A DNA stretch of 64,000 nt from Comamonadaceae bacterium ALPHA2B (GTDB lineage Bacteria; Pseudomonadota; Gammaproteobacteria; Burkholderiales; Burkholderiaceae_C). Each line of letters opens with the position of its first letter. Within the stretch, counting starts at the first letter, position 1. The stretch spans positions 124,001 through 188,000 of the forward strand of contig SCOE01000002.1 in assembly GCA_005503065.1 (NCBI GenBank), written 5' to 3'. Position numbers and translations under genes: made by a program. Positions 1-64,000 of this stretch are shown in pieces. The notes beneath the pieces are model-generated. The model saw only the letters and a list, made by a program, of their open reading frames with translations. It made no database searches and was not told where the DNA came from.

Positions 1-414
1 AAGACCATCGGTCTGTACCGCAGCAAGGCCAAGCACCTGATGGAGGCCTGCCGCATCCTGGTCGAGCAGCATGGCGGCGAGGTGCCGCGCACGCGCGAGG
101 CGCTCGAGGCGCTGCCCGGCGTGGGCCGCAAGACGGCCAACGTGGTGCTCAACGTCGCCTTCGGCGAACCCACCATCGCGGTGGACACGCACATCTTCCG
201 CGTGAGCAATCGCACCGGCCTCGCGCCCGGCAAGACGCCGCTGGAGGTCGAACTGAAGCTGGAGAAGCGCGTGCCCAAGGCGTTCGTGCAGCACGCCCAC
301 CACTGGCTGATCCTGCACGGCCGCTACGTGTGCGTGGCGCGCAAACCCAAATGCTGGGAATGCGCCGTGCACACGATGTGCAGCTTCAAGCCCAAGACGC
401 CGGCGCCGGCCTGA
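1..414 (+). CDS. nth: Endonuclease III, C-terminal part (5' end outside window)
   Basis: DNA glycosylase/AP lyase of base excision repair; removes oxidised pyrimidines. The reading frame is open from base 1, so the start lies upstream and only about 137 C-terminal residues are present. The helix-hairpin-helix LPGVGRKTA carries the catalytic Lys, VDTHIFRV holds the catalytic Asp, and the C-terminal four-cysteine [4Fe-4S] cluster has the expected spacing (C-x6-C-x2-C-x5-C, ending KPKCWECAVHTMC). A short Pro/Ala-rich tail follows. The family identification is very secure. Confidence 0.96.
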   Translation, partial: KTIGLYRSKAKHLMEACRILVEQHGGEVPRTREALEALPGVGRKTANVVLNVAFGEPTIAVDTHIFRVSNRTGLAPGKTPLEVELKLEKRVPKAFVQHAHHWLILHGRYVCVARKPKCWECAVHTMCSFKPKTPAPA

Positions 415-472
415 ACGCCATGGGCATTCGACATCGCCTTCCACCATGCCGCTCACCGAACGAGGTCCCACG

Positions 473-838
473 ATGAACCCTTCGTCCCGCTCGCGCGCCG
501 TCCTGGCGCTGCATCTCGCGCTGCTCGCCGTCGCCGCCGGCGCGCAGCCGGCCTGGGCGCCGAAGCCGCCCAACCCCAACGCGCCCTACCCCGCCGAGTC
601 GCGCGATGCCAACGAGCAGGGCACGGTGCTCCTGCGCGTGCGCACCACGCCCGATGGCCAGCCCGTCGAGGTGCGGGTGCACCAGTCCAGCGGCTTTGCC
701 CGACTGGACCGCTCGGCGCTGGAGACGGTGAAGAAATGGCAGTTCCGTCCCACGCCGGACGACGGCACCGTGGTGTGGCGCGAAGTGCCGATCAGCTTCT
801 TCATCACATCGCCGCCGCCGCGGCCGGTGCTCAACTAG
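473..838 (+). CDS. Secreted TonB C-terminal-domain protein
   Basis: A 121-residue protein with an N-terminal signal peptide (about residues 1-24, cut near AGA/QP), followed by a single TonB-like C-terminal domain: YPAESRDANEQG, then SSGFARLDRSALETVKKWQF, the usual family signature. It lacks the membrane anchor and long Pro-rich linker of true TonB, so it is a stand-alone periplasmic domain whose partner is unknown. I chose the ATG at 473 over the in-frame ATG at 446 because an AGGT-type ribosome site lies just before it and the signal peptide then starts cleanly. Its last 8 bases overlap the convergent cobC gene. Confidence 0.8.
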   Translation: MNPSSRSRAVLALHLALLAVAAGAQPAWAPKPPNPNAPYPAESRDANEQGTVLLRVRTTPDGQPVEVRVHQSSGFARLDRSALETVKKWQFRPTPDDGTVVWREVPISFFITSPPPRPVLN

Positions 839-1430
839 CCGCGCCTCGGCCAGCGTCGCAGGCGTGCGCTGCGCCGATGTCGATCTCGATGCAGCGGCGG
901 GCACCGAAGGCCATCGGCGCCGAAGGCCAGTCCGCGGCGCTGACCGGTACGCGCATGCCGCGAGCGATCAGTTCCACGGCGCGCATCACGCCGGAATGCG
1001 TGATCCAGACCGTGTCGCGACCACCGGCCCGCCAGTCGTCCCAGGCCGCGCCCACGCGGGCCATGAAGCGGCGCGTGCTTTCGCCGTGGCCACCGGCGGG
1101 CGCATCGGCGAAGTCGTCGGTCCATGCCTGCAGTTCGGCACGCGCGATGGCCTGCCACGCCTGACCCTCCCAGGCGCCGAAGTCCATCTCGGCAAGCCGG
1201 GCGTCGACGCGGGCCGGCGGCAGGTCGGGCCTCAAGGCGGCCAAGGCCTGGGCCAGCCCCACGCAGCGGCGCAGCGGCGAAGTCCAGGGCACCACAGCGG
1301 TCGGCAGTTCGGCCGCCAGCGCCGCCGCGGCGGCCTGCGTGGCCTCGTCTTCGGCCGCATGGTCCGTCGCGCCGTAGCACAGGCCCGGTGCGCACAGCAC
1401 GGGCGCGTGGCGTTGCAGCCAGAGCTTCAT
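831..1430 (-). CDS. cobC: Alpha-ribazole phosphatase (histidine phosphatase family)
   Basis: Removes the 5'-phosphate from alpha-ribazole phosphate or adenosylcobalamin phosphate in nucleotide-loop assembly. It is 199 residues long, as usual. It shows the phosphatase RH motif (LQRHAP, residues 4-9), the AEMDFGAWEG acid loop and the second catalytic His in WITHSGVMRA. The start ATG overlaps the cobS stop (ATGA), so the two are translationally coupled. It is the last gene of the cobT - serine hydrolase - cobS - cobC operon. That operon context separates it from generic histidine phosphatases. Confidence 0.9.
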   Translation of the reverse strand: MKLWLQRHAPVLCAPGLCYGATDHAAEDEATQAAAAALAAELPTAVVPWTSPLRRCVGLAQALAALRPDLPPARVDARLAEMDFGAWEGQAWQAIARAELQAWTDDFADAPAGGHGESTRRFMARVGAAWDDWRAGGRDTVWITHSGVMRAVELIARGMRVPVSAADWPSAPMAFGARRCIEIDIGAAHACDAGRGAAS

Positions 1431-2212
1431 GCGAGCCGCCATGCCAGCACCCCGTAGACCGCCAGTTCGCACACCTGCTGGGTCGCACCCAGGCCGTCGC
1501 CCGTGAAGCCCTGCAGGCGCCGGCGGAACAGGCCGGCCATCCAGGCGCCCGCCGCCACCACTGCCAACAGCATTGCTCCTGTTTTCATAGCGCCTTGCGC
1601 AAGCAGGACGGGCGCTGCAGCCGGAATCGACCACAAGATGCCGGCCGCGAGCGCACCGCCGCCGATGGCGTCGGCCAGCGGCTTGGACTTGCTCGCCCCG
1701 CTGTCGCCCACGTAGGGCAGGAAGCGGATCAGGAACAGAGGCGCGAGGCGCGACAACACATGCGCCCCAAGGAGCGCGGCCACCACCGACGCCGCGCCCT
1801 GCTGCGCGATGGCTGCCAGCAGCGCCACCTTGAGCCCGAGCGCCAGCACCAGCGCGATGGCCCCGAAGGCGCCGATGCGCGAGTCCTTCATGATCTCCAG
1901 CGCCCGTTCGCGCTGGGCACTGCCGCCCAGCCCGTCGGCCACGTCGGCCAGCCCGTCCTCGTGGAAGGCACCGGTGAGCCAGACGGTGGCGACGGTGCTG
2001 AGCAACGAAGCCGCCAGCGGCGGCAGCCCCTGCGAGGCCGCCACGAACACCGCCGCCGCCACCCCGCCGACGATCCAGCCCACACCCGGAAAATGGGCCG
2101 CGCTGGCACGCAGCATCCGGGGGCTGTAGCCCACCCACGCCGCCAGCCGCCCGGTGACCGGTATGCGGGTGAAGAACTGCAGGGCGAGCAGGAAGTGGCG
2201 AAGCGCGTTCAA
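1427..2212 (-). CDS. cobS: Adenosylcobinamide-GDP ribazoletransferase
   Basis: Integral membrane cobalamin synthase; joins adenosylcobinamide-GDP to alpha-ribazole (phosphate). Conserved features are LQFFTRIPV near the N-terminus, FPGVGWIVG, GAFHEDGLADVADGLGG with the metal-binding acidic residues, MKDSRIGAFG and GFTGDGLGATQQ near the end, plus several hydrophobic helices. No in-frame ATG precedes the conserved N-terminus. The best start is TTG at 2212 (N-A-L-R-H-F-L-L follows), giving 261 residues, with CTG at 2218 as the alternative. It begins directly after the serine hydrolase stop and overlaps cobC by 4 bases. A dispersed repeat (1573-1626) encodes part of its C-terminal membrane region. 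Confidence 0.92.
   Translation of the reverse strand: MNALRHFLLALQFFTRIPVTGRLAAWVGYSPRMLRASAAHFPGVGWIVGGVAAAVFVAASQGLPPLAASLLSTVATVWLTGAFHEDGLADVADGLGGSAQRERALEIMKDSRIGAFGAIALVLALGLKVALLAAIAQQGAASVVAALLGAHVLSRLAPLFLIRFLPYVGDSGASKSKPLADAIGGGALAAGILWSIPAAAPVLLAQGAMKTGAMLLAVVAAGAWMAGLFRRRLQGFTGDGLGATQQVCELAVYGVLAWRLA
1573..1626 (+). repeat. GCTAT-type dispersed palindromic repeat, copy 1 (inside cobS)
   Basis: One of nine copies of an element of about 60 bp. Its order is TGCT, a short spacer, CATAGC, then GCGC-rich arms and a GGGCGCTGCAGCC tail. It lies in the cobS coding sequence and is read through on the opposite strand as part of the segment around MKTGAM. Identified by aligning it with the copies listed below. 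Confidence 0.7.
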
Positions 2213-2214
2213 GT

Positions 2215-3426
2215 TCAGTGCCGCTGGGGCGCGGCCTCCGCGTCGATCGCCTGTTGCACCGCCCGGAAGAAGGACTCGCGCTCGGCCGCGGCCCGGGCAT
2301 CCTGCGCCGACGGCCAGTCGGCATTGAAGACGATCACCAGTTGCCGCCTGGGGTCGATGAAGATGCCCTGCCCGAAGATGCCGCGCGCGCCGAAGCTGCC
2401 GTCGTCGCGCGTCCACCACTGGTAGCCGTAGCCGCTGCCGGGGCGGCCGATGTCGGCCTGTCGGGTGGTGGCGTTCGCGAGCCAGTCGTCGGGCACGATG
2501 GGCTGGCCGTTCACGCGCGCGCCCTCCAGGATGAACTGGCCGAAGCGTGCGAAGTCACGCGGCGCGGCCTGCAGGCAGCAGCCACTGATCTCCTGGCCGG
2601 TCCTGCTCAACAGCCAGGTGGCCGGGCGCTCCATGCCGGCGGGCTGCCACACCTTTTCCTGCAGGTACTGCGCCAGCGGCTTGCCGGTGGCGCGCGACAC
2701 GAGGATGCCGACCAGGTTGGTCTCGCCGGTGCTGTAGTGCCAGCGCGTGCCGGCCGGCGCCTCGCGCGGCAGCGTGCGCATGTAGCTGACCAACGCGTCC
2801 ATGCCCGGCTCGGGCTTGTGGTTGTTGAAGCGGGCGACGTCGGAGTTCGGGTCGCCATAGTCCTCGGTCCATCGCACGCCCGAGGTCATGGTGAGCAACT
2901 GCCGCACGCTCACGTCGTCGTAGGCCGAGCCTTTCATCTCCGGGATGTAGCGGCTGACCTTGTCGTCCAGGCTGTGGATGAAGCCATCGCGCACGGCCGC
3001 CCCTGCCAACGTGGAAGTGAAGGACTTGGCGACGGAAAAGCTGGTCCACCGGCCATCGGCGCCGAAGCCCAGGCCGTAGCGCTCCAGCCGCAGCCGGCCG
3101 CCCTGCACGATCAGGACGGCCGCACTGCGCTGGCCCGCCATGAAGGCATCCATATCGACGCCCAGGGTGGCGAGCGGCGGGCCGGCCGGCAGCGGTCGCG
3201 GCGTGGCGCTGGGGGCCGTGGTGTGCCACTTGGCGAGCACCGGGATGCGGTCCATCGCCCGGAAGGCCGCATCGCGCTGCGCCTGGCTCCAGAACAGCAC
3301 GTCGCGGTTCGTGGGCAGGGCCAGGATCAGGCCACGCGTGTCCCGGTCCAGGCCCAGCCAGAGCGCGGCCGCGCACACGGCCAGCACCGCGAGGCCGCCG
3401 AGCACGATCCGCCCGAAGGTCTTCAC
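2215..3426 (-). CDS. Serine hydrolase, class C beta-lactamase/esterase fold, in the cob operon
   Basis: A 403-residue protein with one N-terminal membrane anchor or signal segment (about residues 5-26) and a beta-lactamase-family domain. The SxxK nucleophile motif is SVAK at residues 131-134, the second active-site motif is Y231-S-T, and a Gly-rich GYGYQWW segment follows. It resembles the 6-aminohexanoate-dimer hydrolase/esterase branch rather than true AmpC. The GTG start overlaps the cobT stop (GTGA), and cobS follows at once, so it is translated within a cobalamin operon. Its substrate cannot be told from sequence. A role in corrinoid or side-chain processing is only a guess from position. 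Confidence 0.85.
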   Translation of the reverse strand: MKTFGRIVLGGLAVLAVCAAALWLGLDRDTRGLILALPTNRDVLFWSQAQRDAAFRAMDRIPVLAKWHTTAPSATPRPLPAGPPLATLGVDMDAFMAGQRSAAVLIVQGGRLRLERYGLGFGADGRWTSFSVAKSFTSTLAGAAVRDGFIHSLDDKVSRYIPEMKGSAYDDVSVRQLLTMTSGVRWTEDYGDPNSDVARFNNHKPEPGMDALVSYMRTLPREAPAGTRWHYSTGETNLVGILVSRATGKPLAQYLQEKVWQPAGMERPATWLLSRTGQEISGCCLQAAPRDFARFGQFILEGARVNGQPIVPDDWLANATTRQADIGRPGSGYGYQWWTRDDGSFGARGIFGQGIFIDPRRQLVIVFNADWPSAQDARAAAERESFFRAVQQAIDAEAAPQRH

Positions 3427-4499
3427 GCGGCGGTTCCTTCCGGCAAGGACGGCGCGCCGTCCTTGCGAGACACGCCGGCCGACTCGAAGCTCGCCATCTC
3501 GCGCAGGATGCGGCAGGCCGATTCGAGCAACGGCCAGGCCAGCGCCGCGCCACTGCCCTCGCCCAGGCGCATGTCCAGCTGCAGCAGCGGCGTGAGGCCC
3601 AGCGCGCGCAGCATCAGCGCGTGCCCGGGCTCGGCCGACACGTGCGCCGCCACGCAACGCTGCACCACGGCGGGCTCCAGCGCATGGGCCACCAGCACCG
3701 CAGCGCTGGCGATGAAGCCATCGACCACGATCACCCGCCGCTCCCGGGCGGCCTGCAGCACGGCGCCCACCAGCGTCGCGATCTCGAAGCCCCCCAACGC
3801 CGCCAGCGCGTCCAGCGGCGCGGTGGCCTGCGCATGCCGCGCCAGCACCTCGCGCAGCACGGCTCGCTTGTGCGCCCGGCCCGCGGCATCCAGGCCGGTG
3901 CCCGCACCGGTGCAGGCGTCGATGTCCCGCCTGGTCAGGCGCGCCAGCAGCAGGGCGGCGGCCGAGCTGTTGCCGATGCCCATCTCGCCCAGCAGCAACG
4001 CATTGCCCGGCAGCGCACGCACGATCTCGCCCCCGTTGGCGATCGCCTCGGCACACTGGGCGGCGCTCATGGCGGGCCCGGCCGACGCGTCGGCCGTGCC
4101 CGCACCGAGGCGGCGCACGAGCAGGCCCGGCTGCGGCACCAACTCGCGCGCCACGCCGCAGTCCACCACCGTGAGCGCGATGCCGTGCTGGCGCGCCAGC
4201 ACGCTCACCGCCGCGCCGCCGGCCAGGAAGTTCTGCACCATCTGCCCCGTCACATCGGCCGGATAGGCCGAAACGCCGCGTGCCGTCAGGCCGTGGTCGG
4301 CCGCGCACACCAGCATCTGGGGCTGGTCGAGCACCGGCGCCTCGGTGCCGAGGACGAGGCCGATGCGCAGCGCGAGCTCTTCCAGACGGCCGAGCGCGCC
4401 GACCGGCTTGGTCTTGTTGTCGAGAACCTGCTGCAGGCGCTGCGCGAGCGTCGCATCATGCAGATCGTCGACCGGCGCAGGAAAGGACAGGTGATTCAT
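3423..4499 (-). CDS. cobT: Nicotinate-nucleotide--dimethylbenzimidazole phosphoribosyltransferase
   Basis: Makes alpha-ribazole 5'-phosphate from nicotinate mononucleotide and a benzimidazole base, activating the lower ligand of cobalamin. It is 358 residues, the family length. Conserved blocks are NKTKPVGALGRLEELA near residue 28, CAADHGLTARGVSAYP, QNFLAGGAAVSVLA, GEMGIGNSSAAALL and GFIASAAVLVA. It is the first gene of the four-gene cob operon. Its ATG overlaps the divergent methyltransferase ATG in a shared CATG, so its promoter must lie inside that neighbour. I see no clear Shine-Dalgarno sequence upstream. Confidence 0.95.
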   Translation of the reverse strand: MNHLSFPAPVDDLHDATLAQRLQQVLDNKTKPVGALGRLEELALRIGLVLGTEAPVLDQPQMLVCAADHGLTARGVSAYPADVTGQMVQNFLAGGAAVSVLARQHGIALTVVDCGVARELVPQPGLLVRRLGAGTADASAGPAMSAAQCAEAIANGGEIVRALPGNALLLGEMGIGNSSAAALLLARLTRRDIDACTGAGTGLDAAGRAHKRAVLREVLARHAQATAPLDALAALGGFEIATLVGAVLQAARERRVIVVDGFIASAAVLVAHALEPAVVQRCVAAHVSAEPGHALMLRALGLTPLLQLDMRLGEGSGAALAWPLLESACRILREMASFESAGVSRKDGAPSLPEGTAA

Positions 4500-5283
4500 G
4501 GCAATGGATGGGCAAGGCGCGCTGCACCCTGCGGCGCAACAAGGATTCGAAAAAGAAGCGCAGGCCTATGCGCGCGGGCGGCCGGACTATCCGCGGGCCC
4601 TGTCGGACTGGCTGCTGCAGCCGGTGGGGATGGGCGCCGGCCGGCAGGTGGCCGATGTCGGCGCAGGCACCGGCAAGTTCACGGCCCTCCTCGCACGCAC
4701 CGGCGCGCAGGTCACGGCGGTGGAGCCGGTGGACGCGATGCGCGCGCAGATCGCCGCGCTGGGCCTGGACGGCGTGAGCGCCCTGCCCGGCACGGCGCAG
4801 GCCATGCCCTTGGCCGACGGCACGCTCGACGCGGTGGTCTGCGCGCAGGCCTTCCACTGGTTCGCCGGCCGCGAGGCGCTGGATGAGTTCCACCGCGTGC
4901 TGCGGCCAGGCGGCCGGCTCGCGCTGGTCTGGAATGTGCGCGACGAGTCGGTGGACTGGGTGGCCGCCCTCACCGCGATCATCACGCCGCACGAAGGCGA
5001 CGCGCCGCGCTTCCACACGGGCGCCTGGCGCCGCGCCTTCCCGCATCCGGGCTTCGGGCCGCTGGCCGAAACCCGCTTCGACCATGCGCACGTGGGCCCG
5101 CCGCAGCAGGTGATCGTCGACCGCTTCATGTCGGTGAGCTTCATCGCCGCACTGCCCGACGCGCAGCGCGACGCCGTGCGGCGCGACATCGAGAGGCTTG
5201 TCGCCACGCACCCTGCCCTGCGCGGCAAGGACACGGTGCGCTTCCCGTACACCACGCTGGCCGTCCACTGCGTGCGTCACTGA
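4498..5283 (+). CDS. SAM-dependent class I methyltransferase
   Basis: A 261-residue methyltransferase of the UbiE/Methyltransf_11 type. The SAM-binding motif I is VADVGAGTGKFT (about residues 50-61), followed by the acidic VEPVDAMRAQ loop, the motif LDAVVCAQAFHWF and FHRVLRPGGRLALVW. The pattern AQAFHWF is common in small-molecule methyltransferases of this group; the substrate is not evident. Two ATGs (4498 and 4504) are possible; AAGGACAG upstream suits 4498. It runs between cobT and cobQ but on the opposite strand, overlapping cobT by 2 bases at the start and cobQ by 7 at the end, so a direct cobalamin role is not implied. Confidence 0.88.
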   Translation: MAMDGQGALHPAAQQGFEKEAQAYARGRPDYPRALSDWLLQPVGMGAGRQVADVGAGTGKFTALLARTGAQVTAVEPVDAMRAQIAALGLDGVSALPGTAQAMPLADGTLDAVVCAQAFHWFAGREALDEFHRVLRPGGRLALVWNVRDESVDWVAALTAIITPHEGDAPRFHTGAWRRAFPHPGFGPLAETRFDHAHVGPPQQVIVDRFMSVSFIAALPDAQRDAVRRDIERLVATHPALRGKDTVRFPYTTLAVHCVRH

Positions 5284-6836
5284 ACCAGCCCCTGCAGCAC
5301 GCCGGGGGCGAAATGCTCGTCGACGAAATCGGCCAGGGCGTCGAAGGTGGCGTCCAGCGTGGGCACCTGGGTGCCGAACAGCGCACGCAGCACCGCGGCG
5401 TCTTCGAACAACCCGTGCAGATAGACGGCCAGCACGTTGCCACGCGCGTTCTGCCAGGCCAGGCCGTCGGGCATGACCGCGCCGCCGTCGCCCTGGAGCT
5501 GGGGATGCTCGGCCGTCTGGCCGTGGTGGACCTCGTAGCCGACCGCCTCGACGCCGGATAGCGCCGACCAGGCCCCGCGCAGGGGGCCGAAGCGTGCCCG
5601 GCGACGGCGCACGGTCTTCTCGCGTGCGAAGACGGTCACCAGCGGCAGCAGGCCCAGGCCCGGCGCATTGCCATCGATGCCGTGGGGATCGACCAGCGCC
5701 TCGCCCAGCATCTGCAGGCCGCCGCAGATGCCCAGCACCGCGCCTCCCGCCGCCGCGTGCGCAGCCACGGCGCGGTCCAGGCCCTGGGCCCGAAGCCATT
5801 GCAGATCGCTGCTCGTGTGCTTGGAGCCCGGCAGCACGATCCAGTCCTGCGGGCCGAATCCTGCCAGCTGGCTCGCATGGCGCACCCAGACCAGGCGCAG
5901 CCCCGGCACGCGCTTGAGCGGCTGGAACTCGTCGAGGTTGCTGATGCGCGGACAGGCCAGCACGCCCACCGTGCGCAGCACCTCGCCCGGCCCCTGCGCA
6001 ACGCCGTCGTCGAACACGCCGTCCTCCTCGGGCAGGCCGTGCTGCCACCACATGGGCAGCGTGGCGACCGTCGGCACGCCCGTCAGCGCCAGCAGCTGCG
6101 CCGGACCCGGCGCCAGCAGCGACGCGTCGCCCCGGAACTTGTTGAGCACGAAACCGGCCAACAACGCCCGGTCTTCATCGGGCAGCAAGGCCCAGGTGCC
6201 GTAGAGGTGCGCGAAGGCACCACCGCGGTCGATGTCGGTCACGAGCAGGCAGCGCGCGCGCGCACGGTGCGCCGTGCGCATGTTGACGAAATCGCTCTCG
6301 CGCAGGTTGATCTCGGCCGGCGAGCCGGCCCCCTCGATGACGACGACCTCGTTCTCGGCCACCAGCTCGTCCAGGGCCTGCGCGATGCGCGGCCACACGG
6401 CAGCGCTGCGCGCCCGCCACGGCATGCGCGACAACGCCTCGTCGACCTGCCCCAGCATCACGACCTGGCTCGCCGTGTCGCGCTCGGGCTTGAGCAGCAG
6501 CGGGTTCATGCGCACCTCGGGCACGGCACGCGCGGCCAGGGCCTGGAAATACTGGGCGCTGCCGATCTCGCCGCCCGGGTCATCCAGGCCGGCGGCCGCT
6601 GCCGAGCCGCCGCCGGGCCGCCCCAAGGCGGCGAGCGCCCCCTCGGGGGGCAGCGAACCTCGCGCAGCGGGGAGCGTGGGGGCGATGACCACTCTTGCGT
6701 TGTTGCTCATGTTCTGCGCCTTGAAGGGCGCGACGCTCAAGCCCTGCCGCGCGTACCAGCGGCACAGGGCCGTGGCCAGCCAGCTCTTGCCGGCACCGCT
6801 GGTGGTGCCGAGGACCATCACGCAACGGGCGGGCAT
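5277..6836 (-). CDS. cobQ: Cobyric acid synthase (with repeat-derived insertion)
   Basis: Glutamine-dependent amidation of adenosylcobyrinic acid a,c-diamide to cobyric acid. N-terminal synthetase domain: P-loop GTTSGAGKS (10-18), FKAQNMSNN (38-46), GGEIGSAQYFQA, EGAGSPAEINL and VTDIDRGGAFAHLYGT. C-terminal class I glutaminase domain: Cys nucleophile in GICGGLQMLG and catalytic His in LHGLFED. At 519 residues it is longer than usual because about 37 residues (50-86) interrupt the normally contiguous NNAR...GGEIG region. This stretch is low-complexity and comes from a dispersed hairpin repeat (6609-6683). If the insert is tolerated, it must be accommodated close to the substrate-binding loop. 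Confidence 0.93.
   Translation of the reverse strand: MPARCVMVLGTTSGAGKSWLATALCRWYARQGLSVAPFKAQNMSNNARVVIAPTLPAARGSLPPEGALAALGRPGGGSAAAAGLDDPGGEIGSAQYFQALAARAVPEVRMNPLLLKPERDTASQVVMLGQVDEALSRMPWRARSAAVWPRIAQALDELVAENEVVVIEGAGSPAEINLRESDFVNMRTAHRARARCLLVTDIDRGGAFAHLYGTWALLPDEDRALLAGFVLNKFRGDASLLAPGPAQLLALTGVPTVATLPMWWQHGLPEEDGVFDDGVAQGPGEVLRTVGVLACPRISNLDEFQPLKRVPGLRLVWVRHASQLAGFGPQDWIVLPGSKHTSSDLQWLRAQGLDRAVAAHAAAGGAVLGICGGLQMLGEALVDPHGIDGNAPGLGLLPLVTVFAREKTVRRRRARFGPLRGAWSALSGVEAVGYEVHHGQTAEHPQLQGDGGAVMPDGLAWQNARGNVLAVYLHGLFEDAAVLRALFGTQVPTLDATFDALADFVDEHFAPGVLQGLVQ
6609..6683 (-). repeat. Hairpin-rich repeat (family R1) inserted in cobQ
   Basis: On the minus strand it reads GCCCCCACGCTC, then CGCTGCCCCCCGAGGGG, then CTTGGGGCGGCCCGGCG. 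The same three blocks in the same order, at near-identical spacing, occur at 20172-20252 in cobO. The central CCCCC/GGGGG arms form a strong hairpin. Here it is translated in frame on its own strand (read as LPPEGALAALGRPGG), whereas in cobO the complementary strand is read. Confidence 0.8.
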
Positions 6837-6978
6837 CAGCAGACCGGGCTCGAAGCGGGATGACGGAAGGCGAGGCGCATCGAAAAATCATAGCCGGGGC
6901 CACGGCGGCACTGTTCCGCATGCCGTCGGGCGCCTCTGTGCACCCCGGCCGCACGCACGCCGTGGCATGCTCGGCCGC

Positions 6979-7947
6979 ATGAACGAACTCCTCCTGCCCA
7001 CCTATGACGACGTGGCCGCCGCGGCCGAACGGCTGCACGGCCATGCCCACCGCACGCCGGTGATGACTTCGCGCACAGTCAATGCCGAACTGGGCGCCGA
7101 GGTCTTCTTCAAGTGCGAGAACCTGCAGCGCATGGGCGCCTTCAAGTTCCGCGGCGCCTTCAACGCGCTGTCGAAGTTCACGCCCGAGCAGCGCCGGGCC
7201 GGCGTGGTCGCCTTCTCTTCCGGCAACCATGCACAGGCCATCGCTTTGTCGGCCCGGTTGCTGGGCATGCCGGCCACCATCGTGATGCCGCACGATGCTC
7301 CGGAGATGAAAGTGGCAGCCACGCGCGGCTACGGCGCGCAGGTGGTGATCTACGACCGCTACCAGGACGACCGTGAGCAGATCGGCCGCGACCTGGCGAC
7401 CAGGCATGGCTACACCCTCATCCCGCCCTACGATCACCCGGACGTGATCGCCGGCCAGGGCACGGCGGCCAAGGAACTGTTCGAAGAGGTCGGTCCGCTC
7501 GACGCCTTCTTCGTCTGCCTGGGCGGCGGCGGGCTGCTGTCGGGCTCGGCGCTGGCCACTCGCGCCCTGTCGCCGGCCTGCAGGCTCTACGGTGTCGAGC
7601 CCGAGGCCGGCAACGACGGCCAGCAGTCCTTTCGCCAGGGCGCCATCGTGCGCATCGACACGCCCAAGACGATCGCCGACGGCGCGCAGACGCAGTACCT
7701 CGGCCAGCTCACCTTCCCGATCATCCGGCGCGACGTGGATGACATCCTCACCGCCACCGACGCCCAGTTGGTCGATGCGATGCGCTTCATGGCCGCGCGC
7801 ATGAAGCTGATCGCCGAGCCGACCGGCTGCCTCGGCTTTGCGGCCGCGCGTGCCATGACGGCGCAGTTGCGCGGCCAGCGCGTGGGCGTACTGATCAGCG
7901 GCGGCAACGTCGACATCGGCCGCTTCTGCGAGCTGATGGCCCTGTGA
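6979..7947 (+). CDS. Threonine/serine dehydratase (PLP-dependent, no regulatory domain)
   Basis: Fold-type II PLP enzyme of 322 residues that deaminates threonine, serine or a related hydroxy-amino acid. The PLP lysine is in MGAFKFRGA (about residue 55), with SSGNHAQAIA for cofactor binding and the glycine-rich phosphate loop CLGGGGLLSG. There is no C-terminal ACT domain, so it matches the catabolic TdcB / serine racemase / threo-3-hydroxyaspartate ammonia-lyase branch, not biosynthetic IlvA. I chose ATG 6979 (MNELL); an ATG at 6967 is in frame too. The exact substrate is uncertain. Confidence 0.88.
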   Translation: MNELLLPTYDDVAAAAERLHGHAHRTPVMTSRTVNAELGAEVFFKCENLQRMGAFKFRGAFNALSKFTPEQRRAGVVAFSSGNHAQAIALSARLLGMPATIVMPHDAPEMKVAATRGYGAQVVIYDRYQDDREQIGRDLATRHGYTLIPPYDHPDVIAGQGTAAKELFEEVGPLDAFFVCLGGGGLLSGSALATRALSPACRLYGVEPEAGNDGQQSFRQGAIVRIDTPKTIADGAQTQYLGQLTFPIIRRDVDDILTATDAQLVDAMRFMAARMKLIAEPTGCLGFAAARAMTAQLRGQRVGVLISGGNVDIGRFCELMAL

Positions 7948-7995
7948 GAGATGCTGTTCGGGCAGGCACAGGGGGTGCCGGGCCCACGGCCGAGC

Positions 7996-8187
7996 TCAGC
8001 CCAGCCCTGTGTCGTAGCGGGTGAGCGCCCCGCTTCGGCTCGCTTCGATGCCGCGCCCGGGACGCACCGAAAACATGCACAGCGCCACCACGATGGCTGC
8101 GCATGCGACCAGCGACCACCAGCCGAAGGCATAGACCAGACCTGCCGGCAGCGCCAGGGAGACCAACAACAGAAGAAGAAGCCGCAT
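7996..8187 (-). CDS. Small membrane protein, unknown function
   Basis: A 63-residue protein: a strongly hydrophobic N-terminus (MRLLLLLLVSLALPAG), a second hydrophobic segment (LVACAAIVVALCMF), then a short polar tail. Two membrane helices, or a signal plus one helix, are likely. AAAGGATT lies about 12 bases upstream of the ATG, which supports translation. I do not recognise a family. It is convergent with the dehydratase gene. Confidence 0.5.
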   Translation of the reverse strand: MRLLLLLLVSLALPAGLVYAFGWWSLVACAAIVVALCMFSVRPGRGIEASRSGALTRYDTGLG

Positions 8188-8469
8188 GGTGTCCGCAATC
8201 CTTTTGAAGGGTGGCCTCGAATCACCCGCTCGAGCTCGGGGTCGAGCCCAAGGGGGTGTTTTCGACCGGACCAAGGAACTACGCCCGGCTTGGCGACGAA
8301 AGATGCATGGTAGGGGCCGCCGCGCCGCCAGCCCGCGCCGTCGCGGCGCAACCACATCTTTTGAGCGGAACAAGATCACAGGATGCGGTCCCGGCGCCGT
8401 CCTACCACCAAATGCAGATGGTCAGAGGCATGCTCGTTCCACACAATGCGTTGAACCGAGGATCTGCCC
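8188..8469. other. Intergenic region between divergent small genes
   Basis: About 280 bases separate the minus-strand small membrane protein from the plus-strand 88-residue protein. It must hold both promoters, but I find no convincing -35/-10 pair, conserved structure or repeat in it. Confidence 0.3.
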
Positions 8470-8736
8470 ATGCCCATCGCCGACGACCTGGACCTGCTGA
8501 CCGACGGCGCGCTGGCCGAACTGGCCAGCGTCGAACGCCAGCGCGCGCTGCGCGGCGATCGCAGTGCCTTCGGGCGCGCCCACCTGCTGGAGCGCGAACT
8601 GCGCCGACGGGCGGGCACGATCAGCGGCTTCGGACCGCCGCTGGACCTCTCGCCGGCCCGGTCGCCGAAGCGGTGGTGGCAGTTCTGGGGACGCACCCCG
8701 GGCGCTGCGGGCGGCGCGGTCGGCCTGCGCTATTGA
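8470..8736 (+). CDS. Hypothetical 88-residue protein
   Basis: A charged, mostly helical N-terminal half (ADDLDLLTDGALAELASVERQRALRG) and a basic, Trp-rich C-terminal part (KRWWQFWGR). There is no signal peptide or membrane helix. GAGGAT lies about 8 bases before the ATG and a good terminator follows directly, so it looks like a genuine single-gene transcription unit. Family not recognised. Confidence 0.55.
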   Translation: MPIADDLDLLTDGALAELASVERQRALRGDRSAFGRAHLLERELRRRAGTISGFGPPLDLSPARSPKRWWQFWGRTPGAAGGAVGLRY

Positions 8737-8745
8737 TTCCCAACA

Positions 8746-8766
8746 GGCGCCTCGGGCGCCTTTTTT
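8746..8766 (+). terminator. Rho-independent terminator after the 88-residue gene
   Basis: A perfect GGCGCC / GGCGCC stem with a 3-base loop is followed by six T residues, 10 bases after the stop codon of the upstream gene. Confidence 0.85.
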
Positions 8767-8827
8767 GTGCCCGCGCAACGTGAAGTGCAACCGGCCCGCA
8801 GCGCCCGCCAGCCGGGCGCCGCGGCCG

Positions 8828-8851
8828 AATTCGTCACGAACGTGACGAATT
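8828..8851. repeat. Perfect 11-bp inverted repeat over the oprN-like stop codon
   Basis: AATTCGTCACG is followed, after 2 bases, by its exact complement, overlapping the last codons and stop of the outer-membrane channel gene. On the plus strand it runs into TTTT, so it could act as a terminator for either strand, or be a protein-binding palindrome. Function not determined. Confidence 0.6.
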
Positions 8852-10342
8852 TTCCTCGCTCTTGGCTGCCGCCCCCACGCGGGCGGGCGCATCCCATCCG
8901 CCGCCCAGGGCACGAACCAGTCCCACCGCCGCCTGGTACTGGGCGGCCTTGACCTGCAGCGCCTGCCGCTGGTTGCGCAGCTCGCTGCGGCGTGCGTCCA
9001 GCAGGTCGAGCTGGCTGATGTAGCCGTTGCGGTAGCGCGTGTCCGACAGCTGCGTGGCGCGCCGGGCCGAATCGACCGCCGTCTGCTGCACCTGCGCCTG
9101 CTCCTGCAGGAGGCGGATGGCCGAAAGCTGGTCCTCCACATCCTTGAAGGCATTCAGCACCTGCGCCCGGTAGTCGGCCAGCGCCTCGTCGAGCTGGCCC
9201 GAGGCGTTCTGCACGCCGGCCTCGCGCCGACCGCCGTCCAGGATGGGCAGCGACAGCAGCGCGCCGATGCCCCACGAACGGGCCGACCACTTGAACAGGT
9301 CACCGATTTCGGGCGAGGCGAAGCCGCCGCCGGCCGTGAGCGCGATGTCGGGGAAGTACGCCGCCTGCGCAGCACCCACGCGCGCCTGCGCCGCCAGCAC
9401 GGCCGCCTGCGAGGCCGCGACGTCCGGGCGCCGCGTCAGCACCGTGGCCGGCACGCCGGCCGGGATGCTCGGCAGCGCGGTGGTCCAGTTCTCGGGACGG
9501 ATGCCGAAGCTGGCCGGCGGCTCGCCGGTGAGCACGGCCAGCGCATGTTCCAGTTCGGCGCGCCGGCGGTCGAGTGCGATCGCATCCGATTCGGTGGCCG
9601 AGACTTCGGTCTGCACGCGTGCGACATCCAGGTCGGCCACATCGCCCGCCTGCTGCCGGCGCTGCGTGAGGCGCAGCGTGTCGCGATACGCCTCGACGTT
9701 GTCGCGCACCAGCACGCGCTCGGCATCCACCGCGCGCAGGGCCAGGTAGGTCTGCGCCACCTCGGCCTGCACCAGCAGGCGCGTGCTCTGCAGCAGCGCC
9801 TCGCGCTGCTGCGCATCGAGCCGAGCGGCCTCGCTGGTGCGCGACAGGCGGCCGAACAGGTCCAGTTCGTACGACGCCGTCAGGCCGGCGTTGATGAGGG
9901 TCGACGGCCGGTTGCTCTGGTTGCGGTCCAGCCCCTGCTGGCGCGTGGCGCCAGCGCCGGCGCCGAGCTGCAGCGAGCGGTCCGCGTCGGTGATGCGGGC
10001 CAGCGCGCGCGCCTGGCGCACGCGCGCCACGGCCTGCTGGATGCTGGTGTTGCCGCCCTCGTCGCGAACCGCACGCTCGACCAGGCTGTCGAGGATAGGG
10101 TCACGGAAGGCGCGCCACCATTCGCCGCGCGGCTGCGATTCGGCGGGCACGGCACGGGTCCACTGCCCCTCGCCAGGCGCCGCGGCCCGCGCCGTGGGCG
10201 CTTCCTTGAACTGGGCCGGGGTGGCCATGTCCGGCAGCCCGGAGGGCGCCGTCGCACAGCCGGCCAGCACGAGGGCGGCCATCAGCGGTGCCAGCGCCGC
10301 GCGCAACGGCTGCCGGAGTCGGGTTGCTATCGAAGCATGCAT
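8834..10342 (-). CDS. RND efflux outer-membrane channel lipoprotein (NodT/OprN family)
   Basis: TolC-like outer-membrane exit duct of a tripartite pump, 502 residues. The signal peptide ends in a lipobox (LVLAGC), so the mature N-terminal Cys is lipidated. Two OEP repeats are visible, with long helical heptad stretches (QREALLQSTRLLVQAEVAQT; GQLDEALADYRAQVLNAFKD) and the family phrase YELDLFGRLSR. I chose ATG 10342 because AAGGAG precedes it by about 8 bases. The upstream ATG at 10372, which overlaps the pump-gene stop, has no such site. It is third gene of the adaptor - pump - channel operon. Confidence 0.92.
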   Translation of the reverse strand: MHASIATRLRQPLRAALAPLMAALVLAGCATAPSGLPDMATPAQFKEAPTARAAAPGEGQWTRAVPAESQPRGEWWRAFRDPILDSLVERAVRDEGGNTSIQQAVARVRQARALARITDADRSLQLGAGAGATRQQGLDRNQSNRPSTLINAGLTASYELDLFGRLSRTSEAARLDAQQREALLQSTRLLVQAEVAQTYLALRAVDAERVLVRDNVEAYRDTLRLTQRRQQAGDVADLDVARVQTEVSATESDAIALDRRRAELEHALAVLTGEPPASFGIRPENWTTALPSIPAGVPATVLTRRPDVAASQAAVLAAQARVGAAQAAYFPDIALTAGGGFASPEIGDLFKWSARSWGIGALLSLPILDGGRREAGVQNASGQLDEALADYRAQVLNAFKDVEDQLSAIRLLQEQAQVQQTAVDSARRATQLSDTRYRNGYISQLDLLDARRSELRNQRQALQVKAAQYQAAVGLVRALGGGWDAPARVGAAAKSEENSSRS

Positions 10343-10368
10343 GGTTCTTCTCCTTCGCTTCGTTTCAT

Positions 10369-13300
10369 TCATTCATGCCGGCCGACCGGTGCCGCGGGCT
10401 GCGGCAACAGGCCGCCGCCGTGGCCACCGCCAGCACCCGGAGCCGGATGGCTGGCCGAGACGAAGTCCTCGCCGTGCGGCACTTCGCCATGCAGCTTGAG
10501 CGGGCGGTTGCCGGTGAGCCGGCGCAGCGCCACGTAGAACACCGGCGTGAGGAACAGGCCGAAGGCCGTCACACCGATCATCCCGGCGAACACCGCCACG
10601 CCCATGGCCGTGCGCATCTCGGCGCCGGCGCCCGTGGCCAGCACCAGGGGCAGCACCCCCATGACGAAGGCCAGCGAGGTCATCAGGATCGGGCGCAGCC
10701 GCAGGCGGCTGGCCTCGATCGCGGCCTGCACCGGCGTGCGGCCGGCGAACTCCAGCTCGCGGGCGAATTCGACGATCAGGATCGCGTTCTTCGCACTGAG
10801 CCCCACGAGCACGATGAGCCCGATCTGGGTGAAGACGTTGTTGTCCCCGCCCGAGATCCACACGCCCGTCATCGCGGCCAAGAGGCCCATGGGCACGATG
10901 AGGATGATCGACAGCGGCAGCGTCAGGCTCTCGTACTGCGCGGCCAGCACCAGGAACACCAGCAGGATGGCCAGCGGGAACACCACCACCGCCGAGTTGC
11001 CGGCCAGGATCTCCTGGTAGGTCAGGTCGGTCCACTCGAAGCTCACGCCCTTGGGCAGCGTCTCGGCCGCGATGCGCTTGATCGCGTCCTGCGCCTGGCC
11101 CGACGAGAAGCCGGGCGCGGCGCCGCCGTTGATGTCGGCCGTGAGGTAGCCGTTGTAGCGCATGGCGCGCTCGGGGCCGAAGCTGGACTGCACCTTGAGC
11201 AGGGCCGACAGCGGGATCATCTCGCCCGACGACGAGCGCACCTTGAGCATGCCGATGTCCTCGGCCCGCGCGCGGTACGGCGCATCGGCCTGCACGCGCA
11301 CGCTGTAGGTGCGGCCGAACTTGTTGAAGTCGTTCGCGTACAGGCTGCCCAGGTAGATCTGCATGGTGTCGAAGATGTCCGTCACCGGCACGCCGAGCTG
11401 GCGCGCCTTGGTGCGGTCGACGTCGGCATACAGCTGCGGCACGTTGACCTGCCAGCTGGTGAACATGCCCGTGAGCTCCGGCGCCTGGTAGGCCTTGGCC
11501 ATGAAGGCCTTCACCGCCGCGTCCATCTGGTCGTAGCCGACCGACGCGCGGTCCTCCAGCTGCAGCTTGAAGCCACCCGTGGTGCCCAGCCCCGCCACCG
11601 GCGGCGGCGGGAACATCACGATGAACGCGTCCTGGATGCCGGCGAAGGCCTGGTTGAGCTGGCCCGCCACCGCGCCGCCCGACTGGTCGGCGCGCTTGCG
11701 CTGGTCGAAGGGCTTGAGCGTCGCGAAGACGATGCCCGAGTTCGAGCTGTTGGTGAAGCCGTTGATCGACAGGCCCGGGAACGCGAGCGTTTCCTCGACG
11801 TTCGGGTTCTTCTTCATGATCTCGCCCATGCGGCGGATCACCTCGTCGGTGCGGTCCAGCGTGGCGCCGTCGGGCAGCTGCGCGAAGCCGATCAGGTACT
11901 GCTTGTCCTGCGTGGGCACGAAGCCGCTGGGCACCGCCTTGAAGAGGCCGAAGGTCACGCCCACCAGCGCGAGGTAGATCACGAACATGATCGTCTTGCG
12001 CGAGATCACGCTCTTCACGCCGCCGCTGTAGGCCTCGGAGCCGCGCTGGAACACGCGGTTGAAGCCGCGGAACAGCCAGCCCAGCGCCTTGTCCATGCCG
12101 CGCGTGAGCGCGTCCTTGGGTGCGTCGTGACCGCGCAGCAGGAGCGCCGCGAGCGCCGGAGACAGCGTCAGCGAGTTGATGGCCGAGATCACCGTCGAGA
12201 TGGCGATGGTGACCGCGAACTGGCGGTAGAACTGCCCCGTGAGGCCGCTGATGAAGGCCAGCGGCACGAACACCGCCACCAGCACCAGCGCGATCGCGAT
12301 GATCGGGCCCGAGACCTCGCGCATGGCGCGGTAGGTGGCCTCGCGCGGCGTGAGCCCGGCCTCGATGTTGCGCTCCACGTTCTCGACCACCACGATCGCG
12401 TCGTCCACCACGATGCCGATGGCCAGCACCAGCCCGAAGAGCGACAGCGCGTTGATGGAGAAGCCCAGCAGGTGCAGCACCGCGAAGGTGCCGATCACCG
12501 ACACCGGCACCGCCAGCAGCGGGATGATCGACGCGCGCCAGGTCTGCAGGAACAGGATGACCACCAGCACCACCAGCATGATGGCCTCGAGCAGCGTGTG
12601 GATCACCGACTCGATCGATGCGCGCACGAACTGCGTCGGGTCGTAGGCGATGCGGTACTCCAGCCCTTCGGGCATGTTCTTGTTGAGCTCGACCATGGTC
12701 TTGCGCACGTTGGACGAGATGTCCAGCGCGTTCGAACCCGGGGCCTGGAACACGCCCATGCCCACCGCCGGGTTGTTGTTGAGCAGCGAGCGCAGCGAGT
12801 AGTCGGCCGCGCCGAGTTCGATGCGCGACACGTCGCGCAGCCGCACCACCTGCCCGTCGGCACCGCTCTTGACGATGATGTCGCCGAACTCCTCCTCGGT
12901 GGTCAGGCGCCCCTGCGCGTTGACCGACAGCTGCACGTCGATGCCCGAGAGCCCCGGCGAGGCGCCGATCACGCCCGCGGCGGCCTGCACGTTCTGGCCG
13001 CGGATGGCCGCCACCACGTCGGCGGCCGACAGCCCGCGCTGGGCCACCTTCTGCGGGTCGAGCCAGATGCGCATCGAATAGTCGCCGCCGCCGAAGACCT
13101 GGACCTGGCCCACGCCCTCGATGCGCGCCAGCTGGTCCTTGACGTTGAGCACGGCGTAGTTGCGCAGGTAGTCGATGCCGTAACGCCCGTTGGGCGACAC
13201 CAGGTGCACCACCATCGTGAGGTCGGGCGCGCTCTTGACCGTGGTCACACCCAGGCGGCGCACTTCCTCGGGCAGGCGCGGCTCGGCCTGCGAGACGCGG

Positions 13301-13632
13301 TTCTGCACGAGCTGCTGCGCCTTGTCGGGGTCGGTGCCAAGGCGGAAGGTGACGGTCAGCGTCATCACGCCGTCGGTCGTTGCCTGGCTGCCCATGTAGA
13401 GCATGCCCTCGACGCCGTTGATCTGCTCTTCGAGCGGCGTGGCCACCGTTTCGGCGATGACCTTGGGGTTGGCGCCCGGGTACTGGGCGCGCACGACCAC
13501 CTGCGGCGGCGCGACCTCGGGGTATTCCGAGATCGGCAGCCCGCGCAGCGCGATCAGGCCGGCGATCAGCATGAGCAGCGACAGCACGCCGGCAAAGATC
13601 GGCCGGTCGATGAAGAATTTGGAGAGGTTCAT
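10369..13632 (-). CDS. RND multidrug efflux transporter, inner-membrane pump (MexF/AcrB family)
   Basis: Proton-driven HAE1-family pump of 1087 residues, slightly longer than usual because of a Gly/Pro-rich tail. It begins MNLSKFFIDRPIFAGVLS, the standard first helix. TM4 carries the proton-relay acids (GIVVDDAIVVVENVERN), and the second-half motif GLSAKNAILIVEFA supplies the relay Lys. Large periplasmic loops and 12 membrane helices are evident. It is similar to the MexF/BpeF type. The gene sits 31 bases after the adaptor gene and is followed by the outer-membrane channel, so one operon encodes the whole pump. Confidence 0.95.
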   Translation of the reverse strand: MNLSKFFIDRPIFAGVLSLLMLIAGLIALRGLPISEYPEVAPPQVVVRAQYPGANPKVIAETVATPLEEQINGVEGMLYMGSQATTDGVMTLTVTFRLGTDPDKAQQLVQNRVSQAEPRLPEEVRRLGVTTVKSAPDLTMVVHLVSPNGRYGIDYLRNYAVLNVKDQLARIEGVGQVQVFGGGDYSMRIWLDPQKVAQRGLSAADVVAAIRGQNVQAAAGVIGASPGLSGIDVQLSVNAQGRLTTEEEFGDIIVKSGADGQVVRLRDVSRIELGAADYSLRSLLNNNPAVGMGVFQAPGSNALDISSNVRKTMVELNKNMPEGLEYRIAYDPTQFVRASIESVIHTLLEAIMLVVLVVILFLQTWRASIIPLLAVPVSVIGTFAVLHLLGFSINALSLFGLVLAIGIVVDDAIVVVENVERNIEAGLTPREATYRAMREVSGPIIAIALVLVAVFVPLAFISGLTGQFYRQFAVTIAISTVISAINSLTLSPALAALLLRGHDAPKDALTRGMDKALGWLFRGFNRVFQRGSEAYSGGVKSVISRKTIMFVIYLALVGVTFGLFKAVPSGFVPTQDKQYLIGFAQLPDGATLDRTDEVIRRMGEIMKKNPNVEETLAFPGLSINGFTNSSNSGIVFATLKPFDQRKRADQSGGAVAGQLNQAFAGIQDAFIVMFPPPPVAGLGTTGGFKLQLEDRASVGYDQMDAAVKAFMAKAYQAPELTGMFTSWQVNVPQLYADVDRTKARQLGVPVTDIFDTMQIYLGSLYANDFNKFGRTYSVRVQADAPYRARAEDIGMLKVRSSSGEMIPLSALLKVQSSFGPERAMRYNGYLTADINGGAAPGFSSGQAQDAIKRIAAETLPKGVSFEWTDLTYQEILAGNSAVVVFPLAILLVFLVLAAQYESLTLPLSIILIVPMGLLAAMTGVWISGGDNNVFTQIGLIVLVGLSAKNAILIVEFARELEFAGRTPVQAAIEASRLRLRPILMTSLAFVMGVLPLVLATGAGAEMRTAMGVAVFAGMIGVTAFGLFLTPVFYVALRRLTGNRPLKLHGEVPHGEDFVSASHPAPGAGGGHGGGLLPQPAAPVGRHE

Positions 13633-13663
13633 GACGAACTTTCAGCGAAGCGCTCGCGCGCGT

Positions 13664-14968
13664 TCAGGGGTTCGAGGCCAGCTTGCCGGCCTTGGCGCTG
13701 CCTTGCGCCGTGGCATCCATGGGCACGGGCTTGGGATCGACCAGCACGCCGGGGCGCACGTGCTGCAGGCCGTTGACCACGATCCGCTCGCCCGGCTTGA
13801 GGCCGGAAGCCACCACGCGCAGGCCGTTGATGGGCGCTCCCAGCGTGACCTCGCGGTACTCGGCCTTGTTGTCGGCGTTGACGACCATGACGAACTTCTT
13901 GTTCTGGTCGGTGCCCACGGCCCGCTCGGCCACCAGCAGCGCCTTGCTCTCCTGCGCCTGGCCCATGCGGATGCGGGCGAACTGGCCCGGGATCAGGGCG
14001 CCGTCCTTGTTCTCGAAGGTGGCGCGCACGCGCACCGTGCCGCTCTTTGCGTCGACCTGGTTGTCGATGAGCTGCAGCTTGCCCTCGAAGGGCGTGCCAT
14101 CGGTGGCCGCCGTGCCCATCTGCACGGGGATCTGGCCGATGAGCGAGCGGGCGCTGGCGCCGCCGGGCATGTCGCGCAGGGCGCGGCCGATGACCTGCTC
14201 GTCGGCATCGAAGCTGGCGTAGATCGGGCTCACCGACACCAGCGTGGTCAGCACCGGCGCGCCGGGACCGGCGGCGACGAGGTTGCCCACCGTCACTTCG
14301 AGCTTGCCGATGCGGCCGGCGACCGGCGCACGCACCTGGGTGTAGGACAGGTTGAGCTTCGCGCTCTGCAGCGAGGCTTGCGCGGCGCGCAGGTTGGCGT
14401 CGGCCTCGTTGCCGGCGTTCAGGCGCTCGTCCAGTTCGCGCTGGGCGATGGCCTGCTCGGCATACAGGCGCCGCGCACGTTCCTGTTCGCTGCGGGTGTA
14501 GGCGGCACGCGCCTGGGCCGACGCGACCTGCGCCGCGGCGCGGTCCACCTCGGCCTTGTAGGGGGCCGGGTCGATGGTCACGAGCAGGTCGCCCTGCTTG
14601 ACCAATGCGCCCTCGCGGAAATGAACGCTCTGCACCGCGCCGGCGACGCGCGAGCGCACGTCGACGCGCTCCACCGCCTCCAGCCGGCCGGAGAACTCGT
14701 CCCAGGCGTTGACCTGCGTTTCGGTGACGGTGGCGACCGACACCGGCGTGGCCTGCGGCTGCTGCTGCGCCGGCGGGTTGCTGGCCTCGGCCTTGAAGCT
14801 GTGCATGCCGAAGACGCCCGCCGCGACGGCCAGCACGGCCGTGACGCCGGTGACGGTGGGCCACACGCTGCGGCGTGCCAGCGATGGCCAGGCCGGGTTC
14901 GCCGGGGTGGATTGCGCCCCGGCACCTTCGGAGCGGTCGGGCGTGTTGTTGTTGGTCGGGTTCGACAT
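13664..14968 (-). CDS. RND efflux periplasmic adaptor (MexE family)
   Basis: Membrane-fusion protein of 434 residues linking pump and channel. There is one N-terminal membrane anchor (about residues 36-55), then the lipoyl half-motif GRLEAVERVDVRSRVAGAV, a coiled-coil hairpin (AAYTRSEQERARRLYAEQAI), the second lipoyl half (RAPVAGRIGKLEV) and beta-barrel/membrane-proximal domains. It is the first gene of the three-gene efflux operon. There is no lipobox; anchoring is by the uncleaved helix. No dedicated regulator adjoins; the nearest is the LysR gene beyond the hydrolase. Confidence 0.92.
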   Translation of the reverse strand: MSNPTNNNTPDRSEGAGAQSTPANPAWPSLARRSVWPTVTGVTAVLAVAAGVFGMHSFKAEASNPPAQQQPQATPVSVATVTETQVNAWDEFSGRLEAVERVDVRSRVAGAVQSVHFREGALVKQGDLLVTIDPAPYKAEVDRAAAQVASAQARAAYTRSEQERARRLYAEQAIAQRELDERLNAGNEADANLRAAQASLQSAKLNLSYTQVRAPVAGRIGKLEVTVGNLVAAGPGAPVLTTLVSVSPIYASFDADEQVIGRALRDMPGGASARSLIGQIPVQMGTAATDGTPFEGKLQLIDNQVDAKSGTVRVRATFENKDGALIPGQFARIRMGQAQESKALLVAERAVGTDQNKKFVMVVNADNKAEYREVTLGAPINGLRVVASGLKPGERIVVNGLQHVRPGVLVDPKPVPMDATAQGSAKAGKLASNP

Positions 14969-15198
14969 GGTTCGTCCTTGTGGGTACTTCGGGGATGCAA
15001 CAACCCTCCGGGCGCGGGTGGCGCCCGTCGGGAACGGATGATTTCGGGTACGTCGCCAGCGCGTCGGCTCAGGACGCGCGGGTCCCGTCGGCGTTCGTCA
15101 GGCGAAAGCTCCCTCCGGACGGCGGTCTCCGCGCCGTCTCGTGCCTTGTAGTGATGGCGCCCCCTCTGCGGAGGCCGATGCGTCTGGCGCCTACGCGC
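14969..15198. other. Promoter region of the efflux operon
   Basis: About 230 bases between the adaptor start and the next gene's stop. It contains several short GC-rich palindromes but no open frame or regulator site I can identify. It should carry the pump promoter. Confidence 0.35.
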
Positions 15199-16071
15199 CT
15201 AATGGGGCGGCGGCGTCGCGGCCTGGAAGAAGGCGCGGAACTGTTCTTCCACGCTCTGCTCGCAGGCCGCACAGGCATTGCTGTCGGGTTCGTACAGCGC
15301 CTCGGGCCAGTTCGACGCGCCAGGCAGCACCTGGCTGGTCACCGGGATGCCGGCGTCGCCCAGGCGCTTGGCATAGGCCAGCGCCTCGTCGCGCATCGGG
15401 TCGTCCTGGCCCACCAGCACCAGCGTGGGCGCGATGTCGGCCAGCCGCAGCGACGAGCCGGGCACCGCATAGGGATGCAGCGCATCCATCGGGCGGTGCA
15501 GGTACTTCTGCCAGCCCTCGGCCCATTTGCAGCTCACCGTCGCTTCGGCACAGCTCGCCTCGCGCAGAGACGCGGTGCCGGCGCAGGGATCGAGCATCGG
15601 CGACAACAGCACCTGGCCCGCGAGCGGCGGGTGCGCGCGGTCGCGGGCCACCAGGGCCACGGCCGCTGCCAGGTTGCCACCGGCCTCTTCGCCGGCCAGG
15701 AAGATGCGCGCGCCCTTGCCCACGAGCTTGGTGCGCTGCTTGTAGAGCCACTCCAGCACCGCGTAGCCGACCTCGATGGGCTTGGGGAACGGGAACTCGG
15801 GGGCCAGCGGATAGGCCAGCGACACCACGAAGGCGCCGGCGCGCGCCAGCAGCCGGCCCACCGTGCGGCCGTTGTCGAGGTCGCCGCACACGAAAGTGCC
15901 GCCATGGAAGTGCAGCACCACCGGTTGCCCGGCACCGCCGGTCTTCTCGCCGTAGGTGCGGGCGTCGACGCCTTCGCCCTGGGGCAGCTCGATCCGGATG
16001 TCCTTCTCGGCCACGGCACGCCCGGCCGGGGCTTTGGCCTCTGGCTGCTGCGGGGTGGGACGGGATGACAT
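15199..16071 (-). CDS. Alpha/beta hydrolase (HSL family) lacking the catalytic serine
   Basis: A 290-residue protein of the hormone-sensitive-lipase/esterase branch. The oxyanion motif HGG is intact (residues 56-58 in LHFHGGTFVCGD), and the acidic-residue segment VLVGQDDPM is present. However, the nucleophile elbow, normally GDSAGG, reads AGEEAGGNLA, putting Glu129 in the serine position. The usual C-terminal catalytic His motif also appears to be replaced (LPGASNWPEAL). A CxxC (ACAAC) occurs near the C-terminus. The ATG at 16071 has GGAAGG upstream. Divergent from a LysR gene, which probably regulates it. The fold is secure; esterase activity is doubtful. Confidence 0.85.
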   Translation of the reverse strand: MSSRPTPQQPEAKAPAGRAVAEKDIRIELPQGEGVDARTYGEKTGGAGQPVVLHFHGGTFVCGDLDNGRTVGRLLARAGAFVVSLAYPLAPEFPFPKPIEVGYAVLEWLYKQRTKLVGKGARIFLAGEEAGGNLAAAVALVARDRAHPPLAGQVLLSPMLDPCAGTASLREASCAEATVSCKWAEGWQKYLHRPMDALHPYAVPGSSLRLADIAPTLVLVGQDDPMRDEALAYAKRLGDAGIPVTSQVLPGASNWPEALYEPDSNACAACEQSVEEQFRAFFQAATPPPH

Positions 16072-16286
16072 GGTGCGGACCTTCCGGATCAACGATGGAT
16101 GAAATATAAGGGGCGCCGGCAACGCATGAAACCGGCCAGTGCGCCCCACTCTGTTTCCGGGACGACAACAATCGCGGCCTTCCCAGGCCCCAGAATCCGA
16201 CCCCTTCCCCGGAACAGGTCAATGCGCATCCACAAGAATGCGCGCTCGCGGGCGCCTGCGACGTCAGCAACCATCCCTTTGTACCT

Positions 16287-17204
16287 ATGGACCAGATCCA
16301 AGCCATGCGCGTGTTCGTGCGGGTCGTCGAGGCCGGCAACTTCACGCGCGCCGCCGACTCGCTCGACCTGCCCAAGGGCACCGTCACCAAGCAGATCCAG
16401 GCCCTGGAGGCCCGGCTGCACGCGAAGCTGCTCAACCGCACGACGCGGCGTGTCACGGTCACGCCCGACGGCGCCGCGTATTTCGAGCGCGCCGCGCGCC
16501 TGCTGAACGACTTCGACGAGCTCGAGGCCAGCATGGCGAACGCGCAGGCGGCGCCCACCGGGCGGTTGCGCATCGACGTGGGGACCTCCACCGCGCGCCT
16601 GGTGGTCATCCCGGCGCTGGCGTCGTTCTGCGACAAGTACCCCGACATCCAGGTCGACCTGGGCGTGAGCGACCGGCCGGTGGACCTGATCAGCGACAAC
16701 GTCGACGTGGTGATCCGCGCCGGCGACATCACCGACCAGTCGCTGGTGGCCCGGCGCATCGGCAACCTGCCCTTCATCACCGTCGCCTCGCCCGGCTACC
16801 TGAAGAAGTACGGCACGCCGGCCCATCCGCGCGACCTGGAGCGCGGCCGCCACCACGTGGTGAACTTTTTCGCCGGCAACACGCGGCGCATCTACCCGCT
16901 GGAGTTCAACAAGGACGGGGAAACCGTCGAGATCGGGGGCCCCTACCGCGTGTCGGTGAACGAAAGCAACGCCCACACCACCGCGGTGCTGGCCGGTTTC
17001 GGCGTGTCGCAGATGGTGAGCTTCATCGCGGCGCCCTACCTGGCCAGCGGCGACCTGGTCCAGCTCATGCCCGACTGGACGCGCGACTCGCTGCCGGTGC
17101 ACGTGGTCTACCCGCCGAACCGGCACCTGAGCGCCAAGGTGCGGGCCTTCGTGGACTGGGCGGCCGAGGTATTTGCCCGCGATCCGCAGCTCGCGCGAGC
17201 CTGA
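16287..17204 (+). CDS. LysR-family transcriptional regulator
   Basis: A 305-residue regulator. The winged helix-turn-helix occupies about residues 1-60 (FTRAADSLDLPKGTVTKQI, then LLNRTTRRVTVTPDGAAYF), followed by a linker helix and the effector-binding domain (RLRIDVGTSTARLVVIPAL...). It belongs to the large DsdC/AaeR-like subgroup that recognises aromatic or small acidic effectors. It is divergent from the degenerate hydrolase with a 215-base shared upstream region, the classical arrangement for autoregulation and target control. Confidence 0.92.
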   Translation: MDQIQAMRVFVRVVEAGNFTRAADSLDLPKGTVTKQIQALEARLHAKLLNRTTRRVTVTPDGAAYFERAARLLNDFDELEASMANAQAAPTGRLRIDVGTSTARLVVIPALASFCDKYPDIQVDLGVSDRPVDLISDNVDVVIRAGDITDQSLVARRIGNLPFITVASPGYLKKYGTPAHPRDLERGRHHVVNFFAGNTRRIYPLEFNKDGETVEIGGPYRVSVNESNAHTTAVLAGFGVSQMVSFIAAPYLASGDLVQLMPDWTRDSLPVHVVYPPNRHLSAKVRAFVDWAAEVFARDPQLARA

Positions 17205-17284
17205 AGCGCGAAAAATAGCAAACCTTTGGGTTACATTTCGGCCCTCCGGTGCCGCTTCGGGCTCCGGGCAATCGGGCCCCCCTG

Positions 17285-17641
17285 ATGAACCATGTGATGC
17301 GCGCCTGGACGTTCTGGATCCGCGCCGAACTCCGCGACGAATGCCGGGAACACCTGGAGAACACCAAGCTCCCCGAACTGCGCGCCATACCCGGCAACCT
17401 GCGCACCGCCGCCATCTTCCGCGACCTGGGCGACGGCACGACCGAGGTGGTCGTCGCTTCGCTGTGGGATTCGCTGGAGAGCATCAAGGCCTTTGCGGGC
17501 ATCGACTACCTCAAGCCGACCATCGACCCGGCCGACAAGGGCAAGCTGCTCGACCGCGACGTGATCGTGCGCCACTACAGCATCGATGCGATGGATGCCG
17601 ACGTGTTCGAGCGCGCGCTGGGGTCGCCGCTGCCGCTCTAG
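17285..17641 (+). CDS. Small dimeric alpha-beta barrel (ABM-like) protein
   Basis: A 118-residue protein resembling antibiotic-biosynthesis-monooxygenase/stress-responsive barrel proteins: RAWTFWIRAELRDECREHLE, then TAAIFRDLGDGTTEVVVASLWDSLESIKAFAG, then a C-terminal acidic helix. Such proteins form dimers; activity is unknown here. ATG 17285 is used; an internal ATG at 17297 would also leave the domain whole. It follows the LysR gene by 80 bases and may be co-transcribed. Confidence 0.65.
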   Translation: MNHVMRAWTFWIRAELRDECREHLENTKLPELRAIPGNLRTAAIFRDLGDGTTEVVVASLWDSLESIKAFAGIDYLKPTIDPADKGKLLDRDVIVRHYSIDAMDADVFERALGSPLPL

Positions 17642-17644
17642 GGC

Positions 17645-18679
17645 TCACATCCAGCGCCCGCGCAGCGTGCTCCACGCGGTTGCCAGGGCGTCCTGGCTGG
17701 CGGGCGGCAGCACGCCGACGCGCACGCATGCCGGCACGCCGAAGGATGCGCAGTCGCGCAGCTTGATGCCTTGGGCCCGCAGGCCTTCCAGTCCCGCCTG
17801 CAACGGCACGCCGGCCGGCCAACGCGCACAGAAGAAGTTGGCCACGCTGGGGATCGGTTCCCAGCCGAGCGCCGCACACAGCGCCTGCTGCCGGCGCTTC
17901 CAGGTGGCAAGTACCGGCAGGCTGCCCGAGAGCCAATGCTGGGCTGGCGCGTCGGTCCAGGCCTGCAGCATCGCCACCGCATGCGCACCGAGCGGCCAGG
18001 ACGGTGCGAGGGCGCCCAGGCGCGCCAGCATGGCCGGCGCCGCCCCGGAGGGTGCGATCGCATAGGCGCCGCGCACCCCCGTCAGTCCGAGCGCCTTGTT
18101 GGGCGAATGGAGCTGCCACACGCGTGCCAGGCGCCGGGGGCCCAGGCTGCCGGCCGCGGGTTCGTCCAGGCGCAGCGGCGCGTAGGCGCGGTCGAGCACG
18201 AATGGGCGATCGGCCGGCCAGGCGTCGACACGCGCCGCCAGCTCGGGATCGTCCTGCCCCAGCGGCGTCGACGGCTCGCAGCCCCACGCGAGGCACGCTG
18301 CGGGCGCCAGGGGATCGGTCGCCGAGGCCACCTGCACAGTCAGCCCGTGCGCCCGGGCGGCGCGGGCGTAGTCGCCGTAGGCCAGCGCCGGCACGACCGC
18401 CGTGCCACCGCCCTCGCCTGCTGCTGCGGCGGCCGTGATCCGCGCGATGAACTCGCTGGCGCTGGCGGCCACGACGATCCGTTCCCGGTCCACGCCATGG
18501 AAGGCCGCGAGCTGCTCGCGCAAGGCCATGTACCGCGGATCGGGGTAGCGGGTGGGGTCGGCGGCGCGCAGCGCCTCCAGCACCGGCGGGCAGGGGCCGC
18601 AGGCGTTGGCATTGGTCGAGAAGTCATGCAACGGAACGCCCTGCGCGTCCGGCCCGCCGTGCACGTTCATGTCCTCCAT
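17645..18679 (-). CDS. cobD: Threonine-phosphate decarboxylase
   Basis: PLP enzyme (aminotransferase fold I, histidinol-phosphate aminotransferase-like) that makes (R)-1-amino-2-propanol phosphate, the linker of the cobalamin nucleotide loop. It is 344 residues long. The N-terminal DFSTNANACGPCP corresponds to the usual DFSxNxNPxG motif, with RYPDPRY following, and the PLP lysine is in SPNKALGLTGVRGAY. Its start lies 4 bases after the cbiB stop, and it is the last gene of the riboswitch-controlled cobalamin operon. Named in the Salmonella scheme (CobC in Pseudomonas). Confidence 0.92.
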   Translation of the reverse strand: MEDMNVHGGPDAQGVPLHDFSTNANACGPCPPVLEALRAADPTRYPDPRYMALREQLAAFHGVDRERIVVAASASEFIARITAAAAAGEGGGTAVVPALAYGDYARAARAHGLTVQVASATDPLAPAACLAWGCEPSTPLGQDDPELAARVDAWPADRPFVLDRAYAPLRLDEPAAGSLGPRRLARVWQLHSPNKALGLTGVRGAYAIAPSGAAPAMLARLGALAPSWPLGAHAVAMLQAWTDAPAQHWLSGSLPVLATWKRRQQALCAALGWEPIPSVANFFCARWPAGVPLQAGLEGLRAQGIKLRDCASFGVPACVRVGVLPPASQDALATAWSTLRGRWM

Positions 18680-18683
18680 GTGT

Positions 18684-19679
18684 TCATCCGACGGGCATGA
18701 AGCCGAGGCCCCCCGCAGCAGCGAGTGCGAGGCTGGCCGACGCGGCGGTGGCCATCACCACGCGGCCACCCAGCCGCGCGCACCGTTGGACATCCGCGGA
18801 CGAGGGTGCGCGGCCATCCGCATGCAAGGTGTAGACACCCGGCTTGCGCAGCCGCACGCCGAGCATGAGCGCCATCGCTGCCATCGGCCAGCCGCTGTTG
18901 GGCGATGGCGTACGAGCGGCCTCCCGGGCCAGATGCGGCGGCCAACGCCGCGCCGCCAGGGCAATGAGCAGCGCGCTGAGCCGGGCCGGCAACCACGACA
19001 GCCCATCGTCCACCCGCGCCGCCCACTTGCCCGCCCAGGCCCAGCAGCGGCCGCCGCGCTCGCCGGGGTAGCCCCACATCGCGTCGGCCGTGTTGGCGAA
19101 GCGGTAGACGGCCGCGCCCGGCAGGCCGAAGAGCACGAACCAGAACAGCGGTGCGACCACCGAATCGTTGAGGTTCTCGGCCAGCGATTCGATCGCGCTC
19201 TCGCGCACGGCCTCGGCATCGAGCGACTGCGTGTCGCGGCTGACGAGATGGGCCAGCCGCGTGCGGCCGGCTTCGAGCGACTCCGCCAGCGCCACGTCGA
19301 CCGCCAGCACCTCGTCGCGCAGCATGCGCCAGGCCATCAGCGGCTTGAGCGCCAGCGCCAGCGTGAGCGCCGCCACCGGCCAGGGCAGATGGCGCATCAC
19401 ATGCCATTGCAAGGCCCATGCCGCTACGAAAACCATAGCAGCCCCCGCCCACCAGGCCAGCGCTCCGAGCACAAAAGGCTTGAAAATTCCGGGCAGGGGC
19501 GCATCGGCCGACGGGGCGATGCGCGGGCCGGCCCAGCCGAGCCACGCCCCCATCCACACGACCGGATGCCAGCGCGCGGGCGGTTCGCCCAGCCAGCGAT
19601 CGATGGCCAGCGCGAGCCACAGCGCGCCGACGGCGACGCAGGCGTGGGCGCCGAGCAAAACCTCAGACGTCGCGGGCAC
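18684..19679 (-). CDS. cbiB: Adenosylcobinamide-phosphate synthase
   Basis: Membrane enzyme that attaches aminopropanol phosphate to adenosylcobyric acid. It is 331 residues long. Conserved blocks are AIDRWLGEPPARWHPVVWMG, RDTQSLDAEAVRESAIESLAENLNDS, VVAPLFWF, YRFANTADAMWGYPGE and PSPNSGWPMAAMA. I chose the GTG at 19679 because GGAAAGG lies just upstream. The frame stays open to 19811, but that extension is translated repeat DNA, not conserved protein. A dispersed repeat also lies inside the gene (19419-19484, read as part of the first membrane helices). Confidence 0.92.
   Translation of the reverse strand: MPATSEVLLGAHACVAVGALWLALAIDRWLGEPPARWHPVVWMGAWLGWAGPRIAPSADAPLPGIFKPFVLGALAWWAGAAMVFVAAWALQWHVMRHLPWPVAALTLALALKPLMAWRMLRDEVLAVDVALAESLEAGRTRLAHLVSRDTQSLDAEAVRESAIESLAENLNDSVVAPLFWFVLFGLPGAAVYRFANTADAMWGYPGERGGRCWAWAGKWAARVDDGLSWLPARLSALLIALAARRWPPHLAREAARTPSPNSGWPMAAMALMLGVRLRKPGVYTLHADGRAPSSADVQRCARLGGRVVMATAASASLALAAAGGLGFMPVG
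19419..19484 (+). repeat. GCTAT-type dispersed repeat, copy 2 (inside cbiB)
   Basis: GCTAC, a short spacer, then CATAGC, followed by CGCCCACCAGGCCAGCGCT and AAAAGGCTTG. It aligns with the other copies of the family and is translated on the minus strand between the conserved N-terminal blocks of CbiB. Confidence 0.65.
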
Positions 19680-19727
19680 GACACCTTTCCGATCCGGTGC
19701 GTTCCAGGCGGCCGCGGAGCAGGCCAC

Positions 19728-19823
19728 GCGCGGGCACCCGTGGAGCGGGCTTTGCCCGGCCAACGGGTGCGCCCCCTTCGCGCAGCGGAAGGGGGAGCCG
19801 CGCAGCGGCATGGGGGTTGTTCA
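19728..19823 (-). repeat. Post-stop hairpin repeat (family R2), copy 1
   Basis: It starts just after the cobO stop on the minus strand: CCCCCATGCCGCTGCGCGG, then the hairpin CCCCCTTC/GAAGGGGG, then GGTGCCCG-type arms. The same blocks occur at 43421-43583 directly after the tctC stop. It separates cobO from cbiB and keeps an open frame into cbiB. Confidence 0.75.
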
Positions 19824-19825
19824 TT

Positions 19826-20479
19826 TCAATCCTCGATGCCGCGCTGCGCGGGGATGCCGGCCTTGAACGCGTGCTTGACCATCTGCATCTCGGTCACCGT
19901 GTCGGCCAGCTCGACGATCTCGGGCGGGCAGCGGCGGCCGGTGAGCACCACGTGCACTTCGCGAGGCCGCTCGCGCAGCGTCTGCAGCACGGCGTCGAGC
20001 GGCAGCCAGCCGTAGATCAGCGGGTAGGTGATCTCGTCGAGCACCACGAGGAAGAACTCGCCCGAGAGGATCGCCGCCCTCGCCTTCTCCCAACCGTCGC
20101 GGGCAAGCTGCGCGGAGCGTTCGAGGTCCTGGCTCTTCCAGGAAAAGCCGTCGCCCAAGCCTTCGATCATGGGCCCCCACGCTCGGCACTGCGTGTCCTC
20201 GCTGCCCCCCGAGGGGCCGCTGTCCGGCTTGGGGCGGCCCGGCGCCGGACGGAATGCCTCGAGCTGCTCGAACGCGCGGTGCTCGCCGAAGCGCGCCGTC
20301 GGCACCTTCATGAACTGGAAGATCTTCACCGCCTTGCCGCGGCCGTGGGCGCGCAGCGCCAAGCCGAAGGCCGCCGTGCTCTTGCCCTTGCCGTCGCCGG
20401 TGTTCACCAGCACCAGGCCGCGGCGCTCGCCCTCGGGTTTGTCGTAGGGCTTGTCGGTGGGGGGTGTTTCGATGTGCAT
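19826..20479 (-). CDS. cobO: Cob(I)yrinic acid a,c-diamide adenosyltransferase (with repeat-derived insertion)
   Basis: ATP:corrinoid adenosyltransferase (CobA/BtuR type) that forms the Co-adenosyl bond. It is 217 residues long. The P-loop is [10 protein letters not shown] (26-35); [17 protein letters not shown] and [22 protein letters not shown] are the expected later motifs. Between [10 protein letters not shown] (to 73) and [10 protein letters not shown] (from 105) about 30 extra residues appear, rich in Pro, Gly and Ser, encoded by a hairpin repeat (20172-20252). In relatives as I recall them, these two blocks are nearly adjacent. It lies between btuD and cbiB in the cobalamin operon. Confidence 0.93.
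20172..20252 (+). repeat. Hairpin-rich repeat (family R1) inserted in cobO
   Basis: The plus strand reads GCCCCCACGCTC, CGCTGCCCCCCGAGGGG and CTTGGGGCGGCCCGGCG, the same ordered blocks as in cobQ at 6609-6683. cobO is read from the other strand, so the two insertions use opposite orientations of one element yet both keep an open frame. Confidence 0.8.
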
Positions 20480-20507
20480 GGAGTCAGCAGAGAAATGCGG
20501 GATCGGG

Positions 20508-20619
20508 CAGCCGAACGCCGAGGGCGCAAAGGCTTCGCAGAAGGCGCAGAGGCCAATCCATTGTTTGCATGTCTTTTCTGCGTCCTCTGCGAAGCCTTTG
20601 CGCCCTCTGCGTTCGGCTG
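20508..20619. repeat. Long imperfect inverted repeat between btuD and cobO
   Basis: Two arms of about 42 bases (20508-20550 and 20578-20619) are complementary with about 3 mismatches, around a 27-base loop. The arm includes CGCAAAGGCTTCGCAGA. It would form a very stable RNA hairpin in the leader between the btuD stop and the cobO start. Confidence 0.9.
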
Positions 20620-20633
20620 TCCGTTTTCAAGTT

Positions 20634-21470
20634 TCAGCGCGCCAGGGCCACGAACTCGCCCGCCACCTGGTGCACGGCGACGCGGTGGTCGAAGACGGCC
20701 TCGAGGGCGCGATGGGTGGCGGGGTCGGCGGCCGCGCCGTGGTGCGCGATGCGGCCGGCCGCCATGACGACCATCGCATCGGCCGCCAGCGCGGCATGCA
20801 GTTCGTGCAGCACGCTCACGACGGCACAGCCGGCGGCGGCCAGTTCGCGGGCCGTCGCCAGCCAGTCGGCCTGGTGCGGCGGGTCGAGGTTGGCCAGGGG
20901 CTCGTCCATGAGCAGCACCTCGGCCTCGACGGCCAGCGCCCGCGCGAGCAGCACGCGCTGGCGCTCGCCACCCGAGAGCTGGCCGATCGGCCGGTCGCGC
21001 CACTCCCAGGCCTGGGTGCGGCGCAGCGCGCGCTCGACGGCCGCACGGTCGGCGCCCGAGGGCGCGGCCAGCCAGCGCTGGTGCGGCAGACGGCCGAGCA
21101 TGGCGACGTCGTAACTGGTCAGGTCATCGGCCGCAGCGTCGCCCGCGCCGCTCTGCGCCAGCCAGGCCAGTGCCCGCGCGCGCGCGCGGGCCGGCCACTG
21201 CGACCACGGCCGGCCGAGCAGCTCGACCTGTCCGGCATGCGGCAGCAGCCCGGCCAGCGCGCGCAGCAGCGTGGACTTGCCGGCACCATTGGGGCCGACC
21301 ACGCTGGTCCAGGTGCCGCGCGGCAGTGCGAGGTCGATGCCGTGCAGCACCTCCGTGGCGCCCAGCGCGACGCGCAGGCCTTGGACCGCCATGGCCTGAT
21401 CTTCCAAGCCAAATCGGGCTCCAGCGCCCACCCCGCTTGCGCCACCAGCTATGGAATTCATAGCAATCAT
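20634..21470 (-). CDS. btuD: Corrinoid ABC transporter ATP-binding protein
   Basis: ATPase of the cobalamin importer (FecE/HmuV/BtuD class). It shows Walker A VVGPNGAGKSTLL, the ABC signature QLSGGERQRVLLARAL, Walker B EVLLMDEPLANLD and the H-loop VLHELH. The longest form starts at ATG 21470, overlapping the btuC stop (ATGA), and has 278 residues. Its first 26 residues are encoded by a dispersed repeat, and the family's normal start corresponds to the internal ATG at 21392 (MAVQGLRVAL). Either start is possible; the upstream one is coupled to btuC. Confidence 0.88.
   Translation of the reverse strand: MIAMNSIAGGASGVGAGARFGLEDQAMAVQGLRVALGATEVLHGIDLALPRGTWTSVVGPNGAGKSTLLRALAGLLPHAGQVELLGRPWSQWPARARARALAWLAQSGAGDAAADDLTSYDVAMLGRLPHQRWLAAPSGADRAAVERALRRTQAWEWRDRPIGQLSGGERQRVLLARALAVEAEVLLMDEPLANLDPPHQADWLATARELAAAGCAVVSVLHELHAALAADAMVVMAAGRIAHHGAAADPATHRALEAVFDHRVAVHQVAGEFVALAR
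21402..21468 (-). repeat. GCTAT-type dispersed repeat, copy 3 (5' end of btuD)
   Basis: On the minus strand it reads TTGCTATGAATTCCATAGCT, then GGCGCAAGC, GGGCGCTGGAG and CCCGATTTGGCTTGG. This is the clearest copy, with a perfect GCTAT/ATAGC stem. It starts right after the btuC stop and forms the N-terminal codons of btuD. Confidence 0.85.
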
Positions 21471-22474
21471 GCGCCCCGCCCCGCCGAACGCGCTGCGCGC
21501 CGATGCATCAGCCACAGCAGGTAGCCGCCCCCGAAGACGGCGGTGAGCACCCCCACCGGCAGCTCCTGCGGCGCGATCAGCCAGCGAGCGCCCAGGTCGG
21601 CCGCCATCAGCAGCAGGCCGCCCATGAGCGCCGCCAGCAGCACCAGTCGCACGTGCGTGGTCTTGACCAGCGAGCGCACCAGGTGCGGCGCCGCCAGGCC
21701 GACGAAGGCGATCAGGCCCGTCTGCGCCACGGCCGCTCCGGTGGCCAGCGCCAGCACGGCCACCAGTGCCACGCGCATGGCGGGCAGCGGCAGGCCCAGG
21801 CTGGTGGCCGTGGCCTCGCCCAGCGCCAGGCCGTCGAGCACCGGCGCCAGCGCTGCGCCCGCCAGCAGGCAAGTCGCGAGCACGCCGGCCATGACGCCGC
21901 ACGCGCCCCAGCCCACCAGCCCGGTGCTGCCGAGCATGAAGGCCTGCAGCGCCTGCAGGATGTCTGCCGAAGCGATGCTGATCAGGTCCTTCACCGCGCC
22001 CAGCACCACGCCGACGATCACGCCGGCCAGCAGCAGCCGCAGCGTCTGCTGCACCCCGCGCGCCAGTGCCAGCGTGAGCAGCACCGCCGCCACCGCGCCG
22101 ACGAAGGCCGCCCCGGTGAGGCCCAGGCGCACCACCCAAGCCGTCGAATTGACAGACACGCCGAACAGCGACAGCGCTGCTGCCACGCCCAGCGAAGCGC
22201 CCGAGGCGCTGCCGAGCAGGTAGGGGTCGGCCAGCGGGTTGCGGAACAGGCCCTGCGCCACCGCCCCGGCCAGCCCGAGCAGCGCGCCTGCGAGCCAGGC
22301 GCCCAGGGTGCGGGGCAGGCGGATGTCCCACACGATCTGCCTGGCCACCGCGTCGCCGCGCAGCGACCACAGCGTGTCGAGGCCGGTGCTGCCCACGGCA
22401 GCGCCCAGCGCCAGCAAGGCGGCGGCCGCGAGCAGCAGCATGAGGGCGATCCAGCGCGCGCGGCGGGCGTGCAT
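21467..22474 (-). CDS. btuC: Corrinoid ABC transporter permease (FecCD family)
   Basis: Polytopic permease of 335 residues. Family motifs are RLPRTLGAWLAGALLGLAGAVAQGLFRNPLADPYLLGSASGA (in two blocks near residues 52-93), the FecCD loop GLIAFVGLAAPHLVR that contacts the ATPase, and ELPVGVLTAVFGGGYLLWL at the end. About ten membrane helices are apparent. It lies 3 bases after btuF and overlaps btuD by 4. With BtuF, BtuD and the outer-membrane BtuB it forms a complete corrinoid uptake route. Confidence 0.93.
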   Translation of the reverse strand: MHARRARWIALMLLLAAAALLALGAAVGSTGLDTLWSLRGDAVARQIVWDIRLPRTLGAWLAGALLGLAGAVAQGLFRNPLADPYLLGSASGASLGVAAALSLFGVSVNSTAWVVRLGLTGAAFVGAVAAVLLTLALARGVQQTLRLLLAGVIVGVVLGAVKDLISIASADILQALQAFMLGSTGLVGWGACGVMAGVLATCLLAGAALAPVLDGLALGEATATSLGLPLPAMRVALVAVLALATGAAVAQTGLIAFVGLAAPHLVRSLVKTTHVRLVLLAALMGGLLLMAADLGARWLIAPQELPVGVLTAVFGGGYLLWLMHRRAARSAGRGA

Positions 22475-22477
22475 GGC

Positions 22478-23341
22478 CTAGCGCCCGGCCGTGCCGGCCA
22501 GGCAGCCGGCCATCAGGCGCGCCGCCTCGCCCATGCGCGGCCCCGGGCGCACCAGCACGTCGGCCTCGTCGGCGCTGAAACGGCAGATGCGGCCGGTCTT
22601 CACGGCGCGGATGCCGGCCCAGCCGGGCCGCTGTTCCAGCCCCTGCGCGCTGCGCACGCTGGCCATGATGAGGTCGGGATCGGCGCGCACCACGAACTCG
22701 GGGTTGAGCTTGGGGAACGGCCCCATCGAGGCCGGCACGATGTTGCGCGCATGCAGTCGGGCGAGCGTCTCGCCGATGAAGGAACTCTCGCCGGCGGCAT
22801 AGGGCGCGGCGTTGACCTCGAAGTAGACGCGCGTGCTGCGGGCCGAGGCCGGCAGCGACTGCGCGGCTGCGTCCACGCTGGCATCGATGGTGCGCCACAC
22901 CGTGTCCGCGCCCGGCACCGCGAGCAGGTGCGCGACCTGTTTCAGCACCCGCTGCACGTCGGCATGGTTCTTCGGCTCCAGCACGGCCACCTTCAGGCCC
23001 AGCGATTCCAGCCGCTGCGAGACGCGCGAGGACTTGGCCGCCAGCACCAGGTCGGGCTTGAGCGCCGCGATGGCCTCGACGTTGGGGTCAATGCCGCCGC
23101 CGACCTGCGGCAGGGCCTTCACCGCATCGGGCCAATTGGAGTAGCGGTCGACGCCGACCAGGCGGCCGCAGGCGTCGAGCGCGCAGACCGTCTCGGTGAG
23201 CGAAGGCAGCAGCGAAACGATGCGCTGCGGGGGCGCCGGCAGCTGCACCGCGACGCCGCGCTCGTCCGTCACCTGCACCGGCGCCGCTCCGGCGGTGCCC
23301 ACGCACAGCGCGGCCAAGGCGGTGCCGAGCCACCGCTTCAT
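22478..23341 (-). CDS. btuF: Corrinoid ABC transporter substrate-binding protein
   Basis: Periplasmic class III binding protein of 287 residues with a cleavable signal peptide (residues 1-19, AGA/AP). BtuF-like motifs are RIVSLLPSLTETVCALDACGRLVGVDRYSNWP, LPQVGGGIDPNVEAIAALKPDLVLA (in parts) and the C-terminal RPGPRMGEAARLMA. The ATG at 23341 overlaps the cobU stop (ATGA). Genomic context fixes the ligand as a corrinoid rather than haem or siderophore. Confidence 0.92.
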   Translation of the reverse strand: MKRWLGTALAALCVGTAGAAPVQVTDERGVAVQLPAPPQRIVSLLPSLTETVCALDACGRLVGVDRYSNWPDAVKALPQVGGGIDPNVEAIAALKPDLVLAAKSSRVSQRLESLGLKVAVLEPKNHADVQRVLKQVAHLLAVPGADTVWRTIDASVDAAAQSLPASARSTRVYFEVNAAPYAAGESSFIGETLARLHARNIVPASMGPFPKLNPEFVVRADPDLIMASVRSAQGLEQRPGWAGIRAVKTGRICRFSADEADVLVRPGPRMGEAARLMAGCLAGTAGR

Positions 23342-23937
23342 GCGCCACCTTTCAGCCGCAGGGGCAGCCCTGCCGCCATCAGCGTGACGCGTGCACAGGC
23401 CGCGGCCACCTGCTGGTTCAGACGCCCCAGCACGTCGACGAAGGCGCGCGTCTCGGCGCCCAGCGGGATCACGCCCAGCCCGATCTCGTTGCTCACCAGC
23501 ACGACCGGCCCCTGCGCCGTCGCCAGCGCTTCGGGCAGCAGGGCCACGCCGTCCTGCCAGTCGGGGGCGGCCGCGCGTTCGGGCGCCAGCTCGGCCGGCA
23601 TCATGAGGTTGGTGAGCCACAGCGTGAGGCAGTCCACCAGCACCAGCGTCTGCGGCGTGCTGGCGGCCATGACGGCCTCGGGCACGCGCCACGGCTCCTC
23701 GATGGTCTCGAGCGCCGGCACCCGCGCGGCGCGCTCGAACTGGTGCAGCGCGATGCGCTGGTGCATCTCGTCGTCCCAGGCCTGCGCGGTGGCGATCATC
23801 ACGGCCTTGTGCGCGGGCGAGCGCGCCAGCCAGGCGGCAGCCAGGGCCTCGCCGCGGCGCGACTTGCCGCTCTTCTGGCCGCCGAGGATGAACTCGCTGG
23901 CGGCGATGTCGAGGTCGGAGGTCGCGCGGTCGGTCAT
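23338..23937 (-). CDS. cobU: Adenosylcobinamide kinase / adenosylcobinamide-phosphate guanylyltransferase
   Basis: Bifunctional enzyme that phosphorylates adenosylcobinamide and transfers GMP to it, the entry step of cobinamide salvage. It is 199 residues long. The P-loop is LGGQKSGKS, the guanylylated His is expected in RIALHQFER, and VLVDCLTLWLTNLM plus VSNEIGLGVIP are conserved. The start ATG at 23937 lies 13 bases after the btuB stop. Coupled to btuF by a 4-base overlap. Confidence 0.94.
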   Translation of the reverse strand: MTDRATSDLDIAASEFILGGQKSGKSRRGEALAAAWLARSPAHKAVMIATAQAWDDEMHQRIALHQFERAARVPALETIEEPWRVPEAVMAASTPQTLVLVDCLTLWLTNLMMPAELAPERAAAPDWQDGVALLPEALATAQGPVVLVSNEIGLGVIPLGAETRAFVDVLGRLNQQVAAACARVTLMAAGLPLRLKGGA

Positions 23938-23950
23938 GCAGGCGTGCGCG

Positions 23951-25834
23951 TCAGCGGGGCTGCCACTTGAGGCCGACGTAGACCGTGCGGCCTGCCGTGG
24001 CGTAGTCCTTGACGAGCTGGTAGTTCTTGTCGGCCACATTGTCCACACGGGCCACGAGCGTCAGGTCGCGCGCCACTTCGCCGCTGGCGCTGAGGTTCAC
24101 GATGCCGTAGCCGCCCAGGCGCTGGGTGTTGGCCGCATCGGCCCAGCGCCGGCCCGAGGCCTGCAGCTCGGCACCCAGCGTCCAGGCACCGACACGCCAG
24201 TCGGCGCCGACGGTACCGTGCACCTGCGCGCGCTGGGGAAGCATGTGGTTCGTTTCCACGTCGCGCGGGTTCTGGTAGTCCAGCGAGCCGCGCAGCGTCA
24301 GGTCGCCGAAACGGTGGCTCGCGGCCAGCGTTACGCCCTCGTATTTGGCACGGTTCACGTTCGCGTAGCAGCCGAACAGGCTCTCGCAGGCGGTGCTGTC
24401 GTAGTCGAAGGTGATGAGGTTGCGCACGCGGTTGCGGTACGCGACCAGGCTCGCGCTCGTCGTGCCGTCACCGTAGCGCAGGCCGACCTCGGCGTTGCGG
24501 CTGGTTTCCGGGCGCAGGCTGGCATCGCCGTACTCGCTGAAGCGCTGGTACAGCGTGGGCGCGCGGAAGGCCGTGCCGGCAGAGCCGGTGACGCGCCAGT
24601 TCCGCGCGAACTCGTAGCCATAGGCGACGCTGCCGGTGTTCTTGCCGCCGAACTCGCTGTCCTCGTCGTGCCGCAGGTTGACCTGCAGCGAGTGCGGGCC
24701 CTGCACGAAGCCGTAGCCCAGGGCCAGCGCGTCCTGGGAGCGCTTGCGGAACAGCGTGGTGCTGTATTCATCCAGCGCCGGGTTGAAGAGCTTGTCCTCG
24801 CGCCGCTCGAGTGCCGCCGTGAACAGGTGCGAGCCGAGGCGGTACTCGTTCTGGAACAGGTAGCCGCGCAGGCGGGTCTGGGTGATGTAGTCGGCCGGCG
24901 AGGGCTTGACGCTGGTCTCGTAGCGCTGGTTCGAATCGGTGACGGAGAGCTTGGTCTTGTACTCGGGCGTCCACTGGGCGGTCCAGGTGAGGCCCGCGGT
25001 GCGCAGGTGGTACTTGTTGCGGTCGTCGACCGGCCGGCGCGGGTTGTAGGTGAAGCCGTCGTAGCCCGAGTCCATCTCGCTCTCGAGCGCCGTGAGGTCG
25101 AGGCGGTGTTTCTCGCCGATCTGCCAGCCCAGCCGTACGTTGCCGGCGCTGGTCTTGTAGTAGTCCTTGTCGGGGTTGTGCCTGACGTTGGGCGTGCGCA
25201 CGTCGAAGCCCGCGCTCTGCTCGTACGAGGCACCGATCGAGTAATCGAAGGCGCCGGCCGACCCGCTGACGCCGAGCTGCGTGTTCTGCGTGCGCCGGCT
25301 GCCCGCACCCCAGCTCACGAAGGGCGTGGCCCGGCCCTCGCCCTTCTTCGTGAAGAGTTGCACCACGCCGCCGATGGCATCGGAGCCGTACACGGCTGCC
25401 GCGGGCCCGCGGAGCACCTCGATGCGATCGATCTGCGCCAGCGGGATCGATTCCCAGGGCGCGCCGCCGGTGGACTGCGAATCGATGCGCACGCCATCGA
25501 GGTAAACCGCGGTGAAGCGCGTCTCCGCACCGCGGATGAAGAGGCTGGTGGTGTTGCCCACCCCGCCGTTGCGCGAGATCTCGATGCCGGGCAGGCGCGC
25601 CAGCAGGTCGGCGACGCCCGACGCGCCGCTGCGCTCGATGGTGGCGCGGTCGATCACCGAGACGTCGGCAACGAGGTCCGAGATCGGCTGCTCGACACGC
25701 GTGGCGGTGACGACGGTCTCGCCCAGCGAAGGCGGCGTCTGGGCCGCGGCGAGGGTGGGCAGCGCGGCCGCCAGCGCGGCAGAGAGCAGGGAGGCACGCG
25801 GCAGCGCGCGCGTGATCGGGGCACGGGTGGTCAT
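23951..25834 (-). CDS. btuB: TonB-dependent vitamin B12 receptor
   Basis: Outer-membrane 22-strand barrel of 627 residues for corrinoid uptake. There is a signal peptide (about 1-31), a TonB box GETVVTATR (39-46), a plug domain (ISDLVADVSVIDRATIERSG, IEVLRGPAAAVYGSDAIGGVVQLFT in parts) and a barrel ending in a C-terminal aromatic-rich strand (VYVGLKWQPR). First gene of the operon, 110 bases downstream of the cobalamin riboswitch, which is strong evidence for the ligand. Frames open upstream of 25834 are riboswitch sequence, not protein. Confidence 0.94.
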   Translation of the reverse strand: MTTRAPITRALPRASLLSAALAAALPTLAAAQTPPSLGETVVTATRVEQPISDLVADVSVIDRATIERSGASGVADLLARLPGIEISRNGGVGNTTSLFIRGAETRFTAVYLDGVRIDSQSTGGAPWESIPLAQIDRIEVLRGPAAAVYGSDAIGGVVQLFTKKGEGRATPFVSWGAGSRRTQNTQLGVSGSAGAFDYSIGASYEQSAGFDVRTPNVRHNPDKDYYKTSAGNVRLGWQIGEKHRLDLTALESEMDSGYDGFTYNPRRPVDDRNKYHLRTAGLTWTAQWTPEYKTKLSVTDSNQRYETSVKPSPADYITQTRLRGYLFQNEYRLGSHLFTAALERREDKLFNPALDEYSTTLFRKRSQDALALGYGFVQGPHSLQVNLRHDEDSEFGGKNTGSVAYGYEFARNWRVTGSAGTAFRAPTLYQRFSEYGDASLRPETSRNAEVGLRYGDGTTSASLVAYRNRVRNLITFDYDSTACESLFGCYANVNRAKYEGVTLAASHRFGDLTLRGSLDYQNPRDVETNHMLPQRAQVHGTVGADWRVGAWTLGAELQASGRRWADAANTQRLGGYGIVNLSASGEVARDLTLVARVDNVADKNYQLVKDYATAGRTVYVGLKWQPR

Positions 25835-25944
25835 GGGACGAAAAGGATTCCAGCAGCAATGCCCTGGCCGGCTTCCCCGCCGGCGCCTGGGCGCCATGGC
25901 CGCCGCGACGAGCCCCGGGGGACATCGAACATGGCAACCGCCTT

Positions 25945-26175
25945 GTTGGCCGGTATCCGGGCTGACAGCGCGCACCTGCCGCCTTCCCAGGCGCCGTGTG
26001 TCGGCGGCGCCCAGTGGCTGATGTGGAAGGTGTGGCGCCCTCGCGGATTCGCGTGGACGCCGGCTGCTTGACCGTTGCGGGGGCAGCGCAGGCCGGCTTC
26101 GGCACCGTGGGTGCATCGGCTCCTGCTTCCCGTTGAACTGCGACGCGCGAACCGCGTCGCGAGCACCAACAGGCG
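25945..26175 (-). promoter_or_regulatory. Adenosylcobalamin riboswitch controlling the btuB-cobD operon
   Basis: Read on the minus strand, the canonical elements appear in order: TTGGTGCTCGCG (5' P1/P2 side), AACGGGAAGCAGG, GCCGATGCACCC, the B12 box core GCTGCCCCCGCAACGGT, GCCACTGGG, CTGGGAAGGCGGCAGG and finally TCAGCCCGGATACCGGCC. The remaining leader to the btuB ATG (25835-25944) is available for the expression platform. Binding of the coenzyme would be expected to turn off the eight genes downstream. Confidence 0.95.
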
Positions 26176-26228
26176 CGGAGTTTAATTTGAAACCGGCGGT
26201 GTAAGCCGGGAACCTACAATCGCGGCCC

Positions 26229-26459
26229 ATGTCCGCACCGAGCCACTTCGACCAGATCGCCGAGCGCGTTGAACGTCTGCTCGTGCGCTACGAGGAAACC
26301 CAGCGCACCAATGCGCTGCTGCAGCAGCAGGTCGAGGCGCTCGCCCGCGAGCGCGACGCGCTCAAGGCGCGCCTGACGGCCGCGCGCACGCGCATCGACG
26401 CCATGCTGGAGCGGCTGCCCGCCGAACCGTCCAACGACTCCCCCTCCAACGCGACGTGA
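26229..26459 (+). CDS. ZapB-like coiled-coil protein upstream of zapA
   Basis: A 76-residue, almost entirely alpha-helical protein with heptad character (RVERLLVRYEETQRTNALLQ, VEALARERDALKARL). It has the size and position of the small coiled-coil proteins found directly before zapA in betaproteobacteria. A role in Z-ring assembly is inferred from position. Its stop overlaps the zapA GTG start. Confidence 0.75.
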   Translation: MSAPSHFDQIAERVERLLVRYEETQRTNALLQQQVEALARERDALKARLTAARTRIDAMLERLPAEPSNDSPSNAT

Positions 26460-26803
26460 AACAAATCGAAGTGCAGATCATGGGCCAGAGCTACCTGCTC
26501 GGCTGCCCCGAGGACGGCGAGGCGCAGCTGCGCGAGGCGGTGGAACGCGTGGACGCGGCCATGTGCAAGATCCGCGATGCGGGCAAGGTCAAGGCGCGCG
26601 ACCGCATCGCGGTGCTGGCGTCGCTCAACCTTGCCTTCGACCTGGTGCAGCGCGAGGCGGCGCCTGCTGCCGCGCCCTTGCCGGCGCCGTCGGACGAGCG
26701 CGCGCAGCACGCCACATCCGACGCCGCCCCGGACGATGTGCGCGCGGCGCAGCTCGTGCAGCGGCTCGACCAGGCGCTGGCGGGCGACGGCCTGCTGCTC
26801 TGA
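26456..26803 (+). CDS. zapA: Cell division protein ZapA
   Basis: FtsZ-ring-associated protein of 115 residues. The N-terminal globular part is typical (KQIEVQIMGQSYLLGCPED, then LREAVERVDAAMCKI), and RDRIAVLASLNLAFDLV is the conserved helix. An Ala/Pro-rich linker and a short C-terminal helix follow. GTG start within a GTGA overlap with the preceding gene. The 6S RNA gene lies just downstream, the usual arrangement. Confidence 0.9.
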   Translation: MKQIEVQIMGQSYLLGCPEDGEAQLREAVERVDAAMCKIRDAGKVKARDRIAVLASLNLAFDLVQREAAPAAAPLPAPSDERAQHATSDAAPDDVRAAQLVQRLDQALAGDGLLL

Positions 26804-26851
26804 TCCTCTTTTTTTGCCCTGTCGGACGGCACCGGCTTTGCGTTGTCAAGC

Positions 26852-26880
26852 CTGTACGCGCGAGACGCAGCGCGTAAAAT
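26852..26880 (+). promoter_or_regulatory. Candidate promoter of the 6S RNA gene
   Basis: CTGTAC (26852-26857) and TAAAAT (26875-26880) are separated by exactly 17 bases and lie 6-8 bases before the predicted 5' end of 6S RNA. Confidence 0.55.
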
Positions 26881-26885
26881 CGGAA

Positions 26886-27063
26886 GCGTCTGCGGTGCAT
26901 GCCGGGCTTTATATTTCCTTGAACCAATGCTCTACGGAGCCCGGGCTTGGTACATCGCTTGGCAGGCGTGAACATCTCGCGTCAGATGATCCCAATGCCT
27001 TGCTGCCCTCGCCCACCTGAACCCTGCGTTCAGGATGACGGTCCGGTGGCACTTGCAGACACC
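26886..27063 (+). ncRNA. ssrS: 6S RNA
   Basis: Regulatory RNA that mimics an open promoter and sequesters housekeeping RNA polymerase. GTCTGC (26888-26893) pairs with GCAGAC (27055-27060) to close the long hairpin, giving about 178 nt. The 3' half has the conserved CACCTGAACC...GGTTCAGG-type stem (CCTGAACCCTGCGTTCAGG). The central part is unpaired and imperfectly paired as expected. Its position after zapA and before an independent terminator is the standard bacterial context. Ends are predicted, not measured. Confidence 0.88.
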
Positions 27064-27070
27064 TCTTCCG

Positions 27071-27100
27071 ACGGCCCGCCTTCTGGCGGGCCGTTTCCTT
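27071..27100 (+). terminator. Terminator of the 6S RNA transcription unit
   Basis: A perfect 10-bp stem, ACGGCCCGCC / GGCGGGCCGT with a TTCT loop, is followed by TTCCTT. Confidence 0.85.
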
Positions 27101-27135
27101 GTGCGCCGCCCCCATAAGAACACCGAGCCCGCCGC

Positions 27136-27951
27136 ATGCCGATCGAACCCCTGCTCGTCTTCGAACTCGCCGTGCTGGGCATCGGCACCGGCTTCCTCGC
27201 CGGGCTGCTGGGCATCGGCGGCGGCATGTTGATGGTGCCCTTCCTCACCATCATCCTGGGCAACCGCGGCGTGCCGGCCGACCTGGCCGTGAAGATGGCC
27301 ATCGCCACCTCGATGGCGACCATCATCTTCACCTCCATCTCCAGCGTGCGCGCACACCACAAGCGCGGCGCCGTGCGCTGGGACATCGTGAAGCGCCTGG
27401 CACCGGGCATCGTCATCGGCAGCCTGATCGGCAGCCTGGGCGTCTTCTCACTGCTCAAGGGCACGGCGCTGGCCATCTTCTTCGCGCTCTTCGTGAGCTT
27501 CTCGGCCACCCAGATGTTCCTGGACAAGAAGCCCAAGCCCACGCGGCAGATGCCGGGTACGGCGGGCCAGCTCGGCGCGGGTGGCGTGATCGGTTTCGTT
27601 TCGGGCCTGGTCGGCGCGGGCGGCGGCTTCATCAGCGTGCCCTTCATGACCTGGTGCAACGTCGCCATCCACAACGCGGTGGCCACGAGCGCTGCGCTGG
27701 GCTTCCCGATCGCGGTCGCCAACGTGGCAGGCTACATCGCCGGCGGGTTCTCGCTGCAGGGCTTGCCGGCCGGTGCCTTCGGCTACATCTGGCTGCCGGC
27801 CCTGGTGGTGATCGCCGCGTGCAGCGTGCTCATGGCGCCGCTGGGCGCTCGCGCCGCGCATGCACTGCCGGTCGGCAGGCTCAAGCGGGTCTTCGCCAGC
27901 GTGCTGTATCTGCTGGCGGCCTACATGCTGTGGAAGGGTCTGCACGGCTGA
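27136..27951 (+). CDS. TauE/SafE-family membrane exporter
   Basis: Integral membrane protein of 271 residues with two homologous halves: GIGTGFLAGLLGIGGGMLMVP (in two parts) near the N-terminus and GLVGAGGGFISVPFM in the second half. This is the signature of putative sulfite/organosulfonate anion exporters. About seven or eight helices. ATG at 27136, 35 bases after the 6S terminator; apparently a single-gene unit. The substrate is not determined. Confidence 0.88.
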   Translation: MPIEPLLVFELAVLGIGTGFLAGLLGIGGGMLMVPFLTIILGNRGVPADLAVKMAIATSMATIIFTSISSVRAHHKRGAVRWDIVKRLAPGIVIGSLIGSLGVFSLLKGTALAIFFALFVSFSATQMFLDKKPKPTRQMPGTAGQLGAGGVIGFVSGLVGAGGGFISVPFMTWCNVAIHNAVATSAALGFPIAVANVAGYIAGGFSLQGLPAGAFGYIWLPALVVIAACSVLMAPLGARAAHALPVGRLKRVFASVLYLLAAYMLWKGLHG

Positions 27952-27972
27952 GCGCCGCGCCGCCTCGCCGCG

Positions 27973-28572
27973 TTACAGCGACCCGCCCGCCACCGAGCCG
28001 CGCCAGCGCCGCAGCAGTTGCCGGCGTGCCCGACGCCCGCGCGGTGCGGCCCAGCGCGCCCGCAGCCAGAGGGCGATGAAACGAAGGCCGTAGACCAGCA
28101 CGCCCGCCAACGCCGCACCGCCGACGATGTCCATCGGATAGTGCAGCCCGCCGTGGATGCGTGCCCAGGCGGTCACGAGGCCGAGGACGCCCACGGCCAG
28201 CGCCGCTGGGCGCAGCCCTCGCAATGGCCACAGGCCGAACGTGACCGCGAACATGACGGTGGCGTGCGCGCTCGGGAAGGCGCCGCGGCCACCGTGCGCG
28301 ATCCATGGCGCGCTGTCGCCCGTGACGAAGGGCCGCGGCATGGCGAACGCATCGGCCAGCGCATGGGCCACCGCGGCCGCCAGCACCGCCACGAGTCCCA
28401 CCCCAAACACGCCGGCGCGCTGCGTGGGTCGGAGACACCACAGCACCAGCAGCATCAGGATGCCGACGGCGGCGCCGTGCTCGGCGATCCACCGCGCCGC
28501 GGGGATGAGCGGCGCATCGACCTGATGGCCGGCGGCAAGGCGGCTGAACAGCCAGCGGTTCCAGTCGAACAT
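27973..28572 (-). CDS. PAP2-family membrane phosphatase
   Basis: A 199-residue protein with about five membrane helices and the three-part phosphatidic-acid-phosphatase signature: an MPRPFV segment (KxxxxxxRP-like), PSAHAT with the catalytic His, and RIHGGLHYPMDIVGG with the second His. It belongs to the undecaprenyl-pyrophosphatase (BcrC)/lipid phosphatase type; the substrate is probably a polyprenyl or lipid phosphate. A very basic C-terminus (GRRARRQLLRRWR) faces the cytoplasm. Convergent with the TauE gene. Confidence 0.88.
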   Translation of the reverse strand: MFDWNRWLFSRLAAGHQVDAPLIPAARWIAEHGAAVGILMLLVLWCLRPTQRAGVFGVGLVAVLAAAVAHALADAFAMPRPFVTGDSAPWIAHGGRGAFPSAHATVMFAVTFGLWPLRGLRPAALAVGVLGLVTAWARIHGGLHYPMDIVGGAALAGVLVYGLRFIALWLRARWAAPRGRRARRQLLRRWRGSVAGGSL

Positions 28573-28637
28573 GCGCGCAGGCTAGGCCGCGCAGATGTCG
28601 CGCCCATGAAAGCGCGCGCGACCCGCCCTCTGGCGAT

Positions 28638-28702
28638 TCAAGACCAAATCGGCCGCCAGCGCGCGCCCCGCCTGCGCGAGCAGCTATCGTTTCGATAGCA
28701 TC
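28638..28702 (-). repeat. GCTAT-type dispersed repeat, copy 4 (intergenic)
   Basis: Minus strand: GCTATCGAAACGATAGC, then GCTCGCGCAGGC, GCGCGCTGGCGGCC and GATTTGGTCTTGAA. Lies downstream of the SafE-like gene, before the PAP2 gene. Confidence 0.8.
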
Positions 28703-28708
28703 CCAGGC

Positions 28709-29401
28709 TCAGAGCACGCCACACCAGGCGAGGAAGGCGGCGCCTGTGTCGTGCCACAGCGCCCAGGCCGAGGTCGCGACGAGCGCCAGGCCCGAGAGCC
28801 GCACGGCCACCTCGCCGCGGCTGCCGATCGCCGTGCCGTCGCGCGCAGCGACCCAGCTGCGCAGGCCCAGCCAGGTGCCGCCCAGCAACCACACCGCGCT
28901 GCCCGCCGCGAAGGCCGCCATGCACAGCGCGCCTGCGGCCGCGTTGCCGGCCAGCGCCGCCACCACCAGCGCCGAATACAGCAGGCTGCACGGCAGCAGC
29001 GCCCACAGTGCGCCGATCAGCCAGGGCCACCGGTGTGCCGCTCCGGCGCGCCGCACGCGCGCCCAGGCGCCGCGCGCCAGGCCGTCGAGCCACAGCGGCT
29101 GCCGCGCCTGCCACAGCAGGACGGCCCCTAGCGCGAGCGCGGCCACGTGCAGCAGGGTCCAGAAAGGCCGCAGCGCGGCGACCTGCGTGCCGAGCCAGCC
29201 CAGCCCCTGCAGGCTGACCGCGGCCAGTGCGCCCAGCGCCGCGTAGCCGGCCAAGCGCCCGGCGTGGAACTGCCAGAGCGCCGGACGCGCGCCGCCCGCC
29301 GCCTGCACGACACCGGCACACGGCGCGCTGCACATGCCCAGGCAGTGCGCGCCACCGGCCAGGCCCATCAGCCCGCAGGTCATGGCCAGGGCGAGGTTCA
29401 C
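28709..29401 (-). CDS. SafE/UreH-like membrane protein next to hemN
   Basis: A 230-residue polytopic protein starting MNLALAMTCGLMGLAGGAHCLGMC, with Cys residues in and after the first helix (HCLGMCSAPCAG) and the second-half motif ALWALLPCSLLYSALVVAALAG. It belongs to the DsbD-transmembrane/UreH-like sulfite exporter group frequently found with cbb3-oxidase and hemN genes, where metal or thiol handling is suspected. It follows hemN by 12 bases, so it is probably in the same FNR-controlled unit. Confidence 0.82.
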   Translation of the reverse strand: MNLALAMTCGLMGLAGGAHCLGMCSAPCAGVVQAAGGARPALWQFHAGRLAGYAALGALAAVSLQGLGWLGTQVAALRPFWTLLHVAALALGAVLLWQARQPLWLDGLARGAWARVRRAGAAHRWPWLIGALWALLPCSLLYSALVVAALAGNAAAGALCMAAFAAGSAVWLLGGTWLGLRSWVAARDGTAIGSRGEVAVRLSGLALVATSAWALWHDTGAAFLAWCGVL

Positions 29402-29413
29402 CGGCGGCGACCT

Positions 29414-30844
29414 TCAGATGATGCGCGAGAAGCGCGTGCGCGTCCGGTCGGCCTGCAGGTGGCGGTCGAACACCATGGCCACGGCCCGCACGAAGAACCA
29501 GCCGGTCTCGGTCACCTCGATCTCGCGGGCGCTCAGGCGCACGAGGCCGTCGGCCTGCAGCGCCTCGAGCACCTCCAGTTCGGCCGCAAAGTAGCGCCGG
29601 AAGTCGACCAGGTGGGACGCGTCGATGGTTTCGAAGTCCACCCGTCCCTGGCACATGATCGCCATGATCACCGCGCGGCGCAGCACGTCGTCCCGCGACA
29701 GGGCCAGCCCCCGCACCACCGGCAGCCGCCCCTGATCGAGCAGGTCGTAGTACTCGTCGAGGGACTTGGCGTTCTGGCTGTAGCTGGCGCCCACGCGACC
29801 GATCGCCGACACGCCCAGGCCCACGATGTCGCAGTCGGGCTGCGTGCTGTAGCCCTGGAAGTTGCGGTGCAGGCGGCCTTGGCGCCGGGCGATGGCCAGC
29901 GAATCCTCGGGCAGCGCGAAATGGTCCATCCCGATGTAGCGGTAGCCCGCCTGCGTCAGGCGCTCGATGGCCTGCGACAGCATCTCCAGCTTGGCATCGG
30001 CCGACGGCAGTTCCTCGGCGATGATGCGCCGCTGCGGCTTGAAGCGCTCGGGCAGGTGCGCGTAGGCGTACAAGGCGATGCGGTCCGGCCGCAGTTCGAC
30101 CACCTGGTCGAGCGTGCGCCGGAACGAGGACGGGCTCTGCCGCGGCAGGCCGTAGATCAGGTCGGTGTTGATGGAGCGGAAGCCCAGCTGCCGGGCGGCC
30201 TGCACCAGCGCGAAGACCTCGTGCGCCGGCTGGACGCGGTGCACCGCCTTCTGCACCTGTACATCGAAATCCTGCACGCCGAAGCTGATGCGGTTGAAGC
30301 CCAGCGTGGCCAGGTGGGCCAGGCGCTTCGCGTCCACCGTGCGCGGGTCGACCTCGATCGACCATTCGCCGTCGGCCGTGAAACTGAAGGAGCGCCGCAG
30401 CATCGCGACCAGCGCGGTGATGGCCGCGTCGTCGAGGAAGGTGGGTGTGCCGCCGCCGAGGTGCAGCTGGCTGACCGAGGCGTTCTGCCCCAGGTGTGCC
30501 ACCTGGAGCTCGACCTCGCGCGCCAGGTAGGCCAGGTAGTCCTGCCCCTTCTCGTGCCGCCGCGTCACGATCTTGTTGCAGGCGCAGTAGTAGCACAACG
30601 ATTCGCAGAAGGGGATGTGCACGTACAGCGACAGCGGCAGCCGTGCGGCCAGGCCGACCTGGCGCCGCTGCTCGAGCGCCTGGGCATAGGCTTCGGCGCC
30701 GAAGGCATCGACGAAGCGGTCGGCGGTGGGATAGGAGGTGTAGCGCGGGCCGGGGACGTCGAAGCGGCGCAGCAGCGACGGCGTAACGGCAGCGGCCCGG
30801 GCGACCGGGTCCGCCTCGGAGATCGTGGACAGGGGCAATGTCAT
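29414..30844 (-). CDS. hemN: Oxygen-independent coproporphyrinogen III oxidase
   Basis: Radical SAM enzyme of anaerobic haem synthesis, 476 residues. PRYTSYPTADRF near the start is diagnostic. The cluster motif CESLCYYCACNK provides CxxxCxxC plus the extra HemN cysteine. LHLGGGTPTFL is the glycine-rich SAM motif and EVDPRT is conserved. The C-terminal HemN domain is present (GWFFVRAVAMVFDRHL). ATG at 30844. An FNR box centred about 75 bases upstream of the start fits anaerobic activation. Confidence 0.95.
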   Translation of the reverse strand: MTLPLSTISEADPVARAAAVTPSLLRRFDVPGPRYTSYPTADRFVDAFGAEAYAQALEQRRQVGLAARLPLSLYVHIPFCESLCYYCACNKIVTRRHEKGQDYLAYLAREVELQVAHLGQNASVSQLHLGGGTPTFLDDAAITALVAMLRRSFSFTADGEWSIEVDPRTVDAKRLAHLATLGFNRISFGVQDFDVQVQKAVHRVQPAHEVFALVQAARQLGFRSINTDLIYGLPRQSPSSFRRTLDQVVELRPDRIALYAYAHLPERFKPQRRIIAEELPSADAKLEMLSQAIERLTQAGYRYIGMDHFALPEDSLAIARRQGRLHRNFQGYSTQPDCDIVGLGVSAIGRVGASYSQNAKSLDEYYDLLDQGRLPVVRGLALSRDDVLRRAVIMAIMCQGRVDFETIDASHLVDFRRYFAAELEVLEALQADGLVRLSAREIEVTETGWFFVRAVAMVFDRHLQADRTRTRFSRII

Positions 30845-30912
30845 GGCAAGGGGCACCGGCCCAGGTGGCGCGGCGCATCCTTGCACTGTGGCGGCAACCG
30901 GCTTAGGCTTGA

Positions 30913-30926
30913 TTGACCTGGATCAA
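30913..30926. promoter_or_regulatory. FNR box between hemN and fnr
   Basis: TTGACCTGGATCAA matches the FNR consensus TTGAT-N4-ATCAA with one base different. A site centred at -41.5 would place the hemN transcription start near 30878, leaving a 34-base leader. It also lies 80 bases before the fnr start, so it may mediate autoregulation. Confidence 0.8.
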
Positions 30927-31005
30927 ACCCCCGAGCAATCGCACGCGCACAATTCACCAGCCATCACCGCACCCTCGCCGGAAGGTGCACCAACCTGCCC
31001 TCTTC

Positions 31006-31731
31006 ATGACGCTCAACGCCGACACGATCAAAGTCGCCTGCTCCAACTGCAACCTCCGGGAGCTGTGCATGCCGGTCGGCCTGCAGCCACAGGAACTCCA
31101 GCGCATCGACGACATCGTGGCCACGCGCCGCAAGATCCGCCGCAAGGAAACCCTGTTTGCCAGCGGCGAGCGCTTCACCGCCCTCTACGCCATCCGCACC
31201 GGCGTGTTCAAGACCCAGGTCACGGCCGAGGACGGCCGCGAGCAGGTCACCGGCTTCCAGATGGCCGGCGAGATCATGGGCCTGGACGGCATCGTGAACG
31301 ACCACCACACCTGCGACGCCGTGGCCCTGGAGGATTCGGAGGTGTGCGTGATGCCCTTCGAGCGCATCGAGGAACTGTCGCGTGAGGTGACGGCCTTGCA
31401 GCGCCACGTGCACCAGATCATGAGCCGCGAGATCGTGCGCGAACACGGCGTGATGCTGCTGCTGAGCAGCATGCGCGCCGAGGAGCGCCTCGCGGCCTTC
31501 CTGCTGAACCTGCTGCAGCGCCTGCATGCACGCGGCTTCTCGGCCTCCGAGCTGGTGCTGCGCATGACGCGCGAGGAAATCGGCAGCTACCTGGGCCTGA
31601 AGCTCGAGACAGTAAGCCGCACGATGTCGAAGTTCGCCGAGGACGGCCTGGTCGAGGTCAACCAGCGGCACGTGCGCATCCTCGATGCCGAGGCTCTGCG
31701 CCGCATGGTCAATCCGACGGTGTGCGCGTGA
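31006..31731 (+). CDS. fnr: Oxygen-sensing transcriptional regulator FNR
   Basis: CRP/FNR-family activator of 241 residues whose [4Fe-4S] cluster senses oxygen. The four ligand cysteines are at residues 12, 15, 21 (in ACSNCNLRELC) and 114 (DSEVCVMPF), with the same spacing as in E. coli FNR. The C-terminal helix-turn-helix includes LGLKLETVSRTMSKF, whose E-x-x-S-R residues read the TTGAT half-site. I chose ATG 31006, where the conserved N-terminus begins; the frame is open further upstream without conservation. It overlaps the convergent small membrane gene by 23 bases. Confidence 0.95.
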   Translation: MTLNADTIKVACSNCNLRELCMPVGLQPQELQRIDDIVATRRKIRRKETLFASGERFTALYAIRTGVFKTQVTAEDGREQVTGFQMAGEIMGLDGIVNDHHTCDAVALEDSEVCVMPFERIEELSREVTALQRHVHQIMSREIVREHGVMLLLSSMRAEERLAAFLLNLLQRLHARGFSASELVLRMTREEIGSYLGLKLETVSRTMSKFAEDGLVEVNQRHVRILDAEALRRMVNPTVCA

Positions 31732-31969
31732 GCTCCGACTCCAGCGGCGGCGTCTTGATCAGCATCGCCGTCAATGCGCTCGACGCCGCCGTGGCGGCCC
31801 AGAAGGCGAAGAAGCCCATCGCATAGACCGCCTGGCGCGACACGGGGCCGCCCGCGACCGGCCAGTGCAGGTCACCCGGGTCGACCAGGCCGAACACCAG
31901 CATCTCCAGCGCGCACGCCGCCAGGAACGACGGCCAGAGCACGCACAAGGCCCGCAGCATGCCCCTCAT
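31709..31969 (-). CDS. Small membrane protein at the end of the cbb3 gene cluster
   Basis: An 86-residue protein with two predicted membrane helices (LCVLWPSFLAACALEMLVFGLV; AVYAMGFFAFWAATAASSALTAML, in parts) separated by a short polar loop. GGGAGG precedes the ATG, and the ATG overlaps the ccoH stop (ATGA), so it is translated with the cbb3 assembly genes. I do not recognise a named family; an assembly or stability role is inferred only from position. Confidence 0.7.
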   Translation of the reverse strand: MRGMLRALCVLWPSFLAACALEMLVFGLVDPGDLHWPVAGGPVSRQAVYAMGFFAFWAATAASSALTAMLIKTPPLESELTRTPSD

Positions 31970-32259
31970 CGTGCCTCCCCGCGCGCGTGCCGCGCATGCG
32001 GGAGGTCGTCCGCAGGCGTCATCGCATGGTTGCGGCCGGCCTGCGCCGGCAGCATGGCGGTGCCGGCGGACAGGGTGCGGTTGATCTCGATGCCGCGGCG
32101 GTAGTAGTCGGCTTCGACCACGGGGTCGGGCGAACGCATCGCCAGCCACGCGGTGTACACGGCGGCCACCACCACGACGGCCGGCCCGCCGACGACCATC
32201 CACATGATCGGATGGCGCCACCAGGGCGCGTCGCGCCGGGGAAGGTTCTGGTTTGTCAT
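31966..32259 (-). CDS. ccoH: Cytochrome cbb3 oxidase assembly protein CcoH/FixH
   Basis: A 97-residue protein with one N-terminal membrane helix (PIMWMVVGGPAVVVVAAVYTAW, in part) and the FixH phrase SPDPVVEADYYRRGIEIN in the periplasmic segment. The family is needed for stable cbb3 assembly. It is shorter than many FixH proteins, ending soon after the conserved block. It lies between ccoG and a small membrane gene. Confidence 0.85.
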   Translation of the reverse strand: MTNQNLPRRDAPWWRHPIMWMVVGGPAVVVVAAVYTAWLAMRSPDPVVEADYYRRGIEINRTLSAGTAMLPAQAGRNHAMTPADDLPHARHARGEAR

Positions 32260-32285
32260 GGGTCTTTCTCCTTCGGGCAAGCGCG

Positions 32286-33731
32286 TCAGCGAGGCACCAT
32301 GAACACGGATTTCTCCGACACCTGCGCCCCGCCCTGTTCCTGCCTCACGTCGAAATGGATCGGGTGGGAACCCGGCGATGCGGTGCCATCCATGATCTGC
32401 AGCCGCACCGGCACCCAGCGCGACTCGGCCGGGCCGACCTCGACCGAGCCTTCGCCGGCGATCGCGAGGCCGTCGAGCCCCCGCGCCTCGATGCGGTAGC
32501 GCTGCACGGATTCGGTCGCGTTCATCACCTGCAGGCGGTACACGTTCTCCAGCCGGCCGCCTTCCGTCAGCCGAGCCAGCGAGGCGCGGTCGCGTACCAC
32601 GTCGACCTTGAGCGGCGTGCGCGTCACCAGGCTGGCCAGCAAGCCCACCACGAGCAGGGTCAGCACGCCGGCGTAGACCAGCACGCGCGGGCGGAACACG
32701 CGCCGCATCACCTGTGCCGGCGACCAGCGCCCGGCCAGGCCGTTCTGCGTGTCGTAGCGGATCAGGCCGCGCGGCAGGTGCACCTTGTCCATGACCGAGT
32801 TGCAGGCATCCACGCACAGCCCGCAGCCGATGCACTCGTACTGCAGGCCGTTGCGGATGTCGATGCCGGTCGGGCAGACCTGCACGCACAGCGCACAGTC
32901 GATGCAGTCGCCGAGGCCGGCGGCGCGTGCATCCATGTCCTTGCGACGCGGGCCGCGGCGCTCGCCGCGCTGTGCGTCGTAGCTCACGATCAAGGTGTCG
33001 CGGTCGAACATGGCGCTCTGGAAGCGTGCGTAGGGGCACATGTATTTGCACACCTGTTCGCGCATGAAGCCGGCGTTGCCGTAGGTTGCGAAGCCGTAGA
33101 AGAAGACCCAGAACTCCTCCCACGAGCCCATGCGCGTCTGCACGAAGGCCAGGCCCAGTTCGCGGATCGGCGTGAAGTAGCCGACGAAGGTGAAACCCGT
33201 CCAGGCGGCGATGGCGATCCACACCAGGTGCTTGAACCACTTCTTGACCAGCTTCTCCATCGACAGCTGGTCGCCGTCGAGCCGGATGCGTGCGCTGCGG
33301 TTGCCTTCGATCCTCTGTTCGACCCAGAGGAAGATCTCGGTGTAGACGGTCTGCGGGCAGCTGAAGCCGCACCACAGCCTGCCCGCCACCGCAGTGAAGA
33401 GGAAGAGCGAGAGCGCAGAGATGACGAGCAGCCCGGCCAGGTAGATCAGGTCCTGCGGGTACAGCACCCAGCCGAAGAGGTAGAAGCGGCGTGCCGCCAG
33501 GTCGAACAGCACCGACTGCCTGCTGCCCCACTCGATCCAGGGCAGGCCATAGAACACCGCCTGCGTGAGGAACACCATCGCCCAGCGCCAGCGGGCGAAG
33601 CGCCCGTCGATGGTCCGGGGATAGACCTTCTTCGAGGCGGCGTAGAGCGCTGCGCCCTCCGCGGCGATCGGAATCACCCGCAGCGGGGGCGATCCACCGG
33701 GCGCGGCAGCAACGTCGTCGGCAGGGTCCAT
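32286..33731 (-). CDS. ccoG: cbb3 oxidase accessory protein CcoG (polyferredoxin, copper reduction)
   Basis: Membrane polyferredoxin of 481 residues (RdxA/FixG). Membrane helices carry WCGFSCPQTVYTEIF and CKYMCPYARFQSAMFD. Two [4Fe-4S] ferredoxin motifs follow, CIDCALCVQVCPTG and CIGCGLCVDACN, with an Ig-like FixG C-terminal domain in the periplasm (VYRLQVMNATESVQRY). The family is linked to Cu(II) reduction for CuB-site assembly. It starts one base after the ccoP stop. Confidence 0.94.
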   Translation of the reverse strand: MDPADDVAAAPGGSPPLRVIPIAAEGAALYAASKKVYPRTIDGRFARWRWAMVFLTQAVFYGLPWIEWGSRQSVLFDLAARRFYLFGWVLYPQDLIYLAGLLVISALSLFLFTAVAGRLWCGFSCPQTVYTEIFLWVEQRIEGNRSARIRLDGDQLSMEKLVKKWFKHLVWIAIAAWTGFTFVGYFTPIRELGLAFVQTRMGSWEEFWVFFYGFATYGNAGFMREQVCKYMCPYARFQSAMFDRDTLIVSYDAQRGERRGPRRKDMDARAAGLGDCIDCALCVQVCPTGIDIRNGLQYECIGCGLCVDACNSVMDKVHLPRGLIRYDTQNGLAGRWSPAQVMRRVFRPRVLVYAGVLTLLVVGLLASLVTRTPLKVDVVRDRASLARLTEGGRLENVYRLQVMNATESVQRYRIEARGLDGLAIAGEGSVEVGPAESRWVPVRLQIMDGTASPGSHPIHFDVRQEQGGAQVSEKSVFMVPR

Positions 33732-33732
33732 G

Positions 33733-34647
33733 TCAACGGGCTGCGCTGCCGCCGTTCGAGAGGCTCCAGACGTAGGAGGCCAACACCTGGATCTGCGCGT
33801 CGGTCAACCGCCCCTCCTGCGCCGGCATCTCGCCATGGCGGCCCTGCGTGATGGCCGTGATGATGGCCGCCTCTCCGTAGCCGTGCAGCCAGATGTTGTC
33901 CGACAGCCGCGGTGCGCCGAGTGCCTGGTTCCCCACGCCGCCGATGCCATGGCAGGCCGCACAGGCGGTGAAATGCGTCTTGCCCAGGCCGGCACGCACC
34001 GAGTCGTGCGGGCTGCCCGACAGGCTCAGCACGTAGTTCGCGAGGTTCTTGACATCCTCGGCGCTGCCCACGGCGGCCGCCATCGGCGGCATCGTTCCGG
34101 AGCGCCCCTTCGTGATGGTCTCGACGATCTTCTCCGGCGTGCCGCCGTACAGCCAGTCGTCGTCGGTAAGGTTGGGGAAGCCCCTGCTGCCGCGCGCATC
34201 GGAGCCGTGGCACTGGGCGCAGTTATTCATGAACAGGCGCTCGCCGATGGCATGCGCCGCCGGGTCGGCCGCCATCTTCTCGGTCGTCATGGACGTGAAG
34301 CGGCCGTAGACCGGCGCCAGATCGGCCTCGGCCTTCTTCAACTCGTCGGCGTATTCGCCGGCCGAACTCCAGCCCAACTGCCCGGCCATGCGGCCCAGCC
34401 CGGGATAGAACGCCAGGTAGGCGAAGGCGAACACGATGGTGATGACGAACAGGCCCACCCACCACAGCGGCAGCGGGTTGTTGGCCTCGCGCAGGTCCTC
34501 GTCCCAGACGTGGCCCGTGGTGTTGTCGCCACCGGCGACCACGCGCTTGCGCGCCGTGAGCCACAGCAACAGCAGGCAGCCGACGATGCTCAGGATCGAG
34601 GCGGCTGCCACGTAGTGGGACCAGAAGTTGCTGACGAAGTCGCTCAT
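33733..34647 (-). CDS. ccoP: Cytochrome cbb3 oxidase subunit III, dihaem cytochrome c
   Basis: Membrane-anchored dihaem cytochrome of 304 residues that passes electrons to CcoO/CcoN. N-terminal FixP segment with one or two membrane helices and the phrase HVWDEDLREANNPLPLWW, then two haem-binding motifs CAQCH and CAACH with their axial Met regions (GSRGFPNLTDDDWLYGG; GAPRLSDNIWLHG). It lies 33 bases after ccoQ in the ccoNOQP order. Confidence 0.95.
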   Translation of the reverse strand: MSDFVSNFWSHYVAAASILSIVGCLLLLWLTARKRVVAGGDNTTGHVWDEDLREANNPLPLWWVGLFVITIVFAFAYLAFYPGLGRMAGQLGWSSAGEYADELKKAEADLAPVYGRFTSMTTEKMAADPAAHAIGERLFMNNCAQCHGSDARGSRGFPNLTDDDWLYGGTPEKIVETITKGRSGTMPPMAAAVGSAEDVKNLANYVLSLSGSPHDSVRAGLGKTHFTACAACHGIGGVGNQALGAPRLSDNIWLHGYGEAAIITAITQGRHGEMPAQEGRLTDAQIQVLASYVWSLSNGGSAAR

Positions 34648-34680
34648 GGCTTGGCTCTGCGAAGGAGGAAATGCGCGTTC

Positions 34681-34818
34681 TCAGTCCTGCTCGAAAGGCA
34701 GGCGGGCGGCTTCGTCGAAGCGGGTGCGGTTGCCGCGCGCATAGGCCCAGCAGACGATGCCGACGAAGAGCAGGAAGCACACGACGGTGGCGGCTTCGCG
34801 CAGGAAGGTGAGGTTCAT
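34681..34818 (-). CDS. ccoQ: cbb3 oxidase subunit IV, CcoQ
   Basis: A 45-residue single-helix protein: hydrophobic EAATVVCFLLFVGIVCWAYA, then a polar tail ending RFDEAARLPFEQD, as is typical of CcoQ, which stabilises the oxidase. It sits between ccoO and ccoP. Confidence 0.88.
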   Translation of the reverse strand: MNLTFLREAATVVCFLLFVGIVCWAYARGNRTRFDEAARLPFEQD

Positions 34819-34840
34819 GGGGTGGCTCCCGGTGCGGGCA

Positions 34841-35470
34841 TCACTTGAGGTTGCGGCCGAGCGACTGCAGGTAAGCCACGAGGGCGTCCATCTCGGTCTT
34901 GCCGTCGACATCGGCCACGGCGGCGCCGATCTCCTCGTCGGTGTAGGGCACACCGACGCGGCGCAGCGCCCGCATGTGGGCCGGCATGGCCGCGGCATCC
35001 ACCGGCGTCTTCTCGAGCCAGCGGTAGGCCGGCATGTTCGATTCCGGCACCACGTCGCGCGGGTTGTTCAGGTGCACGCGATGCCACTCGTCGCTGTACT
35101 TGCCGCCCACGCGCTGCAGGTCCGGCCCGGTGCGCTTGCTGCCCCATTGGAAGGGGTGGTCGTAGACGAACTCCCCCGCCACCGAGTAGTGGCCGTAGCG
35201 CAGCGTTTCGGCGCGGAAGGGACGGATCATCTGCGAGTGGCAGTTGTAGCAACCCTCGCGCAGGTAGACGTCGCGGCCCGCGAGCTGCAGCGCGGTGTAC
35301 GGCTTCAGGCCAGCGATGGGCTCGGTGGTCGACTTTTGGAAGAACAGCGGAACGATCTCCACGAGGCCACCCACGGCCACCACCAGAAGGATGAGGACGA
35401 TCATCAGGAAGTTGTTGGTCTCGACCTTCTCGTGCGAGAAGCCGGTCTTTTCGGTATGGGGCGTGTTCAT
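34841..35470 (-). CDS. ccoO: Cytochrome cbb3 oxidase subunit II, monohaem cytochrome c
   Basis: A 209-residue membrane-anchored cytochrome c. One N-terminal helix ([22 protein letters not shown], in part), the FixO landmark [20 protein letters not shown] (in parts) with the single CYNCH haem site, [21 protein letters not shown], and an axial Met in ESNMPAY. Positioned 21 bases after ccoN. Confidence 0.95.
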
Positions 35471-35491
35471 GGTGTCAACGGCGTGGAGCCA

Positions 35492-36940
35492 TCAGGCGGA
35501 GGCGGTGGAGGCTCTGGCGAAGGCCGGCACGGTGGCGCGCTGCACGCGGCCGGAGGCCACCGTCATCCAGACGTTCCAGGCCATCACCAGCATGCCGGCC
35601 AGATACAGCAGGCCGCCCGTGAGGCGCACGACGTAGAAGGGATAGGTGGCCTTCACGCTCTCGGCGAAGGTGTAGGTGAGCGTGCCGTCGGGGTTGATGG
35701 CGCGCCACATCAGGCCCTGCATCACACCGGCGATCCACATCGCGGCGATGTACAGCACGATGCCGATGGTCGACATCCAGAAATGCAGCTCGATGGCCCG
35801 CGTGCTGTACATGGTGGTGCGGCCCCACATGCGCGGGATGAGGTAGTACAGCGAGCCCATCGAGATCAGGCCCACCCAGCCGAGCGCACCGGAATGCACA
35901 TGGCCGATGGTCCAGTCGGTGTAGTGGCTCAGGGCGTTGACCGTCTTGATCGACATCATCGGGCCCTCGAAGGTCGACATGCCGTAGAACGACAGCGCGA
36001 CGATCAGGAAGCGCAGGATCGGGTCGGTGCGCAGCTTGTGCCAGGCCCCCGAGAGGGTCATGATCCCGTTGATCATCCCGCCCCAGCTGGGCGCCAGCAG
36101 GATCAGCGAGAAGAGCATGCCCAGCGACTGGGTCCAGTCCGGCAGCGCGGTGTAGTGCAGGTGGTGAGGGCCGGCCCACATGTAAGTGAAGATCAGCGCC
36201 CAGAAGTGCACGATCGACAAGCGATAGCTGTACACGGGCCGTCCCGCCTGCTTGGGGATGTAGTAGTACATCATCCCCAGGAAGCCCGCCGTGAGGAAGA
36301 AGCCGACCGCATTGTGGCCGTACCACCACTGCACCATGGCGTCCTGCACGCCGGCGTAGGCGGAGTAGCTCTTCATCCAGCCGGCAGGCACTTCGGCGCT
36401 GTTGACCACGTGCAGCAGCGCGACCGCGATGATGAACGCGCCGTAGAACCAGTTGGCCACGTAGATGTGGCGCACCTTGCGCGTGCCCACGGTGCCGAAG
36501 AACACGATGGCATAGGACACCCACACCAGCGTGATCAGGATGTCGATCGGCCATTCGAGCTCGGCGTACTCCTTGCCCGTGGTGTAGCCCAGCGGCAGCG
36601 AGATGGCGGCCGCCACGATGACGGCCTGCCAGCCCCAGAAGGTGAAGGCCGCGAGCTTCGGCGCGAACAGCGGCACCTGGCAGGTGCGCTGCACGACGTG
36701 GTAGCTGGTGGCGAAGAGCGCGCAGCCGCCGAAGGCGAAGATCACCGCGTTGGTGTGCAGTGGGCGCAGCCGGCCATAGCTCAGCCAGGGGACGCCCAGG
36801 TTGAGGTCGGGCCACGCCAGCTGCGCGGCGATGACGACGCCGACCAGCATGCCGACCACGCCCCACACCACCGCCATCAACGAGAACTGTCGGACGACCG
36901 TGTCGGTGTAGGTCGCGGGGGAGGCATCGTGGGTCGGCAT
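35492..36940 (-). CDS. ccoN: Cytochrome cbb3 oxidase catalytic subunit I
   Basis: Haem-copper oxidase core of 482 residues with 12 membrane helices holding haem b, haem b3 and CuB. Conserved segments include [25 protein letters not shown] (in parts, a haem b ligand), [13 protein letters not shown] (CuB/Tyr region), [16 protein letters not shown] (CuB histidines) and [16 protein letters not shown] (haem ligands). It is the C-type (high oxygen affinity) oxidase. Its start lies 57 bases downstream of a perfect FNR palindrome. Confidence 0.97.
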
Positions 36941-36996
36941 GGTCGCAGTCGTCCGTGGGGATGACCGCAGTGTCGAGCGCCATGCGGGCGCGACAC

Positions 36997-37010
36997 TTGA
37001 TCCGGATCAA
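36997..37010. promoter_or_regulatory. Perfect FNR box upstream of ccoN
   Basis: TTGATCCGGATCAA is a 14-base perfect palindrome matching the FNR consensus. Centred at 37003.5, it would put the ccoN transcription start near 36962, 22 bases before the ATG. It overlaps the ccoS stop codon, so ccoNOQPGH can be induced separately from ccoI-ccoS. Confidence 0.9.
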
Positions 37011-37144
37011 TCGTTGCCGAGAATGCGTGAACCTTCACGCTCGATGTCGTCGAACTGCCCGCGCTCGACGGCCCACCACAGGCCGAAGATGATGGCCAGC
37101 GCCATCAGCACCGACAGGGGCACGAGGACGAAGAGGATGTCCAC
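37007..37144 (-). CDS. ccoS: cbb3 oxidase maturation protein CcoS
   Basis: A 45-residue single-helix protein, MDILFVLVPLSVLMALAIIF with a GTG start read as Met, then GLWWAVERGQFDDIEREG, the standard CcoS signature. The family is needed for cofactor insertion into cbb3 oxidase. It begins one base after the ccoI stop. Confidence 0.92.
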   Translation of the reverse strand: MDILFVLVPLSVLMALAIIFGLWWAVERGQFDDIEREGSRILGND

Positions 37145-37145
37145 C

Positions 37146-39524
37146 TCAGGCTCCCGGTGTCGTCGAGGGCGCAGCGGGCGAGCGTGCCAACCGCGCGCTG
37201 TTGAGCACCACCCCCAGCGAACTGGCCGCCATGCCCAGGCCGGCCAGCCAGGCCGGCATCCAGCCGGCCAGCGCCAGCGGCACGCAGGCGGCGTTGTAGA
37301 GCACTGACCAGGCGATGTTCTGCCGCACCACGCGCATCGTGCGTCGCGCCTGCCTCCACGTGGCCGCAATGGCCGTGAGCGCGTCGCCCAGGACGATGAA
37401 ATCGGCCTTGGCGCGGGTGCGGCCCACGGCCTGCCCGACGGCGAAGGCCACGTCGGCCTGGGCGATGACCGGTCCGTCGTTGAGGCCGTCGCCGACCATG
37501 GCCACGTGCCGGCCTTCGGACTGCAGGCGGCGCACCGCCTCGAGCTTGTCCTCGGGCTGGCAGTCGCCGCGCGCGTTGCCGATGCCGGCGGCGGCCGCCA
37601 GGCGGTGCGCAGCTTCGGAACGGTCGCCCGACAGCAGGCGCACGTCGATGCCGCCCTCGCGCAGCGCGCTCACCGCGGCGCGAGCGTCCGGACGCAGGTC
37701 CTCGTCCAGCACGAAGCTGGCCAGCCAGCCCTCGTCATCGCTCAGGTGCACCTGCATCGCGGGCACCTCCAGCGCCGGCACGCCGCAATGCGCGGCCGAG
37801 CCCAGGCGAAGACGGCGGCCCGCGCCACCTGCAGCGCGCTTGGGAAGCAGACGCCCCTCGACCCCGCGGCCGGCCACCTCCACCAGTTCGCCGAGCATCC
37901 AGTCGCTGCGCTCGCCCGCATGCTGCGTCCAGGCGGCAACCAGGGCGCGCGAGGCCGGATGTACCGACCCCGAGGCCATCGCCGCCGCCAGGCCGAGCGC
38001 ATCGCCCGGCGGCACGCCGCGCCGGCTGTAGATGCGGTCGAGCCGGGGCAGCGGCCGCGTCAGCGTGCCGGTCTTGTCGAAGACGACGGTGTCGACCGCG
38101 GCCAAGGTCTCCAGTGCCTGCAGGTGCGCAACCAGCACGCCCTGCCCGGCCCGCTCGCCCGCGCACGCGAGCATGGCGGCGGGCGTGGCCAGCGACAGTG
38201 CGCATGGGCAGGTCACGATGAGCACCGAGGCGGCGACCATCAGCGCATGCCCCGGTCCGGATGGCCACCACCACACCGCCGCCGCCAGCGCAGCCAGCAT
38301 CACGGCGAGCAGGAAGGGGCGCGCCACGCGGTCGGCCGCACGCGCCAGGCGCGGCTTCTCGACGGATGCGCTCTCCATCAGTGCCACGATGCGGCCGAAG
38401 CGCGTGTCGCCGCCCAGCGCGTCGACACGCACCAGCACCTGGGCGTCGACGTTGTGGCTGCCTGCGAGCACGCGTGAGCCGCAAGGCCGCGGCAGCGGAT
38501 GGGCCTCGCCGGTCACCAGCGCCTCGTCGGCGCTGGTGTCGCCGTCGACGACGCAGCCATCGGCGGCGAAGGCCTCGCCGGGCCGAACGCGCAGCACGTC
38601 GCCCACGCGCAGGCGGTGGGCGCCGACACGCTCCGCACTGCCGTCCGGTCGAATCCGCTCCACGCTGTCGGGCAGTCGCTCGAGCAACGCGTCCAGTGCG
38701 CCGGCGGTGCGGTCGCGCAGGCGCGACTCCAGCCAGCGCCCGGTCAGCAGGAAGAAGACGAACATGGTGAGCGAATCGAAATAGACCTCGTGCCCCAGCG
38801 CACCGTCGGGGTCGAAGGTGCCGGCCGTGCTGACGGCGAACGCGATGGCGATGCCGAGCGCCACCGGCGTGTCCATCCCCACGCGCAGGCGCCGCAGGTC
38901 CTGCCAGGCGCCGCGGAAGAAGGGGCCGCAGGCCAGCAGCACGACGGGCAGCGACAGCACCCACGAGGCCCAGCGCAGCAGCAGTTCGATGTCGCGGGTC
39001 ATCTCGCCGGGGCCCGCCACGTACGCCGGCACGGCGTACATCATCACCTGCATCATGCACAGGCCCGACACCAGCCAGCGGAAGAGCACGCGGCGTGACT
39101 CGCGCCGGCGCACCGCCTGGCGGCCATCGATCCCCACGGGCGACAGCCGGTAGCCGGCGTCGCGCACGGCCTCGAACCAGCGCGAGGGCGTCGTGGCCTG
39201 CGGCGACCACAGCACCCGTGCTCGCCGCCCGCCGGACTGCACCGCGGCGGCGCTGACGCCGGGGACGGCACACAGGGCGTCTTCCACCGCGAGCGCACAG
39301 GTGGCGCAGTGCATGCCCTCGACCGCGACCCACGACTCCCAGCGTGGATCGTCGTCGCCCAACGGACGGCCGAAAGCCGACCACCCGGCCGGGTCGTCGA
39401 TGCCAGGTGGCAGTGGTTCGCACGCATGCACGCCCGCAGGCAGGCCTGCGGCAGCGAGCGGGCCGGGAGTTTCGAGCGCAGCATCCACCATGGTGTGCGC
39501 ATGGTGCGGCGGCCGCGCCGCCAT
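37146..39524 (-). CDS. ccoI: Copper-transporting P1B-type ATPase for cbb3 assembly
   Basis: Copper ATPase (CcoI/FixI) that delivers copper for the oxidase CuB site; about 792 residues. N-terminal metal-binding domain GMHCATCALAVEDAL, membrane CPC motif (VTCPCALSLATPAAM), phosphorylation site FDKTGTLTRP, HP locus (ASGSVHPASRAL) and hinge GDGLNDGP. The start is uncertain. ATG 39524 is used; GTG 39563 is a longer and ATG 39491 a shorter option. An FNR box lies at 39529-39542. ccoS follows immediately. Confidence 0.92.
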   Translation of the reverse strand: MAARPPHHAHTMVDAALETPGPLAAAGLPAGVHACEPLPPGIDDPAGWSAFGRPLGDDDPRWESWVAVEGMHCATCALAVEDALCAVPGVSAAAVQSGGRRARVLWSPQATTPSRWFEAVRDAGYRLSPVGIDGRQAVRRRESRRVLFRWLVSGLCMMQVMMYAVPAYVAGPGEMTRDIELLLRWASWVLSLPVVLLACGPFFRGAWQDLRRLRVGMDTPVALGIAIAFAVSTAGTFDPDGALGHEVYFDSLTMFVFFLLTGRWLESRLRDRTAGALDALLERLPDSVERIRPDGSAERVGAHRLRVGDVLRVRPGEAFAADGCVVDGDTSADEALVTGEAHPLPRPCGSRVLAGSHNVDAQVLVRVDALGGDTRFGRIVALMESASVEKPRLARAADRVARPFLLAVMLAALAAAVWWWPSGPGHALMVAASVLIVTCPCALSLATPAAMLACAGERAGQGVLVAHLQALETLAAVDTVVFDKTGTLTRPLPRLDRIYSRRGVPPGDALGLAAAMASGSVHPASRALVAAWTQHAGERSDWMLGELVEVAGRGVEGRLLPKRAAGGAGRRLRLGSAAHCGVPALEVPAMQVHLSDDEGWLASFVLDEDLRPDARAAVSALREGGIDVRLLSGDRSEAAHRLAAAAGIGNARGDCQPEDKLEAVRRLQSEGRHVAMVGDGLNDGPVIAQADVAFAVGQAVGRTRAKADFIVLGDALTAIAATWRQARRTMRVVRQNIAWSVLYNAACVPLALAGWMPAWLAGLGMAASSLGVVLNSARLARSPAAPSTTPGA

Positions 39525-39528
39525 CGCC

Positions 39529-39542
39529 TTGATCGAGGTCAA
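39529..39542. promoter_or_regulatory. FNR box between ccoI and the first usp gene
   Basis: TTGATCGAGGTCAA matches TTGAT-N4-ATCAA with one change. Centred at 39535.5, it predicts a start near 39577 for the universal stress gene, 23 bases before its ATG, an ideal class II position. For ccoI it would require the shortest start codon. Confidence 0.75.
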
Positions 39543-39599
39543 GGTCCGCGGCAGCGGCGGCACCTAAGCTTGCGCATCCCCTTCACCGGAGTTCCCGTC

Positions 39600-40043
39600 A
39601 TGTACCAGCGCATCCTCATTCCCACCGATGCCACGCCGCTGTCGAGAAAGGCCGTGACGCACGCGCTGGCCCTGGCCGCCGAACAGGGCGCAGAGGTGGT
39701 GGTGCTGAACGTGATGCCGCGCTACCCCACGAGCTATCTCGAGGGCGCGATGGTCTTCGAGGCCGAGGACGTGGCGCGGGTCGAGAAGCAATGGGCCGAG
39801 CAGGCGCGCACGCTCGTGAACCGGGTGGCCGAGCAGGCGCAGGCCCGCGGCATCAAGGCGCGGGCCGTGGTGGTGAAGTCCGACCTGGTGGCGGAATCCA
39901 TCGTGTCGGCGGCCACCAAGCACAAGGTCGATCTCATCGTGATGGCGTCGCACGGGCGCAAGGGCTTCAAGCGCGTGCTGATGGGCAGCGAGACGCTCAA
40001 CGTGCTCACGCACTCCGAGGTTCCGGTGCTGGTCCTGCGCTGA
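39600..40043 (+). CDS. Universal stress protein (UspA family)
   Basis: A 147-residue single-domain Usp protein: MYQRILIPTDATPLSRKAV at the start, the ATP-binding loop VMASHGRKGFKRVLMGSETLNVLTHSEVPVLVLR (in parts; G-2x-G-9x-G(S/T) pattern) at the end. Many paralogues next to cbb3 genes are FNR-induced under low oxygen, and a well-placed FNR box precedes this one. Confidence 0.92.
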   Translation: MYQRILIPTDATPLSRKAVTHALALAAEQGAEVVVLNVMPRYPTSYLEGAMVFEAEDVARVEKQWAEQARTLVNRVAEQAQARGIKARAVVVKSDLVAESIVSAATKHKVDLIVMASHGRKGFKRVLMGSETLNVLTHSEVPVLVLR

Positions 40044-40053
40044 AGACTCCTGC

Positions 40054-40116
40054 GAAGAAAAAAGTGCTGCAGCGCCCGCCGGCTGGACGCCAGAAGCTAT
40101 CGAAACCATAGCAAAC
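40054..40116 (-). repeat. GCTAT-type dispersed repeat, copy 5 (intergenic)
   Basis: Minus strand: TTGCTATGGTTTCGATAGC, CTGGCGTCCAGCC, GGGCGCTGCAGCAC, TTTTTTCTTCG. It begins 10 bases after the stop of the first usp gene. Confidence 0.85.
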
Positions 40117-40215
40117 GATCCCACGCCGGCTTGCCCCGACCGCCGGGCCGCCTTACAAGGCAGATGGGCCGCAGCCCCCGGAAGTGTTTCCCTTTCCAAC
40201 CCAAGGAGCCAAGTC

Positions 40216-40641
40216 ATGAAGATCGTCGTCGCCGTGGATGGCAGCGCATTCACCCGCAAGGCCATCGACTACATCGCCGTCAATCGCCGCATGTTCGTGG
40301 AGGGCAACGAATTGCTGATGGTGCACGTGTGCACGGGCATCCCGCCCCATGTCACCCGTCACATCGGCAAGGACGTGCTGCAGACCTACTACGCCGAAGA
40401 AGGCGCGAAGGTCATCGAGCCGGTGAAGGCGCAGCTTGCGGAGCACGGCATCGACGGCTACGGCATCGAGCTGCGGCACGGCTACGCGCCGGAGGAGATC
40501 CTTCGTGCGGCCACCGCAGCGCAGGCCGGGCTGATCGTGATGGGCACGCACGGCCATGGCATCTTCGGCCGCGCGCTGATGGGTTCGGTGGCGACCAAGG
40601 TGATCGCCGAGGCGGACATCAGCGTGCTGCTGGTCCAGTGA
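40216..40641 (+). CDS. Universal stress protein (UspA family), second copy
   Basis: A 141-residue Usp protein: MKIVVAVDGSAFTRKAIDYI and a C-terminal ATP loop IVMGTHGHGIFGRALMGSVATKVI (in parts). It differs clearly from the first copy, so it is not a recent duplicate. AAGGAG lies about 8 bases before the ATG. No FNR box was found in its own upstream region. Confidence 0.92.
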   Translation: MKIVVAVDGSAFTRKAIDYIAVNRRMFVEGNELLMVHVCTGIPPHVTRHIGKDVLQTYYAEEGAKVIEPVKAQLAEHGIDGYGIELRHGYAPEEILRAATAAQAGLIVMGTHGHGIFGRALMGSVATKVIAEADISVLLVQ

Positions 40642-40834
40642 TGGTCACCCGCTCGTCATCGACCGCTTCGCCTTCCGGAGACATGGCGTGGGCCTCAAGC
40701 AGGGCGTTGGAACGGGACAGGCTGTCCTCCATGCGCACGTTGAGGTAGCGCCACCCGCGCGAATAAGGCATGGCGATGGCCATCCACAAGATGCCCACGG
40801 CACAGAAGAGCATCACCGTCATCTCCCAATCCAT
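40619..40834 (-). CDS. Small single-helix membrane protein, unknown
   Basis: A 71-residue protein with one N-terminal helix (MTVMLFCAVGILWMAIAMPY) and an acidic, helical cytoplasmic tail (NVRMEDSLSRSNALLEAHAM). AGAGG precedes the ATG at 40834. Its 3' end overlaps the usp gene by 23 bases in convergent orientation. Family not recognised. Confidence 0.5.
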   Translation of the reverse strand: MDWEMTVMLFCAVGILWMAIAMPYSRGWRYLNVRMEDSLSRSNALLEAHAMSPEGEAVDDERVTITGPAAR

Positions 40835-40927
40835 CGCGACAACCTCTGATACTTTAGTGCACAAATTTTAGTCAGCACGCGGCGCTGGACGCCGCGCGTC
40901 GACCCTTCGCCGGGGGCACAAACGTGA

Positions 40928-42505
40928 TCAATGTCCCGCGAACAGCGCTTTATATTGGTCGCGCAGCAAGGCTTTCTGCACCTTGCCCATGGTGTTGCGC
41001 GGCAGTTCGGGCACCACGAAGCAGCGCTTGGGGATCTTGAAGTTGGCCAGCCTGGCCTTGAGCTCGGCCACGATGCCATCGGCGTCCAGGCTCGCGCCAG
41101 CCTTGGCGATGACGATCGCCACCCCCACCTCGCCGAAGTCGGCATGCGGCACGCCGACCACGGCGCTCTCGGCCACGCCGGGCATCTCGTTGATGTAGCC
41201 CTCGATCTCGGCCGGGTACACGTTGTAGCCGCCGCTGATGATCAGGTCCTTGCTGCGGCCCACGATGGTCACGTAGCCGAGGCCGTCGACCTTGCCCACG
41301 TCGCCGGTCTTGAAGTAGCCGTCGGCGGTGAACTCCTCCTTCGTCTTCTCGGGCATGCGCCAGTAGCCGGCGAAGACGTTGGGGCCGCTGACCTCGATGT
41401 TGCCGATCTCGTCGGTGCCGCACTCGCGCGCCTCGCCCCTGTCGTCATAGGCGCGCACACGCAGGCTCACGCCCGGCAGCGGGAAGCCCACGGTGCCGCC
41501 GCGCCGCGCGCCCTGCACCGAGGTGTAGGGGTTGGAGGTGAGCATGATCGTCTCGCTCATGCCGTAGCGTTCGAGGATGGTGTGGCCCGTGCGCTCCTGC
41601 CACTCGTTGAAGGTCTCGATCAGCAGCGGCGCCGAGCCGGCGATGAACAGGCGCATGTCCTCGCACTGCTTCTTGCCCAGTGCCGGCTCGGCGAGCATGC
41701 GCACGTAGAGCGTCGGCACGCCCATGAACACGGTCGCGTCCGGCAGGCGCGCCACCACGCGCTTCGGATCGAACTTCGAGAACCAGATCATCTTGCTGCC
41801 ATTGAGCAGCGCGCCGTGGATGGCGACGAACAGGCCGTGCACGTGAAAGATCGGCAGTGCATGCAGCAGCACGTCGCCGTGCGTCCAGCCCCAGTAGTCC
41901 TTGAGCACCTCGGCGTTGGAGCGCAGGTTGCGGTGCGTGAGCATCGCGCCCTTGCTGCGGCCGGTGGTGCCGCTGGTGTAGAGGATGGCGGCCAGGTCGT
42001 CGTCCTGCCGCGCGGCGACCGTGTGCTCGTCGCTGCATTGCGCGGCAAGTTCCAGCAGCGTGCCGGTGCGGTCCTCGTCCAGCGTGAAAACATGCACCGG
42101 GCCGCCCTTCTTGCCCAGCTTCTTCTGCAGCTTCTGCGCGATCGGCCCGACCCAGGGCGCATTGCGGCTGGAGCACACCACGACCGAGGGCTCGGCGTTG
42201 TCGAGGAAGTACTCGATCTCGGCGCTCTGGTAGGCGGTGTTGAGCGGCAGGAAGACGTAGCCGGCGCGCAGTGTGGCCAGGTACAGCATCATGGCTTCGA
42301 CCGACTTCTCGACCTGCACGGCGATGCGCGCGCCGGCCTTGAGCTTCAGCGCCTCGAACAGGTTGGCGATCATCGCGCTCGCCCGGTCGAGGTCGCGCCA
42401 CGAATAGGCCAGGCCCTCGTCCGTCTCCACGGCGATGGCGTCGAGGTCGTGCGGGAAGGCGGCGCGCAGGTGGGCGAACAGGTTGGCGTTCTGGATCGGG
42501 CTCAT
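40928..42505 (-). CDS. matB: Malonyl-CoA synthetase
   Basis: Acyl-adenylate-forming ligase of 525 residues that converts malonate, CoA and ATP to malonyl-CoA. Motifs are ILYTSGTTGRSKGAMLTHRN (P-loop), LPIFHVHGLFVAIHGALLNG, ERYGMSETIMLTSNPY, TGDVGKVDGLGYVTIVGRSKDLIISGG (in parts) and the C-terminal lysine region PRNTMGKVQKALLRDQY. The MatB assignment rests on overall resemblance and on malonyl-CoA decarboxylase in the same operon. ATG 42505 used. Last gene of the locus. Confidence 0.9.
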   Translation of the reverse strand: MSPIQNANLFAHLRAAFPHDLDAIAVETDEGLAYSWRDLDRASAMIANLFEALKLKAGARIAVQVEKSVEAMMLYLATLRAGYVFLPLNTAYQSAEIEYFLDNAEPSVVVCSSRNAPWVGPIAQKLQKKLGKKGGPVHVFTLDEDRTGTLLELAAQCSDEHTVAARQDDDLAAILYTSGTTGRSKGAMLTHRNLRSNAEVLKDYWGWTHGDVLLHALPIFHVHGLFVAIHGALLNGSKMIWFSKFDPKRVVARLPDATVFMGVPTLYVRMLAEPALGKKQCEDMRLFIAGSAPLLIETFNEWQERTGHTILERYGMSETIMLTSNPYTSVQGARRGGTVGFPLPGVSLRVRAYDDRGEARECGTDEIGNIEVSGPNVFAGYWRMPEKTKEEFTADGYFKTGDVGKVDGLGYVTIVGRSKDLIISGGYNVYPAEIEGYINEMPGVAESAVVGVPHADFGEVGVAIVIAKAGASLDADGIVAELKARLANFKIPKRCFVVPELPRNTMGKVQKALLRDQYKALFAGH

Positions 42506-42551
42506 GACGGTGGAGGAAAGGACGGAAGAAAAGACGAAGAAGCGGACGGGT

Positions 42552-43358
42552 CTAGAAATTCGGGCTGCGCTTGGCCAGGAAGGCGCCGATGCCCTCGCGG
42601 TGCTCGGCCGAGTCGGCATAACGGTAGGCGTCGGGCAGCAGGCTTGCTATGGGATTGATAGCGCCCTGCCCTGCATCCACGAGCGCCAATGCCCGATTCA
42701 ATGCCGAAAACGTGGCTTTGTTCAGCCGCGCGGCCCGGGGTGCGAGTGTGGCGATGCGGCGCGCATGCTGCAAGCACGCGTCGGCCACGGCGTCGTCGGG
42801 AAGCACATGCAGCAGGAAGCCCGCGTCGTACAGCCGCTGCGCGTCGTGCACGCCGGCGGCCAGCAGCATGTCGCGCGCGAGCACGTCGCCGACCGCGCCG
42901 CGCACCAGGGCCGCTTCGCGCGGCGCCATCGGAAAGCCCAGCTTCGCGATCGGCGCGCCGAACTTCGCCCCCGCACCGGCCAGGCGGATGTCGCAGCAAC
43001 TGGCGATCTCCAGCCCGGCCCCCATGCACGCCCCCTCGATCTGCGCGACCAGCGGCACCGGGCAGGCCAGCAGCGCCGACAGCGCGCCCCAGACCTCGTC
43101 CTCGTGGAAGGCGCGCAGGCGGGCCTCGTCGTAGCGGAAGTCCGGGTACTCCGAGATGTCGCCGCCGGCGCAGAACGCCCCGCCTTCCCCGCGCAGCACC
43201 ACGCAGCGCAGCGACGCATCCACCGACAGCACCTGCGCCGCCGACCGCAGCTCGCGCCACATCGCCCGCGTCATGGCGTTCAGCCGACCGGGATTGCGCA
43301 GCGTGAGGGTGGCGACCGCGGCGTCGCGGTGCAGGAGGACAGTGGGCACATCATTCAT
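42552..43358 (-). CDS. Enoyl-CoA hydratase/isomerase family protein
   Basis: Crotonase-fold protein of 268 residues. The oxyanion-hole segment is GGAFCAGGDISEYPDF, and CMGAGLEIASCCDIRLAGAGAKFGAPIAKLGFPM (in parts) is the second. The C-terminal part ends GIGAFLAKRSPNF. A stretch around GQGAINPIASLLPDA comes from a dispersed repeat (42642-42702 region) and lengthens the loop before the C-terminal helices. It lies between tctC and matB in the malonate locus; its precise reaction there is unknown. Confidence 0.87.
   Translation of the reverse strand: MNDVPTVLLHRDAAVATLTLRNPGRLNAMTRAMWRELRSAAQVLSVDASLRCVVLRGEGGAFCAGGDISEYPDFRYDEARLRAFHEDEVWGALSALLACPVPLVAQIEGACMGAGLEIASCCDIRLAGAGAKFGAPIAKLGFPMAPREAALVRGAVGDVLARDMLLAAGVHDAQRLYDAGFLLHVLPDDAVADACLQHARRIATLAPRAARLNKATFSALNRALALVDAGQGAINPIASLLPDAYRYADSAEHREGIGAFLAKRSPNF
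42643..42702 (+). repeat. GCTAT-type dispersed repeat, copy 6 (inside the enoyl-CoA hydratase gene)
   Basis: TTGCTATGGGATTGATAGC, then GCCCTGCCCTGC, GAGCGCCAATGCCC and GATTCAATGCCG. In frame on the minus strand; it supplies about 20 codons. Confidence 0.75.
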
Positions 43359-43420
43359 GGCGTGCATTCTGGCGACAAATGATGCTGAATCGGCCACAGA
43401 GCCGGGACGGCCCCCACATC

Positions 43421-43583
43421 AGGGCACCCGCGGAGCTGGCTTTGCCAGGCCGCTGGGTGCGCCCCCTTCGCGCAGCGGAAGGGGGGTGAAGGCTGCGGCT
43501 CCAAGCCTGCCTGCGCAGGCTTGGACAGCCTGAACGGCCGGCGGCTCAGACGCCGGCCTCCTCGCGAAGCGGCATGGGGGATG
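43421..43583 (-). repeat. Post-stop hairpin repeat (family R2), copy 2
   Basis: It starts directly after the tctC stop on the minus strand: CCCCCATGCCGCTTCGCGAG, a GCCGGC-rich arm, then CCCCCCTTCCGCTGCGCGAA GGGGGCGCACCC-type blocks shared with 19728-19823. Compared with copy 1 it carries an extra internal segment of about 70 bases with its own inverted repeat (AAGCCTGC/GCAGGCTT). Confidence 0.75.
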
Positions 43584-44573
43584 TCATTCGAGCTTTGCGC
43601 CCGAGGCCTTCACCACCGCCGCCCAGCGCTTGACCTCGCCGCTCACGAACTGGCCGTAGGGCGCGCCCGCCAGGTTCGGGATCTCCGAACCGTTCTGCGC
43701 CCAGATGGTCTTGAGCTCGTCGGTGGCCAGCGTCTTGCGCATGTCGTCGGTGATGCGCGCCACCGTATCGGCCGGCGTGCCCTTGGGCGCCCACAGGCCG
43801 TACCAGGTGGTCACGGTGTAGTCCGGCAGGCCCACCTCGGCGGCGCAGGGCACGTCGGGAAACGCGGGGTTGCGCTTGGCACCGGCCACCATCAGTGCCT
43901 TGATGCGGCCGGCCTTGATGTGCTGCGCCGACGATCCCAGGCCATCGAAGCCGCAATCCACGTTGCCCGCGATCAGGTCCTGCAGCATCGGGCCCGCGCC
44001 GCGGTACGGGATGTGGGTGATGAAGGTACCGGTCTGCAGCTTGAACAGCTCGCCCGCCAGATGGTGCGAGGTGCCCGCGCCGGCCGAGGCGTAGTTCAGC
44101 TTGCCGGGGTTCTTCTTCGCGTAGGCGATGAATTCCTGGATGGTCGGCTGCGTGACGCGGCGCGGGTTGACCACCACCACCTGCGGCACGTTGGCCAGCA
44201 GCATGATGGGCACGAAATCCTTCTCGATGTCGTAGTCGAGCTTGGGGTAGATCGACGGCGCGATCGCGTGGTGCACCGCGCCCATGAAGAGCATGTAGCC
44301 GTCGGGCGCGCCCTTGGCCGCGATGCTGGCGCCCACGGTGCCGCCGGCACCGCCGCGGTTGTCGATCACCAGCGTCTGGCCCGCCACCTTGCCGAACTGC
44401 GCCGAGAGCGGCCGCGCGAAGGCGTCGGTGCCGCCACCGGCCGGAAAGGGCACGACCATCGTGACCGGCTTGGTCGGCCAGCCGCTGGCCTGGGCCCGCA
44501 CGCCGCCGCACGCCAGTGCCGCGCCCGCGGCGGCCAGGCGCAGGACGTCGCGCCGCTGAAACTGTTCTGCCAT
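43584..44573 (-). CDS. Bug/TctC-family substrate-binding protein in the malonate locus
   Basis: Periplasmic tripartite-tricarboxylate-transporter receptor of 329 residues. A signal peptide with twin-arginine-like start (QRRDVLRLAAAGAALACGG), then WPTKPVTMVVPFPAGGGTDAFAR (in parts), the Bug hallmark, and DNRGGAGGTVGASIAAKGAPDGYML. No TctA/TctB membrane genes are nearby, as is common for this expanded family. Position between matA and the hydratase gene suggests a dicarboxylate such as malonate as ligand (inference). Confidence 0.9.
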   Translation of the reverse strand: MAEQFQRRDVLRLAAAGAALACGGVRAQASGWPTKPVTMVVPFPAGGGTDAFARPLSAQFGKVAGQTLVIDNRGGAGGTVGASIAAKGAPDGYMLFMGAVHHAIAPSIYPKLDYDIEKDFVPIMLLANVPQVVVVNPRRVTQPTIQEFIAYAKKNPGKLNYASAGAGTSHHLAGELFKLQTGTFITHIPYRGAGPMLQDLIAGNVDCGFDGLGSSAQHIKAGRIKALMVAGAKRNPAFPDVPCAAEVGLPDYTVTTWYGLWAPKGTPADTVARITDDMRKTLATDELKTIWAQNGSEIPNLAGAPYGQFVSGEVKRWAAVVKASGAKLE

Positions 44574-44645
44574 CTTTTGTCTCCAGTCTGGTGGATGCCG
44601 GGGCCTTCGGCATCGTTTCTATGTGGGTGGTACGGCCCGCAGGAA

Positions 44646-46127
44646 TCAGGTCTTGAGGAACAGGTCCTCGATGTCGCCCGACACGGGCACCTTGCCCTGC
44701 GCCAGCAGTGCGCGGTGCTTGTCCAGGCGCTTGAGGTCGTAAAGGTAGTTCACCATCAGGCCCCAGGACTGCTTCATTCCCTTGGCCGAGGGGTCGGCCG
44801 CCCAGTCCAGGCGCTCGACGCGTGCGCCGTTGCCCAGGTGGAAGCGTGCCACGGCATCGAGGGGCTTGTCGTCCTTGAGGCCCCGCCCCAGGTACTCGGC
44901 CGCGCATTGCATCAGCGCCTGGCGCAGCGGCGACTTGGGGCCCAGGGAGAGGGCGTCATCCAGCGCAGGCAGGAAGCGCTCCGCCGTGGGCGGCAGCGAG
45001 CCCAGCAGGCGCCCCAGCGCCTCGGCCTGCTTCTCGGGCAGGCGCGCCAGCAAGCCGGCGGCGTTCTGGGCCATCCATGGGCGCAGGCCCGGAATCGGCG
45101 ACAGCGTCGCGAAGGTCTTGAGCTTCGGGAACTCGGCGCGCAGCGTCTCCACCACGCGCTTGATGAGCGAATCGCCGAAGCTGACGCCGCGCAGCCCCGT
45201 CTGCGTGTTGCTGATCGAATAGAAGATCGCCGTGTTGGCCTTCTCCACGCCGGGCAACGCCGACTCGTCCAGCAGCGGCGTGATGCTGTCGCTGATGGCG
45301 TCGGTCAGCGCCACCTCCACGAAGATCAACGGCACGCCGGGCATGCGCGGATGGAAGAAGCCGTAGCAGCGGCGGTCCTTCTCGTCGAGCCGGTTCTTCA
45401 CGTCGGACCAGCTCTTGATGTCGTGCACCGCCTCGTAGCGGATCAGCTTCTCGATCAGCGAGGCCGGCGAATCCCAGCTGATGCGCTGCAGTTCGAGGAA
45501 GGCGACGTCGAACCAGGTCGTGAACAGTTGCTCCAGCTCGGCATCGAGCGCGAGCAGCCGGCGGTCCTTCTTGAGCTCGGGCAGCAGTTCCGCGCGCAGG
45601 TCGACCAGGAAGCCCAGCCCGTCCGCATCGACGGCAAAGCGCTGCAGCAGCCGCGCCCGTGGCGACACCAGCGCACGGCGCAGCTTGAGCTCCGCCTGGC
45701 TGTGCTCGGGAGAGCCCACCGGCGTGGCCTCGTACTGCTCGCGCGCCACCTTGATCTTCTGCCCGTCGGGCGCGAAGCACTCGCTCATGAGCAGCCACAC
45801 GTCGCGCCGCTCGGCCTGCGACAGGGCCGCGTAGGCCTGGGCCACGGCATGCGCGCGGCGGCCCGCCTCGACCTCGCTGACGCGCGCGTCGACCACGGCC
45901 TGCAGGTCCTCCAGCATCTTGCGCAGCGCGCGCGGAGCCATCGCTTCGCCGTGGCGGCGCAGCGTCGCTTCCAGCCTTTCGGCCAGCGTGCGCGGCGGGC
46001 GCCCGTCGGATGCTCCTTTTTTCATAGCAGCCGGCGCAGGCGCGGCGGGCGCTGCAGCCCCTTTTTCTTCGGAAGTGGTGGCGCGCAGCAAGGACACGCT
46101 GCGCTGCAGCCATTCGGAAGCGCTCAT
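44646..46127 (-). CDS. matA: Malonyl-CoA decarboxylase
   Basis: Converts malonyl-CoA to acetyl-CoA and CO2; 493 residues. Conserved segments are FHPRMPGVPLIFVEVALT, STNTAIFYSISNTQTGLRGVSFGDSLIK-type text (residues near 290), FATLSPIPGLRPWM with the catalytic Ser, and FHLGNGARVERLDWAAD with the catalytic His. Near the N-terminus an Ala/Pro-rich stretch (EEKGAAAPAAPAPAAMKKG) is encoded by a dispersed repeat (46011-46071). It sits 34 bases after the GntR gene and starts the catabolic set. Confidence 0.93.
   Translation of the reverse strand: MSASEWLQRSVSLLRATTSEEKGAAAPAAPAPAAMKKGASDGRPPRTLAERLEATLRRHGEAMAPRALRKMLEDLQAVVDARVSEVEAGRRAHAVAQAYAALSQAERRDVWLLMSECFAPDGQKIKVAREQYEATPVGSPEHSQAELKLRRALVSPRARLLQRFAVDADGLGFLVDLRAELLPELKKDRRLLALDAELEQLFTTWFDVAFLELQRISWDSPASLIEKLIRYEAVHDIKSWSDVKNRLDEKDRRCYGFFHPRMPGVPLIFVEVALTDAISDSITPLLDESALPGVEKANTAIFYSISNTQTGLRGVSFGDSLIKRVVETLRAEFPKLKTFATLSPIPGLRPWMAQNAAGLLARLPEKQAEALGRLLGSLPPTAERFLPALDDALSLGPKSPLRQALMQCAAEYLGRGLKDDKPLDAVARFHLGNGARVERLDWAADPSAKGMKQSWGLMVNYLYDLKRLDKHRALLAQGKVPVSGDIEDLFLKT
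46011..46071 (+). repeat. GCTAT-type dispersed repeat, copy 7 (inside matA)
   Basis: TGCTCCTTTTTTCATAGC, CCGGCGCAGGCG, GGGCGCTGCAGCCC, CTTTTTCTTCGG. Closely matches copies 1 and 8; translated on the minus strand near the MatA N-terminus. Confidence 0.85.
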
Positions 46128-46161
46128 GCCGGGGCTCCTGGCGGGTGGGTGCTTGGGGTGC

Positions 46162-46830
46162 TCATGCGGAAAACCTCGCTTTCTGTTGGAGCGCCACGGC
46201 CCGCAGGGCCTCGCGCTGGCGGTTCAGGTGGGTGCGCATCGCGGCCTCGGCGCCGTCGCTGTCGCGTGCCTTGAGGGCAGCGAACACGGCCAGGTGCTCC
46301 GACAGGCTCTGGTCCAGCCGGCCCGGCGCGTGCAGCTGCTGCAGGCGCGCGAGCTTGAGGATCTTGCGCAGGTCGCCGATCACCTGCGCCAGCCAGCGGT
46401 TGTCGGCCAGGGAGATGATGGCTTCGTGAATGGCGAAATTGGTGGCGTAGTACTCGTTGATGCGCTTGCCCTTGGCGTGCCGCGCCAGCTTGTCGTGCAT
46501 GGACTCCAGCGCCTCGAGCTCGGCGTCGGTGGCGTTGCGTGCCGCCTCCCATGCGCAGCGACCCTCGAGCAGCGCGATCACCGGGAAGATCTCGTCCAGG
46601 TCCTTCTGCGTCACCTCGGCCACGAAACAGCCGCGACGCGGCTCGTGTCGCAGCAGGCCTTCGGCCGTGAGCACTTTCAGCGCCTCGCGCAGCGGCGTGC
46701 GCGAGATCTCGAGCCGCTCGCACAGCGCCGCCTCGTCGAGAAAGCTGCCCGGCACCAGCGTACCGGCGAAGATCTCCTCGCGCAGCGTGGCGGCGACCTG
46801 GTCGTGCAGCGAATGCGGAACGATGCGCAT
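46162..46830 (-). CDS. matR: GntR/FCD-family regulator of the malonate locus
   Basis: A 222-residue regulator of the FadR/FCD type. The winged helix includes AATLREEIFAGTLVPGSFLDEAALCERLEISRTPLREALKVLTAEGLL (in parts), with the FCD ligand domain following (EIFPVIALLEGRCAWEAARNAT; His-rich IHEAIISLADN for the metal site). As in rhizobial mat loci, a GntR regulator heads the malonate genes. ATG 46830 is preferred; upstream codons are not conserved. The gene symbol is by analogy. Confidence 0.85.
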   Translation of the reverse strand: MRIVPHSLHDQVAATLREEIFAGTLVPGSFLDEAALCERLEISRTPLREALKVLTAEGLLRHEPRRGCFVAEVTQKDLDEIFPVIALLEGRCAWEAARNATDAELEALESMHDKLARHAKGKRINEYYATNFAIHEAIISLADNRWLAQVIGDLRKILKLARLQQLHAPGRLDQSLSEHLAVFAALKARDSDGAEAAMRTHLNRQREALRAVALQQKARFSA

Positions 46831-46938
46831 GGCGGTGGCGGGCTCCGGCGGCAGGAAGGGATGCAGCGATCGAAAGGTGCTGCATCGAGGACAGGGCGCC
46901 CTGCCGTACATCGCTCGATGCCGGAAGGCGGCAGCCTG

Positions 46939-46954
46939 TAATTACCAATAATTA
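46939..46954. promoter_or_regulatory. AT-rich palindrome upstream of the malonate operon, candidate GntR operator
   Basis: TAATTACCAATAATTA, two TAATTA hexamers 4 bases apart, forms an inverted repeat. It is an isolated AT-rich island in very GC-rich DNA, about 110 bases before the matR start and 150 before the divergent radical SAM gene. Confidence 0.55.
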
Positions 46955-47104
46955 TGGGAACCTACCGGCACGGACGCAAGCGCTCTTGCGTCGGACAAAC
47001 CCTTGGATTCGCATGTGCATGGACAATCGCAGAACAGGCACCGCGGTGTCGGCCGCGCCGCCGGCATCGACGGCTCGCGCTGGCCGGTGTGCATTCCACG
47101 ATCC

Positions 47105-48166
47105 ATGAAACTCCACCAATTGCGGCAGCGCCTGCGCGACGCGGGCGCCGGCCCCAGCCACGAGCAGCGCATCCTGCGCAACTGGTCGCACGCGCTGGTG
47201 CGCGAGAGCGGCCGGCGCCGGCCGTCGACCTTCTTCCCCGCGCCGCTGCTGGCCGCCCTGCCCGGCATCGAGGCCGAGCTCGCGGACCTGGCACGGCTGC
47301 GCACCGCCCAGGCGGGCGCCGACGGCTCGGAGCGCCTGCTGGTGGCGCTGGCCGACGGGCAGGCCGTCGAAAGCGTGCTGCTGCCGCGCGATGGGCTTTG
47401 CGTATCAACGCAGGTCGGCTGCGCGGTCGGCTGCCGCTTCTGCATGACGGGGCGCGACGGGCTGCTGCGCCAGGTGGGCAGCGCCGAGATCGTGGCGCAG
47501 GTCGCGCTCGCCCGCGCGCGCCGGCCGGTGCGCAAGGTCGTGTTCATGGGCATGGGCGAGCCGGCCCACAACCTGGACAACGTGCTCGAGGCCATCGACT
47601 TCCTCGGCACGGTGGGCAACGTGGGCCACAAGAACCTGGTCTTCTCGACCGTCGGTGATCCGCGCGCCTTCGAGCGGCTGCACCGGCAGCAGGTGCGACC
47701 GGCCCTTGCGCTGTCGCTGCACACCACGCGGGTCGACCTGCGCCGCGAACTGCTGCCGCGTGCGCCCCAGCTCAGCCCCGAGGAACTGGTCGCCGCCGCG
47801 GAAGGCTACGCACGCGCCACCGGCTACCCGGTCCAGTACCAGTGGACCCTGCTCGACGGCGTGAATGACGGCGCGGAAGAACTGGAGGCGCTCGTCCGGC
47901 TGCTGAAGGGCAAGTACGGCGTGCTCAACGTCATCCCGTTCAATGACGTCGAAGGCGCAGGCTTCGGCCGGCCGAGCTGGGAGCGCTGCCGTGCGTTCGC
48001 GCGCACCCTGCACGAACGCGGCATCCTCACCAAGCTGCGCGATTCGGCCGGGCAGGACATCGACGGCGGCTGCGGTCAGCTGCGCGCACGCGCGCTCGGG
48101 CTGCCGCAACCGCTGCGGCGCAGTGCCGGCGCGGATGGCGCCGGCGGACGCCTTGCCGCAGCCTGA
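47105..48166 (+). CDS. Radical SAM RNA methyltransferase, RlmN/Cfr family
   Basis: A 353-residue member of the 23S rRNA A2503 methyltransferase family. The cluster motif is C106-AVG-C110-RF-C113. The first methyl-carrier/resolving cysteine corresponds to C99 in GLCVSTQVGC, and the C-terminal catalytic cysteine to GQDIDGGCGQLR. VVFMGMGEPAHNLDNVLEA and LALSLHTTRVDLRRELLP are conserved. The usual CSTGKQGF region reads CMTGRDGLLRQVG here, so it looks like a paralogue rather than the main RlmN. ATG 47105 used. Substrate position not provable from sequence. Confidence 0.85.
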   Translation: MKLHQLRQRLRDAGAGPSHEQRILRNWSHALVRESGRRRPSTFFPAPLLAALPGIEAELADLARLRTAQAGADGSERLLVALADGQAVESVLLPRDGLCVSTQVGCAVGCRFCMTGRDGLLRQVGSAEIVAQVALARARRPVRKVVFMGMGEPAHNLDNVLEAIDFLGTVGNVGHKNLVFSTVGDPRAFERLHRQQVRPALALSLHTTRVDLRRELLPRAPQLSPEELVAAAEGYARATGYPVQYQWTLLDGVNDGAEELEALVRLLKGKYGVLNVIPFNDVEGAGFGRPSWERCRAFARTLHERGILTKLRDSAGQDIDGGCGQLRARALGLPQPLRRSAGADGAGGRLAAA

Positions 48167-48235
48167 AACAATCGGCTTTCGTCATCCCGCGCCGCGCCGG
48201 CATCGCCGGCCCCGGCGCATTGAAAGGACCCCGGC

Positions 48236-48844
48236 ATGCAATCGGCCGACGCCGCCCTCTTCGACGCGGCCTACTACGAGCGTTTCTATTTCGACCAGAA
48301 GACGCGGGTCTCGGACCCGCAGCACGTCGAGCGCCTGGGCGCCTTCGTGTGCAGCTACCTGCAATACCTGCGCGTGCCGGTGGCGCGCGTGCTCGACGTG
48401 GGCTGCGGCATCGGGCTGTGGCGCGACATCGTCGCCCGGCACTTTCCGCAGGCGCGGTTCCACGGGGTGGAGATCAGCGAATACCTGTGCCAGCGCTACG
48501 GCTGGACGCAGGGCTCGGTGGTGGACTACACCGCGCGCGAGCCCTTCGACCTCGTGATCTGCCAGGGCGTGCTGGCGTACCTGAGCCCGACGGATCTCAA
48601 GCGCGCACTGCGCAACCTGGGCACGCTGACGCGCGGCGCGCTGTACCTCGAGGTGGTCACCCGCGAGGACTACGAGAACGACATCGTGGACGACACGCTG
48701 ACCGACCCACGCCTGTTCCGCCACCGCGCCGAGGCCTACCGGCGCGGCCTCGCGCCGCACTTCAGGCACGCGGGCGGCGGTGTCTGGCTCAGCCGCGACT
48801 GCGAGGTGCCGCTCTACGCCATGGAGTGCGCCGACGACGCTTGA
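48236..48844 (+). CDS. SAM-dependent methyltransferase, small
   Basis: A 202-residue class I methyltransferase. Motif I is VLDVGCGIGLWRDI; FHGVEISEYLCQRYGW and FDLVICQGVLAYLSPTDLKRALRNLG follow. Motif spacing suggests a small-molecule or protein methyltransferase of the Methyltransf_23 kind. It follows the RlmN-like gene by 69 bases on the same strand and may be co-transcribed with it. Substrate unknown. Confidence 0.82.
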   Translation: MQSADAALFDAAYYERFYFDQKTRVSDPQHVERLGAFVCSYLQYLRVPVARVLDVGCGIGLWRDIVARHFPQARFHGVEISEYLCQRYGWTQGSVVDYTAREPFDLVICQGVLAYLSPTDLKRALRNLGTLTRGALYLEVVTREDYENDIVDDTLTDPRLFRHRAEAYRRGLAPHFRHAGGGVWLSRDCEVPLYAMECADDA

Positions 48845-48856
48845 AGCCCAGGAAAA

Positions 48857-48926
48857 CGCCGGGCCGCCCCAGGTTTTCTTGCTCCACCCGGGGCGCGCGT
48901 CGGGCGCAGCCCGGCCCTGGGGGCTC
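48857..48926. repeat. GC-rich hairpin element related to R1, between convergent genes
   Basis: The minus strand starts GAGCCCCCAGGGCCGGGC and ends CCTGGGGCGGCCCGGCG, the latter matching the terminal block of the R1 repeats in cobQ and cobO. The central part differs. It sits between convergent genes, where it may act as a terminator for both. Confidence 0.45.
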
Positions 48927-48928
48927 GT

Positions 48929-49921
48929 TCAGAGCTTGATGCCGGCACCCTTGACCGTCGGCCCCAGCACCCCGACCTGCTCCTTCACGAAGCTGTCGAA
49001 CCTGGCCGTGGTCTCGGGCTTGCCCACGATGCCCAGGTCGACCATCTTCTTCTGCACCTCGGGCATGACCAACACCTCGTTGCAGGCCGCATTGAGCTTG
49101 GCGACCATGTCGGCCGGCAGCTTCGCCGGGCCGGAGAGGCCGAAGAAGTTCTCCAGCACCAGCTTGGGCTGCCCCAGTTCCACCACCGTGGGCACTTCGG
49201 GCATCAGCGGCGAGCGCGCCGTGCCCGTCACCGCCAGCGGCACCAGCTGCCCGGTCTTGAAGTACTGCACGTAGGCGGTGATCACGTCGATGCCGACCGG
49301 AATGATCCCGGCCAGCAGGTCGGTGGTCATCGGGGCACCGCCGCGGTAGGGCACGTGCACCAGGTTGGCGCCCGTGACCTTGCGCGTCAGCTCGCCGTGG
49401 ATGTGGCCGACCGAGCCGGGGCCGCCGGAGCCGAAGTCCACGCGTTCCTTCTGCGCCTTGGCCAGCAGCTCGCCGAAGCTCTTGATGCCCGATTCCTTGC
49501 TGGCCATGACCACCAGCGGCGCCGAGCCCAGGTAGGCGATGTGCGTGAAGGCGGCCACCGGGTCGTAGGGCGCCTTCTCGAGGGTGAAGGGCCCGAGCGC
49601 GATCGGCGTGGTGTTGGACAGCATCAGGGTGTAGCCGTCGGCCGGCGCCGCGGCCACGACCTGGCCGCCGATGGTGCCGCCCGCACCGGGCCGGTTGTCG
49701 ATCACCACCGCCTGGCCGAGCTTGCGGGCCAACTGTTCGCCCACGATGCGCGCCAGGATGTCGCTGGAGCCGCCGGGCGGGAAGGTGACGACGATCTTGA
49801 TCGGCTTGTCCGGCCACTGCGCGAAGGCGGGCAGGCCGAGGGAAGCCAGGCCGCCCGCGCCCAGCAGGCGCAGGGCGCCACGGCGCGACAGGGAAAACGA
49901 AGGGGTGTGGAGCGAGGGCAT
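48929..49921 (-). CDS. Bug/TctC-family substrate-binding protein
   Basis: Periplasmic solute receptor of 330 residues. The signal sequence has a twin-arginine-like start (LSRRGALRLLGAGGLASLG, cut near AFA/QW), then WPDKPIKIVVTFPPGGSSDILARI (in parts) and DNRPGAGGTIGGQVVAAAPADGYTLMLSN (in parts). No TctAB transporter genes are adjacent. Divergent from a LysR gene across 165 bases, which likely controls it. The ligand is not predictable. Confidence 0.9.
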   Translation of the reverse strand: MPSLHTPSFSLSRRGALRLLGAGGLASLGLPAFAQWPDKPIKIVVTFPPGGSSDILARIVGEQLARKLGQAVVIDNRPGAGGTIGGQVVAAAPADGYTLMLSNTTPIALGPFTLEKAPYDPVAAFTHIAYLGSAPLVVMASKESGIKSFGELLAKAQKERVDFGSGGPGSVGHIHGELTRKVTGANLVHVPYRGGAPMTTDLLAGIIPVGIDVITAYVQYFKTGQLVPLAVTGTARSPLMPEVPTVVELGQPKLVLENFFGLSGPAKLPADMVAKLNAACNEVLVMPEVQKKMVDLGIVGKPETTARFDSFVKEQVGVLGPTVKGAGIKL

Positions 49922-50086
49922 GGACAAACCAGAGCAAGGGGAATGCCCGCCATTCTGGAAATCCCGCACGGGCACGCCAATTGCCCAGACGGAATGAACG
50001 GCATAGCAGAACGGGCCGGGTGCGAGGTCTTTGGCATTCGTTCCGGCCTGTCCCGGCACCAAAGCTGTGCACCCTCAGAGCGATCC

Positions 50087-51061
50087 ATGTCCCGTCCCGA
50101 CGACCCCTTCGACACCTACCTGCTTCGCGTTTTCAGCATCCTGATGCGCGAGCGCAGCGTCTCGCGCACGGCCACGCGCCTGAACCAGTCCCAGCCGGCG
50201 ATCAGCACCGCCCTCAAGCGCCTGCGTGAGATCTTCGGCGACCCGCTGCTCGTCAAGGACAAGCAGCGCATGGTGCCGACCGAGCGGGCGCTGCAACTGG
50301 AGGTCTCGGTGCGGGTGGTGCTGGGCGAGATCGACGTCCTGCTCGCGCCCGGCACCGCCTTCGAGCCTGCGACGACCAAGCAGGTCTTTCGCATCGGCAC
50401 GCCCGATTACCTGGCGCCGCCGCTGATGGCCGCGGTGGTCAACTACATGCGCGGCACCGCCCCCAACGCGCGCCTGCTGCTGCAGCCGCTGGGGCCCGAC
50501 TACGACTTCGAGGAAGCGCTGGCCGAAGGCGAGCTGGACGTCGTCATCGGCAACTGGCCGCAGCCGCCGGAGCACCTGCGCACCACGCTGCTGCTGGAGG
50601 ACGAGATCGTCTGCCTGGTCGACCGCGACCATCCGCTGGCCGGCGGCATGAAGGTGGCCGACTACCTGCAGGGCGCGCACATCGTGCCGCTGCTCTACAG
50701 CATGACGCAGCGCGGCGTCGTGGAAACGTCGCTGGCCGCCCAGCGCATGGCGCGCACCGCCTCGGTCACGGTGCCCTACTTCGGCATGGCGCCGCACCTG
50801 CTGCCGGGCACCGACCTGATCTTCACCACCAGCCGGCACTTCGCCCAGCACTACGCGGCGATGCTGCCGCTGGCCATCGTGCCTTCGCCGATCGACTTCC
50901 CGCCGATGCGCTTCTACCAACTGTGGCACGGCCGCACGCAGCATGCCCCGGGCCACATCTGGTTCCGCTCGCTGCTCTCGGCGGTGGTGCGCACGGCCGG
51001 CGCCACGCGGCACCTTCGCACGCCGGCTCCCCTGGTGCGGCCATCCGGCCTGGCGAGCTGA
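50087..51061 (+). CDS. LysR-family regulator, NodD/LeuO-like
   Basis: A 324-residue regulator. The helix-turn-helix includes RSVSRTATRLNQSQPAISTALKRLREIFGDPLLVKD (in parts), typical of the NodD/LinR/PcpR subgroup, with the effector domain after residue 95 (FRIGTPDYLAPPLMAAVV; LLQPLGPDYDFEEALAEGELDVVIGNWP, in parts). ATG 50087 selected at the conserved N-terminus. Divergent from the Bug gene, so that gene is its likely target. Confidence 0.9.
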   Translation: MSRPDDPFDTYLLRVFSILMRERSVSRTATRLNQSQPAISTALKRLREIFGDPLLVKDKQRMVPTERALQLEVSVRVVLGEIDVLLAPGTAFEPATTKQVFRIGTPDYLAPPLMAAVVNYMRGTAPNARLLLQPLGPDYDFEEALAEGELDVVIGNWPQPPEHLRTTLLLEDEIVCLVDRDHPLAGGMKVADYLQGAHIVPLLYSMTQRGVVETSLAAQRMARTASVTVPYFGMAPHLLPGTDLIFTTSRHFAQHYAAMLPLAIVPSPIDFPPMRFYQLWHGRTQHAPGHIWFRSLLSAVVRTAGATRHLRTPAPLVRPSGLAS

Positions 51062-51122
51062 ATGCTCCCTTTTTTATAGCATCCTGCGACCGGCTGGCGG
51101 GCGCGGGAGGCCTTTTTCCTTC
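51062..51122 (+). repeat. GCTAT-type dispersed repeat, copy 8 (intergenic, after LysR)
   Basis: TGCTCCCTTTTTTATAGC, ATCCTGCGACCGGC, GGCGGGCGCGGGAGGCC, TTTTTCCTTCG. Starts at the LysR stop codon. Confidence 0.85.
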
Positions 51123-51233
51123 GCGACTGGCGCTCCACCAGCGCGTGCTGCTCAGCACGTGACAGCGCAGCTCCCCGGTGCTCCCGTAGACTCGCCGCGC
51201 CTTTTCCCGAACGACAACGAAGGAGACATCCCC

Positions 51234-52481
51234 ATGCCGTGCATTCCCCTGCGGCTGCGGCACGCGCTCGCGTCCGCCGCCCTGCTCGCCCTCTCATCGG
51301 TCGCGATCGCCCAGTCGGCCTCGCCGCCCCGCATCTCCGACAACGTGGTCAAGATCGGCGTGCTCACCGACCTGTCGGGCGTGTCGAGCGAGAACGCGGG
51401 CAAGGGCTCGATCGTGGCGGCGCAACTGGCCATCGACGAGTTCAGCAAGGACCGCAAGGTGCTGGGCATGCCCATCGAGCTGGTGTCGGCCGACTCGCAG
51501 GGCAAGACCGACATCGGCGCCACCAAGGCACGCGAGTGGTTCGACCAGCAGCAGGTCGACATGATCACCGACCTCACCTACTCCAACGTGGCGCTGGCCG
51601 TGACGCGCATCGCCGACGAGAAGAGGCGCTTCGCCATGGTCACGGGCGCCGGCGCCTCCACCATCAGCGACGACCAGTGCACCGCGCGCAGCGTGCACTG
51701 GATGTACGACACCTACGCGCTGTCGAACACCACCGTGCCCGCGCTGATCGCCCGGGGCCTGACGAGCTGGTACTTCATCACCGCCGACTACGCCTTCGGC
51801 AACGCGCTGGAGAAGGACGCGACGGCCATCATCAACAAGTCGGGCGGCAAGGTGCTGGGCAGCTCGCGGCATCCGATCAACTCGTCGGACCAGTCCTCCT
51901 ACCTGCTCACCGCGCAGAACTCCGGCGCGCAGGTGATCGCCATGGCCAACTCGGGCCTGGACACGCTCAACACCGTCAAGCAGGCCGCGCAGTTCGGCAT
52001 GGTGCGCGGCGGCAAGCAGACCTTCACGCCCCTGCTCTCGCTCATCACCGAGGTGCAGGCCATGGGCCTCGCGAACGCCCAGGGCATGGTGTTGACCAAC
52101 GGCTTCTACTGGGACATGGACGAGCGCGCCCGCGCCTTCGGCCAGCGCTTCTTCGCCGTGCACAAGAAGATGCCGACGATGATGCAGGCGGCCGTGTACT
52201 CGGCCGTGCTGAACTACCTCAAGGCCATCGAGGCCACGGGCACCGACGACGTCGACGCCGTGGTCGCGAAGCTGCGCACGATGAGGTTCGACGACGCGGT
52301 GATCCGCAACGGCCAGTTGCGCGCCGACGGCAAGATGGTCCACGACATGCTGTTGGTGCAGGTGAAGACGCCCGCCGAATCGAAGAGCACCTGGGACCTC
52401 TACGAGGTGCTGCAGACCGTGCCGGGCGACAAGGCCTTCGCGCCGCTGGCCGAGTCGAAGTGCGCGCTGGTCAAGCGCTGA
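51234..52481 (+). CDS. ABC transporter substrate-binding protein, Leu/Ile/Val type
   Basis: Periplasmic receptor of 415 residues, type I periplasmic-binding fold (Peripla_BP_6). Signal peptide about 1-26 (SVAIAQ), then VVKIGVLTDLSGVSSENAGKGS (in part), GATKAREWFDQQQVDMITDL and WYFITADYAFGNALEKDA. A strong ribosome site (AAGGAG) precedes ATG 51234. No permease or ATPase genes follow, so it is an orphan receptor in this window; aromatic acids or branched amino acids are typical ligands. Confidence 0.9.
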   Translation: MPCIPLRLRHALASAALLALSSVAIAQSASPPRISDNVVKIGVLTDLSGVSSENAGKGSIVAAQLAIDEFSKDRKVLGMPIELVSADSQGKTDIGATKAREWFDQQQVDMITDLTYSNVALAVTRIADEKRRFAMVTGAGASTISDDQCTARSVHWMYDTYALSNTTVPALIARGLTSWYFITADYAFGNALEKDATAIINKSGGKVLGSSRHPINSSDQSSYLLTAQNSGAQVIAMANSGLDTLNTVKQAAQFGMVRGGKQTFTPLLSLITEVQAMGLANAQGMVLTNGFYWDMDERARAFGQRFFAVHKKMPTMMQAAVYSAVLNYLKAIEATGTDDVDAVVAKLRTMRFDDAVIRNGQLRADGKMVHDMLLVQVKTPAESKSTWDLYEVLQTVPGDKAFAPLAESKCALVKR

Positions 52482-52492
52482 GCCAGCGCCCG

Positions 52493-52555
52493 GTTGCTAC
52501 AACATTCATAGCTGACGGCGCCCGACTGACGGGCGTTTCAGCCACTTTTTTCCTG
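52493..52555 (+). repeat. GCTAT-type dispersed repeat, copy 9 (intergenic)
   Basis: TTGCTACAACATTCATAGC, GACGGCGCCCGAC, GACGGGCGTTTCAGCC, ACTTTTTTCC. Lies between convergent genes, 11 bases after the binding-protein stop. Confidence 0.8.
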
Positions 52556-52571
52556 AATCCCAGGCGCCGGC

Positions 52572-53477
52572 TCAACGGCCGCCATCGCGTTCTCGGTCGG
52601 CGTGCTTTTGCGCCAGGTAGGTCGCCATGTCGACTTCCTTGAGCTGGCGCGGGTAGCGTTCGGTGGATGCGAACCACAGGCGCTGCCGGCGCTCGCGGCG
52701 TTCGGCCGGCGGCACCTCCAGGCCGGCCAGGTAGGCATCGAGCGTGAGGAAGTAGCGCATCGCGTTGCGCTCCACGAGGCCGCGCAGGCCGGTGATGTGC
52801 ACGGGCTGGCTGTTCTCGTCGCGGCCCGTGACGGTGAAGCCGACCTTGTTGGCGCCGAAGGTCGCCAGGTAGGCCTGGGTCGCGAGCTTGACCATCATGT
52901 TGTGCTCGTAGCCGTAGCCGAAATGCAGGTAGGTGCGTTCGGCGTCGAGCCGCACCGCCTCCAGCAGCACGCGGTAGTTGCTGGTGCCGAAGGGTCCTTC
53001 GGCGGTGCGCATGTCGACCGCGAGGAAGTCTGGCGTGGACGACGCCACGCGGTAGCTGAAGGGCAGCTCGAAGGCCTCCTCCACCGGCTTGTCGTAGCGG
53101 CGCACCACGCTCAGCGTGAGCGTGGCGCCGCCGCCCGCCGCCTGCCCCACCCGGCAGCGGCGGTTGTTGATGTGCAGGGTGAGCAGCTCGCACCACTGCT
53201 CGGGTCTCTCCAGCGCGCCGCGCAGCTCCTCGAGCCGGTGGTCGACCACGGCGTAGACGTCGCCCTTGAGGCCGTTCGGCGTCTCGGCCGATTCGAGCAC
53301 CATCGGCCGGCCCAGGCCGCTCCTGGCCATGCGGGCGTTGACCTCTGCAAAGTTGTCGAGGAGGGCTTGGGCGCCGCCTGCGGGCTCGGCCGCCATGGAC
53401 GCACCCGCCAGCAGCGCCGCCAGCAGGCAGGCCGCCGTGCGCAAGCGACTGGATGCGGAGAAAGGCAGCAGGGGCAT
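52572..53477 (-). CDS. Secreted protein of unknown function
   Basis: A 301-residue protein with an N-terminal signal peptide (about residues 1-30, LLAALLAGASMA/AE). The mature part has a helical start (ALLDNFAEVNARMARSGLGRPMVLESAET), one conserved-looking Cys pair (W-C-ELL and RR-C-RVG), beta-rich middle (ATLTLSVVRRYDKPVEEAFELPF) and an Arg-rich end. No membrane anchor or lipobox. I do not recognise the family. ATG 53477 used; a GTG/ATG choice upstream at 53501 is possible. Divergent from the GntR gene. Confidence 0.7.
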   Translation of the reverse strand: MPLLPFSASSRLRTAACLLAALLAGASMAAEPAGGAQALLDNFAEVNARMARSGLGRPMVLESAETPNGLKGDVYAVVDHRLEELRGALERPEQWCELLTLHINNRRCRVGQAAGGGATLTLSVVRRYDKPVEEAFELPFSYRVASSTPDFLAVDMRTAEGPFGTSNYRVLLEAVRLDAERTYLHFGYGYEHNMMVKLATQAYLATFGANKVGFTVTGRDENSQPVHITGLRGLVERNAMRYFLTLDAYLAGLEVPPAERRERRQRLWFASTERYPRQLKEVDMATYLAQKHADRERDGGR

Positions 53478-53608
53478 GGCCCCACCATACACGCTGCGCA
53501 CAGGTTCGGCGAGCAGGCCCCGGGGCCAGGCGGTGCGTGGCCAACTCCCTTCCCCGGCTATTGGCGGTTGCCCTCTGTGGCCACGATCGATCGGTCAGAA
53601 TGCGCGCG

Positions 53609-54346
53609 ATGGACACCAAGAAGCCTTCGCGGCCCCTGTATCGCCAGGTGGTCGACGCTCTCCGCCAGGACATCGTGCAAGGCACGTTCGCAGTCGGGCA
53701 GAACCTGCCCACCGAGTCGGAACTCGCGGAACGTTTCGACCTGAGCCGGCACACCATACGCGAGGCGCTGCGCGAGCTGCGCACCAGCGGTCTGGTGACC
53801 TCGCGGCGGGGCTCGGGCACAACGGTCGCCGCGCAGGACACCGCGCAGTACTACCTGCACGAGACGGGCTCCCTGGACGACATCTCGCAGTACGCCACCT
53901 CCACACGGTGGCAGGTCGAGGTGCGCTTCGAGGCGATCGCCAAGTCGCTTGCCGCCAAGCTGTCGAGCAAGGCGGGCCAGCGCTGGATGTGCCTCGAAGG
54001 TTGCCGCTACGCGAAGACGAGCAACGAGCCGGTCTACTGGACCCAAGCTTGGATCCACGACGACTTCGCCGGCATCGCCCGGCTTCTCGACCGGCGTACG
54101 GCGCCGATCTACGAGCTGATCGAGGACATGTACGGCGTGCGCGTCGGAGAGGTCGATCAGGTGGTGCGCGGCGGCAAGGCGCCACAGGCCGCCGCCGACA
54201 GCCTCGGCCTGCCGAGGAACGCGCCGGTGATCGAATTGGAGCGCACCTACCGGCTGACCGACGGCAAGGTGGTCGAGGTGTCGCGCAACTACTACCCCAT
54301 CGACCATTTCAGCCTGGCGCTCAAGCTGCGGCGGCGCACAGCCTGA
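53609..54346 (+). CDS. GntR-family regulator with UTRA domain (HutC type)
   Basis: A 245-residue regulator. N-terminal winged helix: LYRQVVDALRQDIVQGTFAVGQNLPTESELAERFDLSRHTIREALRELRTSGLV (in parts, residues 10-65), with RRGSGTTVA as the wing. The UTRA ligand domain follows (WMCLEGCRYAKTSNEPVYWTQAWI; IELERTYRLTDGKVVEVSRNYYPID, in parts). It converges on the first amidase gene with 15 bases between stops. Likely regulator of the amidase/ABC transporter cluster. Confidence 0.88.
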   Translation: MDTKKPSRPLYRQVVDALRQDIVQGTFAVGQNLPTESELAERFDLSRHTIREALRELRTSGLVTSRRGSGTTVAAQDTAQYYLHETGSLDDISQYATSTRWQVEVRFEAIAKSLAAKLSSKAGQRWMCLEGCRYAKTSNEPVYWTQAWIHDDFAGIARLLDRRTAPIYELIEDMYGVRVGEVDQVVRGGKAPQAAADSLGLPRNAPVIELERTYRLTDGKVVEVSRNYYPIDHFSLALKLRRRTA

Positions 54347-54361
54347 GCGCTTGCCGACGCT

Positions 54362-55717
54362 TCAGCCGGCAACCATCGGGGCCCGTTGCCGGTGGAAGTC
54401 GGTGCGCTGCTGGAAGGCAACGCCGGCCTGGAACAGCATCGGCTCCTGCCACCAGGCGGCTTCCAGCATGAGGCCGATCGGCACGCCTTCGGGCGCCATG
54501 CCGCAGGGCAAGGAGAGTCCCGGGATCGCGGCCGCACCGCCGATGTAGGTGTTGCGCGTCGAGGCCTTGGTGGCGTCGAGAAGGTTGGCGCCGTCCTCGA
54601 TCGGCGGCGCTGCATGGGGCGCCGTGGGCGACAGGATCATGTCGACCTGCGCGAAGACCTGTCGCAATACCATGCGAAAGCGCGTGCGAAAGGCCTGTGC
54701 CTCGGCGTACTCAACGCCGGTGACTTCAAGACCGTGCCGCATGCGTTCGACCACCGACGCGGTGATGCTTGCTGGACTCTTCAGCAGTCGCTCGTGGAAT
54801 ACGCTGCACACGTCGGAGAAGATGGCGCGCGTCTGCATCAGGTGGGCATCGCCGGCCATTGGCACCTCGATGTCGACCAGCACAGCGCCTGCCGCCTCGA
54901 GCACCCTGGCCCCCGCCATCACGGCCCGCCCGACGGCGGGATCAACGTCGTCGAAGTAGTGATTCCTCGGGATGCCGATGCGGCGGCCCTTCACGCCGTC
55001 GAAGAGCGTCGGCAGGAAGTTCGGCACCGGCACGTCGACGGAGCTGGGATCGAGCGCGTCGTAGCCGGCGATGACCGCGAAGATGCGTGCGACGTCCGTG
55101 ACGGCGCGGGCGATCGGGCCGACCGTGTCGTTGTGCTCGCTCACCGGCACGCCGCCGCGGTTCGGCACGCGGCCGTGCGTCGGCCGGATGCCCGACACGC
55201 CGTTGTAGCAGGACGGCAGACGCACCGACCCGCCGGTGTCGGTGCCCAGCGAGCCCAGGCACATGTCGCTCGCAACGCTCACGGCCGAACCACCGCTCGA
55301 TCCGCCAGGGATGCGATCGGTCGCCCAGGGGTTGCGGCACTGGCCGCCAACGGCGCTGTAGGAGCGTGAGCCGAACGCCAGTTCGGCCATGTTGGCCTTG
55401 CCGACGATCACCGCACCGGCCTTGCGCAGACGCTCGACGACGGGAGCATCGGTCGCCGGGATGTTGTCGCGCAGAAAGGCCGCGCCGGCGGTCGTGGGTT
55501 CGCCCGCGATGTCGATGTTGTCCTTGATGGTCATCGTCATGCCGTGCAGCAGGCCGAGGCTCTCGCCACGCGCAGCCGCTTCGTCGGCACGGCGCGCGTC
55601 CTCGAGGGCCTGGGGCCGGCGGATCGCGATCAGCGCATTCAACATGGGGTTGAGCTTCTCGGCCTGCGCCAGGTGCGTTTCGGCGAGCGCTGTCGCGCTG
55701 GGGGTCGGATGGTGCAT
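54362..55717 (-). CDS. Amidase-signature enzyme 1
   Basis: Ser-cisSer-Lys amidase of 451 residues. The catalytic Lys is in MTIKDNIDIAG, cis-Ser and nucleophile region in IPGGSSGGSAVSVASD and LGTDTGGSVRLPS, followed by GIRPTHGRVPNRGG. The C-terminal part (LSLPCGMAPEGVPIGLMLEA) is typical. GAAAGGA precedes ATG 55717. Last gene of the SBP - amidase 2 - MFS - amidase 1 operon. Clearly homologous to amidase 2 but diverged. Substrate unknown. Confidence 0.9.
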   Translation of the reverse strand: MHHPTPSATALAETHLAQAEKLNPMLNALIAIRRPQALEDARRADEAAARGESLGLLHGMTMTIKDNIDIAGEPTTAGAAFLRDNIPATDAPVVERLRKAGAVIVGKANMAELAFGSRSYSAVGGQCRNPWATDRIPGGSSGGSAVSVASDMCLGSLGTDTGGSVRLPSCYNGVSGIRPTHGRVPNRGGVPVSEHNDTVGPIARAVTDVARIFAVIAGYDALDPSSVDVPVPNFLPTLFDGVKGRRIGIPRNHYFDDVDPAVGRAVMAGARVLEAAGAVLVDIEVPMAGDAHLMQTRAIFSDVCSVFHERLLKSPASITASVVERMRHGLEVTGVEYAEAQAFRTRFRMVLRQVFAQVDMILSPTAPHAAPPIEDGANLLDATKASTRNTYIGGAAAIPGLSLPCGMAPEGVPIGLMLEAAWWQEPMLFQAGVAFQQRTDFHRQRAPMVAG

Positions 55718-55731
55718 GGGGAATCGTCCTT

Positions 55732-57264
55732 TCAGGAAAGTTCGGCGGCAGCCGCTGCGGGAGTGGTCGGTGGGGATGGCGATGCGGGGAGGCGGCGCGC
55801 GGGCGGCGGCGGGTGCGCCAGGCGGGCCAGGAGCGACAGCACCAGCCCCAGCACGCACACCGCCATCAGCACGGCGAAGGCGACACGGCAGCCGTGGACG
55901 AAAACGAGGATGTCCTGGTGCGGCGCGCTCGAAAGCCGGCCCTCGTACACGGCACGCTGGCTGGCGGCGGGCAATGCAGCGATGGCGATGCTCATCGACA
56001 GTGCGGCGCCGACGACCAAGCCGGCGTTCTGCAGTGCGGATCGGATCGCGTTGGCGACGCCGCGCCGGTGCGCCGGCACGCTGAGCATGATCCCGCTGTT
56101 GTTTGACGTCAGGAACATGCCCGTGCCGATGCCGATCAGCAGCAGCCCGGCGCCCAGCGCGACCCGCGACACCCCGGGCGCCAGCACCCAGGCCAGCACC
56201 AGCAGGCCGGCCGCACACAGCGCCTGCCCCGCAATCGACAGCGACAGGCTGCTGAAGCGTCCCACCAGCCGGCCGGCGACCGGCGCCGCGACCATCATGC
56301 CCAGCGGCACCGGTGCGACGCTGACCCCGGCATGGAAGGAGTCGAGGTTCTGCACGCCCTGGAGGAAGAGCGCCACGAGCAAGAGGCTGGAGGTCTGGGC
56401 CATGCACAACAGCAGCACCGTCGCATAGGCGGTGGCGCGGGCGCGGTCCGTGAAGAGGCTCAGGTCGACCAGCGGGTCGCGCCGCACCCGCTGGCTGGCA
56501 ATGAACAAGGCCAGGCCCACGGCTGCGACAAGCAGCGCCCCCCATACCTGTGTGCTGGACCAGCCGAGGGGCCCGCTCATCGACAGCCCATAGACCAGCG
56601 CGCCGAGGCCGACCATCGACAGCAGCGCACCCACGGCGTCGAAGCGCTCGCCTCCGGCAGGCCGGTGGCGGGGCAGCGTGCGGTACGCCAGCGCCAGCGC
56701 ACACAGCCCAATCGGCAGATTCATCAGGAAGATGGCGCGCCAGCCCAGCGAGCCGACGAGGGCGCCGCCCACCATGGGGCCGACACTCTGCGCCGCGGCC
56801 GATATCGTGGCGTTCAGGCCCAGGCCGACGCCGAGCAGGCGGAGCGGGAACGCATCGGTCAGCAAGGCCGTGGTGTTGGTAATGACCGAGGCGGCACCGA
56901 TCGCCTGCAGGCAACGGAAGACGAGCATCGCCTCCGCGCTGCGCGCCAGGCCGCAACCCACGCTGGCGAGCGTGAGCACCCCGAGCCCCGCCAGATACAG
57001 GCTGCGGCGGCCGAACAGGTCGGCCATGCGGCCGAACACCGGGATGAGCACCGTGGTCGTCAGCATGTATGACAGCAGGATCCAGCTGGCCTGAGTCGGC
57101 GTGCCACTCAGGTCATGCGCGACCACCGGCAGGGCCACGGTCAGCGTGCTCGCATTGACGAAACACAGCGTCACACCGAGCGCCGTGACCCCAAGCACCC
57201 GCCATGCATGCGCTGCCTGCTGCCGCTCCTCTTCTATGGCCGGGAGAGCGAAATCGCGCTTCAA
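55732..57264 (-). CDS. MFS transporter, DHA2 drug:H+ antiporter family
   Basis: A 510-residue polytopic protein with about 14 predicted helices. Family motifs are WILLSYMLTTTVLIPVFGRMADLFGRRSLYLAG (in parts, motif A), the motif C-like GPMVGGALVGSLGWRAIFLMNLPIG and GIGTGMFLTSNNSGIM. Its TTG start overlaps the amidase 2 stop (TTGA), an unusual start supported by the coupling; no ATG lies before the first helix. Probably exports a product or toxic substrate of the amidase pathway (inference). Confidence 0.87.
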   Translation of the reverse strand: MKRDFALPAIEEERQQAAHAWRVLGVTALGVTLCFVNASTLTVALPVVAHDLSGTPTQASWILLSYMLTTTVLIPVFGRMADLFGRRSLYLAGLGVLTLASVGCGLARSAEAMLVFRCLQAIGAASVITNTTALLTDAFPLRLLGVGLGLNATISAAAQSVGPMVGGALVGSLGWRAIFLMNLPIGLCALALAYRTLPRHRPAGGERFDAVGALLSMVGLGALVYGLSMSGPLGWSSTQVWGALLVAAVGLALFIASQRVRRDPLVDLSLFTDRARATAYATVLLLCMAQTSSLLLVALFLQGVQNLDSFHAGVSVAPVPLGMMVAAPVAGRLVGRFSSLSLSIAGQALCAAGLLVLAWVLAPGVSRVALGAGLLLIGIGTGMFLTSNNSGIMLSVPAHRRGVANAIRSALQNAGLVVGAALSMSIAIAALPAASQRAVYEGRLSSAPHQDILVFVHGCRVAFAVLMAVCVLGLVLSLLARLAHPPPPARRLPASPSPPTTPAAAAAELS

Positions 57265-58634
57265 GAGGACAGTCGCGCCAGGGCGGCCTCGAGCATGGGC
57301 GCGACGCGCAGGTGGTGCACGGTCGCGGCCTGGTAGTGGGCGCCGAGCGCGAGCACCCGCGCGTCGTGCCAGCGTGGCGCGACCAGTTGCATGCCGACCG
57401 GCATGCCATTGTCCGCAGAGAAGCCGCAGGGCACCGACAGGGCGGGCGTACCTGCCAGCGCCCATGCGTAGGTGAAACGCGAGAGACGGCGCGTGGTCTC
57501 CAGCATGCGCGCGGTGCCGGTGCGCAGCGGCGCGGTGACGGGGCAGCTTGGCGTCAGAATCACGTCCACCTCTGCGAAGGTCTGCTCCAGCTGGCGCAAC
57601 CACCGCTCCTTGAAGCGCATGGCATTGGCGTAAATCCGGCTGGTCACCGCTTCCCCGTGGCGCATGCGGTCGAGCACGTCGGCACCGAAGGTGCCGGGCG
57701 ACTCGTCGAGGTGAGCCGCGTGCACGGCCGCTGCGTCGGCATGCACCATCGGCATCAGATGGCCCTGCGCGAGCTCGGCGCCGGGCAAGGTGATCTCCTT
57801 GACGATGCAGCCCAGCCCGCGCAGCACAGCGATGGCCTCGCGCACGCGCTGCTCGACGTCAGGGTCCAGTTCGTCGAAGCACCAGGGCACGGGCAAGCCG
57901 ATGCGCAGCCCTTCGACACCCTTGGCGAAGACATTCGAGAACCCGTCCACCGGCACGTCGAAGCAGCAGTCGTCGCCCGGCGCATAGCCGGAGATGACTT
58001 CCAGCGTGTGCGCCACATCGGCGACTGTGCGGGCCATGGGACCGATGGTGTCGTAGGGCGCGCTCACGGGATAGCAGCCACTGTTGGGGACGCGTCCGTG
58101 CGTGGGCCGCAGGCCGACCACGCCGTTCAGCGCGGCCGGGATGCGCACCGAGCCGCCAGTGTCGGTGCCCAGCGAGATGTCGCACATGCCTGCCGCCACG
58201 CTGGCGCCCGAGCCGCCGCTCGAGCCGCCGGGAATGGCGTCCGCATTCCATGGGTTGCCGCCCAACCCGTGGTGCGGGTTTTGGGTGGTGCCGCCAAAGG
58301 CGAATTCGTGCAGGTTGGCTTTGCCGATGACGACGGCGCCCGCCGTGCGCAGGCGCTGCGTGACGGGCGCATCGGTGGCGGGCACGTGGTCGCGGAAGAA
58401 TGCCGACCCCATGGTGGTGGTCCAGCCCGCAGTGTCGATGTTGTCTTTTAGGCTGACAGTCAGCCCTGCGATGGGCGTCGTCGGGCACGAAGCCGCGCCC
58501 GCCAGCAGCGCGGCCACGGCCTGCGCCTCCTCGAGCGCTTTCGCGTTCACCGAGATCATGGCGTGCAGCACCGGATTCAGTGCTTGGGTGACGGCCAGGT
58601 GCAGCCGCGTACGGGCAACGGGATCGATTGGCAT
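57261..58634 (-). CDS. Amidase-signature enzyme 2
   Basis: Ser-cisSer-Lys amidase of 457 residues. Catalytic Lys in VSLKDNIDTAG, IPGGSSGGSGASVAAG and LGTDTGGSVRIPA for the serine pair, GLRPTHGRVPNSGC next, and LSVPCGFSADNGMPVGMQLV near the end. GAAAGG lies 6 bases before ATG 58634, which I prefer to ATG 58670, although the latter overlaps the preceding stop. It is coupled to the MFS gene. It shares layout with amidase 1, so the pair may act on successive amide bonds. Confidence 0.9.
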   Translation of the reverse strand: MPIDPVARTRLHLAVTQALNPVLHAMISVNAKALEEAQAVAALLAGAASCPTTPIAGLTVSLKDNIDTAGWTTTMGSAFFRDHVPATDAPVTQRLRTAGAVVIGKANLHEFAFGGTTQNPHHGLGGNPWNADAIPGGSSGGSGASVAAGMCDISLGTDTGGSVRIPAALNGVVGLRPTHGRVPNSGCYPVSAPYDTIGPMARTVADVAHTLEVISGYAPGDDCCFDVPVDGFSNVFAKGVEGLRIGLPVPWCFDELDPDVEQRVREAIAVLRGLGCIVKEITLPGAELAQGHLMPMVHADAAAVHAAHLDESPGTFGADVLDRMRHGEAVTSRIYANAMRFKERWLRQLEQTFAEVDVILTPSCPVTAPLRTGTARMLETTRRLSRFTYAWALAGTPALSVPCGFSADNGMPVGMQLVAPRWHDARVLALGAHYQAATVHHLRVAPMLEAALARLSS

Positions 58635-58666
58635 GCGTTGACCTTTCAGCTCGTGTCGTTCCTCGG

Positions 58667-60292
58667 TCATGCGATGCTGATGGGCGTCAGGTCCTGGAAC
58701 CAGGATTGGGCCTGCACGAAGCCCTTCACCTTGGCGCTGATGGCGCGCGGATTGAGGTCGTGCGCGGCGAACAGGAACAAGGCGCGGTCGACGACCTCGC
58801 CATGCACCTGCGCCAGGAGTGCGTCCTGCTTGACGGGGTCGGTGGTGGTCTGGATCTCCGCGAACACCTTGTCGAGCGCGGGATCGCTGAACTTGCTCCA
58901 GTTCACGCCGGCTGGAGCGGCCATGTTGGTCTGCAGGATGCGTGCGAACGCCCGAAAGGGGTCGAACGGCCCCTGCGAGATGTTCAGCGCCATGCAGCCA
59001 CGCGCGGTGGACGAGCCCGCGCCGGCCTTCCAGCATTCGATCAACGCCTGCCACTCGAACACCTCGAACTGCACCTCGATGCCGATATCCCGCAGGTTCT
59101 GCTGAATGAACTCGTTCATTGCCAGCGGCTGCATCTGGCCGGAGCCGCTGGTGGAGATGGCGACCTTGGTGCGCAGCGGCTTGTTCGGCCCATAGCCCGC
59201 TTCGGCCATCAGCTTGCGGGCTGCGTCGACGTCGTGCGTGAGCTTGAAGCTCGGCTTGCCGTACCACGGATGGCCGGCCGGCACCACGCCCTGCCCCTCC
59301 ACCATCAGGCCCCCGAGCAATTCCTTGAGGCCCTTGCGGTCGATGCCGAGGTTGGCCGCCTTGCGCACCCGGATGTCCGTCCACGGCGAGCCCGGCACCT
59401 GCGCGAAGAACCAGGTCCAGTTGTGCGGGTAGATGTTGGTGACCACCTTGAAGCCCGCCGCCGTCAGGGAGGGCACCGCATCGGGGGCCGGGGCCTCGAT
59501 GAAATCCACTTGCCCGGAGCGCAGGGCCGCCACGCGAGCGTTCGGGTCGGGAATGGGCAGCAGGATCAGCTTCGCCGCCTTGGGCACGCGGGCCTTGTTC
59601 CAGTACGCGTCATTGCGCACCAGCACGGCTCGCTCACGCTGGCTGTAGCTTTCCAGCTTCCAGGGCCCTGTGCCCACGGCCTTGTTGAGATAGGCGGTCC
59701 AGTCCTTGCCGGCTGCCTCCCATGCGCCGCGGTGAACAATGCCCATCCAGGTCATGGCATAGGGCAGTGTGCCGTCCACGGTCGCCGTCTCGACCCAGAA
59801 GGTCTTCGGGCCTTCGGCCCCCCAGGCGACCACACCCGGGATCTGCGGCAGCGCCTGGCTGAAGGCGCGCTGGTCGAACCAAGCGGCGTCGCGCTTGAAG
59901 GCCCTGTCGAAGCTGAACACCACGTCCTCGGCGGTGAGCACATGGCCGTCGTGGAATTTCACCCCCTCGCGCAGCGTGAAGACCCAACGCCTGGGCTTGG
60001 TCGGATCCACGACCCACTCGGTCGCGAGGCAGGGAATCAGCCGTGCCGGCTTGTCGGCGCTCGACAGGTCCCACGCGACCAACTGGTCGTAGAGCGTGAC
60101 GTTCATGAAGCGCGAGCCTTCGCCGCCCTGGTCGGGCACGCCGTTGGTGGTGGGCACCGCGCCGACAGTCATGCCCACCCGCAACACCCCGGTGGGTGTC
60201 TGCGCGCGAACGAGGTCGAGGCCCAGCAGACTGGAGCCGAACGACGCGGCACCGGCGATCAGCAGATCCCGACGGTGGATGAGAGTGGACAT
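58667..60292 (-). CDS. Peptide/opine-type ABC transporter substrate-binding protein
   Basis: Family 5 periplasmic binding protein (OppA/DppA class) of 541 residues. Signal sequence with twin-arginine-like start (IHRRDLLIAGAASFGSSLLG), then LTEWVVDPTKP-type ATEWVVDPTKPRRWVFTLREGVKFHDGHVLTAEDVVFSFDRA (in parts), the SBP_bac_5 signature. C-terminal lobe complete. ATG 60292 has GAGGAA upstream. It heads the minus-strand operon with both amidases and is divergent from the matching importer genes. Confidence 0.92.
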   Translation of the reverse strand: MSTLIHRRDLLIAGAASFGSSLLGLDLVRAQTPTGVLRVGMTVGAVPTTNGVPDQGGEGSRFMNVTLYDQLVAWDLSSADKPARLIPCLATEWVVDPTKPRRWVFTLREGVKFHDGHVLTAEDVVFSFDRAFKRDAAWFDQRAFSQALPQIPGVVAWGAEGPKTFWVETATVDGTLPYAMTWMGIVHRGAWEAAGKDWTAYLNKAVGTGPWKLESYSQRERAVLVRNDAYWNKARVPKAAKLILLPIPDPNARVAALRSGQVDFIEAPAPDAVPSLTAAGFKVVTNIYPHNWTWFFAQVPGSPWTDIRVRKAANLGIDRKGLKELLGGLMVEGQGVVPAGHPWYGKPSFKLTHDVDAARKLMAEAGYGPNKPLRTKVAISTSGSGQMQPLAMNEFIQQNLRDIGIEVQFEVFEWQALIECWKAGAGSSTARGCMALNISQGPFDPFRAFARILQTNMAAPAGVNWSKFSDPALDKVFAEIQTTTDPVKQDALLAQVHGEVVDRALFLFAAHDLNPRAISAKVKGFVQAQSWFQDLTPISIA

Positions 60293-60320
60293 TCTTCGAG
60301 TTCCTCGGTTGGTTCGTATG

Positions 60321-60338
60321 AAGTTGTCCATGCAACTT
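60321..60338. promoter_or_regulatory. Perfect palindrome in the SBP/oppF intergenic region, candidate operator A
   Basis: AAGTTGTCCATGCAACTT: 6-bp arms around a 6-base centre, about 30 bases before the binding-protein ATG. The half TGAAGTTGT recurs at the far end of the same intergenic region. Confidence 0.55.
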
Positions 60339-60484
60339 GTAGGCCAGATGCTGCAAGGCCGCCCGGACACAGCGGAGAAGGGTCAACGTGCCATTGCCTC
60401 CGGAAACATTTGCAGATCGACGCTGGTGCACGATGCACCGCCGGAACGGCGTATCGCACGAGCGGCGGAGCCTTGCGCCCCAAA

Positions 60485-60500
60485 TTAGTACGTACAACTT
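60485..60500. promoter_or_regulatory. Second candidate operator (B) near the importer genes
   Basis: The minus strand reads TGAAGTTGTACGTACTAA here, sharing TGAAGTTGT-x-C-x-T-x-C with site A and containing GTACGTAC. Located 50-60 bases before the ATPase gene start, so the pair brackets the divergent promoters. Confidence 0.45.
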
Positions 60501-60546
60501 CACCCAATGCAGTCGAATCTGGCCTGCGACTTGCTTGACGCTGGCC

Positions 60547-61635
60547 ATGGCATCCATCACGCCCGTTCAACTCGAAGCCCTGCCTGATGTGGGCGGCCCC
60601 GCACAGCCGCTGCTCAGCGTGCGGGGGCTCACCAAGCACTTTCCGCTGGGCCGCATCAGCCCGACCGCAGCCCGCAGCGTCGTGCATGCGGTCGACGGCC
60701 TGAGCTTCGACGTGCGCAAGGGCGAGACCCTCGGCATCGTCGGCGAGTCGGGCTGCGGCAAGTCGACCACCTCGCGGCTGATCATGTCGCTCATCGAGCC
60801 CACCGCCGGTGAAGTGGTATTCGACGGCATGGCCGTGGGCAGCCGCGCCCTGCCCCTGAAGGAATACCGCCGCCAGGTACAGATGGTGTTCCAGGACAGC
60901 TATGCCTCGCTCAACCCACGCATGTCGATCGAGGCGTCCATCGCGTTCGCGCCCAAGGTGCATGGGATGCCGCACGCTCAGGCGATCGCCGCGGCGCACG
61001 AGCTGCTGCAAGCGGTTGGCCTCCATCCGGCGCAGTTCGCCCATCGCTTTCCGCACCAGTTGTCGGGCGGTCAACGGCAGCGCGTGAACATCGCACGCGC
61101 GCTGGCGCTGCGCCCGCGGCTGCTGATCCTCGACGAGCCTGTATCGGCCCTGGACAAGTCGGTGGAGGCCCAGGTACTCAACCTGCTGGTGGACCTGAGG
61201 CACCGCTTCGACCTCAGCTACCTGTTCATAAGTCACGACCTGAACGTGGTGCATTACATCGCCGACCGCGTTCTGGTGATGTACCTCGGGCGATCGGCCG
61301 AAATCGGCGACGTGGCATCGATCTACGCGAAACCTGCGCACCCCTACACGGCCGCTCTGCTCGACAGCCGCCCGTCGATGGACCCGGCACGGAGGCGCAC
61401 TGCCGCCCCGCTGCATGGCGATCCACCCAACCCGATCGACCCTCCCTCGGGCTGCCGTTTCCGCACCCGCTGTACCACTGCCGAGGACGTGTGCGCGGCC
61501 CGCGTGCCGCCCCTCGCGCCGCTGCACCGCCGGCACGCGGCCGCCTGCCTCATGGCACTGCCGGGGAGCGGACACAGCCTGGCACCGGCCGCCGCGACAC
61601 ATCACCCGCTGCCCGAAGAGGCTGCGAATGTCTGA
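60547..61635 (+). CDS. Oligopeptide-type ABC transporter ATPase (OppF/DppF-like)
   Basis: A 362-residue ATPase. Walker A GESGCGKSTTSRL, Q-loop MVFQDSYASLNPRMS, signature QLSGGQRQRVNIARAL, Walker B LLILDEPVSALD, H-loop FISHDL. The C-terminal oligopeptide extension has HPYTAALLDSRP and a cysteine motif (GCRFRTRC...DVC). ATG 60547 used. It overlaps the next ATPase gene by 8 bases. Gene order ATPase-ATPase-permease-permease is plausible for Opp/Dpp/Gsi-type importers. Confidence 0.93.
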   Translation: MASITPVQLEALPDVGGPAQPLLSVRGLTKHFPLGRISPTAARSVVHAVDGLSFDVRKGETLGIVGESGCGKSTTSRLIMSLIEPTAGEVVFDGMAVGSRALPLKEYRRQVQMVFQDSYASLNPRMSIEASIAFAPKVHGMPHAQAIAAAHELLQAVGLHPAQFAHRFPHQLSGGQRQRVNIARALALRPRLLILDEPVSALDKSVEAQVLNLLVDLRHRFDLSYLFISHDLNVVHYIADRVLVMYLGRSAEIGDVASIYAKPAHPYTAALLDSRPSMDPARRRTAAPLHGDPPNPIDPPSGCRFRTRCTTAEDVCAARVPPLAPLHRRHAAACLMALPGSGHSLAPAAATHHPLPEEAANV

Positions 61636-62608
61636 GCCCCTTGTGCATGCCCGCAATCTGCAGGTGCGCTTTCGCTCGCGCGAAGCCACGGTGCAGGCAG
61701 TCAATGGCGTCGACTTCGACCTGCGACAGGGGGAGACGCTGTGCATCCTCGGCGAATCGGGGTCCGGCAAGTCGGTCACCCTGCGGGCCATGATGCGGCT
61801 CAACCCGCCTCGCATCACCGAGGTCAGCGGCACGCTGAGGGTCGGCGGCCACGACATCGTGGGCATGCCCGAGACTGCGATGAGCGCCTTGCGCGGCGCG
61901 CTGGTGGCCATGATTTTCCAGGAGCCCATGACGGCGCTCGACCCGGTCTTCACGGTCGGCGACCAGATCGCCGAGACGGTGCGCCGGCACGACGGCGTCA
62001 GCGCGCGTGAGGCGCGCCTCCGTGCGCTGGCGCTGCTCGAGCTGGTCCAGGTGCCATCGGCCGCCCGACGGCTGGACGCCTACCCGCACGAGCTCTCGGG
62101 CGGCCTGCGCCAGCGCACCATGATCGCGATGGCGCTGTCGTGTCGGCCGCGGCTGCTGCTCGCCGACGAACCCACGACCGCGCTCGACGCCACGGTGCAG
62201 ATCCAGGTGCTCCTGCTGCTCAAACAATTGCAGCAGGAGCTGGGCATGGGCCTGATCTTCGTCACGCACGACCTGGGAGTGGCCAGTGAAGTCGCCGACC
62301 GCATCGCCGTGATGTACGCAGGGCGCTTCGTCGAGGAGGCCGGCGTTTCCGACTTCCTCGCGCAGCCGATGCATCCGTATGCGCAGGGCCTGCTGGGCGC
62401 GACCGTGCATGCGAGTTCGCGCGGCCAGCCGCTCACCACCATTCCCGGCGCCCCGCCCCGCCTGGACCGCCTGCCGACGGGCTGCGCCTTCGCGGCGCGC
62501 TGTCGCCACGCCCAGCCCGATTGCCTGGTGGCGATGCCGCCGCTCCTCCCCATCGGCACGGACCGGTCCGTGCGCTGCATCCATCTGCCACATCCCGTTC
62601 CCGCCTGA
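61628..62608 (+). CDS. Oligopeptide-type ABC transporter ATPase (OppD/DppD-like)
   Basis: A 326-residue ATPase. Walker A GESGSGKSVTLRAMM, Q-loop IFQEPMTALDPVFTVGDQ, signature ELSGGLRQRTMIAMAL (the second position after SGG is Leu), Walker B LLLADEPTTALD, H-loop FVTHDLGV. C-terminal HPYAQGLLGA and GCAFAARCRHAQPDC. It pairs with the OppF-like subunit to make the heterodimeric motor. Confidence 0.93.
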   Translation: MSEPLVHARNLQVRFRSREATVQAVNGVDFDLRQGETLCILGESGSGKSVTLRAMMRLNPPRITEVSGTLRVGGHDIVGMPETAMSALRGALVAMIFQEPMTALDPVFTVGDQIAETVRRHDGVSAREARLRALALLELVQVPSAARRLDAYPHELSGGLRQRTMIAMALSCRPRLLLADEPTTALDATVQIQVLLLLKQLQQELGMGLIFVTHDLGVASEVADRIAVMYAGRFVEEAGVSDFLAQPMHPYAQGLLGATVHASSRGQPLTTIPGAPPRLDRLPTGCAFAARCRHAQPDCLVAMPPLLPIGTDRSVRCIHLPHPVPA

Positions 62609-62635
62609 CGCCACCGACCTGCCCACGCCCACGCC

Positions 62636-63589
62636 ATGCCCCTCTATCTCCTGAAACGCGTGTTCTACGCGCTGCCCATCGCGCTGGCGGTCAGCATCGT
62701 CTGCTTCATGCTGGTGCAGTTGGCTCCCGGCGACCCGATCAACGCCATCGTCTCACCCGACACACCGGCCGACTTGGTCGATCAGGTGCGCCGCGAATAC
62801 GGCCTCGACAAGCCGCTGCCGGTGCAATATGGGCTGTGGCTCAGCCACATCGTGCGGGGAGATTTCGGCAAGTCGATCGCCAGCGGTCGGCCGGTGATCG
62901 AGGAACTGTCGGCGGCGCTGCGGAACACCTTCCGGCTCTCGCTGGCTGCGGCGCTGATCGGCTTCGTCAGCGGCACGCTGCTCGGCATATTGGCCGCGAC
63001 CACGCGCGGCAGCTGGACCGACAGGGCCGTGGTCGCCGCCGCCGCCGCGGGGGTGTCGCTTCCCCACTACTGGCTCGGCATGGTGATGGTGGTCGTCTTC
63101 AGCGTGTTCCTCAACCTCCTGCCTGCGATGGGCGCTGGCGCCGCGGACTCCGGCGGTTGGGCTTGGGACTGGGCGCACGTGCAATACCTCGTGCTTCCGG
63201 CGCTGACGCTCAGTGTGATTCCCATGGGCATCGTGACCCGCACGGTGCGCGGCGTGATGATCGACGTGCTGTCACAGGAGTTCATCACCACGCTGCGCGG
63301 CAAGGGCATGCGGCGTTCCCGCATCGCGCTGCATGTGGCCAAGAACACGGCGCCCGCCGTGCTGTCGATCATGGGCCTGCAACTGGGCTACCTGATGGGC
63401 GGCTCGATTCTTGTCGAGACCGTGTTTTCCTGGCCCGGCACCGGCTTCATGCTCAACGGTGCCATCTTCCAGCGCGACATCCCGGTGCTCCAGGGCACGA
63501 TCCTCGTCCTGGCTCTGATCTTCGTGTTGCTCAACCTTCTGGTGGACCTGATGCAGACCACCCTCGACCCCCGGATCAAACGCCAATGA
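62636..63589 (+). CDS. Oligopeptide-type ABC transporter permease (OppB/DppB-like)
   Basis: A 317-residue permease with six membrane helices. MPLYLLKRVFYALPIALAVS is the typical N-terminus, LAPGDPINAIV follows, and the ATPase-contact loop is EFITTLRGKGMRRSRIALHVAKNTAPAVL (in parts). ILVETVFSWPGTGFML is the usual C-terminal motif. Its stop overlaps the next permease start (ATGA). Confidence 0.94.
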   Translation: MPLYLLKRVFYALPIALAVSIVCFMLVQLAPGDPINAIVSPDTPADLVDQVRREYGLDKPLPVQYGLWLSHIVRGDFGKSIASGRPVIEELSAALRNTFRLSLAAALIGFVSGTLLGILAATTRGSWTDRAVVAAAAAGVSLPHYWLGMVMVVVFSVFLNLLPAMGAGAADSGGWAWDWAHVQYLVLPALTLSVIPMGIVTRTVRGVMIDVLSQEFITTLRGKGMRRSRIALHVAKNTAPAVLSIMGLQLGYLMGGSILVETVFSWPGTGFMLNGAIFQRDIPVLQGTILVLALIFVLLNLLVDLMQTTLDPRIKRQ

Positions 63590-64000
63590 ACGCCAGCGTC
63601 CTTTCCCCTGACCTCCCCGCGTCGGCGACTGCCCGGGGCGCGGCTTCAGCACCAACGGTTACCGCGATCGCTATGGACGAGCGCGCCGCACCGGAAGTAG
63701 GCTACTGGCGCGGTGTCGGCCGGCGCGTGCTGAGCGACCCGATGACGATGGCCTGCATCGTGGTGCTCGCGCTGATGTTCATCGCGCTGATCGCCGCGCC
63801 GCTGATCGCGCCCTACAGCCCCTACCAGGGCAGCATGGCGCAGCGGCTCAAGCCGATCGGCACCGTCAACCACCTGCTCGGCAACGACGAGCTCGGGCGC
63901 GACATGCTGACGCGGCTGCTGTACGGCGGCCGCCTGTCGTGGTTCCTCGGCATCACGCCAGTGGTGATAGCCCTGTTCATCGGCGGCATGCTGGGCATCA
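63586..64000 (+). CDS. Oligopeptide-type ABC transporter permease (OppC/DppC-like), 5' part
   Basis: The gene starts at ATG 63586, overlapping the OppB-like stop, and runs off the window end after about 138 codons. My translation shows a variable N-terminus (MNASVLSPDLPASATARGAA), then YWRGVGRRVLSDPMTMACIV, a first membrane helix, LIAPYSPYQGSMAQRLKPIG, and NHLLGNDELGRDMLTRLLYG, the OppC/DppC signature, followed by the second helix. Incomplete only because of the window edge. Confidence 0.92.
   Translation, partial: MNASVLSPDLPASATARGAASAPTVTAIAMDERAAPEVGYWRGVGRRVLSDPMTMACIVVLALMFIALIAAPLIAPYSPYQGSMAQRLKPIGTVNHLLGNDELGRDMLTRLLYGGRLSWFLGITPVVIALFIGGMLGI

Follow-up and report, generated by a model that had tools for sequence, protein, structure and literature searches.

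A short palindromic repeat read in frame within cobQ and cobO belongs to a probable mobile element family of Comamonadaceae-type chromosomes

The Rickettsia palindromic elements (RPEs), harboured by AT-rich obligate intracellular bacteria, and the ERIC elements represent the known kind to which the repeat described here belongs, while the variant itself is new. In the sections of the literature cited here, RPEs have a length of 105-146 bp and end in an inverted repeat of 12 bp (PMC2229807); they also carry a conserved peptide (PMC10969869). Like RPEs, the present element is a short dispersed palindrome found between genes as well as, in frame, within numerous conserved genes that are unrelated to one another (PMC2229807, PMC10969869). 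It differs from them in being GC-rich, in its net length of about 84 nt, in lacking a terminal inverted repeat, in using both strands and several frames without a single conserved peptide, and in having hypervariable self-complementary arms and mini-ORFs in operon gaps. ERIC/RU-1, YPAL/RU-2 and the 107-bp Correia element are likewise small mobile sequences, whose ORFs form in-frame fusions with genes (PMC2229807, PMC2759123), and YPAL elements have been reported to be 'co-translated with upstream genes' (PMC2229807, citing De Gregorio 2006). As described in the cited sections, however, these families generate fusions and new small genes rather than mini-ORFs running from stop to start (PMC2229807, PMC2759123), and both 'operon' and 'translational coupling' are absent from PMC2759123. 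The Chunjie MITE (Chen 2008) is different in the part of the source cited, with 178-235 bp, terminal inverted repeats and direct repeats (PMC10969869); the MITE class combines terminal inverted repeats with a target duplication of fixed length, and our element has neither. Its numerous palindromes, in which the sequence varies and the pairing is kept, recall the REP/RAYT system, but the GT(A/G)G head and the flanking RAYT gene described in the cited part of that work (PMC2817692) were not found for it.

The window analysed here, a stretch of 64,000 nucleotides from Comamonadaceae bacterium ALPHA2B, contains two copies, which a first-pass annotation had described as three ordered blocks shared by cobQ and cobO; the blocks lie exactly where it placed them. 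The cobQ gene (5277..6836, minus strand), an ORF with the CbiA and GATase_3 domains of cobyric acid synthase in Pfam, bears a sense copy at 6600..6689 on the minus strand, delimited by the covariance model match and by empty sites and reading VIAPTLPAARGSLPPEGALAALGRPGGGS. All on that strand, its 5' block GCCCCCACGCTC occupies 6672..6683 (exact sequence match), the core CGCTGCCCCCCGAGGGG with hairpin 2 (GCCCCC-CGA-GGGGGC) 6639..6655, and the conserved hairpin 3 loop block CTTGGGGCGGCCCGGCG, between the arms GCCGCC/GGCGGC, 6611..6627. The cobO gene (19826..20479, minus strand), assigned as ATP:corrinoid adenosyltransferase by its ORF, Pfam and a PDB match, bears a copy antisense to the gene at 20167..20255 on the plus strand, supported by the covariance model match, empty sites and an occupied allele in the relative G002; its 5' block lies at 20173..20184, its core with hairpin 2 at 20200..20216 and its hairpin 3 loop block, with arms GTCCGGC/GCCGGAC, at 20228..20244, all on the plus strand. 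As annotated, the strand read in cobQ is that of the element and the one read in cobO its complement, both ORFs stay open through the blocks, and the insertions interrupt the conserved CobQ and CobO regions that had been named. The gain in residues is also real, although the 37 and 30 residues first proposed were slightly too many: cobQ shows a net gain of 90 nt (30 aa) and cobO one of 84 nt (28 aa) over the nearest same-genus empty sites, and the CobQ value spans 72 to 108 nt against relatives whose native loops are longer or shorter. Arms and orientation differ between the two copies and so does their occupancy in relatives, since none of the 14 same-genus relatives searched (13 loops plus L035) carries the cobQ copy and G002 also has the cobO copy, all of which upholds the claim of two independent in-frame insertions of one mobile repeat. 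The CobO insert falls within the gap separating the two segments that a PDB search aligned to a solved CobA structure; with CobQ, that search gave zero matches at E 0.001, and a single-sequence AlphaFold model of CobO had a mean pLDDT of 38.6, too low to be of use. The two copies are ordinary family members sitting in insertion-tolerant loops, and the whole-genome search proposed by the first-pass annotation, which had made its reading depend on further copies, recovered many, intragenic ones included.

The exact 17-mer core occurs in 22 copies across the 6.0 Mb genome and the reversed pattern in none, even when 2 mismatches are allowed; thus, the repeat is not a product of chance. The covariance model finds 65 matches in the same genome, and the element is present in 66 of 80 genomes of the family and scarce outside it (8/97). 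Among plasmids, the search returned 6 records, with query coverage below 80% in each, and among phages zero matches. At the Rfam gathering threshold no family matches the element, the sole match in the window being a cobalamin riboswitch, and no description of it was recognised in the open-licence PMC literature searched.

Twenty-two of the 65 own copies are classed as intragenic, with gene calls taken from the author's codon-score models, under which a gene-breaking copy would count as intergenic. In part, therefore, the class of a copy already fixes its frame, and the relation is tested by the 34 own copies with mapped empty orthologous sites alone. Where the empty site falls within a gene of the relative, as it does for 16 copies, the frame is always kept, the gain being a multiple of 3 in every row. 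None of the 17 mapped intergenic sites interrupts a relative's gene, and multiples of 3 appear in every row at only 5 of them, 2 being mixed. Net insertion size is mostly 73-94 nt; copy #5, intragenic at a C-terminus, shows a length change of 62-64 nt, and a difference of 28 nt, located in repeats, separates the two members of the filled pair #59-L173. The hosts belong to conserved Pfam families and include RecJ-, QueA-, QueF- and FGGY-kinase-type genes, sense copies being read mostly in the SLPPEGA-type frame and antisense copies as PSGG (10/13) or PLGGQ-type (3/13) peptides, counted by eye. With the 22 intragenic copies occupying functionally unrelated genes, the suggestion that the shared B12 pathway matters is not supported. 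The same annotation had offered a choice between selection of the element for frames open either way and tolerance of disordered loops beside the corrinoid sites. The former draws on the intragenic copies, 17 of 20 of which are stop-free in all six frames against 59% of shuffles. Over all 61 own copies, however, antisense stops exceed their level in dinucleotide shuffles (0.77 vs 0.57), the deficit of sense stops is slight (0.30 vs 0.39), and 49% of 117 named copies are stop-free where shuffles predict 46%. Near freedom from stops is confined to the intragenic subset, which suggests filtering at the site, and a selfish element selected for openness on both strands seems improbable. Loop tolerance fared better, given the position of the CobO insert between structure-matching stretches and the many entries into the CobQ loop.

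A second class of sites lies in the gaps of operons. At 18 of 20 tight operon sites in the own genome the copy carries a mini-ORF joining the upstream stop to the downstream start, against 5/20 and 2/20 when the frame is shifted by +1 or +2 nt and any start codon is accepted (Fisher p 7e-8); with ATG only, the counts are 15 vs 4 and 1. Five other genomes (G074, G080, G084, G099 and G100) behave in the same way, with coupling at 24/34 vs 8/34 and 6/34 for any start codon (p 2e-6) and 23 vs 7 and 4 for ATG only, and the bias is weaker in the pattern-selected named loci (5/12 vs 2 and 0 shifted). The mini-ORFs use all three element frames (13/4/3 by script, 14/4/2 by eye) and therefore do not represent one clonal ORF. 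Intragenic and coupled copies together make up 40/65 in the own genome and 30/60 in the five others. Orientation bias follows a similar course, being strong in the own genome (28 ++ vs 7 --) and in the five others (41 vs 3) and weak in the pattern-selected loci (30 vs 25). By eye, target duplications at operon junctions are variable, about 4-9 nt, and none is visible at most intragenic sites.

The consensus folds into three internal hairpins with strong covariation in the alignment and leaves no room for a transposase, and nothing at the 3' end of the aligned copies is complementary to the 5' GCCCCCACGCTC. This covariation, together with the preference for operon gaps in six genomes and with right arms that in some copies read AGGAGG followed by CCTGACATG opposite a CCTCC in the left arm, could be explained by a cis-acting structured RNA selected at operon junctions, for instance through masking of the Shine-Dalgarno sequence by hairpin 3, with the copies in genes as by-products. 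We regard this as unlikely. A right arm resembling a Shine-Dalgarno sequence is present in only 39 of 256 copies, and single-sequence folding of the two window copies gives a stability not above that of shuffles (z 0.62 and -0.48). Pairing between arms reaches at least 7 of 8 positions in 72% of the 256 copies within a copy and in 2.7% across copies. Among the non-Watson-Crick pairs G.T is in no excess over A.C (27 vs 32), which fits palindromes at the DNA level and not a single RNA strand. In addition, arms decay after insertion: 20 orthologous filled pairs show 18 one-sided changes and 1 compensated change, with two rows set aside and 7 rows without a recognisable loop left out.

The origin of the arms and the means of movement raise further alternatives. 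Arms copied from the target at insertion are suggested by copy #1, where the start codon of the downstream gene, which we take from its first residues to be purD, lies inside the right arm. Over 32 copies, however, the empty site agrees with the 8 nt that open the right arm about as well as with the arms of other copies (5.81 vs 5.54 for intragenic, 5.12 vs 5.22 for intergenic copies), and this origin was rejected as very improbable. If a Y1 transposase moved the element as a palindrome of REP/RAYT or IS200/IS605 type, interspersed palindromes would be accounted for, and one Y1_Tnp gene is carried by the own genome and by 8 of the 9 relatives of the genus that were searched. The palindrome, though, is not preceded by a GT(A/G)G head; the search for a mobilising enzyme found none, the four Y1 loci examined having no element within about 1.5 kb, and G003 has no Y1 match and nevertheless matches the element peptide in an open frame, all of which makes this mode of transfer improbable. 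The chance of an assembly artefact or a conserved protein domain is close to nil, as the same copies are filled in some separate relatives and empty in others and the same element occurs in unrelated proteins on both strands.

We consider it probable that a short non-autonomous mobile element has spread through Comamonadaceae-type chromosomes and is kept preferentially where ribosomes can pass, translation through the copy being a preference and not a universal rule. Inside genes, copies would persist in tolerant loops, in frame and on either strand; in gaps between co-directional genes, a copy would fit tightly as a mini-ORF that opens at the upstream stop and closes at the downstream start, whichever of the three frames it uses. 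We infer that the mini-ORFs are translated, which would maintain translational coupling, and that some factor mobilises the element; an untranslated insert would bring polarity or loss of the downstream start. A more speculative version, which we regard as possible but tentative, is that of a class of mobile DNA that survives because ribosomes read through it: a portable coupling module in operon gaps, with its start at the upstream stop and its own stop, sometimes with a Shine-Dalgarno sequence, in the right arm at the downstream start, and a tolerated linker in genes, with arms that would be made anew in complementary pairs on copying and would decay afterwards. With the present element, the range of in-frame palindromic elements, so far intracellular and enteric bacteria, comes to include a large family whose members are mostly free-living. 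Its insertions map, in nature, which loops of conserved enzymes are tolerant, it provides a simple, testable rule of persistence, namely that the copies that remain are those that can be translated through, and its mini-ORFs and protein inserts can mislead annotation and homology searches. The CobQ loop is an insertion hotspot: it is occupied in 9 of 137 CobQ-bearing genomes and in one Polaromonas (L105), ten genomes in total, with insertions in both orientations, and in G262 it holds two copies, one of them with a stop.

The three sequence blocks that the first-pass annotation had placed in frame within cobQ and cobO, in opposite orientations, were recovered by block search and ORF reading at window positions 6609-6683 and 20172-20252, inside both ORFs and oriented as described. 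They belong to a short mobile element whose core 17-mer, which includes the second of its three hairpins, occurs in 22 exact copies in this genome (6,000,488 bases), the same pattern read backwards as a control giving none. A covariance model (R1), built from 17 typed copies, detects 65 copies in this genome at E<=0.01 and, at E<=1e-6 and with stricter filters than in this own-genome search, finds the element in 66 of 80 genomes of the family. An order-wide draw gave 11 carriers in 100 genomes: this genome, two others of the family and 8 of the 97 outside it. Carriers among the matches listed include Variovorax, Polaromonas, Hydrogenophaga, Xenophilus, Rhodoferax, Ramlibacter, Acidovorax and Comamonas. 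Exact copies also appear in contigs labelled as a Desulfovibrionaceae bin (L136, L169) and a Zoogloea bin (L113), through either mis-binning or transfer, and head-to-tail arrays of 2-5 elements spaced by roughly 78-89 nt are seen at G141:C1:2692249-2692660, G180:C35:103658-103907 and elsewhere.

Codon-score gene models place 22 of the 65 copies within genes (9 sense, 13 antisense) and 28 sense and 7 antisense copies between co-directional genes, with 8 elsewhere. Pfam scans of 20 host proteins (those of all intragenic copies but #56 and #65) left one, #24, without a match; the other 19 are M3 peptidase, ABC ATPase (C-terminal), CobO, FGGY kinase, RecJ, Ldh_2, CobQ, QueA, an acyl-CoA synthetase type, penicillin-binding protein, aminotransferase, sensor kinase, QueF, molybdopterin oxidoreductase, two FtsX permeases, a FemAB-like protein, ferredoxin/NAD oxidoreductase and a hydrolase. 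By eye, at least 8 of the 9 in-gene sense copies use the SLPPEGA-type frame, and the antisense copies read PSGG (10 of 13) or PLGGQ-type peptides (3 of 13), a preference that suggests filtering at the protein level.

Flanks of the copies were mapped in the same-genus relatives G008, G010 and G002 (41 pairs; #56 and #57 left out) and in other loci. When the anchors on either side had to match exactly, an empty ortholog could be assigned to 34 copies, 17 of them classed as intragenic and 17 as intergenic. For 16 of the former the empty site lies within the relative's gene model in every row apart from L050 (#9) and L046 (#17), and each row shows a gain divisible by 3 (84, 84, 87, 84, 84, 90, 87, 84, 84, 87, 90, 78, 84, 81, 78 and 87 nt when measured against the nearest relatives). 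The remaining one, C-terminal copy #5, adds 62 and 64 nt outside the relative's gene. None of the 17 intergenic sites falls within a relative's gene, and their gains are multiples of 3 in every row at 5 (#2, #26, #36, #38, #46), mixed at 2 (#3, #7) and never so at 10. Gains in multiples of 3 follow automatically where the ORF is intact on both sides, so the telling result is that none of the 34 mapped insertions broke a gene. Filled in-gene alleles differ by -24, -45, -30, +12 and +9 nt (#10, #45, #53, #35) and, listed apart, by a tentative -28 nt in the pair #59-L173.

In operon gaps, most sense copies carry an ORF that opens at the upstream stop and closes at the downstream start. At the 20 of 28 sites with tight stop-element-start spacing, 18 are coupled if any start codon is allowed and 15 if only ATG is, versus 5 and 2 of 20 (any start codon) after in-silico shifts of +1 and +2 nt (Fisher p 7e-8). 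Among 60 copies from the best-scoring matches listed for five other genomes (G074, G080, G084, G099, G100), 34 of 41 sites are tight and 24 of these are coupled, versus 8 and 6 when shifted by +1 and +2 nt (p 2e-6); at named loci 12 of 30 sites are tight, with 5 coupled versus 2 and 0. The mini-ORFs use the element frames 13, 4 and 3 times by script, or 14, 4 and 2 times by eye, #29 being apparently misassigned. By eye, none of the 8 convergent-gap copies has an ATG that joins onto the upstream stop with a frame open into the element; in one, L405, an ATG is present and stopped immediately. Short junction duplications (e.g. TGACATG, GACATG, CCTGACATG, GATG) were noted by eye at operon junctions.

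Intragenic and coupled copies together make up 40 of 65 in this genome; in the five others they account for 30 of 60. Location where translation can run through is thus a preference, not a rule. The mini-ORFs would be translated, and untranslated copies may be lost via polarity or loss of start-site coupling. In-frame palindromic elements are already known, namely RPE, ERIC, YPAL and Correia (PMC2229807, PMC10969869, PMC2759123), and PMC2229807 describes YPAL as being translated together with the genes upstream of it. Searches of an open-licence library showed no paper on this family, on the way its arms behave or on a mobile element with stop-to-start mini-ORFs.

The element begins with 5'-GCCCCCACGCTC, followed by a covarying hairpin 1 of about 5 bp, hairpin 2 (GCCCCC-CGA-GGGGGC), which hardly varies, although copies were originally located via this core, and hairpin 3, in which two arms flank TTGGGGCGGCCCGGC. 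Two-sided changes in 17 copies occupy 43 cells versus 14.6 in shuffles. The 256 distinct copies, from all loci collected by then, hold 139 different left arms; left and right arms pair at 6.76 of 8 positions within a copy versus 3.46 between different copies, and at least 7 of 8 positions pair in 72% versus 2.7%. Mispairs (27 G.T, 32 A.C) show no G.T excess. An origin of the arms in the target sequence was not supported by comparison with empty sites (32 copies). Across 20 orthologous filled pairs, setting aside #17-L059 (non-orthologous) and #52-L334 (misplaced) and leaving 7 rows without a recognisable loop uncounted, 18 one-sided changes make or break a pair versus 1 compensated change, so complementarity looks fixed at the birth of a copy and decaying afterwards. 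Copies #53, #59 and #65 are chimeric, with another palindromic module (GGCCCCGGCCAAGCCGGGGCGGGCGATCC...) in place of hairpin 3. A subfamily in G074 (e.g. L381, L388) begins with ATGAAACGCCCCC and finishes with AGGAGGCCTGACATG, so it may bring its own start codon, Shine-Dalgarno and stop with it.

Each of the 14 same-genus relatives searched (13 loops read together, L035 as the 14th) lacks the copy at the cobQ site, native loops varying in length. A CobQ N-terminus was found in 137 of 200 family genomes, and 18 with split or long loops were read: 7 hold the element, in sense (G141, G256) or antisense (G242, G262, G272, G234 and, partially, G061), 2 another repeat family (G286, G045) and 9 neither. 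One of two copies in the G262 loop has a TGA that closes its frame. With this genome and G016 the total is 9 of 137, a count that omits ordinary-length loops and the divergent matches G105 and G290 and may miss remnants; Polaromonas 39-63-25 (L105) is a further case. In genera g1, g42 and g56 filled members stand beside others that are unfilled as judged by match length, which argues for repeated insertion. At CobO, matched in 120 of 200 family genomes, the insert lies within the gap between two stretches matching 4HUT (query 18-66 and 102-216). Its allele is nearly identical in this genome, in G002 of the same genus and in G074 and G100 of two others (L013, L319, L400, L461), spanning three genera, and is missing from same-genus G008 and G010, where the site is empty. 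Given the near-identity in two other genera, the CobO allele would represent a single event spread through descent or transfer, its patchiness reflecting horizontal transfer or an old polymorphism.

In the G141 CobQ (L446, from about nt 848 of the locus) a second copy follows GVFD in the same open frame, about 228 residues on, and close to the equivalent position the CobQ match of G016 is interrupted by about 90 nt. The second repeat family, encoding PSPQRGEG...PLPLAGEGRGEG-like peptides, occupies the same CobQ loop in L445 (G286) and L449 (G045) and recurs in the element-carrying sensor kinase of this genome (#35, in L214). Directly upstream of cobO, an inverted repeat (window 20504-20623, 47 nt, 91% complementary, GAGGGCGCAAAGGCTTCGCAG...) may be another dispersed repeat, and a cobalamin riboswitch lies at window 25931-26186 on the minus strand (51.9 bits).
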